Positions 1-24,990 of a DNA stretch of 24,990 bases are shown here, one piece after another. Origin of the DNA: a virus. The position numbers and the translations under genes are program-made. The stretch lies in the IMG/VR virus record IMGVR_UViG_3300042465_002900, positions 1-24,990 of that record; one strand, written 5' to 3'. The notes under the pieces are model-generated. The model ran no database searches. It was not told the origin of the DNA and was given only the letters and a program-made list of their open reading frames with translations. Numbering within the stretch: position 1 is the stretch's first letter; each line of letters opens with the position of its first letter.

Positions 1-378
1 GGGCTTGCAACAGCATTGGCAACCGTTAGTGGCTTGCGCACCTACAACTACCAACCTGAGCAGGTAAGTCCACCTGTTGCGTACCCTGAACTCACAGGCG
101 TTACCTACCACAAAGCATTTCAAGGTGGCGATGTTGTTAGCAACTGGAACATTGGCATTGTTGTTGGCAGATACACCGATAGAACAGCACACAGTCTGTT
201 AGACAGTTACTTGTCGTTCTCTGGTGCGCAAAGTATCAGAGCCGCGATTGAAGCAGACAAGACACTTGGCGGCAGAGTACAAACTTTGATACTAAGTCAA
301 GGCGCAAGAATTACTGCATTGAGTGTCTCGGACGCAGAGTTTTTACAAATAGAATTCACATGTGAAGTTCACGCATAG
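1..378 (+). CDS. Tail terminator protein, 5' end outside window
   Basis: The frame is open from the first base, so the gene starts upstream; the TTG at 16 is probably an internal Leu codon. The readable part is about 125 residues, close to the full size of this family. Segments such as GLRTYNYQPEQVSPPVAYPE, IVVGRYTDRTAHSLLDSYLS and the AAIEADKTLGG stretch match the pattern I know from tail terminators of actinobacteriophages, which cap the tail tube and join it to the head connector. The next gene begins 7 bases after the stop, and the major tail protein follows, which is the usual order. Family assignment is from recalled sequence pattern and synteny, not a search. Confidence 0.75.
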   Translation, partial: GLATALATVSGLRTYNYQPEQVSPPVAYPELTGVTYHKAFQGGDVVSNWNIGIVVGRYTDRTAHSLLDSYLSFSGAQSIRAAIEADKTLGGRVQTLILSQGARITALSVSDAEFLQIEFTCEVHA

Positions 379-385
379 GAGAGTC

Positions 386-550
386 ATGGCAACATACAAA
401 GTTCTTTCAGACAACTGCACACTTGGTAAAGCAGGTGCAACTATTGACAGCGCAAACGACACAAGCGTCAACTATGATGCACTCGTAGAAGGCGGACACT
501 TAGAAGAAGTGAAAGCACAAGCATTCAAATCCGTTAAGGAAGGCAACTAA
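386..550 (+). CDS. Small conserved phage protein between tail terminator and major tail protein
   Basis: 54 residues. I chose the ATG at 386 because AGGAG lies just upstream at 377-381, overlapping the previous stop codon; an in-frame ATG at 362 would overlap the upstream gene more deeply and lacks this site. The protein begins MATYKVLSDNCTLGKAGATI and continues with a region like NYDALVEGGHLEEV, a pattern seen in small proteins next to structural genes of actinobacterial phages. It has no signal peptide or membrane segment. Function is unknown; its place between the terminator and tube genes suggests a virion or assembly role. Confidence 0.7.
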   Translation: MATYKVLSDNCTLGKAGATIDSANDTSVNYDALVEGGHLEEVKAQAFKSVKEGN

Positions 551-552
551 CC

Positions 553-960
553 ATGGCAAAGATTATTCTCACAGACTGCTCAATTACCGTGAACTCGGTG
601 GCGCTGTCAACATTGTCCAACTCAGTCACGCTTACCTTTGAGAAGGACAGCGTAGAGGTAACCGCGTTCGGAGATGCAGGACACAAGTTCACAGGTGGTT
701 TGCAAAACAACACTTGCGACATGCAGTTGTTCCAAGACTTCGCCGCTTCGCAAACCGAAGCAACAATTTATCCACTCGTCGGCACGCCAACCACTGTTGT
801 TATTAAGCCAACAAGTTCGGCAGTAGGTGCAACCAACCCGAGTTACACACTTACAGACACGATGCTCGTAAGCCACACTCCTGTTGCTGGTGCAGTAGGC
901 GAAGTCGCAATGACTTCACTATCGTTTACTGGCGGCACATTGGTTAAGGCAATTGCATAA
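553..960 (+). CDS. Major tail (tube) protein
   Basis: 135 residues, starting 2 bases after the preceding stop, with AAGGA at 537-541 in position as ribosome binding site. An N-terminal beta-rich part has SVEVTAFGDAGHKFTGGLQN, followed by MQLFQDFAASQTEATIYPL and VVIKPTSSAVGATNPSYT. These are typical of the short tail tube proteins of actinobacterial siphoviruses, which polymerise into the tail tube around the tape measure protein. Its length and its position before the frameshifted chaperone genes fit. It is expected to be among the most abundant virion proteins. Confidence 0.8.
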   Translation: MAKIILTDCSITVNSVALSTLSNSVTLTFEKDSVEVTAFGDAGHKFTGGLQNNTCDMQLFQDFAASQTEATIYPLVGTPTTVVIKPTSSAVGATNPSYTLTDTMLVSHTPVAGAVGEVAMTSLSFTGGTLVKAIA

Positions 961-985
961 CTTCAACTAGAAAGTAAACAGCGAC

Positions 986-1297
986 ATGAAAATTGAAATG
1001 ACAGTTACATTTGTTGATGGCACGACTGAAGATGTGGACGCAGTGTTCGCAGACTTCGTTGGCTTTGAACGAACATGGCAACGAAGCGTGGCAAAGTTTG
1101 AACAAGAGTTGCGCCTCACTGACTTGGCATGGCTTGCGTGGAGTGCATTAACGCATCGCAACAAAACGAAACTGAAGTTTGACCCTGACTGGATTGCGAC
1201 TGTTGAAAATGTTGGCATTCGTGAAGCAGGTGAAAGCCCTTTGGACAGCAGTACTACATCCAACAGCGACTTGGTGAAGACTCTGCCCACTGGTTAA
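986..1297 (+). CDS. Tail assembly chaperone, short form (gpG-like)
   Basis: 103 residues, containing FADFVGFERTWQRSVAKFEQ and a LTDLAWLAWSALTHRNKT segment, the usual signature of gpG-like chaperones that coat the tape measure protein during tail assembly. It sits between the major tail protein and the tape measure gene, the conserved position. The last 18 or so codons after the slip site at 1237-1243 are low-complexity (DSSTTSNSDLVK), as expected for the terminated form. The ribosome binding site is weak, which may tie its translation to the upstream gene. Confidence 0.8.
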   Translation: MKIEMTVTFVDGTTEDVDAVFADFVGFERTWQRSVAKFEQELRLTDLAWLAWSALTHRNKTKLKFDPDWIATVENVGIREAGESPLDSSTTSNSDLVKTLPTG

Positions 1298-1425
1298 TTG
1301 CGCACCTTGCACACGAATATCACATTGCACCAAGCCAACTGTTGCAAGAGAGTGATGAAATGTTAAGCGTTATGCACGCTTATCAAAAATGGTTTGTGAA
1401 AGAACACAACCGCCGAAACAAGTAG
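986..1425 (+). CDS. Tail assembly chaperone, long form by -1 frameshift (gpGT-like)
   Basis: Zero-frame reading to codon 1241-1243 followed by a -1 slip gives a protein of about 146 residues. The slippery heptamer C CCT TTG (1237-1243) fits X XXY YYZ exactly: both tRNAs can re-pair as CCC TTT. The -1 frame has stops at 1204, 1222 and 1231 and is then open to the TAG at 1423-1425, reading GQQYYIQQRLGEDSAHWLIA and then HLAHEYHIAPSQLLQ. This Trp-rich segment resembles the T extension of phage tail chaperones. It has no start codon of its own, so it would be missed by simple gene calling. Confidence 0.75.
1237..1243 (+). promoter_or_regulatory. -1 ribosomal slippery site CCCTTTG
   Basis: The zero frame reads CCT TTG and the -1 frame CCC TTT, so the site meets the canonical rule. 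It lies just after the last -1-frame stop (1231-1233) and before the zero-frame stop (1295-1297), the only interval in which a slip could make the long chaperone. I did not find an obvious strong downstream stem-loop by eye. Confidence 0.7.
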
Positions 1426-1440
1426 TTATAGATTGGCGTT

Positions 1441-2028
1441 ATGGGATTAGCCGCGAAAGACTGGAACAAGGTTGGCGGTGTTATGTCATACCAAGTTGTC
1501 GGGCTGAACGATACTTTGCGTGCCTTGAAATTGTTTGAGCCAGAGTTGTATGCCAAGTTGCGCAAAGATTTAGTTACAGACGCAACGCCTCTTGCCAACG
1601 AGATTGGTAGCAAGTTCCCTAACCAACCTTTGAAATGGTGGAAGCAGAACGGTCGTGCAGGTAATGCACGCCTGCCTGGATATAACCCAACACGGGCACG
1701 CACCAAAGTTAAACCGATTGCAGGCACGGGCAGAGAGCGTGGCAAAGGGCGAGTGATTTTGCGCTTGCAACAGATGGACGGTGGCGCACAAGTGTTTGAC
1801 AGTGCAGGTGGACAGCGTGCCAAGGCACAGTTCGTAAAGAACTTGGATAAGCACAGTCGCGTCAAGAGCAAGGGTGGTCGTGCGCGAAGCCGTATCTTGT
1901 TTCCGTACACCAAAAAAAATAAGCACATGGTTGAAGAAATTGTGGGCGTTGTGGTTAAAGAATTAGAGAAGCAAACAACAAAGCGACTAACAGGGCAACT
2001 TGGCGCGATAGGTAGAAAGAACTTCTAA
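1441..2028 (+). CDS. HK97 gp10-like / minor tail protein, putative
   Basis: 195 residues from the ATG at 1441; an alternative start at 1483 gives MSYQVVGLNDTLRALK, which looks like the natural start of gp10-like proteins. Neither has a good ribosome binding site. The sequence is basic, with an N-terminal helix (LRALKLFEPELYAKLRKDLV), a loop-rich middle, then SRILFPYTKKNKHMVEEIV and a C-terminal helix. This resembles the HK97 gp10 family of head-tail joining or tail completion proteins, but the position between the chaperones and tape measure is unusual for that role. The stop overlaps the next start as TAATG, so translation is coupled. Confidence 0.5.
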   Translation: MGLAAKDWNKVGGVMSYQVVGLNDTLRALKLFEPELYAKLRKDLVTDATPLANEIGSKFPNQPLKWWKQNGRAGNARLPGYNPTRARTKVKPIAGTGRERGKGRVILRLQQMDGGAQVFDSAGGQRAKAQFVKNLDKHSRVKSKGGRARSRILFPYTKKNKHMVEEIVGVVVKELEKQTTKRLTGQLGAIGRKNF

Positions 2029-4853
2029 TGGCTGTTGGTGTAAACATTGTCAGTAGTTTCAGCGGTGGTGGAATTAGTAAGGCAATCAAAGAGTTCAAGA
2101 AACTAGATGGCGCTAGTGCAAAGAGTGCGTTCGCACTTGGCACATTGGACAAGAGTGCAACTTCGGCTGTTAAAGGTTTGGCGAAGGCTGGCGCTGGTGT
2201 TGCTGTTGTTGCTGGCGCTATTGGTTACAAGTTGGCAAGTGCCGCCTATGAGTCGCAGAAAGTTATGGCGCAAACAACTGCCATCATTACTGCAACGGGT
2301 GGTGCGGCTGGTGTTACTGCCGAACAGGTAGCAACATTGTCCGAGAAGTTGGCAATGCAAATTGGTGTTGATGACGAACTAATCCAATCATCGGCAAACC
2401 TATTACTTACCTTCAAGTCTGTTAAAAATCAGGCAGGCGAAAACAACGACATCTTTGACCGTGCGGTAACTGTTACACAAGACATGGCAAATGTTTTCGG
2501 TGGTGCAGATGGTGCCGCCAAACAATTAGGCAAAGCACTATCTGACCCCGTTGCTGGATTAACTGCACTAAAGAAATCTGGCATTGACTTTACTGAGCAA
2601 CAGAAAACACAAATTGAAACGCTTGTGAAGTCTGGCAAGTCTCTTGAAGCACAGAAAATAATCTTGGAAGAAATTGAGAACCAAGTTGGTGGCACAGCCG
2701 CCGCAAGTGCAACAGGTTTTGACCGCATGAAAGTTGCTGTTGGCAATGTGGCAGAAACCTTTGGTGCATTGCTTATTCCGTTCATTGAACGCTTTGCCAA
2801 CTTTGTTATTAACAATGTTGTTCCGTACATGGACAAACTCGCTGAGGTGTTAGGCACGCGAGGCATTGGTGGTTTGGTAAGCACACTTGCTGATGACTTC
2901 TTAAACATGACAAGCAACATGGGCAAGACAGGCAATATCATCATGGGCATTGTTACCGCTTTCATTATGTTGAAAGGCGCAATGATGGCGTTTACTATTG
3001 CGCAAGGCATTGCAACGATTGCAACTAAGGCGTTTGGTGTTGCATGGAACTCAACAGGCATTGGCTTGATTGCCGCCGCAATCGCCGCAGTTGTTATTGG
3101 TTTGATTGCGCTGTATGTAAAGTTTGAATCAGTGCGCAAGGTTGTTAATGCGCTTGGCGAGATATTGAAGTTTGTTGTTATGAATGCCATCGCAGGCGTG
3201 TACAACTATTTCGTTACCTTTATCAACGCCGCGATTATTGGATTCAATGCTTTGATTAAAGTTGCCAACTATTTTGGCGCTGACTTAGAGGAACAAGAAA
3301 CACTTGGCTATATGGCGTTCTCTGGTTTGTCTATTGGTGCGGACAATGCCAAAGGCAAGGTGCTAGATGTTGCAGACGCATTGCGCCAAGTCAAGAACGA
3401 AGAACGCAAACTTGAAGGCAAAGGCACAGGCGCTACTACGCCACCAACAAACTTAGGTGGTGGTGCGGCGAAAACAATTAAGACGCTGAAAGAGTTGAAA
3501 GCAGAATACAAAGACGCAGTGCTCGGACTTAATGATGCACAGGTCAAACTTGTTGATTCAACACAAGGTATTGCTGACGCACAACAGAAAGTAATTGACG
3601 CAACTAACAGTGTTGATGACGCATTCAGAGGCATTGGCAAAGCAGAACAAGAAGTAACAAACAAAATCAAAGCGCATGAGAAAGCACAACGAGCAGTCAC
3701 AGAGGCAATGTCAGAAGCCGCTGATGCTGTACTTGAAACACAAAGAGCACAAGACAAGTTGGCAAAGTCAACTGCCCTTGTTACCAAAGCACAACTTGCA
3801 TTTGATGAGGCAGTGCGCGGTTATGGTGCAGACAGCAAGCAAGGACGCAAAGCACAAGACGAACTAGGCGAGGCACAGCGAGACTTGGAGACAAGTGGCT
3901 ACGACTTAGAAGAAGCACAGTTTGCATTGATTGATGCAGAGAAAGAATTAGCCCTTGTTCGTGCCAACAGTGAGAGCACGCAACGGGATATTCGCCAAGC
4001 CGAAATTGATTTGGCAACTGCCAAGTTAGATGTGATTGAGGCGGAACGCGAGCAGAAGATTGCCCAAGACGAAGCAACTGCAAGCGGTGATAACTACAAC
4101 CAGATGTTGAACGGCATTAAGACTGACAGCGAACTTTACAAAGAGTTGCTAGATGCACTTAATGAATCAAAGGTGGCAGAGCAAGAAGCAATTGACGCAG
4201 TTACCGAGGCACGCAAGGCGGAAGCAGAAGCAACCACAGCAATCACTGAGGCACTCAACGAAGAACAAACAGCGTTAATAGAAATTGAAGATGCCAAGTT
4301 GGCAGTCGCCAAAGCAATACGCGACCACGAGAAAGCCTTGTATGACGAAGCCGCCGCAATCAGAGATGTTGCTAAGGCACAACTTGAAGAAGCGAAAGCA
4401 ATAGACGAAGTACGCATTGCACAACAGAAGTTGAACGAGGCAAAGAAAGTTAAGGGTTTGACACCTGCCGCTATTGCCAAAGTTGATACAGCCGTAGCAG
4501 GCGTCCTCGCGGCCGCAAATGCGGTGGTGGCTGGTGTTGGCACATCTGTGGCTACTGGCGCAACAGCGAGCACGGCAGGCATGTCTGCGAGCGCATTTGA
4601 ACACATGATGTATCGCAATGGTTTGGCTGATGGTGGAATTGCTATGCGCCCAACATTGCGCTTAATCGGCGAGTCAGGACCAGAGGCAGTAATTCCTCTC
4701 AGTCGTATGGGCGAAGAAGGTGGAACAACAATAAACATAAGTGTTAATGCAGGCATTGGCGCAGACGGTGGCGCAATTGGCAACGCTGTTGTTGATGCAC
4801 TTGTTAAATACCAACGGCGCAACGGCGCAATTCCAATCGCAGTTAAGGGCTAA
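2028..4853 (+). CDS. Tail tape measure protein
   Basis: 941 residues, the longest gene here. The N-terminal part (about 1-250) has the TP901-like look, with AAYESQKVMAQTTAIITATG and a GVDDELIQSSANLLLTFKSV stretch. Residues about 300-410 hold several hydrophobic segments (such as IGLIAAAIAAVVIGLIALYV) that may insert in the host membrane. Residues about 490-800 are a long Ala/Glu/Lys/Asp-rich coiled coil. Near the C-terminus is GESGPEAVIPLSR, a motif common at the end of tape measure proteins. By the usual 0.15 nm per residue the tail would be about 140 nm long. It is coupled to the upstream gene by TAATG overlap, and the minor tail gene follows. Confidence 0.9.
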   Translation: MAVGVNIVSSFSGGGISKAIKEFKKLDGASAKSAFALGTLDKSATSAVKGLAKAGAGVAVVAGAIGYKLASAAYESQKVMAQTTAIITATGGAAGVTAEQVATLSEKLAMQIGVDDELIQSSANLLLTFKSVKNQAGENNDIFDRAVTVTQDMANVFGGADGAAKQLGKALSDPVAGLTALKKSGIDFTEQQKTQIETLVKSGKSLEAQKIILEEIENQVGGTAAASATGFDRMKVAVGNVAETFGALLIPFIERFANFVINNVVPYMDKLAEVLGTRGIGGLVSTLADDFLNMTSNMGKTGNIIMGIVTAFIMLKGAMMAFTIAQGIATIATKAFGVAWNSTGIGLIAAAIAAVVIGLIALYVKFESVRKVVNALGEILKFVVMNAIAGVYNYFVTFINAAIIGFNALIKVANYFGADLEEQETLGYMAFSGLSIGADNAKGKVLDVADALRQVKNEERKLEGKGTGATTPPTNLGGGAAKTIKTLKELKAEYKDAVLGLNDAQVKLVDSTQGIADAQQKVIDATNSVDDAFRGIGKAEQEVTNKIKAHEKAQRAVTEAMSEAADAVLETQRAQDKLAKSTALVTKAQLAFDEAVRGYGADSKQGRKAQDELGEAQRDLETSGYDLEEAQFALIDAEKELALVRANSESTQRDIRQAEIDLATAKLDVIEAEREQKIAQDEATASGDNYNQMLNGIKTDSELYKELLDALNESKVAEQEAIDAVTEARKAEAEATTAITEALNEEQTALIEIEDAKLAVAKAIRDHEKALYDEAAAIRDVAKAQLEEAKAIDEVRIAQQKLNEAKKVKGLTPAAIAKVDTAVAGVLAAANAVVAGVGTSVATGATASTAGMSASAFEHMMYRNGLADGGIAMRPTLRLIGESGPEAVIPLSRMGEEGGTTINISVNAGIGADGGAIGNAVVDALVKYQRRNGAIPIAVKG

Positions 4854-4855
4854 CT

Positions 4856-6124
4856 ATGGCAGTGACTATGCCGTGGGCAGAAGAAATTGTTGTTGGCATG
4901 AGTCTTGGGTTTCCCGTGCTTGTATTTACTTTGGACAGCGCAACTGATGGCGTGCTTGATACAGCAATTCTTGATGGCGCACTTGTAGCGCAACCTGTAA
5001 CCGAGTTTGCACAGTCGGTAAGCATTGCTCGCGGACGCAGTGCCAACCAAAACGAAACACAGGCAGGCGTGGCAACAATCGTTCTAAACAACAACGACAG
5101 GCGCTTTGACCCGATTAACGAGGACTCACCATATTGGGACGCGGCAACAAACTCAAGTGGTGTAGAGCCAAGACGATTCGTAGAAGTTACAAGCAACGGC
5201 GAACACCTGTTCCAAGGCGCAATCACAGCCATTAACATTACCTATGACAGTGATTTTAGTACTTGCACAATTGAAGCATCGGACGACTTCACACGGCTTG
5301 CCAACATGACTGTTGCAACAGCGTTCACTCCGTCTGTGCAAATAAGTGGCAACAGAGTTTCAACCATCCTTGATTTACCAGAGGTTAATTACCCAATTAA
5401 CCAGCGTGTTATTGCAACAGGTGGTAAAGATTTACAAGCATTGCAAATTGATGCTGGAACAAATGTGCTTGACTACTTGCAACAAGTCGCACTCGCTGAC
5501 CAAGCACTGTTGTTTATGAGCCGTGATGGCGACATTATTTACACTGACCCAGTTGGCACAGTTTGGAACTACGACATTGCGGCAACTTTCACTGACGGTT
5601 CTACAGGTGTTGGCGTAATTCCCTACACATCAATCGCAACAATTACAGACCAAACTTTCTTATATAACCGAATCGTTGTAAGCAAAGAAGGTGGCATTGA
5701 ATATGTTGAAGATGATGCGGCAAGCCAAACTGATTACGGCATTCAAACATATTCGCTAACAGGTTTGCTATTAGAAAACAACAGTGACGCTGACGCATTA
5801 GCAGTTGAACTTCTTGCCAAATATAAAGACCCTGCATATCGCTTTGATGATATGCAATTCATATTCAACGCCTTGTCTGTAAGTAACCAAACAACAATGG
5901 CGTCGCTTGACATTGGCGACAACATTAAAATTGTGCGCACCTTCGCCACTGGCTCGCCATTAACTGTAGAACTGTATTACCAAGTTGAGCGCCTGTCGCA
6001 CGACATAACAACAGGGCAACACACATGCACCATTGGCTTAGGCAGTCTTAAGACGCTGATTTACGAGTTCATCTTGAACGATGCCGAGTACGGAACTTTA
6101 AGTACTTCTAATGCGCTTGCGTGA
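4856..6124 (+). CDS. Minor tail protein (distal tail/baseplate-type)
   Basis: 422 residues, starting 2 bases after the tape measure stop. Residues about 44-85 read SVSIARGRSANQNETQAGVA, then IVLNNNDRRFDPINEDSPYW, the typical opening of the minor tail protein that follows the tape measure gene in actinobacterial phages. RRFVEVTSNGEHLFQGAITA and STCTIEASDDFTRLANM follow, as in these beta-rich tail tip proteins. It probably forms part of the distal tail complex; whether it is the distal tail ring or the hub cannot be decided by eye. Confidence 0.75.
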   Translation: MAVTMPWAEEIVVGMSLGFPVLVFTLDSATDGVLDTAILDGALVAQPVTEFAQSVSIARGRSANQNETQAGVATIVLNNNDRRFDPINEDSPYWDAATNSSGVEPRRFVEVTSNGEHLFQGAITAINITYDSDFSTCTIEASDDFTRLANMTVATAFTPSVQISGNRVSTILDLPEVNYPINQRVIATGGKDLQALQIDAGTNVLDYLQQVALADQALLFMSRDGDIIYTDPVGTVWNYDIAATFTDGSTGVGVIPYTSIATITDQTFLYNRIVVSKEGGIEYVEDDAASQTDYGIQTYSLTGLLLENNSDADALAVELLAKYKDPAYRFDDMQFIFNALSVSNQTTMASLDIGDNIKIVRTFATGSPLTVELYYQVERLSHDITTGQHTCTIGLGSLKTLIYEFILNDAEYGTLSTSNALA

Positions 6125-6140
6125 TGTAGAGTAACTGACT

Positions 6141-6407
6141 ATGGCAGGCGCAGGCGCACTCTTATTTACCAGTGGCAGTGTTCTTACTGCATCGCAAGTG
6201 AACACATACCTTATGGACCAAGCGGTCATGCGTTTTGCAGACGCGACTGCACGAACAGCCGCTTTCGGTGGCGCTGGCGAGCCAACACTCGCAGAAGGCA
6301 TGATGAGTTATCTTATGGATACAAATAGCGTGCAAGTTTATGATGGTTCAAATTGGGTGGCTATTGGTGGCGGCGCAGATATTTTACAAGTGCAAGTGTT
6401 CTCGTAA
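6141..6407 (+). CDS. Small tail/fibre-associated virion protein
   Basis: 88 residues: SGSVLTASQVNTYLMDQAVM, then RFADATARTAAFGG, GMMSYLMDTNSVQVYDGSNW and VAIGGG. The pattern of 'leave a blank, drop a vector, one-line test of Asp-Gly-Ser-Trp' seen here (YDGSNWV) recurs in many phage tail tip and fibre proteins, where it occurs as a short trimerising or capping module. Here it is a free-standing gene between the minor tail protein and further virion genes. Exact role unknown. Confidence 0.65.
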   Translation: MAGAGALLFTSGSVLTASQVNTYLMDQAVMRFADATARTAAFGGAGEPTLAEGMMSYLMDTNSVQVYDGSNWVAIGGGADILQVQVFS

Positions 6408-6416
6408 GGAGTAATC

Positions 6417-6779
6417 ATGGCAACATTCACAAAGAACAAACTCAGTGGCTCAACTGATGGCAAAGCCGTCAAGGTAACTGGCACATCATCTGGCGCATCC
6501 GTTACCGTTCATACTGCTGTTGCTGGTACAACTGCTGGCGTGTTTGACGAGATTTGGATTTACGCAAACAACACATCAGCCACAACTGTCAAACTCACTT
6601 TGGAATGGGGAACAACAAGTGCTTCTGATGGAAACATTGAAATCAATGTGGCTGGAGAATCAGGTTTAGTTCTTGTCGTGCCTGGACTTATTTTGCAGAA
6701 CGCTCTTGTAGTGAAAGCGTTTGCTGGTACAGGTGATGTGATTCTGTTGTCAGGCTATGTAAATAGCATCACAGCGTAG
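6417..6779 (+). CDS. Predicted virion protein, beta-rich
   Basis: 120 residues, with AAGGAG at 6406-6411 upstream of the ATG. The sequence is rich in Thr, Val, Ala and Gly with alternating hydrophobic residues: KVTGTSSGASVTVHTAVAGT, then EIWIYANNTSATTVKLTLEW and ILQNALVVKAFAGTGDVILL. This suggests an all-beta sandwich. There are no Cys residues, no signal peptide and no membrane helix. The same pattern occurs in small phage proteins near tail fibre genes, and its place between a tail tip gene and the fibre genes supports a virion role. I do not recognise a named family. Confidence 0.6.
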   Translation: MATFTKNKLSGSTDGKAVKVTGTSSGASVTVHTAVAGTTAGVFDEIWIYANNTSATTVKLTLEWGTTSASDGNIEINVAGESGLVLVVPGLILQNALVVKAFAGTGDVILLSGYVNSITA

Positions 6780-6785
6780 GCTCTT

Positions 6786-7646
6786 ATGGTGCTTCGTTGG
6801 GACCAACGCAACAAGACAGGTGTGCTGGTAAAAAACTGGTTCAATCCGTCTGTTGATATTGAATATCTTGTTGTCGCTGGTGGTGGTGCAAGTAATGGTC
6901 AGGCTGGTGGCGGTGCTGGTGGTATGCGCTCAGGCACTCTAACAATCTCTGCTGGCACGACTTTCAATGTCGTTGTTGGTGCTGGTGCGCCTACAAGCGG
7001 TGCGAGTGGCAGTGATTCATCGTTCCACACAATTACATCAACGGGTGGTGGATACGGTGCTACTTCTGCAGGTGGTGCTGTAACTGGTGGTGCTGGTGGC
7101 TCTGGTGGAGGCGGCGCACGACTTGGCGCTGGTTCAACTGCGTCAGGTGGTGCTTCATCTCCAGTCACTTCGCCTGCTCAGGGTAATGCAGGTGGTCAAG
7201 CACAATCAGGCACGGCTGGTTATTACATTGGTGGTGGTGGTGGTGGTGCTGGCTCAGTAGGTGGCAATGGTGCAGTAACAACTTCTGGTGTAGGTGGTGC
7301 TGGTGCATCATCGAGCATCACTGGTTCTGCTGTGAACTATGCAGGCGGCGGTGGTGGCACTTGCAACGGTGCAGGTGCTGTTGGTGGTGTTGGTGGTGGT
7401 GGTAATGGAGAGTTCGCACCAACGCCTGCACAGAACGGTACAGCGAACACAGGTGGTGGTGGTGGTGGGTTCTATAGCATTGGTGGTGTTGGCTTTGGCG
7501 GCTCAGGTGTTGTGTATATGCGCTATCCGATTGGCGCAACACAGAGCATCACTGTCTCAGGCGGAGTGCAATCAACAATCTCTGGCTACATCTTGCACAG
7601 TTTCACCTATACAGGAACTGTCACAGTATCGGTGACATCAGTCTAA
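6786..7646 (+). CDS. Glycine-rich tail fibre/adhesin, first copy
   Basis: 286 residues, with 6-base spacing from the upstream stop. After a short N-terminus (MVLRWDQRNKTGVLVKNWFN) comes IEYLVVAGGGA, the entry to the glycine-rich domain seen in many phage and bacterial surface proteins. Residues about 35-240 are mostly runs of Gly with Ala, Ser and Thr, likely stacked polyglycine II helices as known for the receptor-binding adhesin of phage S16. The domain closes with GGSGVVYMRYPIG. A last module (SGYILHSFTYTGTVTVSVTSV, split here as SGYILHSF and TYTGTVTVS) resembles the N-terminal module of the next gene. Probably host recognition. Confidence 0.7.
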   Translation: MVLRWDQRNKTGVLVKNWFNPSVDIEYLVVAGGGASNGQAGGGAGGMRSGTLTISAGTTFNVVVGAGAPTSGASGSDSSFHTITSTGGGYGATSAGGAVTGGAGGSGGGGARLGAGSTASGGASSPVTSPAQGNAGGQAQSGTAGYYIGGGGGGAGSVGGNGAVTTSGVGGAGASSSITGSAVNYAGGGGGTCNGAGAVGGVGGGGNGEFAPTPAQNGTANTGGGGGGFYSIGGVGFGGSGVVYMRYPIGATQSITVSGGVQSTISGYILHSFTYTGTVTVSVTSV

Positions 7647-8482
7647 TGTCTCGCTCACGCAACAAGGTCGGAACATATACCTCTCAATGGGGTAACAACG
7701 CTTTGGCTACACGCACAATCTCTGGTGGCACTGAATCAATTATCAATGTGAGTGGAACGCCTTACAGACTGCACGCTTTCACATCTACTGGCACATTGAC
7801 TGTCAGCGCCAATGTTCCTATGAATGTTGAGTGTTTAGTTATCGCAGGTGGTGGTGGTGCATTCTGTGGTGGTGGTGGTGCTGGTGGTTATTTTGATGGT
7901 GGCGTGTTATTGCCTGCTGGTTCTTTCACTGTCACAGTCGGTGCAGGTGGTGCTGCAATAACAAGTGGTAATGATTCGGTATTTTCTTCGGTCACTATGA
8001 AAGGTGGTGGTCACGGTCAAAACCTTACTAATGGTGTTGCTGGTGGTTCGGGTGGTGGTGCAGGTAGTGGTGGTGGTGCCGCGTTCACTGGTGGTGCGGC
8101 ACTAACGACTGGCTCACCAGTTGTTGTGTCAGGTTTTAAGGGTGGCAACTCGCTTGCTGGTGGTGGCTACAACGCAGGCGGTGGTGGTGGCTCTGGTTTC
8201 GTTGGTGGCAATTCACCAAATAATAACGGTGGTGGTGTAGGTGGTGCTGGTAGGTTCTCTAGTATTACTGGTTCATCTGTACAGCGTGGCGGTGGTGGTG
8301 GTGGATTGACCCTTGCATCTGGTGGTACTGGTGGTGCAGGTGGCGGTGGTAACGCAGAAAGTGGTGGACTGCCTGGTGTGTCTGGTACAGCGAACACAGG
8401 CAGTGGCGGTGGCGGTGGCTTCGGTGTTGGCTTCGGTGCTGGTGGTTCAGGTGTTGTTTATGTTCGTTACCCAATTGGATAG
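7646..8482 (+). CDS. Glycine-rich tail fibre/adhesin, second copy
   Basis: 278 residues; its ATG overlaps the previous stop as TAATG. The N-terminal module (about 1-60) contains VSGTPYRLHAFTSTGTLTVS, a beta unit that usually precedes this domain, then VECLVIAGGGG and a long polyglycine region ending GGSGVVYVRYPIG, almost the same closing motif as in the first copy. The two genes are therefore diverged tandem paralogues. The Gly-rich loops differ between them, as expected for receptor-binding surfaces under selection. PE_PGRS-type origin is unlikely since there is no PE domain. Confidence 0.7.
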   Translation: MSRSRNKVGTYTSQWGNNALATRTISGGTESIINVSGTPYRLHAFTSTGTLTVSANVPMNVECLVIAGGGGAFCGGGGAGGYFDGGVLLPAGSFTVTVGAGGAAITSGNDSVFSSVTMKGGGHGQNLTNGVAGGSGGGAGSGGGAAFTGGAALTTGSPVVVSGFKGGNSLAGGGYNAGGGGGSGFVGGNSPNNNGGGVGGAGRFSSITGSSVQRGGGGGGLTLASGGTGGAGGGGNAESGGLPGVSGTANTGSGGGGGFGVGFGAGGSGVVYVRYPIG

Positions 8483-8494
8483 AAAGAAAGAGTT

Positions 8495-8731
8495 ATGGCA
8501 CATTTTGCAGAGTTAGATGAAAACAATGTTGTCCTCAGGGTAATTGTTGTACCTGATGAGCGTGAGCACGAAGGCGAAACTTGGTGCAATAGTTTGCTTG
8601 GTGGTCGCTGGAAGCAAACAAGTTACAACGGCAACATGCGTGGCATGTTCGCTGGCATTGGTTACACATATGACGCTCAGTTAGATGAGTTTGTTCCACC
8701 ATTCCCGATTGTTTTGCCTGCAGATTTGTAA
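8495..8731 (+). CDS. Conserved small virion-associated protein (MAHFAELD family)
   Basis: 78 residues: MAHFAELDENNVVLRVIVVP, then WCNSLLGGRWKQTSYNGNMR and FAGIGYTYDAQLDEFVPPFP. This is a widespread small protein of marine and freshwater phages that I recognise by pattern; it is usually beside tail or structural genes and often found fused to fibre proteins. The name of a function has not been settled to my knowledge. AGAAAGAG upstream at 8483-8490 is a plausible ribosome binding site. The next gene starts one base after the stop. Confidence 0.7.
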   Translation: MAHFAELDENNVVLRVIVVPDEREHEGETWCNSLLGGRWKQTSYNGNMRGMFAGIGYTYDAQLDEFVPPFPIVLPADL

Positions 8732-8732
8732 T

Positions 8733-10232
8733 GTGCTTAGGTCACGCTGGCTAGTTATATTGCCTGTTGCGTTACTTGCGGTGTTTGCAAGAGCGCAACC
8801 TGCACAAGCGGTTGATGGTGTTACGGCTGTTGGTTATTTCATAACGGATATTCCGCCTGCAATGAGCGAACAGCAATACGAGCAATGTGGCACAACTGTT
8901 TATCAGAACATCAACTGGACTTGGGACTACGAAGAAAACCATTTAGGCACTTGCGGTTGGGATAGTTTCGCAGTGCATTTCACAGGCGATATAACTATTC
9001 CTGATGGTGTGCAATTAGTTGAGTTTATGATTGCGCACGATGATGGTGCGCTAGTAACTATTGGCGACACGCAATTTGGCGGTTGGTACGACCAAGGTTG
9101 TATGTGGAGTGATGTTGCACAGTTGCAAGTCACGCAACAAACATTGCCGTTTGATATGTGGTATTACGAAAACGGCGGCAACACTTGCGCAATGCTTGCT
9201 TGGTCGCTTGATGGTGGTGACTGGGCAATCGTGCCTGCAGAGGCTTTCAGTACTTACACAACGCCAACAACAACCACTGAGGGGACTACTACAACTTGGG
9301 CATCTACAACAACATCCACGACAGCAACAACGACGACAGTTACTACTACTGCACCAACAACGACTGTGCTTGCCACAACAACAACTGTTGTTACTTCAAC
9401 AACTTCCACAACAACAACGACAGTGCCGGTATTACAACCCACCACAAGTCAACAACCATTATTGGAAACAACAACAACAAGTAGTACGACCACAACAACA
9501 ACCACAGAAGCACCTGCCCCACAAACGACAACAACAACAACAACAACGACAGCACCAGAATTACCGCCAGAAACTTACGCACCTGAAACTACTTATCTCG
9601 CAAGTGAAGAAACAGAACCATCACCGCTACCCACAGAACTGGAGAACACAACAGATACCACCACAACATCTGTTCAGCCTATCACGCCTGTTGATGAGGA
9701 ATTAGCGGTTGATGTACCAATACCCGATGAGCCTGTACTGCAAGTTGACGAACCAGTTGTCTTTGACGAGCAAGCCATTGACGAGGCAACAAACAACATT
9801 GTGGCGCTCGTTGCTCTTGTTGGCGATTTAGATGAAGCAACAGACGAAGAAGTAGAGGCAGTAATTGAGGCAGTGCTTGCTGGCGAGGTAAGCACTGAGG
9901 AAGCAACCGTGTTGGCAAGTAGCAGTGAAGTGCTTGAACAGATAACACAAGAGCAAGCCACAGAAGTATTTGCCGTGTTGGAACTAAACGAATTATCAGT
10001 AGATGAAATAGAGCAAATTATTGATGCAGTGCAGTCAGCGCCAGAGGAAGTTCGCAATGTGTTTGAGGCAGAAATAAATATCTTTGATGGCAAGACCGAT
10101 ACCTATGTTGCAGTTGGTAGCAACATATCTGTTGGCGCGAGGCGTGTGATGGTTGCAACAACAGGCGTACTAATTGCAGGAAGCATTGCGACAAGTGCAA
10201 CACAGTCACACACGAGCCGTAAGAATGGCTAG
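8733..10232 (+). CDS. Secreted PA14-like, Thr-rich, C-terminally anchored surface protein
   Basis: I choose the GTG at 8733 because it gives a clean signal peptide (MLRSRWLVILPVALLAVFAR then AQPAQA before VDG); an ATG at 8685 would overlap the upstream gene by 47 bases. About 499 residues. Residues about 30-170 resemble a PA14/GLEYA-type carbohydrate-binding domain (WDSFAVHFTGDITIPDG, FMIAHDDGALVTIGDTQFGG, several Cys). Residues about 175-320 are a Thr-rich linker with TTTT runs, probably O-glycosylated. An acidic helical region follows, then a hydrophobic segment (MVATTGVLIAGSIATSA) and a basic tail SRKNG. It could be a virion glycan-binding protein or a protein displayed on the infected host. 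Related architectures occur in Acidimicrobiia-like Actinobacteria. Confidence 0.65.
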   Translation: MLRSRWLVILPVALLAVFARAQPAQAVDGVTAVGYFITDIPPAMSEQQYEQCGTTVYQNINWTWDYEENHLGTCGWDSFAVHFTGDITIPDGVQLVEFMIAHDDGALVTIGDTQFGGWYDQGCMWSDVAQLQVTQQTLPFDMWYYENGGNTCAMLAWSLDGGDWAIVPAEAFSTYTTPTTTTEGTTTTWASTTTSTTATTTTVTTTAPTTTVLATTTTVVTSTTSTTTTTVPVLQPTTSQQPLLETTTTSSTTTTTTTEAPAPQTTTTTTTTTAPELPPETYAPETTYLASEETEPSPLPTELENTTDTTTTSVQPITPVDEELAVDVPIPDEPVLQVDEPVVFDEQAIDEATNNIVALVALVGDLDEATDEEVEAVIEAVLAGEVSTEEATVLASSSEVLEQITQEQATEVFAVLELNELSVDEIEQIIDAVQSAPEEVRNVFEAEINIFDGKTDTYVAVGSNISVGARRVMVATTGVLIAGSIATSATQSHTSRKNG

Positions 10233-10391
10233 GTGAAATTCCTTAAAGAAATCAGCGCACTGTCTTGGACGCTTGCAGGCACAGGACTTGTGTTGATTAC
10301 TTTGAGTGGCGACACGAAACGATTGGGCATAATCATTTCGGTTGCAGGCTTAGTTGTACACATGCTCGGAACATTTACCAACAAGGAGTAG
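10233..10391 (+). CDS. Small two-TM membrane protein, holin-like
   Basis: A GTG at 10233, directly after the previous stop, opens a 52-residue frame ending at TAG 10389-10391. The protein has two hydrophobic segments, LSWTLAGTGLVLITL and LGIIISVAGLVVHMLG, separated by SGDTKR, and a short polar tail TFTNKE. Size, two-TM layout and its place before another holin-like gene and the endolysin suggest a class II holin or antiholin. The sequence AAGGAG in its last codons serves the next gene. No motif proves function. Confidence 0.6.
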   Translation: MKFLKEISALSWTLAGTGLVLITLSGDTKRLGIIISVAGLVVHMLGTFTNKE

Positions 10392-10397
10392 CAAACA

Positions 10398-10625
10398 ATG
10401 AAAACACTCAACACTCTTATCTTGCGCATTGGCGCAGTGTTTGGCAGTAGTGCTCTTGCCGCCGTTGCAGGTGGCGCTGTACTTGATGTTGAACTTTGGA
10501 AAGCCGCCGCGATTGCTGGCATTGTTGCCACAGCGAAAGTAACTGAGCAGTTGTTGCGTGCATGGTACGAAGATGGCGTACTGACTGCAGATGAAATTGC
10601 AACCGCGTTTGGCAAGAAGAAATAA
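10398..10625 (+). CDS. Holin-like membrane protein
   Basis: 75 residues, with ACAAGGAG at 10381-10388 upstream. One or two hydrophobic stretches (IGAVFGSSALAAVAGGAVL and AAAIAGIVATA) are followed by a polar C-terminus with DGVLTADEIATAFGKKK. A C-terminal 'DG.LT.dEI' helix is a recurring feature of holins in actinobacterial phages. It overlaps the endolysin gene (TAATG), the usual coupling of holin and lysin. It should permeabilise the inner membrane at lysis; whether it or the preceding small protein is the timing holin cannot be told. Confidence 0.65.
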   Translation: MKTLNTLILRIGAVFGSSALAAVAGGAVLDVELWKAAAIAGIVATAKVTEQLLRAWYEDGVLTADEIATAFGKKK

Positions 10626-11176
10626 TGCCTGAGTTACCGATTAAGAAACTTGTCATGCCAAGTGATTTGGCGGCCGTAACGAATGGCGAGTTGCCAAAGA
10701 AGTTGCTCACCAAAATTAAACCGAGTGGCATGATGTATTGGCAAGCCGCCCCGTCTTGGGCAAAGTTGCAAGAGTTGGCAAGGCTTGAAGGATTGGAGTT
10801 GGTGCATGTTGGCGACTATCGCCCTTACAAGCAACAGCGAGACTTGTTCCTGTCACGCATGAAGGACACGCCAGATGCAAAGCGTGCCAAACAAACGACA
10901 CGCGAATGGCAAGGCAAAACTTGGTACTTGCACAGTGGCGCACCTGTTGCCACGCCAGGCACTTCTAACCATGGTTGGGGGCTTGCCATAGACGCGGCAC
11001 TGAAAGTTGATGGCAAGGTAGTCACGATTACAACTAAGCCGAAAGACTGCAAGCGAAGTGGTTTGGCATTCTTGTTAAAGGTTGCACCTGACTTGGGTTG
11101 GAGTTGGGAACTGCAAAGCGAGCCGTGGCACATTCGTTATGTGCTTGGCGATAAGCCTTGCAATGGTTTGGCATGA
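10625..11176 (+). CDS. Endolysin, M15 (VanY-like) D,D/L,D-carboxypeptidase family
   Basis: 183 residues. The two signature motifs of the peptidase M15 family are intact: SNHGWGLAID at residues 114-123 (His116 and Asp123 zinc ligands) and EPWHIRY at 166-172 (Glu166 catalytic, His169 ligand). An upstream RPYKQQRDLF segment also fits. It cuts peptidoglycan peptide stems. There is no signal peptide, so export depends on the holin-like proteins encoded just upstream. The N-terminal 35 residues are basic and show no known cell-wall-binding domain, so this is a compact, single-domain lysin. Confidence 0.9.
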   Translation: MPELPIKKLVMPSDLAAVTNGELPKKLLTKIKPSGMMYWQAAPSWAKLQELARLEGLELVHVGDYRPYKQQRDLFLSRMKDTPDAKRAKQTTREWQGKTWYLHSGAPVATPGTSNHGWGLAIDAALKVDGKVVTITTKPKDCKRSGLAFLLKVAPDLGWSWELQSEPWHIRYVLGDKPCNGLA

Positions 11177-11177
11177 G

Positions 11178-11360
11178 ATGGAGAACACGATTGCGGTTGC
11201 GTGTATTGGAGTTGTTGGCGCGGTACTCGTTGCGCTGATAGAAAAATCTAGGCGCGATAACGAGCGTGACCATGCCATCGTTACGGCTGGCATTGACCGC
11301 ATTGAAGGCAAACTGGATAACCACATCGCCGATCATGTGCGTGCCAGTTTCAAAGATTAG
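11178..11360 (+). CDS. Small one-TM coiled-coil protein of the lysis cassette
   Basis: 60 residues from the ATG at 11178, one base after the endolysin stop; the GAGATGG context gives a weak binding site. MENTIAVACIGVVGAVLVAL is a membrane segment, followed by a charged helix (IEKSRRDNERDHAIVTAGID and onward). This resembles the small DUF2746-like membrane proteins found beside lysins of actinobacterial phages. It could modulate the holins or span towards the wall. Function unproven. Its codons include the only GATC I found in the window, at 11331. Confidence 0.6.
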   Translation: MENTIAVACIGVVGAVLVALIEKSRRDNERDHAIVTAGIDRIEGKLDNHIADHVRASFKD

Positions 11361-11465
11361 GGGTGGCGCAGTCATAGTTAGTCGCTGTCTCTGTGATTGC
11401 GTCACTCCGCCTAATTGAAGTTGGCATGCAAGTTTGGCAAACCGCACTTCGTTACACCCATCTCG

Positions 11466-11471
11466 TAACCT
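11466..11471 (+). promoter_or_regulatory. Candidate -10 box for a leaderless transcript
   Basis: TAACCT fits the actinobacterial TANNNT -10 consensus and ends 6 bases before the ATG at 11478, so transcription could start at the A of the start codon. No Shine-Dalgarno sequence lies in front of this ATG, in contrast to most genes here. The box lies at the right arm of an inverted repeat GTTAC-N9-GTAAC (11451-11469), a possible operator. No clear -35 box. The rest of the 117-base gap (11361-11477) shows nothing else. Confidence 0.35.
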
Positions 11472-11477
11472 GTAGGT

Positions 11478-12410
11478 ATGACAAAACAAACCGCAGTTAT
11501 AGAAATAGATAAACCTACGCACGGAACTTTGCCGTGGCACTTAGTGCGACACAGGCAAGAAGGCAAGTGTGTTGTTGGTGGCAGTGAAGTGTCAATAATT
11601 ATGGGCGCTAATAGTTACGAGACAATTACTGACTTGGCTGTGCGCAAATTATTACCGCCTGTTGTAACAGAAGCGAACGAAGCAATGGACAGAGGCAACT
11701 ACCTTGAACCCTCTTTGATTAGTTATGCGAGCGACAAGATGAATGTGCAGTTAGTAACGCCGAATGTTATGTACTTGAACGGGCGTGTTATTAGCACTCT
11801 TGATGCAAGAGGCGTAGGCGCTGACAGTGGCGTTGTTGTTGAAGCAAAGACAAACAACGGTTGGTCGTTGGGAATGGATTTGCCTACAAGTTGGTGGTGG
11901 CAGGCGCAAGCACAAATGCACTGCACAGATACAGCAAGCGTTACCTTCGTTGTGCTTGATAGGCAGATGCGTCTTGGACTGCAAGAGGTAATGCGTAGCG
12001 ATGAAGGCATTAGCGAGATGCTTAAGAGTGTTGAATTGTTTTGCAACGCAATAGATGCAGAGCAACTACCTGACGACACGCAATTAACAGCACCACAAGT
12101 ATCGGCATTGTTTGCACAGCCAGAAGGCGAAGTTGAATTAGAGCGCAGTGCATTTACCCTGTTGGAAGAATGGGAAGCGGTTAAGCAAGCATTGAAGGAC
12201 TACGAGCAACAAGAGAAGCGCATTAAAGATGCGCTCGCAAACATGTTGCGCGACAAAGAGTTCGGCACAATAGACGGCAGGCGTGTCTTGTCGTACAAAG
12301 CGCAATCAACAAAGCGCCTAGACACAAAGGCTCTTGCAGAAGCACATCCCGACATTGCAACTGCATACACAACCGCAAGTACTTTCCGAGTACTTAGGAC
12401 AACCAAATAA
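11478..12410 (+). CDS. YqaJ/lambda-exonuclease-like recombinase (PD-(D/E)XK nuclease)
   Basis: 310 residues. N-terminal GGSEVSIIMGANSYETITDL (about 34-53) and RGNYLEP (72-78) are the first conserved blocks. The catalytic PD-(D/E)XK core is Asp109 (STLDARG) and Glu122-Ala-Lys124 (VVVEAKT), followed by WWWQAQAQMHCT, typical of the YqaJ family. The C-terminal third is helical with a KQALKDYEQQEKRIKDAL coiled coil. It should degrade one strand from DNA ends so that the single-strand annealing partner encoded next can act in recombination. It has no Shine-Dalgarno site and may be read from a leaderless mRNA. Confidence 0.85.
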   Translation: MTKQTAVIEIDKPTHGTLPWHLVRHRQEGKCVVGGSEVSIIMGANSYETITDLAVRKLLPPVVTEANEAMDRGNYLEPSLISYASDKMNVQLVTPNVMYLNGRVISTLDARGVGADSGVVVEAKTNNGWSLGMDLPTSWWWQAQAQMHCTDTASVTFVVLDRQMRLGLQEVMRSDEGISEMLKSVELFCNAIDAEQLPDDTQLTAPQVSALFAQPEGEVELERSAFTLLEEWEAVKQALKDYEQQEKRIKDALANMLRDKEFGTIDGRRVLSYKAQSTKRLDTKALAEAHPDIATAYTTASTFRVLRTTK

Positions 12411-12436
12411 ACAACAAACAACAAGGAGACAACAAC

Positions 12437-13087
12437 ATGAGTAATTTCATGGACAGTTATGTAGATGTGGCAGAACGCATCCGCATATTCAAAGAGCAAT
12501 ACCCAACTGGTTGCTTGCGACCATTTAACCCTGCAGAGCCATTCAAGATTATGGAGATAGGTGGACGGGAATTTATTGTGTACACGGCTTGCGCCTACCG
12601 CACACCCGATGACTTGATGCCTGCGATTGCAGTTGCCGCCGAACCGTCTGTAGGCAAGACGAGTTTCACTAAGGACAGCGAGGTAATGAATGCGGAGACA
12701 AGCGCATGGGGCAGAGCAATTGTTGCTTGCCTTGCCGCCGACACGCAGAAAATTGCAAGCGCAAACGAAGTGCGTAACAGGCAACAGGAGAACGCAAAGC
12801 CTGTAACGAATGTGACACCTATAAGCAAAGCGCAACCTGCAGTGAAGCAAACAGGCAAAGCATCGGATGCACAAATTAAGTACATACACGGACTGTTAAA
12901 GAACATTGAAGGCAACGAACAGGTTGTAACAGACTTAACTGGTGGCACGCCAATAGACAAGTTGGAACAAGCGCAAGCGAAACAAGTGATAAATGATTTG
13001 CTTGCGATTAAGAAGAACGAAGCCATCTTTGGCTTTGACGAAAACGGCAAGGCGTTCATTACCTACAAGGCAGGAGAGCCACTATGA
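12437..13087 (+). CDS. Single-strand annealing-type recombination partner of the exonuclease
   Basis: 216 residues, with ACAAGGAGACAA at 12420-12431 as an extended ribosome binding site. YVDVAERIRIFKEQYPTG, then ACAYRTPDDLMPAIAVAAEP, NAETSAWGRAIVACLAAD and ASANEVRNRQ form a pattern I recognise from actinobacterial phages, where this protein regularly follows a YqaJ-type exonuclease. The aligned NAETSAWGRA block recalls Rad52/ERF/RecT-type annealing proteins, but the precise superfamily is unsettled for me. The C-terminal half has a Lys/Gln-rich linker and a helical domain (SDAQIKYIHGLLKN) like those in single-strand DNA or RecT-associated proteins. Confidence 0.65.
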   Translation: MSNFMDSYVDVAERIRIFKEQYPTGCLRPFNPAEPFKIMEIGGREFIVYTACAYRTPDDLMPAIAVAAEPSVGKTSFTKDSEVMNAETSAWGRAIVACLAADTQKIASANEVRNRQQENAKPVTNVTPISKAQPAVKQTGKASDAQIKYIHGLLKNIEGNEQVVTDLTGGTPIDKLEQAQAKQVINDLLAIKKNEAIFGFDENGKAFITYKAGEPL

Positions 13088-13332
13088 ACTACCATTTGCG
13101 AGCAGTTAAAGGCAACCAGTTAGCACGCATCCAGTTTGAAGCGGACAGCGACAGACATGCACGCAACATCTGCAAAGAGGTGTACGAGAACTTCGCACCT
13201 AATCGCGAACTGTGGACAGAGGGCAAAGTCGTTGCAGTTGCAGAGGACGGAACAATCGTGCACACATTTAGCCATTGCGATAGTTGCAACAGGATTACTT
13301 GCGAGGAAGGCTGTGGCGAATATGACATCTGA
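13084..13332 (+). CDS. Small Cys-rich protein of unknown function
   Basis: 82 residues, overlapping the upstream gene by ATGA, so translation is coupled. The N-terminal part looks like a small alpha/beta fold (ARIQFEADSDRHARNICKEV). The C-terminus has HCDSCNRITCEEGCGEYDI, with four Cys and one His that could form a zinc knuckle. No family recognised. It belongs to the recombination gene block. Confidence 0.6.
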   Translation: MNYHLRAVKGNQLARIQFEADSDRHARNICKEVYENFAPNRELWTEGKVVAVAEDGTIVHTFSHCDSCNRITCEEGCGEYDI

Positions 13333-13816
13333 TATGCAACTGTTTACGCCTTACAACGGCACTGGCGGTTATGTTGAGCGTCCTGCAAGCATTGAGCGTG
13401 CAGTGCGCGAGGCACAAGATGGCACGCTGTCCAAGCGCCAGAGCGCAATTGTTGAGCAATTGGACTTGGCAGGCGCACAAGGCGCAACATGGAAAACGAT
13501 TGGGCAAATACTTAATCTGCACCACGGGCAGGTGAGTGGCGCATTAAGCAATCTGCACAAGGCAGGCGAAGTGTTTATGTTGCGTGCCAAACAGAATCGT
13601 TGCCATGCGTATGTGTTGAAGCGTTACAGGTGGGCATACACAGACGAACAGGTGTTTGATTCGCCAGCAACAACACGAGCAGGCGAACGAACAGCGTTGC
13701 TCAACGAACTGTACGCAACATGCCAAACAGCAAATGCGGTTGGCTGGAGTGCAGGCATGCAAACGGCAGTAACAACAATCGTTGATATGATTGCCGCCCA
13801 TGACGCAACAACTTGA
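13322..13816 (+). CDS. Winged-helix DNA-binding protein
   Basis: 164 residues from the ATG at 13322 (GAGGAAGG at 13302-13309 upstream; a second ATG at 13334 is possible). The core, about residues 38-100, reads LSKRQSAIVEQLDLAGAQGA, then TWKTIGQILNLHHGQVSGAL and SNLHKAGEVFML, a MarR-like winged helix. I know the 'hhGqvSgaLs.LHk.G.v' pattern from actinobacterial phages. The C-terminal part is helical. It may regulate transcription or take part in replication. It overlaps both neighbours. Confidence 0.7.
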   Translation: MTSDMQLFTPYNGTGGYVERPASIERAVREAQDGTLSKRQSAIVEQLDLAGAQGATWKTIGQILNLHHGQVSGALSNLHKAGEVFMLRAKQNRCHAYVLKRYRWAYTDEQVFDSPATTRAGERTALLNELYATCQTANAVGWSAGMQTAVTTIVDMIAAHDATT

Positions 13817-14246
13817 ACGCAAGGGTGAATGTGAAGGCAAACAAGAAAAATGCAACGCAACTGGTTGTCCTAAGTTTGGCACTCTTGGGCGTGCTGGTAA
13901 TGATGGCAAGAGGCGCATTAAAGGTTGTGGCGACCCGACAGCAAGAGGAAAGCGCAACCGTGCGAAAGGTGATAGCAAGGCTCGCCGAGCAAGAAAACAA
14001 CTAGGTATTCAAGGCGCGAATACACGCCATGAAGAACTATGGGGCGGCGACTTGCGTGTTGAGGTAAAGGCTGGCGCACAAGTTGCACCAATCTGGACTC
14101 GTTACCTGTTAGCAGAAAACCAAAGCAAGCAAGCCAAACCAATTGGTGATGCACGCCCGTTTGCCTTAATTGCAATGCCTGACGATACAACCGAAGGACT
14201 TGTTGTTATGCGACTATCATCGTTCGCTCAACTGTTCGGCGGATAA
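13800..14246 (+). CDS. Putative PD-(D/E)XK-type endonuclease
   Basis: 148 residues from ATG 13800, which overlaps the previous gene by 17 bases (a TTG at 13791 is less likely). The N-terminus has Cys residues (GECEGKQEKCNATGCPKFG) and a very basic middle (ARGKRNRAKGDSKARRARKQ). The C-terminal half, GANTRHEELWGGDLRVEVKA and so on, offers a possible nuclease core: Glu in RHEE, then D-x-x-V-E-V-K (DLRVEVK). That and the position in a recombination block suggest a Holliday-junction resolvase-like or restriction-like fold, but the match is by eye only. Confidence 0.5.
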   Translation: MTQQLERKGECEGKQEKCNATGCPKFGTLGRAGNDGKRRIKGCGDPTARGKRNRAKGDSKARRARKQLGIQGANTRHEELWGGDLRVEVKAGAQVAPIWTRYLLAENQSKQAKPIGDARPFALIAMPDDTTEGLVVMRLSSFAQLFGG

Positions 14247-14251
14247 ACGAA

Positions 14252-14298
14252 AGTGCTGGCGCTCTACAAGGAGACAAAGCCTAAAGAGCACCAGCACT
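14252..14298 (+). repeat. 14-bp inverted repeat with a ribosome-binding sequence in its loop
   Basis: Left arm AGTGCTGGCGCTCT (14252-14265), right arm AGAGCACCAGCACT (14285-14298); 13 of 14 positions pair, the exception being C-A. The 19-base loop holds ACAAGGAGACAAAG, the same extended Shine-Dalgarno leader used before many genes here, yet no start codon follows. No T tract follows, so it is not a typical terminator. It fills most of the 86-base gap. Confidence 0.75.
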
Positions 14299-14332
14299 AA
14301 CAGCAATCCAAACCGCAAAGAAAGGACTTCTA

Positions 14333-14959
14333 ATGAGTAATGATATCAATGCAACAACTGTTGTTGAAGCGCAAATGTATTTCGCAGTCATTCCTGAGTG
14401 GGTATTAGATTTGCCTATAGGTGCATCTAGTGTGCGTGTGTACTGTTGCTTGCGCAGGTACGCAGACAACAAGACTGGACAGTGTTGGCCGTCAAGGCGA
14501 ACGCTTGCCATGCGTGCACAATGTTCTATAGCAACTCTTGATAGAGCAATTAAAGAACTTGCAGAGCATGGCGCATTGCACATTGCCAAGCGCAAGAACA
14601 CTGCAGGCGATTGGACTAGCAATCTTTATACAGTCATGTCGTTGCCTAATGGGGTGGCATCAAAACTTGCACTACCTGCCTCAAGAATTGGGACTACGGG
14701 TACACCCACGGATGGTAGAAGAACTAAAGCCAATATGAACGATAAACAAGAACAGCGTGTGTATCCTTTAGAAATACCAAAGGCAGAGCCAGCGCCTACC
14801 AAAGACTCGCTACTTTCACAAGCACAACAGTTTCGTGAGTTATCCGAAACCTGCCCACGAAGTATGAAGCAAACAATGCTGAAACTTGCAGAACGATTTG
14901 CGCACCAAGCACAGGAGATTTCAAATGAAACGAATACAGATAGCCCTAGTTCTAATTAG
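14333..14959 (+). CDS. Replication initiator/replisome-organiser-like winged-helix protein
   Basis: 208 residues, with AAAGGA at 14320-14325 upstream. The N-terminal 105 residues read VIPEWVLDLPIGASSVRVYC, then CWPSRRTLAMRAQCSIATLD, RAIKELAEHGALHIAKRK and SNLYTV, the pattern of phage helix-turn-helix replication proteins (DnaD/RepA N-terminal type) that bind the origin. The C-terminal half is polar and linker-like with a helical end (SMKQTMLKLAERFAHQAQEI) that may bind a helicase. Its place after recombination genes fits. The possible origin was not identified. The last 35 bases overlap the next gene. Confidence 0.7.
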   Translation: MSNDINATTVVEAQMYFAVIPEWVLDLPIGASSVRVYCCLRRYADNKTGQCWPSRRTLAMRAQCSIATLDRAIKELAEHGALHIAKRKNTAGDWTSNLYTVMSLPNGVASKLALPASRIGTTGTPTDGRRTKANMNDKQEQRVYPLEIPKAEPAPTKDSLLSQAQQFRELSETCPRSMKQTMLKLAERFAHQAQEISNETNTDSPSSN

Positions 14960-15446
14960 CACGGCACTTGCGCCTAGTTGCGCTGTTAATGCCACGCCAG
15001 CAACGGAGTTGAATGTTGCTGATTATGTAATAACTGCACCACCAACAACCGCCACAACTACAACAACAACAATTGCGCTCGCGCCTGTTGCCAATGGGCG
15101 CAAGTGCAATCAAGCAACGGTTGCAAAACTGGCTGAGTACGGCTTGCCAGAAGTGCCGTTCGCGTCAATTGCGTACCGTGAAAGCAGGTGCAATCCGCTT
15201 GCCATAAATGCACGATGGAACAAACAAGGCGAAATGACTTACTCGTTAAACAAGAACGGCACATGGGACAGTGGCTTGCTACAAATAAACAGTGGTCATA
15301 GAGAGCGTGTTCGCCGTGTGTGTGGCAAGCAGGCATTGGACAACAACTTGGCAGGTTTGCTAGACATTGACTGCAACCTCAAAGTTGCCGCCGAGTTATA
15401 CGCCAACGGCAAAGGCTTGTCGCATTGGCGAGCCACTCTGCCGTAG
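14925..15446 (+). CDS. Secreted lysozyme/SLT-like transglycosylase
   Basis: 173 residues from the ATG at 14925, chosen because AGGAG lies at 14913-14917 and the start gives a signal peptide (MKRIQIALVLISTALAPSCA). A Thr-rich linker (TTATTTTTT) follows, then a lysozyme-like domain from about residue 67: VPFASIAYRESRCNPLAINA with catalytic Glu in YRES, GTWDSGLLQIN and the YANGKGLSHWR end. Several Cys may form disulfides (SRCNP, RVCG, DIDCN). The lipobox is not canonical, so it is probably released, not lipid-anchored. It should cut the peptidoglycan glycan strand. Its position in the early replication region, far from the lysis cassette, is odd. Confidence 0.75.
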   Translation: MKRIQIALVLISTALAPSCAVNATPATELNVADYVITAPPTTATTTTTTIALAPVANGRKCNQATVAKLAEYGLPEVPFASIAYRESRCNPLAINARWNKQGEMTYSLNKNGTWDSGLLQINSGHRERVRRVCGKQALDNNLAGLLDIDCNLKVAAELYANGKGLSHWRATLP

Positions 15447-15470
15447 AAGCAACACAAGTAACGCAAGTGC

Positions 15471-15479
15471 TGATATGAT
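15471..15479 (+). promoter_or_regulatory. Candidate extended -10 promoter element
   Basis: TGATATGAT is an extended -10 (TGn plus TATGAT) in the 53-base gap before the XRE regulator gene; no -35 box is visible at the proper spacing. The predicted start site would leave only a short leader containing AAAGGAGATA. A related stretch, GCTGATATTGTG, lies at 20040-20051. Confidence 0.3.
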
Positions 15480-15499
15480 GAAACAAAGGAGATAGCGAC

Positions 15500-15748
15500 A
15501 TGAGTGCACGAAGAAACAGAACTGGTTTGCGTGGCATAGCCGCCACAACAATTAAAGAAGCGAGGTGCCGAGAAAATGTCAGTCAAATGCGCTTGGCGCA
15601 ATTGCTTGGAATTTCGCAACCGCTTGTCAGTAGTTGGGAGTGTGGCAAGGTCACGCCTGGGATTGACGATGTGGCACGCATTGAAACCGTGCTTGGCGTT
15701 ACCCGTGGTGCGTTGTTGTTGCCTATCGCATACGCAGGGAACGAATAA
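15500..15748 (+). CDS. XRE-family helix-turn-helix regulator
   Basis: 82 residues with AAAGGAGATA at 15485-15494 upstream. The HTH is clear: CRENVSQMRLAQLLGISQPL then VSSWECGKVTPGIDDVARIE, with the SQPLVSSWE recognition helix of Cro/CI-type proteins and a final LGVTRGALLLP. It has no extra domain, so it is a small DNA-binding repressor or Cro-like switch protein. A candidate promoter lies just upstream. No integrase or partner repressor is in the window to say whether a lysogeny switch exists. Confidence 0.85.
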   Translation: MSARRNRTGLRGIAATTIKEARCRENVSQMRLAQLLGISQPLVSSWECGKVTPGIDDVARIETVLGVTRGALLLPIAYAGNE

Positions 15749-15772
15749 CACAACTAATTATGTTGGCGTGTT

Positions 15773-16054
15773 ATGAACGAACTGCCATCTGTAAACAACA
15801 TTTGGCAAAGCACAACGAAACAAACTCGCGACCGACCAATTCGTTTATCGCCTGTGCCGTTAATACAAATGGTTGAAGGCATGCCATGCAGAGAGGCGGC
15901 CGCAATGCTTGGCGTTAATGCAGGCACATTGCAGAAGTGGCGCAACGGAGAAACGCAACAAGGTTTGCACTATGCCCGTGCAGACAAAATTGCGTGCCGT
16001 TCTCTTGGTGTACATCCGACAGCGATATGGGGCAAAGATTGGTGGCTTGTATGA
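15773..16054 (+). CDS. Small helix-turn-helix protein
   Basis: 93 residues. The segment MPCREAAAMLGVNAGTLQKW then RNGETQQGLHYARADKIACR is a helix-turn-helix of the AlpA/XRE-like kind, and the end SLGVHPTAIWGKDWW is a pattern known from small DNA-binding proteins of actinobacterial phages ('HP..iWG.dW'). It begins 24 bases after the previous regulator and shares ATGA with the next gene. Likely a transcriptional regulator or excisionase-like factor. It has no clear Shine-Dalgarno site. Confidence 0.7.
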   Translation: MNELPSVNNIWQSTTKQTRDRPIRLSPVPLIQMVEGMPCREAAAMLGVNAGTLQKWRNGETQQGLHYARADKIACRSLGVHPTAIWGKDWWLV

Positions 16055-16281
16055 GTGTTGCAGTGTTGTGGCATGATGGCGATGTAACACACGGAAAGAA
16101 TGCAACTGATGTGTTGGAACAACTTTGTGGCGGTTGGAATCCAAATACTGTTATTGAATTGCGTTCTGTGTTTGCCAAGCGTGCATTGTGCAACGAATTG
16201 ATTGAACAGTTAAGTGATGATGAGTTCTTGCAATTACTTGACGCCAAAGGTGTTTTGACTTACCAACACATAAATTCGTAG
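16051..16281 (+). CDS. Hypothetical small phage protein
   Basis: 76 residues; the start at ATG 16051 overlaps the previous stop (ATGA), so it is translationally coupled. MSVAVLWHDGDVTHGKNATD is followed by helical segments ending KALCNELIEQLSDDEFLQLL-like sequence (ELIEQLSDDEFLQLLDAKG). It is acidic and mostly helical, with no motif I recognise. It is the last gene before the promoter of the amidoligase operon. Confidence 0.55.
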   Translation: MSVAVLWHDGDVTHGKNATDVLEQLCGGWNPNTVIELRSVFAKRALCNELIEQLSDDEFLQLLDAKGVLTYQHINS

Positions 16282-16315
16282 TTGAAACAGGCTGGATGCA
16301 CTGTAAATGTGATGC

Positions 16316-16345
16316 TTGCCAGACGCTATAAACAGCGCCTATACT
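16316..16345 (+). promoter_or_regulatory. Sigma-70-type promoter of the amidoligase operon
   Basis: -35 TTGCCA (16316-16321), an 18-base spacer and -10 TATACT (16340-16345). The spacer holds the hairpin-like CGCT-ATAAAC-AGCG (16324-16337). The same design recurs at 24802-24831 with the stem changed to GGGCT/AGCCC but pairing kept. The predicted start is near 16352, about 43 bases before the amidoligase ATG. Confidence 0.7.
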
Positions 16346-16352
16346 TGTAGGA

Positions 16353-16373
16353 CGCGGTTGGAAACGCCAAGCG
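16353..16373 (+). other. 5'-terminal mRNA stem-loop of the amidoligase operon
   Basis: CGC/GCG outer pairs (16353-16355 with 16371-16373), a GG bulge and an inner stem TTGG/CCAA with a five-base loop AAACG. It begins 8 bases after the -10 box, so it should sit at the very 5' end of the mRNA, before ACAAGGAGACAAAG. A hairpin of equal layout but different sequence is at 24840-24860. Confidence 0.45.
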
Positions 16374-16394
16374 CACTTAACAAGGAGACAAAGA

Positions 16395-17492
16395 ATGCCA
16401 CAAGCACTAACACCCGAAACACGCGAAAGATATTTGCGTGCACTTGACATGCGTGACAACGGACGCACATTCCGCGACATTGCGGATGTGTGTGGTTACG
16501 CCGACCCTGCCACGGCAAGGTACGCATGGATTGGCGGCTTGCGACTTGCAGGTCGCACTGCCGAAATTCCAACACGCACACCACGCCGTGTTGGTGTACG
16601 AGTAAACAACCGCACAACAACAATGACAGTTACACAACTTGAATCGTTCGTGCAGTTGAATGCGCTTACATTCGGAATTGAAATTGAATGTGTTGGCGTG
16701 AACACAACAACAGCGAAGCAGGCACTTGAAGCCGCAGGCATTACTTGCGAGAACAATGGCTACAACCACAACACACGACCTGTATGGAAAGTTGTTACTG
16801 ACGGTTCGTTGACTAGCCGTGATGGCAGTTGCGAAGTTGTTTCGCCAGTACTTAACGGCACAGACGGTTTGACTGAAGTGCGTACAGTGATGGCAGTGTT
16901 GCGAACTGCAGGTGCACGCATTAACGAATCGTGTGGCATGCACATCCACATCGGCGTTGACCAACTTTCGCAAGTACACCAAGCACGAATCATTCGTGCG
17001 TACGGCAAATGGAGTTGGGCATTCACGGGTTTGATTTTGCAACGCCGTGTGAACAACCGTTGGGCACAGTTGCGCTCGTCAAGTGGAACTGAACGCCTTG
17101 CTTCAGATTGGGAGAACAGCAGTGACTTGCGCAGTACTGCCTCGCGCCATGACCGCTACTACGCATTCAACATTGCGTCTTACCAACGCCATGGCACATT
17201 TGAAATGCGTGCGCATCACGGTTCGTTGAACGGCATGAATGCAAGCGCATGGATTGCCATGCACACTGCCTTCTTTGAAGCATGCCGAACAGAGGCTGGG
17301 TACAACGCATTGATGGCATGTGCAACCTCGCGTGATGAGTACAACGGAAGCAGTACTCGTGGCGAAGCAATTGAAGGTGCAAAGCGTTTGGCAGTTGGCT
17401 TGCGCAACATGCAACTTCTTAGCCTTGAAGCATGTGCTTACCTAGAAAGCCGTGCAGGCAACATCCCATCCGCCCGAAGCAACAACTCATAA
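16395..17492 (+). CDS. HTH-amidoligase fusion (COOH-NH2 ligase, Amidoligase_2 type)
   Basis: 365 residues behind AACAAGGAGACAAAGA. Residues about 1-50 form a helix-turn-helix-like segment (LRALDMRDNGRTFRDIADVC). The amidoligase domain runs from about 90 to 345 with all its hallmarks: TFGIEIECVG (92-101, metal-binding Glu96 and Glu98), WKVVTDGSL (131-139), CEVVSPVL (146-153), CGMHIHIG (180-187) and GTFEMRAHHGSLN (267-279). The family is related to glutamine synthetase and makes amide bonds between a carboxylate and an amine using ATP. The next gene is a class II glutamine amidotransferase, a partner known for such phage amidoligases. The substrate is unknown; proposed roles are tagging of peptides or cell-wall parts. 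Confidence 0.85.
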   Translation: MPQALTPETRERYLRALDMRDNGRTFRDIADVCGYADPATARYAWIGGLRLAGRTAEIPTRTPRRVGVRVNNRTTTMTVTQLESFVQLNALTFGIEIECVGVNTTTAKQALEAAGITCENNGYNHNTRPVWKVVTDGSLTSRDGSCEVVSPVLNGTDGLTEVRTVMAVLRTAGARINESCGMHIHIGVDQLSQVHQARIIRAYGKWSWAFTGLILQRRVNNRWAQLRSSSGTERLASDWENSSDLRSTASRHDRYYAFNIASYQRHGTFEMRAHHGSLNGMNASAWIAMHTAFFEACRTEAGYNALMACATSRDEYNGSSTRGEAIEGAKRLAVGLRNMQLLSLEACAYLESRAGNIPSARSNNS

Positions 17493-17522
17493 CAACAACA
17501 ACAAGAAACAAGGAGACAAACA

Positions 17523-18458
17523 ATGTGTGGAATAGGCGCTTTCCAAATAATTGGAAACGAATGCGAGCCAGCGAAGGTTGCACGAGTGCTACTTCGTTTG
17601 CTTGAAGTAAGAGGCAAAGACGCAAGTGGCGTTGCGTGGCACGATGGCAACGGTGGCACATTTGTTCGCAAGAGCAACTGTGCAGGCAAGGAACTTGCAA
17701 AGGTGCTGAAGGACAATGTGGGCAACACAGGCATTGTGCATACACGCTGGGCAACTTTGGGCAGTCCAACAGTTGAAGCAAACAACCACCCGATTGATGT
17801 TGGTGGCGTTGTAGGCGTACACAACGGACATTGCACAAACCATGCCGAGTTGATTAGCAAGTGCGAAGGATATGCACGCAATGGACAAGTGGACAGCGAG
17901 GCAATCTTTGCCTTGATTGCGCACGGTCCTGCAAAGCAACGACTTCGCACACGACTTGCACAGGTGCAGGGCAATGCCGCCTTGTTGTGGTTGCGCAGTT
18001 TTGACAAGAACAACCGTTTGCATGCGGCACGACTTACAAGTAGCCCGTTGTGGTTTGGGCAAACGAAGTTGGGCAGTGTTGTGTTTGCAAGCACGCAGGC
18101 AATCTTGCTGGAGACAGGCAAGCGTTGCGGACTTGTGTTTGAGTACACACACGAAATGGCACAGGGAACTTATGTGCGAGTTGAGAACGGAGTACTTAGC
18201 GAGATGCAAACAGTTGACTTGCCTAAGCCGAAGTTCGTATTGCCGAAGCACGACTACACAAAGACAAGTGCTTACGCAAAGCCTGCAACGCAAAGCAAGG
18301 ACATTGAACTTGCAGAGCCGTTGGAATACACGCTGGACTTTGAGGACGAGTTTGATTACGAACTTGAACAATGGGAACACGACTTGTATGGCAACTCGTT
18401 GCGACACTCGCTGGACAAGCAATTCGGCATGGGCGCTTACAACAGGCACAGGTACTAA
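17523..18458 (+). CDS. Class II glutamine amidotransferase
   Basis: 311 residues behind AACAAGGAGACAAACA. The nucleophile Cys2 is in place (MCGIGAF). RGKDASG (30-36), HTRWATLG (73-80), NHP (88-90), HNGHCTN (100-106) and DSEA (124-127) are the glutamine-binding motifs of the Ntn-type domain, complete over residues 1-210. The last 80 residues are an acidic, Tyr-rich tail (LEYTLDFEDEFDYELEQWEH) not known to me in this family. It should release ammonia from glutamine for a partner, most likely the amidoligase encoded 30 bases upstream. A role with QueC in preQ0 amidation is a less likely alternative. Confidence 0.85.
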   Translation: MCGIGAFQIIGNECEPAKVARVLLRLLEVRGKDASGVAWHDGNGGTFVRKSNCAGKELAKVLKDNVGNTGIVHTRWATLGSPTVEANNHPIDVGGVVGVHNGHCTNHAELISKCEGYARNGQVDSEAIFALIAHGPAKQRLRTRLAQVQGNAALLWLRSFDKNNRLHAARLTSSPLWFGQTKLGSVVFASTQAILLETGKRCGLVFEYTHEMAQGTYVRVENGVLSEMQTVDLPKPKFVLPKHDYTKTSAYAKPATQSKDIELAEPLEYTLDFEDEFDYELEQWEHDLYGNSLRHSLDKQFGMGAYNRHRY

Positions 18459-18472
18459 CTAGCAAAGCAATC

Positions 18473-18516
18473 GCCACGCCTTGCACAGGCAACATCGGTT
18501 CGCGACCGAGCGTGGC
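18473..18516 (+). other. Nested hairpin resembling a tRNA acceptor-T-arm minihelix
   Basis: GCCACGC (18473-18479) pairs fully with GCGTGGC (18510-18516). Directly against the right arm stands TCGGT-TCGCG-ACCGA (18495-18509), so the stems could stack as 7 plus 5 pairs; GGTTCGCGACC is like a T loop. A tRNA is excluded because only 15 bases replace the D and anticodon arms. It lies in the 92-base gap before the next gene and has no T tract. Confidence 0.5.
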
Positions 18517-18550
18517 ACGCCATAACAACAAACAAACAGAGGAGACAAAC

Positions 18551-19081
18551 ATGGCAAGTAAACAGCAACAAGGTGCACTGAACATAACGCTTTACGAGGT
18601 ACGCCTCGTGTGCGCTGTTCCCGACTACGGGGTAGGCAGTGCAACAGCCATTGACTACATCTTGGAAGGCGCAATAGACGAAATCAATGTGCTTGAAAGT
18701 GACGAAACAACATTGCGTGTTGTGCGCAACAGTGAAGCGTCCGAGGCAGTGCCTGCAAAGCAAGATGAAACAACATTGGGCGAGGACGAGGACTCGCTTG
18801 AACAAGCAATTGCAGTTAAGCCAAAGAAGGCAAAGGCAAAGGCGGCAAAGGCAAAGAAGCACAAGAAGGCATACAAGCCACGAAGCAACGATGTTGTGAT
18901 GCGCATTGAGAAGGTGTTTGCCTTGTTGCAAACAGTGGAGACAGCAAGCGCAAACGAAATTGCAACATTGGCAGGCGAGCCAGTGAAACACATTTACAAC
19001 GCCTTGTATGCGTTGCACGATGCAAAGAAAATAGGTGCAGACAAGAAGCACGGACTCGTCCGCTGGTTCGCAAACAAATAA
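18551..19081 (+). CDS. Lys/Ala-rich linker plus winged-helix protein
   Basis: 176 residues from the ATG at 18551, behind AGAGGAGACAAAC; the upstream open frame has no reason to be coding. The N-terminal about 60 residues form a small alpha/beta domain (LNITLYEVRLVCAVPDYGVG). An acidic stretch (DETTLGEDEDSLEQ) is followed by a histone H1-like basic region KPKKAKAKAAKAKKHKKAYK at about 97-116, then a winged helix (FALLQTVETASANEIATLAG, KHIYNALYALHDAKKIG). It probably binds DNA, perhaps as a nucleoid-type protein or regulator. Gene neighbours suggest a link to the amidoligase module. Confidence 0.65.
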   Translation: MASKQQQGALNITLYEVRLVCAVPDYGVGSATAIDYILEGAIDEINVLESDETTLRVVRNSEASEAVPAKQDETTLGEDEDSLEQAIAVKPKKAKAKAAKAKKHKKAYKPRSNDVVMRIEKVFALLQTVETASANEIATLAGEPVKHIYNALYALHDAKKIGADKKHGLVRWFANK

Positions 19082-19091
19082 ACCACTAGCC

Positions 19092-19113
19092 GTTGGGGGC
19101 GCAAGCCCCCAAC
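19092..19113 (+). other. Perfect 9-bp hairpin with GNRA tetraloop in the leader
   Basis: GTTGGGGGC (19092-19100), loop GCAA and GCCCCCAAC (19105-19113). The hairpin ends one to two bases before AAAGGAG and 14 bases before the next ATG. A GCAA tetraloop on a GC stem is very stable. It could serve as an mRNA stabiliser, a processing site or a partial terminator, but it has no T tract. Confidence 0.8.
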
Positions 19114-19127
19114 AAAGGAGACAAGAC

Positions 19128-19667
19128 ATGTACCCAAGAGCAGTAAGTGCAATTCCAATTGACTTGAAACACCCGTACCGTTATCAGCGTGTTCGTTTAA
19201 CGCTTGATGGCGCACGCCAAACACGGCTTGCAGATACAGGCGCACCGCAAGGCAGTTGGCACAGTGCCTTTATGAACTGCCTAGCAAGCGTTTCGTTCCA
19301 AGGCGAAATTGAATGGACACACAACATTGACGATGCAACACATTGCATTGCATTGCACAGCCTTACTCATGCCAATGATGCAGTGTTGTTGCTAACAACA
19401 TTTGCGTTAGAACTAAACCATTTGGTTGGTTGGTTTGATGGCTTTGAACAGTGCTACGGCGAAACGGTTGCGCAAACAATCTTGCGCGACTGTTATCTGA
19501 AGGACTGCAACTTCCCTGTTGAGGGTTATGTTGCGCCTTGGAAGCGTGGCTGGTCGTTAGTGCTTGCCAACATAGACACTTCGTTGATTGACGGAGTGCG
19601 CAACCAGTTGCCAACAACAGTTGCTCAATACAACCACCCGTCAATGTTAGAAGGGCAGGCAGTATGA
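19128..19667 (+). CDS. Hypothetical phage protein
   Basis: 179 residues from the ATG at 19128 (ACAAAGGAGACAAGAC upstream decides this start; the frame is open further up but overlaps the previous gene). The sequence contains IPIDLKHPYRYQRVRLTLDG, CLASVSFQGEIEWTHNIDD and LVGWFDGFEQCYGETVAQTI, with several Trp and Cys. It has no signal peptide or strong membrane helix. I do not recognise a family. It lies in the amidoligase operon, translated together with the next gene through a 4-base overlap. Confidence 0.6.
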   Translation: MYPRAVSAIPIDLKHPYRYQRVRLTLDGARQTRLADTGAPQGSWHSAFMNCLASVSFQGEIEWTHNIDDATHCIALHSLTHANDAVLLLTTFALELNHLVGWFDGFEQCYGETVAQTILRDCYLKDCNFPVEGYVAPWKRGWSLVLANIDTSLIDGVRNQLPTTVAQYNHPSMLEGQAV

Positions 19668-19855
19668 GAGTTGTTGATGAGCGCAAGTGGAAGCGTGCCA
19701 AACTTGCAGTGCTACTGGCAAACACAGTTGCATTGCTGTGGTGCATGGGCGGTTTAGAAGGCACAGAGCCAATGCCATACCCAACAGCAACAGTGTTGTT
19801 GTTAGTGACACTCGGTTACTTGACGCACAACTTGACTAAGCACTGGAAGCATTAA
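19664..19855 (+). CDS. Small two-TM membrane protein
   Basis: 63 residues, overlapping the upstream gene by ATGA. A basic N-terminus (MRVVDERKWKRAK) precedes two hydrophobic segments, LAVLLANTVALLWCMGGL and ATVLLLVTLGYLTHNL, with a His/Lys-rich end. It is the last gene before the strong terminator. No family recognised; a membrane partner of the upstream protein or of the amidoligase module is possible. Confidence 0.6.
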   Translation: MRVVDERKWKRAKLAVLLANTVALLWCMGGLEGTEPMPYPTATVLLLVTLGYLTHNLTKHWKH

Positions 19856-19869
19856 CAACAAAACAAATA

Positions 19870-19920
19870 CAACAGCGCCAACCATGTACCCTTCGCATGG
19901 TTGGCGCTGTTGCTGTTTGT
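19870..19920 (+). terminator. Strong hairpin terminator of the amidoligase operon
   Basis: A perfect 17-bp stem: 19870-19886 (begins CAACAGCGCC) pairs with 19896-19912 (ends GGCGCTGTTG); the loop is TACCCTTCG. It is followed by CTGTTTGT, a partial T tract. It stands 15 bases after the last stop codon, where an operon end is expected. Confidence 0.85.
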
Positions 19921-19935
19921 AAGCACATGCAAAAC

Positions 19936-19991
19936 CGCCTGCACCTTTGCCCCACATCCCCTCGTAACTCGCCACCTAGCGCATCTGTGAG
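19936..19991 (+). repeat. Copy 1 of a 56-base two-part element, upstream of the ParB-like/DpdA genes
   Basis: CGCCTGCACCTTTGCCCCA (19936-19954) matches 18 of 19 bases at 23063-23081. The second part, CTCGC-N8-GCGCATCTGTGAG, matches CTCGC-N8-ACGCAACTGTGAG in copy 2. In both copies exactly 30 bases separate the first part from CTGTGAG. It lies after the terminator and before the modification operon, so it may be a promoter or operator. The rest of this gap (to 20084) shows only short inverted repeats. Confidence 0.65.
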
Positions 19992-20084
19992 CGTCTAAAT
20001 GCACGCTAGAGGCACGCAATCCCCCATATCCGCGCCATTGCTGATATTGTGATTGCAAGTAACAGCGACACTTATGGAGACAGC

Positions 20085-20690
20085 GTGGCACACAACATAA
20101 CGAAAGAACTTGTAAAACTTGCAAAGCCAATTGACAGCGTGCAACCACACCCACGCAATGTTCGCCAAGGCGATGTTGGCGCGATAGCAACCAGCCTTGA
20201 AATAAACGGGCAGTACCGCCCAATCGTTGTGCACAAAACAACGAGCAACATTCTTGCAGGCAACCACACATACAAAGCCGCCGTGAGTTTAGGTTGGACA
20301 GAGATTGCCATTACCTTTGTTGATTGCACAGATGATGAAGCGTTAAAGATTTTGCTTGCAGACAACAAAGCAAACGACTTGGCAAGTTATGACGACAGTG
20401 CACTTGCTGACTTGTTGCAAGACTTGGTTGGTGGTGCAGGACTTGATGGCACGCTTTACGAACTCAGCGACTTAGATGATTTGATTGCATTGCTTGAACC
20501 GCCAAACCTAGATGACTTGATTAGCGACATTGGCGAGCACGACGACAACGATGACTTCACTGGCGTAATTAAAGTGCGTGTTGGTTTAAGCGTGTACGAG
20601 CGTTGGCAAAACACATATGGCGAACTCGCAGGCGATACAGATGACGAACGCATATTGAGTTTGTTAAATGGTTACGACCAAGCGCACTAA
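20085..20690 (+). CDS. ParB/sulfiredoxin-fold protein, possible DpdB-like partner of DpdA
   Basis: 201 residues from the GTG at 20085, chosen because GGAGACA lies at 20076-20082; a GTG at 20049 without a binding site would add 12 residues. HPRNVRQGDVGAIATSLEIN, GQYRPIVV (42-49) and LAGNHTYKAAVSLG (58-70) are the boxes of the ParB N-terminal domain, followed by DNKANDLASYDDSALADLLQ. The C-terminal part is very acidic. ParB-like proteins may cut or bind DNA with nucleotide. In bacterial dpd clusters DpdB is also a ParB-like protein needed with DpdA for preQ0 insertion. Here the gene overlaps the DpdA-like gene by 23 bases. A generic phage ParB-like protein is the alternative. Confidence 0.7.
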   Translation: MAHNITKELVKLAKPIDSVQPHPRNVRQGDVGAIATSLEINGQYRPIVVHKTTSNILAGNHTYKAAVSLGWTEIAITFVDCTDDEALKILLADNKANDLASYDDSALADLLQDLVGGAGLDGTLYELSDLDDLIALLEPPNLDDLISDIGEHDDNDDFTGVIKVRVGLSVYERWQNTYGELAGDTDDERILSLLNGYDQAH

Positions 20691-21600
20691 CGGACTGCAC
20701 CTTTACCTTGCGGCCGCACCATCAACCACAAGGCATGCACTAATGGCATTGAACACACCTGCAGTTGAGCCAGCCAAGTTCTTGTTGTCGTACCACTACT
20801 TCAAGAAAATGGATTTAGACGAACTCGTTGAAGGCATGGGGCAGAAGCCAATGCTGTTTGCTGATAGTGGCGCATTCAGTGCGCTCACACAAGGCGCAGA
20901 TGTAAACATAAACGAATACGCCGCATGGATTAAGCGTTGGCAACATCTACTAACTGTGTATGTAAATCTTGATGTCATTCGTGACGCGAAGGCAACAGCA
21001 AGCAACCAGAAGCGCCTTGAACAACTTGGCTTGCAACCAATACCCGTGTTTCATACAGGCAGTGATTTCAAGCACTTAGACAAACTCGTTAAGACTTACC
21101 CGTACATCGCATTAGGTGGCATGGTTGGTGCAGAGGCGCAGGCGTGCTTCCGTTGGGCGGCAACTTGCATGAAGCGCACCGAAGAATATGGCACATGCTT
21201 TCATGGCTTCGGACAAACACGCAAGCAACTGATTGCCAACTTGCCTTGGTACAGCGTTGATTCATCGTCTTGGGGCAGTGGACATAGGTATGGCGCACTT
21301 GATATTTGGACAGGCAAAGAGTTTGCCAAAATAAAGATTGGCAATAAAGCAAGCGTGTACAAACACGCAAGCACATTACGCAAGTATGGCGTTGACCCCG
21401 TTTGCCTTTCTGACCGTGGGCGTTACCACCAGAAGTATGCAATCCGCATAAGCGCACAAAGTTGGCATGACTACGAACAACACCTGCGCCGCCGACATGG
21501 CGCAATACCTTGCCAAGACAGGGCAGACGGTTTGCACCTGTACTTAGTTGATGGCGCGAAAACAAATCTACAAGACGCAGGCAAAGCGATATTCAAATGA
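20668..21600 (+). CDS. dpdA: DpdA-like DNA guanine transglycosylase (tRNA-guanine transglycosylase fold)
   Basis: 310 residues. Key segments of the phage DpdA-type TIM barrel are ADSGAFSAL (65-73, catalytic Asp66 by analogy), YVNLDVI (98-104), PIPVFH (124-129), ALGGMV (148-153), HGFGQT (179-184) and SVDSSSW (196-202). The enzyme should swap guanine in DNA for preQ0 or a derivative. The QueC, QueD, QueE and FolE genes that supply preQ0 follow, which supports this role. I see no Cys zinc cluster like that in tRNA-type enzymes. The protein has an oddity: NGLHLYLAA at 8-16 and DGLHLYLVD at 288-296 are near repeats at its two ends. Confidence 0.8.
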   Translation: MVTTKRTNGLHLYLAAAPSTTRHALMALNTPAVEPAKFLLSYHYFKKMDLDELVEGMGQKPMLFADSGAFSALTQGADVNINEYAAWIKRWQHLLTVYVNLDVIRDAKATASNQKRLEQLGLQPIPVFHTGSDFKHLDKLVKTYPYIALGGMVGAEAQACFRWAATCMKRTEEYGTCFHGFGQTRKQLIANLPWYSVDSSSWGSGHRYGALDIWTGKEFAKIKIGNKASVYKHASTLRKYGVDPVCLSDRGRYHQKYAIRISAQSWHDYEQHLRRRHGAIPCQDRADGLHLYLVDGAKTNLQDAGKAIFK

Positions 21601-22013
21601 TTGTTGTTATTAACTGTGGCAAACAGAAGGCAACAGAGCCACGACCTGCCTATTCGCTGTACACAGGTTCATTCTTTAGAACATCAATGCAGTGGGCAAG
21701 ATGTTATGCACCGCAGAAAAACATATACATCATCTCTGCAAGGTATGGCATAGTGCGCTCGACAACAGTGCTTCAACCGTATGACCAACGCATTAAGCGT
21801 GATGTGCTTAACCCTGCAATGGTAAAGAAGCAAGCAAAGCAATTAGGCATAGACAAACACAAACCTTTGTTGATTGTCGGCAAGAGATATATGCACTTAA
21901 TTGATGCAGTGTGGCAAGACTACGAAGCACCATTTGCAGGCATTGAAGGCTTCGCAATGCAACAGGCAATGAAACGACATATAAACAAACTCAAACAACA
22001 GGAGAGCAAATGA
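21597..22013 (+). CDS. DUF6884-like protein in the 7-deazaguanine operon
   Basis: 138 residues, overlapping both neighbours by ATGA. VINCGKQKATEPRPAYSLYT, then IYIISARYGIVRSTTVLQPYD and KPLLIVGKRYMHLIDAVW match the pattern of DUF6884, a small family with a 'CGk.K......a..lY.G..f....a......i.ILSA.yGl' signature related to YaaA-type proteins. I know it from phages, often next to DpdA-like genes. Its function is not established. The location between DpdA and QueC suggests a part in modification or DNA contact. Confidence 0.7.
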   Translation: MIVVINCGKQKATEPRPAYSLYTGSFFRTSMQWARCYAPQKNIYIISARYGIVRSTTVLQPYDQRIKRDVLNPAMVKKQAKQLGIDKHKPLLIVGKRYMHLIDAVWQDYEAPFAGIEGFAMQQAMKRHINKLKQQESK

Positions 22014-22705
22014 AAACAGTGGCAATCGTTTCAGGCGGCATGGACAGCGTTGTATTGGCACACATGTTGTCAAGCGAAGGACATGACTTAACACTCGTTT
22101 CGTTTAACTACGGGCAACGCCACAGCAAAGAACTACTGTACGCCGCCCAATGCGCACAAGATTTAGAAGCACGCCACCACATTGTTGATTTGTCCAATGT
22201 GACTGCAATGCTTGACCAATCAGCATTAACCAATCCCAACATTGAAATTCCAGACGGACATTACGCAGAGGACACAATGCGAATCACTGTTGTGCCAAAC
22301 CGCAATGCAATCATGTTGAACATTGCCGCAGGTTTGGCAGTAAGCATTGGTGCAAACAAAGTTGCAACAGGTGTGCACGGTGGCGACCACTACATTTATC
22401 CCGACTGCCGACCAGCGTTTATTAAGGCAACTGATGCCATGTTGTGTGTTGCCACAGATGGCTTTGCAACCAAAGACTTTGGCGTGCTTGCACCATTCCT
22501 TAACTGGACAAAGGGCGATATTGCTCGCGAAGGCAACAGGTTAGGCGTTGACTTCACTAAGACATGGAGTTGCTACAAAGGCGGCGAGATACATTGTGGC
22601 GCTTGTGGAACATGCTTTGAACGCAGAGAAGCATTCGCAGAAGCAGAAGTGTTTGACTTTACTGAATATCTAGCCACACCCGAATACAACGACCCAAGGA
22701 AATAA
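22010..22705 (+). CDS. queC: 7-cyano-7-deazaguanine (preQ0) synthase QueC
   Basis: 231 residues. The PP-loop SGGMDS (8-13) binds ATP. YGQRH (34-38), VPNRN (95-99) and YPDCR (130-134) are conserved QueC motifs. The C-terminal zinc site is complete: Cys188, Cys196, Cys199 and Cys202 (SCYKGGEIHCGACGTCFERR). It turns CDG into preQ0 using ATP and ammonia. It is a free-standing QueC; the class II amidotransferase domain fused to QueC in some phages is absent from this protein. It overlaps the upstream gene and ends 1 base before queD. Confidence 0.95.
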   Translation: MKTVAIVSGGMDSVVLAHMLSSEGHDLTLVSFNYGQRHSKELLYAAQCAQDLEARHHIVDLSNVTAMLDQSALTNPNIEIPDGHYAEDTMRITVVPNRNAIMLNIAAGLAVSIGANKVATGVHGGDHYIYPDCRPAFIKATDAMLCVATDGFATKDFGVLAPFLNWTKGDIAREGNRLGVDFTKTWSCYKGGEIHCGACGTCFERREAFAEAEVFDFTEYLATPEYNDPRK

Positions 22706-22706
22706 C

Positions 22707-23060
22707 ATGTACACAATTACAAAGCAATTCACATTCAGCGCATCGCACCAACTAACTGGCTTGCCTGCCAATCACCAATGCGCCAGGTTGCATGGGCACA
22801 ACTACATTGTTGAGGCAGTGTTGCAAGCAAAGAAGGTTGATGCAGTTGGTTTCGTGCGCGACTACGGCGAACTCAGTTACATTGGCAACTACATTGACGC
22901 AGTGCTTGACCACAAACACTTGAATGATTTGTTTGAGTGCAACCCAACAGCAGAAAACATGGCACGAGTGCTGTACGACAAGTTCGTTGTGCAATACCCT
23001 GAACTCGTTGCCATACGCATTAGCGAAACAACAAAGACATGGGCTGAATACCGCAAGTGA
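22707..23060 (+). CDS. queD: 6-carboxy-5,6,7,8-tetrahydropterin synthase QueD
   Basis: 117 residues, the usual short form. The zinc ligands are His14 (SASHQL), His29 and His31 (RLHGHNY), with the catalytic Cys25 four residues before HGH. DHKHLND (68-74) supplies the His of the catalytic triad, PTAENMA (80-86) is a family hallmark and the terminal Glu107 in SETTKTW binds the pterin. It converts the FolE product to CPH4. AGGA at 22696-22700 serves as binding site. Confidence 0.95.
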   Translation: MYTITKQFTFSASHQLTGLPANHQCARLHGHNYIVEAVLQAKKVDAVGFVRDYGELSYIGNYIDAVLDHKHLNDLFECNPTAENMARVLYDKFVVQYPELVAIRISETTKTWAEYRK

Positions 23061-23062
23061 AA

Positions 23063-23118
23063 CGCCTGCACCTTTACCCCAAAGCACACAATCTCTCGCG
23101 TTACAACGCAACTGTGAG
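23063..23118 (+). repeat. Copy 2 of the 56-base two-part element, upstream of queE
   Basis: CGCCTGCACCTTTACCCCA (23063-23081) plus CTCGC-N8-ACGCAACTGTGAG (23095-23118) repeat copy 1 at 19936-19991 with the same spacing. It fills the only real gap in the operon, just before queE, so it may give queE and the FolE fusion gene a promoter of their own. Base identity outside the boxes is low. Confidence 0.65.
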
Positions 23119-23126
23119 TGCGTGAA

Positions 23127-23894
23127 ATGGCTGACTTTGACGCAATGAGCACGATTATGAACAAACAACCGCAACTCAGTTGGAGTGAATGTTTCGGCCC
23201 AACACTGCAAGGCGAAGGCAAACACATTGGCAAACAGTCGTATTTCATTCGGCTTGGCTTATGCAACCTTGATTGCAAATGGTGTGACACGCCTTACACA
23301 TGGGATTGGACAGGCAAGAACGGGCACAAGTATTCAAAGGCAATTGAGTTAAGGCGTTCAACTGTTAGTGAGTTAGCCGCCAAAGTGCCGGCAACATGCC
23401 AACATGTTGTGCTTACAGGTGGCGAACCAATGTTGCAACAAACAGCGTTGTTTGAATTGTGCACACTGTTGCGCGACAGAGGGCACAGTGTTGAGATAGA
23501 AACAAACGGCACAATCAAACCAAAGTCAAGAGACTGGCTACGCAACGCAGAACAACACAGTGACATTGGCGTTCAATTCAATGTGTCACCGAAGTTAGGT
23601 AACAGTGGCGTTGCATGGGAGATTGCAATTAACGAAGAAGCGTTGATTGAGTACAAACACCTTGGCGCAATCTTTAAGTTTGTTATCACTAATGCTGATG
23701 ACTTGGCACAGGTTGCGTACCTGCAGAACGCATTGCAACTGGCAAGCGATTCAATTTACATAATGCCTGAAGGACGCACACAACAAGAGATACTGGCGAA
23801 GTTGCCTGAACTGTTTGATGTGTGTGCGCAAGAAGGATATGTATTAACACCACGCCTACATGTGTTGGCGTTCAACGATAAGAGGGGCATATGA
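23127..23894 (+). CDS. queE: 7-carboxy-7-deazaguanine synthase QueE
   Basis: 255 residues from ATG 23127; a GTG at 23118 would add 3 residues but overlaps the conserved element. The radical SAM cluster motif is CNLDCKWC (CX3CX2C), in RLGLCNLDCKWCDTPYTWDW. TGGEPMLQ binds SAM, ETNGT and VSPKLG follow, and the end RLHVLAFNDKRGI is typical of QueE. It needs SAM and Mg to convert CPH4 to CDG, contracting the ring. The gene overlaps the FolE fusion gene by ATGA. Confidence 0.95.
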   Translation: MADFDAMSTIMNKQPQLSWSECFGPTLQGEGKHIGKQSYFIRLGLCNLDCKWCDTPYTWDWTGKNGHKYSKAIELRRSTVSELAAKVPATCQHVVLTGGEPMLQQTALFELCTLLRDRGHSVEIETNGTIKPKSRDWLRNAEQHSDIGVQFNVSPKLGNSGVAWEIAINEEALIEYKHLGAIFKFVITNADDLAQVAYLQNALQLASDSIYIMPEGRTQQEILAKLPELFDVCAQEGYVLTPRLHVLAFNDKRGI

Positions 23895-24772
23895 GACACA
23901 TCACATGGCTAGAGGTACAAGCAGAAGCAGAACGCATTGCAAAGACTTGGCGTGGGCGTTGCGACAATGTGTACGGCATACCGCAAGGTGGTGCGCCACT
24001 AGCAGTAATGGTTGCCTACATACTTGGCGTGCCGTTAGCGCAAGAGCCAAAGATAGGCATGAACACACTTGTTGTTGATGACTTAGTTGATTCAGGCAAA
24101 ACATTGAAACGCTATTTCGGCAAGCACCATGTTGATGCCGCCTTTCGCAAGAGCCACTCGCCAACGCACTATGCACCAGACGCAACCTGCATAGATGATT
24201 GGTTGTCGTTTCCGTGGGAGAAGAACGATGGTGCGCCTACAGATGGCGTTGTGCGCTTGCTCGAATACATTGGCGAAAACCCTGAGCGTGATGGTTTGCG
24301 TGATACGCCTGAGCGTGTACTGAAGGCAATGAAAGAGATGACTGTTGGTTACAACACCGACATTGCACAGTTGTTGTCCGTGTCGTTTGATGTGGACTTT
24401 GATGAATTGGTTGTTGTGCGCAATGTGCCTTTCAACAGCCTGTGCGAGCACCACATGTTGCCGTTCACTGGCACTGCAACCGTTGGCTACATACCTAAGA
24501 AGCGCATTGTTGGTTTGTCAAAACTTGCACGCCTTGTTGATGCGTATGCCAAACGCCTACAGGTGCAAGAGCGCATGACTAAACAGATTGCCGATGCAAT
24601 GCTTGAACACATTGACCCGCTTGGCTGTGGTGTTGTTGTGCGTGGCAATCATTCGTGCATGTCGTGCCGTGGCATTAACAAAACAGGTGAAATGGTTACG
24701 AGCAGTCTGCATGGCGTGTTGCGCAATGACGGCATTGCTCGCGCCGAGTTCCTCGCACTTGCAGGCTATTAA
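23891..24772 (+). CDS. folE: Xanthine-guanine phosphoribosyltransferase-like domain fused to GTP cyclohydrolase I (FolE)
   Basis: 293 residues in two domains. Residues 1-110 resemble E. coli Gpt: ITWLEVQAEAERIAKTW, GIPQGGAPLAVMVAYILGV, the PRPP loop VVDDLVDSGKT (61-71) and the end IDDWLSFPWE. Residues about 115-293 are FolE: EYIGENPERDGLRDTPERVL, SLCEHHMLPF (Cys185 and His188 zinc ligands), GLSKLARLVDAYAKRLQVQE and HSCMSCRGI (Cys256 as third ligand). FolE starts preQ0 synthesis by making dihydroneopterin triphosphate from GTP. The transferase may recycle guanine, the by-product of DpdA. Fusion of these two domains is unusual. The E. coli order of motifs is kept, but Gpt's segment between the two motifs is shortened. 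Confidence 0.9.
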   Translation: MRHITWLEVQAEAERIAKTWRGRCDNVYGIPQGGAPLAVMVAYILGVPLAQEPKIGMNTLVVDDLVDSGKTLKRYFGKHHVDAAFRKSHSPTHYAPDATCIDDWLSFPWEKNDGAPTDGVVRLLEYIGENPERDGLRDTPERVLKAMKEMTVGYNTDIAQLLSVSFDVDFDELVVVRNVPFNSLCEHHMLPFTGTATVGYIPKKRIVGLSKLARLVDAYAKRLQVQERMTKQIADAMLEHIDPLGCGVVVRGNHSCMSCRGINKTGEMVTSSLHGVLRNDGIARAEFLALAGY

Positions 24773-24801
24773 CTGCACTATTTGCTAACAAATACGCATG
24801 C

Positions 24802-24831
24802 TTGCCAAGGGCTATAAACAGCCCATATACT
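24802..24831 (+). promoter_or_regulatory. Sigma-70-type promoter, near-copy of that at 16316
   Basis: -35 TTGCCA (24802-24807), an 18-base spacer and -10 TATACT (24826-24831). The spacer carries GGGCT-ATAAAC-AGCCC (24809-24824), the same loop as in the first copy but with a different, still paired, stem. The conserved block ATGCTTGCCA extends to the left. The predicted start is near 24838. Confidence 0.7.
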
Positions 24832-24839
24832 TGTGGCAC

Positions 24840-24860
24840 GCTTCGGGAACAGCCCGTAGC
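24840..24860 (+). other. 5'-terminal mRNA stem-loop of the last operon
   Basis: GCT/AGC outer pairs, a T-T mismatch, then CGGG/CCCG around the loop AACAG. It starts 9 bases after the -10 box, mirroring 16353-16373, and is followed by ACACAAGGAGACAGCA before the ATG at 24880. Confidence 0.45.
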
Positions 24861-24879
24861 ACTACACAAGGAGACAGCA

Positions 24880-24990
24880 ATGACAACGCAAGCAACACAA
24901 ACAACTTGGTCGCAAGACGCAGACTGGTTGGAAACACAAGTCAAGGCGGCACAGTCCATGCTTGGCACAACACTCAGCAAAGAGTTGGAA
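24880..24990 (+). CDS. Start of an unidentified phage gene, 3' end outside window
   Basis: 37 codons are visible from the ATG at 24880, behind ACAAGGAGACAGCA and under the copy 2 promoter. The peptide begins MTTQATQTTWSQDADWLETQ and continues KAAQSMLGTTLSKELE. It is polar and Thr/Gln-rich at first. I do not recognise it. Too little is shown to guess a function. Confidence 0.7.
   Translation, partial: MTTQATQTTWSQDADWLETQVKAAQSMLGTTLSKELE

Follow-up and report, generated by a model that had tools for sequence, protein, structure and literature searches.

Results

Near-elimination of six four-base palindromes

The analysis gives good support to the conclusion that Type II restriction sites have been selectively removed from this phage, and that the avoided set differs among its relatives. 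We observe directly that the sites are depleted, that the depleted words match Type II specificities, that the avoided set switches from one sister phage to another, and that the depletion extends into the phage's own DNA modification genes. The window, i.e., the whole stretch of DNA that was analysed, is the complete IMG/VR virus record IMGVR_UViG_3300042465_002900 (24,990 bases). Exact counts over this length gave a single GATC (11331–11334), no ACGT, no AGCT, six GGCC (4511, 10672, 14487, 15898, 20712, and 23196), two CCGG (9426 and 23388), and three TCGA (7311, 21759, and 24261), the very numbers given by an earlier sequence-only reading of this DNA. GTAC, CATG, TGCA, and GCGC, described there as common, are present in 78, 112, 283, and 171 copies. 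CGCG is lowered (46 copies for approximately 117 expected) and not eliminated.

The 90–100 copies of each palindrome expected in the sequence-only reading are a base-composition figure. Expectations per depleted palindrome become 32–112 when corrected for dinucleotides and 28–89 when corrected for trinucleotides, so the depletion itself stands in this Markov comparison and is still more than 10-fold. It also persists under a null model of synonymous-codon shuffles (33 genes, 200 shuffles), which keeps the proteins and the overall codon usage fixed: each of the six palindromes was observed 0–6 times in the coding part, for 40–76 expected (z-scores from −6.9 to −11.7; minimum over the 200 shuffles 26–60). 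The sole GATC lies outside these 33 genes. All six palindromes fall below 0.1 of an expectation of at least 15, which is how we defined site avoidance. The depletion spans the whole record, with 5 of the six palindromes' sites observed for 174 expected in the tail region, 2 for 74 in the recombination/replication region, 0 for 56 in the amidoligase region, and 5 for 70 in the modification region. Genes identified outside the latter include:

2028–4853, plus strand: tape measure protein (phrog_27166, E = 8.6e-20)
4856–6124, plus strand: tail protein, with its sole annotated relative in Pontimonas phage phiPsal1
10625–11176, plus strand: VanY-type D-Ala-D-Ala carboxypeptidase, an endolysin candidate (PF02557, E = 4.8e-13)
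11478–12410, plus strand: RecE/YqaJ-type exonuclease (phrog_434, E = 6.3e-53)

Two adjoining genes at 6786–8482 match the glycine-rich domain PF21722 and seem to have arisen by tandem duplication of a gene for a tail-associated protein. At 16395–18458, an Amidoligase_2 gene is followed by a GATase_6/7 glutamine amidotransferase gene, a pairing also found in Arthrobacter phage Ottawa (gp65–66).

The avoided words are Type II specificities

We screened the window with the recognition sequences of the Biopython copy of REBASE and found at least 8 more Type II specificities eliminated, beyond the six four-base palindromes. GCWGC occurs once for approximately 84–85 expected, and GCSGC is intact (64 for 65–66). 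Strong losses (observed/expected) also affect CCNGG (6/39), GGNNCC (4/38), GCGCGC (0/18), CGWCG (4/24), CTYRAG (4/18), ATGCAT (0/13), and GTTAAC (0/10), and GGYRCC and GRCGYC are lost too. A greedy conditional scan, in which sites already covered by a chosen site are discounted, found 14 independent palindromic specificities in the window, a count that varies with the site list and the thresholds, and 0 in three Markov simulations of the window.

In an enzyme-independent screen of the approximately 480 five-base words that are free of the six palindromes, the words recovered were for the most part W-type Type II half-sites (GCAGC, CCAGG, and CGACG), together with the asymmetric Type II sites GCTCC and CCCGC. 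Among the relatives described below, it recovered GAATC, a W-type half, in G001 and GGATG, an asymmetric site, in G006. AAAAG/CTTTT, which is not a known Type II site, is absent from the window for 24–39 expected; AAAA/TTTT stands at about half of expectation. The absence of AAAAG/CTTTT, which Type II sites do not account for, may reflect a general shortage of A-runs.

We then used 320 degenerate palindromes of fixed forms, 37 of which are known Type II sites, in 18 contigs. The known sites were eliminated in 121 of 415 contig tests (29%), against 103 of 2,749 (3.7%) for the other palindromes of the same forms, several of which overlap known Type II sites. The odds ratio is 10.6; the nominal p-value of 1e-53 is too small because related contigs and overlapping motifs are not independent tests, even if the effect size is clear. 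In the five-base screen, in this test, and in the switch between sisters described next, the avoided words match Type II specificities and not similar words.

The avoided set switches between relatives

Relatives were gathered with the tail protein (4856–6124), which gave 78 IMG/VR contigs; 11 contigs have proteins related to the tape measure protein and two to DpdA. At tail-protein identities of at least 42%, nearly all contigs have zero or near-zero counts for several palindromes, in sets that differ from one contig to another. Almost no palindromes are depleted in the group at 34% identity (L100–L102). The greedy scan found up to 20 specificities lost in 21 kb in one contig (L075). AGCT is absent or nearly absent from almost all contigs of the wider family (L004–L109 and L028), the exceptions being L100–L102 and a record of 63% GC (L074); Pseudanabaena phage Pam4 lacks it as well (0/73).

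Even close relatives differ strongly, as two sister phages show. G001 reverses the window at GCNGC, with GCSGC at 0/35 and GCWGC at 120/77 (observed/expected), and is also devoid of GAWTC (0/14). G002 has lost CGCG (1/105) and TTAA (0/68), both of which are kept partly or wholly in the window. GATC seemed merely half-avoided in G002, a description that we dropped after the greedy conditional scan showed that RGATCY is chiefly lost there, and not all GATC. At aligned codons, the window shares none of the 73 GCWGC of G001 and none of the 62 of G002; palindromes of G001 that are also present in the window at orthologous codons amount to 23 of 68 for CATG and 28 of 123 for TGCA. Where the window lacks these GCWGC, its amino acids are the same as those of the sister in 19 of 73 cases (G001) and 17 of 62 (G002), and the commonest difference is a single base change.

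Loss of these sites by mutation, in which host or phage would methylate them and methylated C would then turn into T, needs no selection, and the depleted sites are indeed methyltransferase targets that methylation would recognise as specifically as restriction does. We regard this cause as very improbable. The products of deamination are not in excess (pooled ratios to Markov expectation of 0.95–1.12, against 1.01–1.20 for other one-step neighbours), and deamination leaves the loss of GATC unaccounted for, since the usual methylation at this site is on adenine. Searches of the window, G001, G002, G004, and G006 for N6/N4 and C5 methyltransferases found none, which further undercuts decay by methylation. 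We also rejected a phage methyltransferase as an alternative protection: such genes were above cut-off in few of 35 contigs (one N6/N4 and two C5), and dpdA was not detected in the contigs bearing them.

It is even harder to believe in a general avoidance of palindromes or hairpins, caused for instance by cruciform-cutting nucleases and unlinked to restriction. Most of the depleted words are palindromes, as it would have it. However, TGCA, GTAC, CATG, GCGC, TTAA, GTNAC, CTNAG, GCSGC, and RGCGCY are near or slightly below expectation, and these retained palindromes already refute its simple form. Moreover, asymmetric Type II sites are lost too, and the set switches between sisters.

A complete deazaguanine modification operon is itself purged of sites

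The guanine modification system announced by the sequence-only reading is real at the gene level. Profile matches delimit a complete preQ0/DpdA operon at 20049–24772:

20049–20690, plus strand: ParB-like protein, first gene of the operon (phrog_8071, E = 1.8e-38)
20668–21600, plus strand: DpdA-type tRNA-guanine-transglycosylase-like enzyme (phrog_887, E = 3.5e-51; 35–36% identity to actinophage homologues)
21597–22013, plus strand: DUF6884 protein with weak DpdC similarity (PF21818, E = 4.2e-17; PADLOC DpdC, E = 1.4e-4)
22010–22705, plus strand: QueC, preQ0 synthase (PF06508, E = 1.4e-62)
22707–23060, plus strand: QueD (PF01242, E = 7.3e-30)
23118–23894, plus strand: QueE, radical SAM (phrog_2076, E = 4.5e-59)
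23891–24772, plus strand: FolE, GTP cyclohydrolase I (PF01227, E = 2.1e-64)

DpdA is a base-exchange enzyme for DNA guanine. The DUF6884 protein also weakly resembles PADLOC PDC-M57A; its gene is present in G001, G002, and G011 and was not seen in the operons of phages Sonali or Finch. It is a candidate for an enzyme that would convert preQ0 further. The published rule relating gene sets to deazaguanine types (PMC6884629) predicts dPreQ0 for the gene set of the window. Tandem dpdA paralogues are found in G002 (17603–19905, L020/L021; 73% and 55% identity to that of the window) and in G011 (3478–5637), and Arthrobacter phage Sonali has two queuine tRNA-ribosyltransferase genes (gp81 and gp87).

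Homology extends over the full operon between the window, G001, and G002, and over part of it in G006. In these four phages, each operon obeys the avoided set of its own genome. GCWGC and GCSGC are at 0/14 and 12/10 (observed/expected) in the operon of the window and at 25/16 and 0/7 in that of G001, and CGCG is at 0/20 in that of G002. Synteny suggests inheritance of the operon from the common ancestor onward; in that case, the phages lost the sites at a time when they already carried the modification genes. A recent import of the operon is not supported, because the operon follows the avoided set. Residual sites are slightly commoner in the operon of the window, which holds 5 of the 12 that remain, where the expectation would put 70 of 374 sites (p = 0.057).

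The ParB-like and DpdA proteins act on DNA and phages encode nucleases that degrade host DNA, which leaves a very slim chance that a nuclease or modification specificity made by the phage itself forced the loss of the words, e.g., to spare its own DNA; against it, profile searches gave no match to a restriction endonuclease family among the genes of the window, the phages with the same operon (G001, G002, and G006) differ in their avoided sets, and these sets are equally large in related contigs where dpdA was not seen.

Comparison with known phages

The avoidance of restriction sites by phages is a textbook phenomenon. We applied the same greedy procedure to 17 phages, using 25 kb of each (19 kb for phi29). 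The number of lost specificities was 0 in BetterKatz, 1 in DirtyBubble, 2 in phage K, CAjan, and DSL-LC01, 2–3 in phiPsal1, 4 in lambda, 5 in KHP30, 6 in T7, 8 in phi29, Sonali, and the Manatee Spring phage, 10 in Finch, 12 in HTVC010P and Ottawa, 13 in Pam4, and 18 in PenguinLover67 (nearly all of them six- or seven-base sites, in a genome of 70% GC). In total number, the 14 specificities of the window rank high but stay within this range, and PenguinLover67, Pam4, HTVC010P, and Ottawa are comparable. The number of lost four-base sites is extreme: 6 of the 16 four-base palindromes are eliminated in the window and 2–8 in its relatives, except L102, against 0–2 in the 17 comparison phages.

As in the non-temperate dsDNA phages surveyed by Rusinov et al. 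2018 (PMC6286503), orthodox Type II sites are nearly totally lost in the window and the proteins are preserved. Our analysis reproduced known cases of avoidance, namely GATC in T7 (4/90) and phage K (0/50) and GGCC in phi29 (0/20). The window differs from these three phages in having lost six of the sixteen four-base palindromes and 14 specificities in 25 kb. The phenomenon is known, and its extent here is at the extreme end. Pontimonas phage phiPsal1, from a host of the Microbacteriaceae, encodes a homologue of the tail protein (28% identity) and differs in having eliminated no four-base site and only 2–3 specificities.

The window has the DpdA, QueC, QueD, QueE, and FolE genes of Rosebush and CAjan (Hutinet et al. 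2019, PMC6884629), i.e., the type with DpdA and preQ0 genes and without the fused amidotransferase. It differs from this type by the additional DUF6884 gene between dpdA and queC, and from CAjan, with its 2 specificities lost in 25 kb, by its strong avoidance. The order ParB-DpdA-QueC-QueD-QueE-FolE is also that of the actinophages Sonali, Finch, and PenguinLover67. Coliphages with DNA hydroxymethylation show almost no site avoidance (2.4% versus 55.8% of sites; PMC6286503). The window is the opposite case, since it combines modification genes with strong site loss, and this contrast counts against restriction pressure as the cause. Avoidance despite the dpd operon fits published digests in which enzymes still cut deazaguanine-modified DNA: HaeIII cuts the dPreQ0-modified DNA of Rosebush fully (PMC6884629), and TaqI cuts the dG+-modified DNA of 9g to completion and HpaII/MspI partly (PMC5567051).

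A probable actinobacterial host from aquatic habitats

Several similarities make an actinobacterial host likely, and the habitat is probably aquatic. The sole annotated phage with the tail protein of the window infects Pontimonas salivibrio (Microbacteriaceae). A WhiB-type regulator, which has been used as an actinophage marker (PMC10202952), is found in 6 of 11 contigs of the wider family; it was not seen in the window, G001, G002, or G006, which are partial records. The best relative of the VanY protein is in the lake Actinomycetia phage DSL-LC01, and those of the amidoligase are in Arthrobacter phages. A segment of the tape measure protein matches Pseudanabaena phage Pam4, which raised the possibility of a cyanobacterial host; we dropped it given the evidence from Pontimonas, WhiB, VanY, the amidoligase, and the operon order. 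Scans of genome contigs for prophage or MAG relatives found none.

One likely host group, the Nanopelagicales, is devoid of CRISPR (PMC10202952). Actinobacterial drafts of the Lake Biwa methylome, several of the hgcI clade, had no methylated motif or methyltransferase, in drafts that are incomplete (PMC6329791). If the host belongs to the hgcI group, these drafts argue against hosts with many systems. For a host of this streamlined kind, the restriction systems would have to be shared out among the members of its population or belong to other genera. In lake bacteria, few genes are deleted as often as restriction genes (PMC9426551), which fits a restriction repertoire held by a population and not by a single strain.

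Discussion

Type II restriction enzymes in the host population very probably selected against the sites that they cut. In this explanation, each unprotected site would carry a chance of cutting when the phage enters the cell, so variants losing a site would survive better. Endonucleases of the host population would act in this way on every sequence they cut, and some fourteen recognition sequences would eventually lose nearly all their copies. Relatives with other hosts or exposure times would lose other sets. Three parts of this explanation are inferred: the enzymes that restrict the phage, its host, and the base that is modified. The selective removal claimed by the sequence-only reading is borne out, because an unbiased screen recovers Type II specificities, the sets switch between sisters, and the mutational and general-palindrome causes fail.

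Guanine modification by DpdA and the preQ0 pathway would be a second, incomplete layer. Approximately 30% of the guanines are modified in the deazaguanine phages studied so far, and some enzymes still cut their DNA; under such incomplete modification, the removal of sites would stay useful. The two interpretations first offered for the depletion, two layers of the same defence or a record of hosts with many enzymes, can hold together, and the data speak for both because the modification genes themselves are purged of sites.

We find it fairly probable that the avoided set is a fingerprint of the restriction repertoire of an uncultured host population, precise enough to separate GCWGC from GCSGC and RGATCY from GATC, and that a deazaguanine-modified phage stays under strong restriction pressure, with modification and site removal acting jointly. 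The unusual value of this clade lies in the switches between sister phages and in the coexisting modification operon: its members carry the operon and yet have been purged of ten to twenty specificities, and sisters differ in exactly one wobble base. This makes the real protective reach of deazaguanine modification testable, and it suggests that phage contigs alone are enough to predict the restriction repertoires of unculturable hosts.

Follow-up and report, generated by a model that had tools for sequence, protein, structure and literature searches.

The cassette and its phage context

The window analysed here is the whole stretch of 24,990 nucleotides of the virus record IMGVR_UViG_3300042465_002900. 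It encodes tail, tape-measure, RecE-like and replication proteins and is therefore of phage nature. The record is probably a fragment, and its first 8 kb show no DNA similarity to cultured phages. A set of genes on one strand, in the order ParB-like, DpdA, DUF6884, QueC, QueD, QueE, FolE, forms a cassette in which neighbours overlap or lie close together (Table 1). The ParB-like gene, the DUF6884 gene and the phosphoribosyltransferase (PRT) domain at the N-terminus of FolE were absent from a preliminary description of this DNA, whose starting point, position 20085, falls within the ParB-like gene.

Table 1. Coordinates of the cassette genes and domains and of an upstream amidotransferase gene
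Feature	Position	Strand	Remarks
ParB-like nuclease-domain protein	20049-20690	+	Opens the cassette; start codon GTG, true start possibly further in; Pfam ParB_N 3.6e-6; PHROG 8071 1.8e-38
DpdA, DNA guanine transglycosylase	20668-21600	+	310 aa; PHROG 887 3.5e-51
DUF6884 protein, DpdC-related	21597-22013	+	138 aa; between dpdA and queC; Pfam 4.2e-17
QueC, preQ0 synthase	22010-22705	+	Unfused to amidotransferase; Pfam 1.4e-62; TIGR00364 above cut-off
QueD, 6-carboxytetrahydropterin synthase	22707-23060	+	Pfam 7.3e-30
QueE, radical SAM 7-carboxy-7-deazaguanine synthase	23118-23894	+	Start uncertain; PHROG 2076 4.5e-59
PRT-FolE fusion gene	23891-24772	+	
Minimal xanthine-guanine phosphoribosyltransferase (XGPRT) domain	23891-24226	+	Fused to the FolE N-terminus; AF2 model pLDDT 96.3
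FolE, GTP cyclohydrolase I domain	24227-24772	+	Residues 120-290; Pfam 2.1e-64; TIGR00063 above cut-off
Class II glutamine amidotransferase	17523-18458		About 2 kb upstream of the cassette

As the preliminary description had proposed, FolE, QueD, QueE and QueC are all encoded with their catalytic and metal residues. The homology search that it recommended for each protein gave strong family matches (Table 1). The P-loop and the Cys4 zinc site of QueC are intact in the alignment to 3bl5, as are the catalytic cysteine and the zinc histidines of QueD in the alignment to 2oba. QueE matches the radical SAM family (4e-10) and 5tgs (1.9e-18) with an intact CxxxCxxC motif, and the CEHH...HxCM motif of FolE is preserved. 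Together, the four enzymes would convert GTP into preQ0. Searches for QueF returned only weak matches below cut-off, located inside FolE, which has a related T-fold. Because the contig is probably a fragment, the lack of QueF or of other enzymes in this incomplete record proves nothing.

The order DpdA, QueC, QueD, QueE, FolE recurs in relatives with about 49-79% protein identity, showing that the cassette did not arise by chance. The ParB-like protein is 70-76% identical to its counterparts in three of these relatives (L011, L012 and L193), and its gene holds the same place in the Rosebush group, in Finch and in phiFN37. The gene set had been described as apparently distinct. However, the order ParB-DpdA-QueC-QueD-QueE-FolE is the same in the Rosebush group of mycobacteriophages (Arbiter, Saguaro), in Gordonia phage Sour and in Rhodococcus phage Finch. 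The core cassette is thus already known from actinophages, and the parts that the contig adds are DUF6884 inside the operon and the XGPRT domain on FolE. Its DpdA is, moreover, only 34-36% identical to those of these phages, and the genome context differs.

DpdA is of the phage type and very probably acts on DNA

The transglycosylase expected upstream of the synthesis genes was confirmed as DpdA. Both TGT-type aspartates are kept, D66 in DSGAFS and D198 in VDSSS, and both are invariant across 15 relatives. The nearest cultured relatives belong to phages of actinobacteria, and identity to actinophage DpdA is 35-41%. The PADLOC DpdA model gave a value of 0.009 only, the protein of the contig being of the phage type. 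Public records label phage DpdA members as queuine tRNA-ribosyltransferases, and the operon might accordingly be read as a queuosine-related tRNA modifier. We consider this very improbable, since the closest characterised relatives of DpdA act on DNA (PMC6884629) and the sole match of the DpdA profile in the PDB at E ≤ 0.1 is 7ui4, a DNA-guanine transglycosylase (E 0.06).

The analysis establishes gene content, motifs, homologies, folds and conserved linkage, whereas the chemistry of each step is inferred from them; that the phage DNA holds some 7-deazaguanine is very probable. This agrees with the preliminary proposal of a phage-encoded preQ0 pathway coupled to a DNA-type transglycosylase, as do the phage genes on the contig and the match to 7ui4. 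DpdA would exchange some guanines in the phage DNA for preQ0, and the likeliest purpose of this exchange would be to block host restriction. Carrying a guanine look-alike in their own DNA is a known anti-restriction strategy of phages.

A DpdC-related DUF6884 protein lies between dpdA and queC

The preliminary description saw no known decorating enzyme in the window. This view had to be revised, because the DUF6884 protein encoded between dpdA and queC is distantly related to bacterial DpdC. Compared with seven bacterial DpdC proteins, it gave an hhalign probability of 97% (E 8e-11), versus less than 1% for decoys; five of their loci were inspected as annotations or translations, and in these bacterial DpdC adjoins DpdB, or DpdB and DpdA. 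The PADLOC DpdC model also detected the contig protein (1.4e-4). CxxxK, AxxLY and SAxxG motifs are common to this protein and bacterial DpdC; CxxxK and SAxxG are invariant and both present, and CxxxK is kept in 33 of 33 operon-linked DUF6884 members. DpdC has about 312 residues, and the contig protein is without the C-terminal part of about 170 residues. For this reason, we term it DpdC-related rather than DpdC. DpdC itself contains DUF6884 and is required for dADG formation in S. Montevideo (PMC11888242).

Bacterial dpd islands (DpdC-DpdB-DpdA) likewise have a DUF6884-type protein beside a DNA transglycosylase. They differ from the contig in the C-terminal half of DpdC and in the type of DpdA; moreover, neither a DpdB of the DndB type nor restriction genes were seen on the contig. 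In Fusobacterium phage phiFN37, ParB, DpdA and DUF6884 are consecutive as in the contig, but a queuosine-precursor transporter follows DUF6884 and preQ0 synthesis genes are absent from that stretch.

The AF2 model of the DUF6884 protein (pLDDT 95.7) has YaaA as its best fold match (Z 8.5), and the ArcS-family structure 2q07 also matches (Z 7.0). The latter is AF0587, a solved ArcS-family protein to which the ArcS core domain matches at 9e-34. Searching the PDB directly by sequence gave only a weak match (YaaA, E 0.25), and the comparison with the ArcS core (DUF5591) gave an hhalign probability of 50%, decoys reaching at most 2.6%. The relation to the ArcS core appears weak in sequence, with a similar fold and a shared CxxxK motif; ArcS is, however, a large multidomain tRNA enzyme in which SAxxG is replaced by SPxG in most members. 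The target of ArcS is the preQ0 nitrile (PMC11298593).

We then considered the linkage of DUF6884. Using DUF6884 alone as the query, the search of viral contigs yielded 59 distinct loci, and in 46 of these dpdA, que or folE genes lie close by (DpdA itself in 31). The usual sites are the gap between dpdA and queC or that between queC and queD. Of 34 cases from bacterial genomes, by contrast, only 2 showed such genes in the vicinity. These observations indicate that DUF6884 probably takes part in the 7-deazaguanine pathway.

The nature of the final base

With a DpdC-related protein inside the operon, and with DUF6884 of viral contigs mostly linked to dpdA or preQ0 genes, the earlier argument that dPreQ0 is the end product because no decorating enzyme is present becomes unsafe, and a prediction of dPreQ0 can no longer count as the simplest one. 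Most likely, DUF6884 would act as DpdC does, with the nitrile of the exchanged base as its target, and yield dADG (7-amido-7-deazaguanine) instead of plain dPreQ0. That the final base is mainly dADG is a tentative proposal, to which we give somewhat less than an even chance; the reading of the whole cassette up to a dADG end product is held with the same reserve.

Several observations speak against dADG. The contig protein is without the C-terminal part of DpdC, DUF6884 occurs without dpd genes in phages and in most bacteria, and its identity to the proteins in the same position is only 35-40%, compared with 62-73% for DpdA. DUF6884 was also sought in phages reported with dADG (MED16, 7-11 and CP220) and found in none of them, which counts against the dADG reading. 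CP220 reportedly carries dADG. For MED16, the authors found dADG but no gene to account for it.

A case for plain dPreQ0 comes from Rosebush, which has the same core genes and in whose DNA dPreQ0 reaches about 28% of G; nearly all of the modified base is dPreQ0, with dADG in trace amounts (PMC6884629). Arbiter, of the same species and used here as a stand-in for Rosebush (NC_004684, AY129334), has a DUF6884 with intact motifs encoded outside the operon, and this argues against dADG. In such a scheme, DUF6884 would not modify bases but would be a DNA-binding helper, for instance for abasic sites or covalent transglycosylase intermediates when preQ0 is short. Consistent with this, the Pfam authors describe the DUF6884 member YfjM of B. 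subtilis as binding abasic and RNA-base lesions, with a fold resembling the DNA-binding YaaA (PMC11701544), and YaaA is the best fold match of our model. On the other hand, the evidence that relates DUF6884 to DpdC, the protein required for dADG, is strong, and DUF6884 is not needed for the exchange as such, since 86 of 128 distinct DpdA cassettes are without it. In the DUF6884 phylogeny, the operon-linked members fall into two large, poorly resolved sets instead of a single clade. The Arbiter type forms a separate long-branch clade, distant from these and present also in phages without DpdA; judged from this tree, the objection that Arbiter raises to dADG would be softened but not removed. 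Overall, we regard plain dPreQ0 with a helper role for DUF6884 as somewhat less probable than dADG.

The resemblance of DUF6884 to the ArcS core in both sequence profile and fold could also point to archaeosine (dG+) or another amidine as the final base. This is improbable. ArcS proper is far larger than the DUF6884 protein and is reported to work with a radical-SAM partner, in the RaSEA complex. An amidine might otherwise be produced by the amidotransferase upstream of the cassette acting with QueC as a split Gat-QueC, QueC itself carrying no fused amidotransferase. This candidate was rejected, since the upstream protein barely matches Gat-QueC (E 0.026), adjoins an amidoligase gene and is 34% identical (9e-35) to amidoligase-paired amidotransferases of Arthrobacter phages without DpdA. 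As for the distribution of these functions, QueF or Gat-QueC is present in 1 of 42 DpdA loci with DUF6884 as compared to 9 of 86 without (p=0.16, a trend only).

To return to dADG, the small DUF6884 family, with its tight linkage to dpdA, offers a concrete candidate for the enzyme that forms this base in phages, testable by a published assay in E. coli K-12, which makes preQ0 and has served in this way for 9g dpdA and gat-queC.

A phosphoribosyltransferase domain is fused to FolE

The model of the PRT domain superimposes on E. coli XGPRT (4jls) over 111 of 112 residues (Z 15.7, 2.0 Å). The PRPP motif VDDLVDSGKT and the WxxFPWE motif are conserved, the fold, the PRPP motif and the C-terminal W..PW motif being shared with E. 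coli Gpt. The contig domain differs in its fusion to FolE and in being about 20 residues shorter where E. coli Gpt has a flexible loop; structure searches independently support the relation to Gpt. The part recurs, fused or adjacent: 42 of the 128 distinct DpdA loci contain a PRT gene or domain.

Most likely, the XGPRT domain would convert the guanine released by DpdA to GMP, which would re-enter the pathway as GTP. Judging from the fold and the fusion, we give guanine salvage about an even chance. The domain could instead, without any salvage, regulate FolE, perhaps through bound GMP, GTP or ppGpp. The ppGpp-bound PRT-fold protein 5vog is indeed among the structural matches, and the shortening at the flexible-loop position would fit such a role. 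Nevertheless, the acidic pair of the PRPP motif (D63, D64) and the purine-site residues W104 and P108 are invariant among 15 PRT homologues, with K87 nearly so, and the PRT also occurs as a stand-alone gene in 11 distinct cases; regulation therefore appears unlikely.

A broader proposal is that single-domain DUF6884 proteins are the minimal dPreQ0-decorating enzymes of phages, with DpdC/ArcS-like cores, and that the FolE-linked PRT closes a loop from guanine through GTP to preQ0. We consider this combination speculative and, on balance, unlikely. Neither a minimal DUF6884 decorator nor a FolE-linked PRT loop was described in the literature searched, the coverage of which did not extend to a 2023 paper that reportedly describes four additional 7-deazaguanines of phages together with the enzymes involved. 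Phages are known to evade restriction by means of 7-deazaguanine DNA. If XGPRT-FolE recycles the excised guanine, this would explain how the phage covers the cost in nucleotides that base replacement after replication entails and, if true, the fusion would offer a new annotation marker for such operons.

The same N-terminal PRT on FolE is present in Queuovirinae (VpKK5, Quinobequin-P09) and in Sphingomonas phage MMDA13, with 40-45% identity over the fusion. These phages have DpdA and Que genes too, but in another order and without DUF6884, and Quinobequin-P09 has Gat-QueC whereas QueC of the contig is unfused.

Core operon and its cultured relatives

The preQ0 synthesis enzymes gave strong family scores, and alignment with solved homologues showed their metal and catalytic residues in place. 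Both TGT-type aspartates of DpdA are kept across 15 relatives, and a DNA-guanine transglycosylase was the sole PDB match of the DpdA profile, although its E-value of 0.06 is marginal. These family matches and intact residues bear out the operon for preQ0 synthesis and insertion proposed in the preliminary description. Its interpretation is only partly supported, however, since the suggestion of a distinct gene set did not hold. The closest cultured DpdA relatives come from mycobacteriophages and from phages Finch (Rhodococcus) and Sour (Gordonia), all of which share the gene order ParB-DpdA-QueC-QueD-QueE-FolE with the window. Because of this shared order and the published work of Hutinet et al., the core is an established system. 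As judged from the sequence, variation lies in a DpdC-related gene within the operon and in an XGPRT-FolE fusion. Tail, tape-measure, RecE-like and replication genes are also present; the 24,990-base record, complete as deposited, is probably a genome fragment.

Features of the operon and its upstream region
Feature	Position	Strand	Remarks
ParB-like, DpdA, DUF6884, QueC, QueD, QueE, FolE	20049-24772	+	Seven overlapping or closely spaced genes
DUF6884 protein, 138 aa	21597-22013	+	4-base overlaps with dpdA and with queC; absent from the preliminary description
Phosphoribosyltransferase (PRT) domain, compact	Residues 1-112 of FolE protein	+	Absent from the preliminary description
Amidoligase	16395-17492		Adjoins class II glutamine amidotransferase
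Class II glutamine amidotransferase	17523-18458		Matches amidoligase-paired amidotransferases

The amidotransferase was considered as half of a Gat-QueC and rejected: the Gat-QueC match reached only E 0.026, the protein has its own amidoligase beside it, and two Arthrobacter phages without DpdA, Salgado and Kharcho, carry the same adjacent pair.

DUF6884 as a putative base-decorating protein

DUF6884 is a domain of bacterial DpdC, which is required for 7-amido-7-deazaguanine in DNA (dADG) in S. Montevideo (2025 preprint, PMC11888242). Our DpdC set (n = 7) comprised three annotated plasmid copies with DpdB and DpdA annotated beside them, loci L310 and L311, where the gene after DpdC is DpdB-like by translation, and two unannotated plasmid loci; neighbouring genes were read in the first five. 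When a profile of 33 operon-linked DUF6884 proteins was compared with DpdC, the probability was 97% (E 8e-11), as against <1% for unrelated operon proteins; the motifs CxxxK, AxxLY and SAxxG are common to both. Against the archaeosine synthase core the profile probability was 50% (decoys ≤2.6%). The AlphaFold2 model of the window protein (pLDDT 95.7) matched YaaA (Z 8.5) and AF0587 (2q07, Z 7.0), the remainder scoring ≤4.6; by sequence, AF0587 belongs to the ArcS family (9e-34). Both DpdC and ArcS target the nitrile group of preQ0 once the base has been inserted (PMC6884629, PMC11298593). Because of this double relationship, a base-decorating role is favoured for the window protein, which would act on the nitrile of DNA-inserted preQ0. 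By analogy, dADG would be its most likely product, a tentative assignment that we hold at somewhat under even confidence.

Several observations weigh on this reading. Phage CP220 carries dADG. The same base has been reported in the DNA of phages MED16 and 7-11, and DUF6884 is absent from all three phages, so dADG can also be reached by other routes. In Arbiter, Saguaro, Quesadilla and Finch, DUF6884 is present away from the operon, and the 7-deazaguanine in the DNA of Rosebush, of the same species as Arbiter, is nearly all dPreQ0, preQ0 swapped into DNA (PMC6884629). In the tree, these off-operon proteins share one strongly supported long branch with those of Cheetobro and Sneeze, both without DpdA, which makes a separate functional type probable for them. 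Bacterial DpdC also has a C-terminal half that the window protein lacks, and the low identity of the window protein to its positional counterparts, given below, is a further doubt. A serious rival is that DUF6884 is a DNA-binding helper rather than a decorator, the Pfam authors having proposed a DNA-binding role for YfjM. The kinship with DpdC and ArcS leads us to favour decoration.

Linkage and distribution of DUF6884

DUF6884 occupies the same operon position in uncultured relatives L011 and L012, and in locus L193. Its identity to these counterparts is 35-40%, as compared to 62-73% for DpdA and 66-79% for QueC, which suggests fast evolution or allele replacement at that spot. Viral contigs searched with a four-member DUF6884 alignment yielded 74 loci, 59 of them distinct once near-copies were removed. 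All seed members being operon-linked, the search favours the linked subset; dpdA, que or folE lay within about 8 kb of DUF6884 in 46 of the 59, and DpdA itself in 31. By sequence, 12 of the 13 unlinked loci fall in one T4-like group with partner genes at least 3 kb downstream; on our reading, most of these stretches stop short of that distance. T4-like phages L126-L160 carry DUF6884, with the motif SAKYH instead of SAKYG, and scattered QueD, QueC, QueE and FolE. DpdA was not found there with the profile used; they probably have another DpdA type.

Among bacterial genomes, DUF6884 was linked to such genes in only 2 of 34 loci. Only 42 of 128 distinct DpdA loci (pooled set), and 9 of 78 in a DpdA-seeded search, carry DUF6884, which is therefore an optional accessory. 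Six DpdA-DUF6884 operons (L162, L163, L166, L176, L185, L019) have a YhhQ-like queuosine-precursor transporter replacing the preQ0 synthesis genes, suggesting that preQ0 is imported. The full ParB-DpdA-DUF6884-QueC-QueD-QueE-FolE set also occurs on a contig of Staphylococcus intermedius NCTC 11048 (L277), for which an isolate exists; it is probably a prophage.

A phosphoribosyltransferase domain fused to FolE

The AlphaFold2 model of the PRT domain (pLDDT 96.3) superposed on E. coli XGPRT over 111 of 112 residues (2.0 Å, Z 15.7), and the top 17 structure matches by Z were all guanine, xanthine or hypoxanthine transferases. Conserved motifs are the PRPP motif and, towards the C-terminus, WxxFPWE. 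Queuovirinae phages and MMDA13 share the fusion with the window. Among fetched loci, 38 distinct copies were fused and 11 separate, and a Clostridia genome (L269) has a separate copy within a dpdA-queC-DUF6884 operon; L011 and L012 have no PRT domain. In L208 (6285-7886), a 534-aa frame has about 240 further residues ahead of PRT and FolE, possibly a three-domain fusion.

TGT-type enzymes release one guanine per exchange. Since DpdA would free guanine in this way and the PRT domain adjoins GTP-consuming FolE, a natural reading, which we infer with evenly balanced confidence, is that the domain recycles this guanine to GMP. No mention of such recycling by XGPRT-FolE was found in the literature searched.

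Other observations

Two DpdA paralogues in a single operon flank DUF6884 in L012 (10001-12321) and in locus L118, and at least two DpdA matches occur in 18 of 128 distinct DpdA loci; such pairs could form a heterodimer or provide two sequence specificities. In the window, a long threonine-rich repetitive protein (8685-10232) follows two glycine-rich tail-type proteins and is probably on the virion surface.

Follow-up and report, generated by a model that had tools for sequence, protein, structure and literature searches.

A phosphoribosyltransferase-FolE fusion in many deazaguanine phages suggests recapture of guanine thrown out during DNA modification

The last gene of a 7-deazaguanine DNA-modification cluster in IMG/VR virus record IMGVR_UViG_3300042465_002900 encodes a two-domain protein: a short, loop-less purine phosphoribosyltransferase (PRT) domain followed by a complete FolE (GTP cyclohydrolase I) domain. 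Occurrence of this fusion in many deazaguanine phages suggests recapture of the guanine that is expelled when modified bases enter the DNA. The analysed stretch of the record (the window) is 24,990 bases long. Pfam and PHROG matches place dpdA, folE, queC, queD and queE, all five genes of a phage 7-deazaguanine DNA-modification cluster, at 20668-24772. The gene order is dpdA-DUF6884-queC-queD-queE-folE, and the ATG of the fusion ORF overlaps the stop codon of queE (ATGA). The genes upstream of the fusion are as follows.

20668..21600, + strand, dpdA, DNA transglycosylase (phrog_887, 3.5e-51)
21597..22013, + strand, DUF6884 protein, YaaA-like (PF21818, 4.2e-17)
22010..22705, + strand, queC (PF06508, 1.4e-62)
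22707..23060, + strand, queD (PF01242, 7.3e-30)
23118..23894, + strand, queE (phrog_2076, QueE-like, 4.5e-59)

The DUF6884 gene overlaps both dpdA and queC and was found in only seven of the collected loci. Further upstream of dpdA, at 16395-18458, the window carries an Amidoligase_2 gene (PF12224) and then a gene for a stand-alone glutamine amidotransferase (PF13522); this pair could be a separate peptide-type system or could be related to Gat-QueC chemistry.

The fusion gene and its parts are located as follows.

23891..24772, + strand, PRT-FolE fusion gene, 293 aa, ATG start (ORF analysis)
23891..24220, + strand, loop-less purine PRT N-domain, residues 1-110 (PF00156, PHROG 8995, profile, Foldseek)
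23981..23992, + strand, PPi loop P31-Q32-G33-G34 (alignment of relatives)
24068..24103, + strand, PRPP-binding motif LVVDDLVDSGKT, residues 60-71 (conservation in fused proteins)
24149..24151, + strand, K87, candidate purine-site Lys (present in 79 of 90 fused proteins)
24200..24220, + strand, W104-LSF-PWE110 motif (aligned with W-IEQ-PWD of Gpt-type enzymes)
24221..24244, + strand, linker, residues 111-118 (lowest confidence in the full-protein model)
24245..24772, + strand, complete FolE domain (PF01227, invariant residues, Foldseek)

The FolE part (residues ~118-290) matched PF01227 with E=2.1e-64 over residues 120-290, covering profile positions 5-177 of 179. In comparison with 68 relatives, C185, H188 and C256 are invariant, and the larger set that also includes E186, H187, S210, K211, H254 and R260 is invariant or nearly so; we take the first three to be the Zn ligands of FolE and the whole set to be its Zn/catalytic residues. 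The AlphaFold model of the full protein has a pLDDT of 95.7, and its best Foldseek neighbours are human and Thermus GTP cyclohydrolase I (6z86/1wm9).

The isolated N-domain matched PF00156 with E=1.5e-6 and PHROG 8995 (‘phosphoribosyl transferase’) with E=6.7e-8. A profile made of 29 N-domains matched PDB entries over the whole length: the purine PRT of P. horikoshii (1vdm, 3.5e-14), Yersinia XGPRT (1.8e-11) and E. coli XGPRT (1.8e-10). For the AlphaFold model of the N-domain (pLDDT 95.2, pTM 0.88), the best 50 Foldseek matches in PDB were nearly all 6-oxopurine PRTs, with TM about 0.78; a Neisseria PRT-like protein with bound ppGpp (5vog) is also among the structural neighbours.

Residues of the predicted sites are well conserved. 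The segment LVVDDLVDSGKT has the type I PRPP motif DD-x-x-D-[ST]-G-x-T, with D63, D64, G69 and T71 present in all 90 fused proteins and D67 in 89 of them. The GG of the PPi loop is kept; the basic residue of this loop is Gln in the window and Arg in 60 of the 90. The purine-site Lys (K87) and the stacking aromatic residue (W104) are both present in the window N-domain, and among the fused proteins W104 was found in 88 and E110 in 86. K87 is aligned with the Lys of Gpt (K115) that contacts purine O6, and D67 with the Asp of Gpt that contacts purine N7. Across 90 fused and 29 separate proteins the PRPP motif, the PPi-loop GG, W104 and PWE110 are near-invariant and K87 is mostly kept, although the PRT domains are only about 30% identical. 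Judged by sequence and predicted structure, the N-domain belongs with the Gpt-type 6-oxopurine PRTs.

The N-domain is 110 aa long versus about 150 aa for Gpt. The PPi-loop GG and the DD of the PRPP motif are mostly about 26-28 residues apart, whereas E. coli Gpt has about 47 here. The deletion, about 19-25 residues long, removes the flexible catalytic loop and the neighbouring strands between the PPi and PRPP loops. DSSP assigned three strands of three or more residues to the N-domain model. The definition of type I PRTs includes the flexible loop (loop II) and a core with five or more parallel strands (PMC2228302); the window N-domain has neither. Because these defining elements are missing, we describe the N-domain as a Gpt-derived minimal PRT, not a Gpt. 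The initial annotation had described the first 110 residues as XGPRT-like and the rest as complete FolE: the second statement is borne out by the match to PF01227 and the retained Zn/catalytic residues, while the first stands, by PF00156, PHROG 8995, profile and Foldseek, for a shortened Gpt and not for a complete one. Structure prediction against Gpt and FolE, a check proposed at that time, returned a purine PRT fold for the N-domain and a GTP cyclohydrolase I fold for the C-domain.

A domain search for other fusions of this type, proposed likewise, was productive. In the set of loci collected from IMG/VR scans and phage records, with repeats removed, we identified 90 distinct fused loci, 29 loci with a separate PRT gene near folE, 19 with folE alone and 7 with a PRT gene but no folE in the flank. 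Recurrence in 90 distinct loci rules out that the fusion is a unique or chance event, a frameshift or an assembly artefact. Fused genes are present in isolates such as Nipunavirus phages (JG054, NP1, PaMx25), Vibrio phages VpKK5 and 033B, and Stenotrophomonas, Xanthomonas and Sphingomonas (MMDA13) phages; the fused proteins of sequenced isolates are annotated only as GTP cyclohydrolase. PRT and FolE are encoded by adjacent genes in Flavobacterium phage immuto. A full-length PRT gene directly follows folE in Brevundimonas phage StAshley; canonical full-length PRTs are also found beside a dNMP kinase gene in phiST and beside folE in locus L165, the latter with the flexible loop intact. In Pseudomonas phage MIJ3 gpt directly precedes queE, and in Campylobacter phage CP21 the PRT gene is near radical-SAM genes. 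Searches for a PRT detected none in the phage 9g genome or in eight IMG/VR contigs with folE, and the match to CAjan FolE spans residues 120-275 only, i.e. the FolE part.

A bacterial origin of the fusion was considered and rejected, as a single scan of bacterial and archaeal genomes gave almost only full-length gpt-like matches. The same scan yielded a phage-like cluster (L180) and a stand-alone loop-less PRT in a Patescibacteria MAG (L181:4056-4451); one plasmid copy exists as well. The Patescibacteria gene has no deazaguanine genes nearby, so the minimal form exists outside phage clusters.

The PRT is closely linked to the deazaguanine pathway. In a scan with the PRT domain only, which is biased because the query was taken from fused proteins, 76 of 80 loci had deazaguanine genes at a distance of up to about 5 kb, and 73 of the 80 had FolE. 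Separate PRT genes with a pathway gene in their flank were present in 32 loci; in all of these the closest que, folE or dpdA gene is on the same strand, and in 29 it is within 300 bp; these PRT genes often adjoin queD, queE or queC and not folE. The flank encodes a DpdA, either type 1 or type 2, in 72 of the 90 fused and 26 of the 29 separate loci. The 18 fused loci with no DpdA in the flank are mostly short fragments; the three of them examined as whole records (L105, L099 and L050) all contain one.

PRT phages devoid of DpdA would have spoken for a nucleotide route. StAshley and phiST seemed to be such phages, but alignment showed that each carries a DpdA-like gene of the second type, and CP21 matches too. 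The CP21 gene (NC_019507.1:41312-42088, L292), annotated as hypothetical, matches the second-type DpdA alignment (A5) at 1e-42; StAshley 6975-7775, phiST CGPG_00065 and the DpdA of immuto belong to the same family. Searches for DpdA, which may miss divergent forms, gave no match in MIJ3, a Sinorhizobium plasmid and a few incomplete contigs. The plasmid, from Sinorhizobium chiapasense (NZ_CP133151.1:88757-92224, L293), has the order queD-[PRT-folE]-queE-queC, with neither DpdA nor TGT found on it, and looks like a domesticated phage cluster. In its PRT the catalytic-type Asp D67 is replaced by Asn; the MIJ3 PRT has lost the purine Lys and Trp. Damaged PRT sites in the two cases where DpdA was not found would weakly fit a catalytic role tied to DpdA. 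Two loci with PRT and DpdA but no FolE (L171 and L172) prove nothing here, because their PRT gene is flanked by genes other than dpdA.

A quick tree of 140 FolE domains, with some long branches, implies about 16 changes of fusion state, at least six of which are forced by strong branches. The nearest relative of the window (L007) has a FolE that is 77% identical, starts right at the queE stop and has no PRT domain. Since this relative has dpdA and such a similar FolE, the PRT domain is modular and dispensable. L007 carries two dpdA genes, at 723-1733 and 2270-3121, which flank a DUF6884 gene. In close pairs dN/dS of the PRT part is 0.05-0.23, with FolE mostly lower; by this comparison of coding sequences the PRT domain is under clear purifying selection.

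From the domains, their conserved sites, the purifying selection and the pathway linkage, we infer catalysis, guanine as the substrate and a benefit to the phage. In the explanation that we put ahead of the others, though at slightly less than an even call, the loop-less PRT fused to FolE recaptures guanine released by DpdA, and host kinases bring the resulting GMP back to GTP. The C-domain FolE would start preQ0 synthesis from GTP. TGT releases one guanine for each base that it inserts. DpdA is taken to exchange bases as TGT does (PMC6884629), and for this reason one guanine should leave the DNA per modified base brought in. The N-domain would bind this guanine together with PRPP and produce GMP, which host kinases would convert to GTP, the FolE substrate. 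Removal of guanine would eliminate the competing substrate of the exchange, so that base exchange would be pulled forward and GTP spared. The amounts could be considerable: CAjan DNA contains 70,628 dPreQ0 per 10^6 nt, or 32% of Gs (PMC6884629), which by arithmetic means that about 8,400 guanines are set free for each 59,670-bp genome; in a volume of 1 fL, a burst of 100 at the CAjan level would bring guanine near 1 mM.

In StAshley, phiST and L165 this position is taken by canonical full-length PRTs, which supports, by analogy, a catalytic function. Still, several observations weaken the case for recapture: the flexible loop and a part of the core sheet are absent; in the window protein Gln stands in place of the PPi-loop Arg; a PRT was not detected in 9g, and the sister locus L007 lacks the PRT domain; the similar loop-less PRT of Patescibacteria has no pathway genes nearby. 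With the CAjan FolE match confined to the FolE part and no PRT detected in 9g, phages can reach high modification in the absence of a PRT. Hosts generally have guanine PRTs of their own. Besides, two kinase steps separate GMP from the FolE substrate; the fusion, therefore, cannot channel GMP directly to FolE. The guanine recycling loop proposed initially thus gains from the 6-oxopurine PRT fold, the conserved PRPP and purine residues and the dpdA-linked clusters, and loses from the deleted loop, the Arg to Gln change and the PRT-free 9g and L007; its return of GMP to GTP for FolE would run through host kinases. Somewhat more tentatively, phage 7-deazaguanine systems may commonly include, unnoticed so far, such a loop-less PRT, either fused to FolE or encoded next to que genes, for recapture of DpdA-released guanine. 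It would work with no catalytic loop of the usual kind; in the fused protein, an adjacent subunit of the FolE assembly might cover the active site.

The main rival, which we regard as rather unlikely, is that the PRT domain acts as a sensor: it would bind PRPP, guanine/GMP or ppGpp and tune FolE in cis when fused or in trans when separate, much as GFRP adjusts animal GTP cyclohydrolase I. Retention of ligand-site residues along with loss of the catalytic loop agrees with such a role, as do the ppGpp-bound structural neighbour from Neisseria and the attachment to the entry enzyme of the pathway, a placement consistent with flux control. Yet other phages have full-length PRTs with the loop at this position, D67 (the catalytic-type Asp) and the purine Lys are kept although pure PRPP binding would not require them, and separate PRT genes often have queD, queE or queC as neighbours in place of folE. 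The deleted loop, together with the absence of the domain from L007, could also mean that the domain is a relic or a structural appendage that has no role in ligand binding and is retained because it helps the FolE decamer to fold or assemble; near-invariant site residues in such divergent domains, the low dN/dS and the existence of stand-alone versions make this very improbable.

Two other explanations keep the enzymatic activity and change the substrate. Enzymes of the Gpt family use guanine, xanthine and hypoxanthine, and in some phages genes of RNR and dNMP kinases adjoin the PRT gene, so the PRT could serve general purine salvage, converting any 6-oxopurine from host nucleic-acid breakdown, with its position in the cluster reflecting shared expression only. 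We find this improbable, as the family was recovered almost exclusively from deazaguanine clusters, with FolE itself as a repeated fusion partner. Alternatively, the PRT could turn a 7-deazaguanine base (preQ0 or a derivative) into a nucleotide, either for storage or, via a reductase and a dNMP kinase, for incorporation by polymerase. In StAshley and phiST the PRT gene is near genes for RNR and dNMP kinase, which fits this route; a DpdA-independent, modified-dGTP route has also been suggested for Campylobacter phages, as relayed in PMC6884629, and CP21 has a PRT. This route is not needed, however, because DpdA-type genes accompany the PRT nearly everywhere, StAshley, phiST and CP21 included. 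In addition, D67, aligned with the N7-contacting Asp of Gpt, is kept, and a C7 nitrile would meet it. We therefore give the nucleotide route little chance.

Among known systems, E. coli Gpt/XGPRT and P. horikoshii 1vdm share with the window N-domain the fold, the order of elements, the PRPP motif, the PPi-loop GG, the purine Lys and W-xxx-PW[DE]; the window protein differs in having no flexible loop and adjacent strands, in Gln replacing the PPi-loop Arg and in the fusion to FolE. Phages 9g and CAjan share the FolE domain, and 9g has the same gene order beside queD and dpdA; the 9g FolE, however, is a 204-aa protein with no PRT domain. It complements E. coli folE (PMC6884629). The PHROG 8995 PRTs of phiST and Campylobacter phage CP21 belong to the same family and to deazaguanine phages, but are encoded by separate genes; phiST keeps the loop sequence, while the CP21 protein is shorter. 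The Zobellia galactanivorans HGPRT-adenylate kinase fusion is bifunctional, with an N-terminal purine PRT shown to be active (PMC7326950); unlike the window protein, it keeps the flexible loop and its partner is a kinase, not FolE (PMC7326950).

We found no description of a PRT-FolE fusion in the literature searched (mostly openly readable papers); only FolE is mentioned by Hutinet et al. (PMC6884629) and in the paper on MMDA13 (PMC7472734). The earlier impression that no enzyme with this coupling has been described holds as far as this literature goes, although the architecture already exists in sequenced phages under the name of GTP cyclohydrolase. As far as searched, then, the parts are known while the PRT-FolE architecture and its breadth are undescribed. 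Nor did this literature contain a paper addressing the fate of DpdA-released guanine. DpdA-type modification should free a guanine for every modified base, which adds up to thousands per genome, at an equal cost in GTP, and the PRT module that dozens of diverse phages link to the first enzyme of the pathway is a concrete, assayable candidate for determining where that guanine goes. If the module is active, a type I PRT can work without the catalytic loop; if inactive, it is a new regulatory domain of FolE.

Two peculiarities of individual loci were observed. In Pseudomonas phage PIP (OR687155.1 34466-40677, L278) several pathway genes, queE and folE among them, are split into short ORFs in comparison with other Nipunavirus phages, probably due to sequencing errors. 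In L020 (and L022) FolE, encoded in an ORF of 527 aa starting at 3750, is split by an insert of about 325 residues that has a weak LAGLIDADG match and is probably an intein in a phage FolE.
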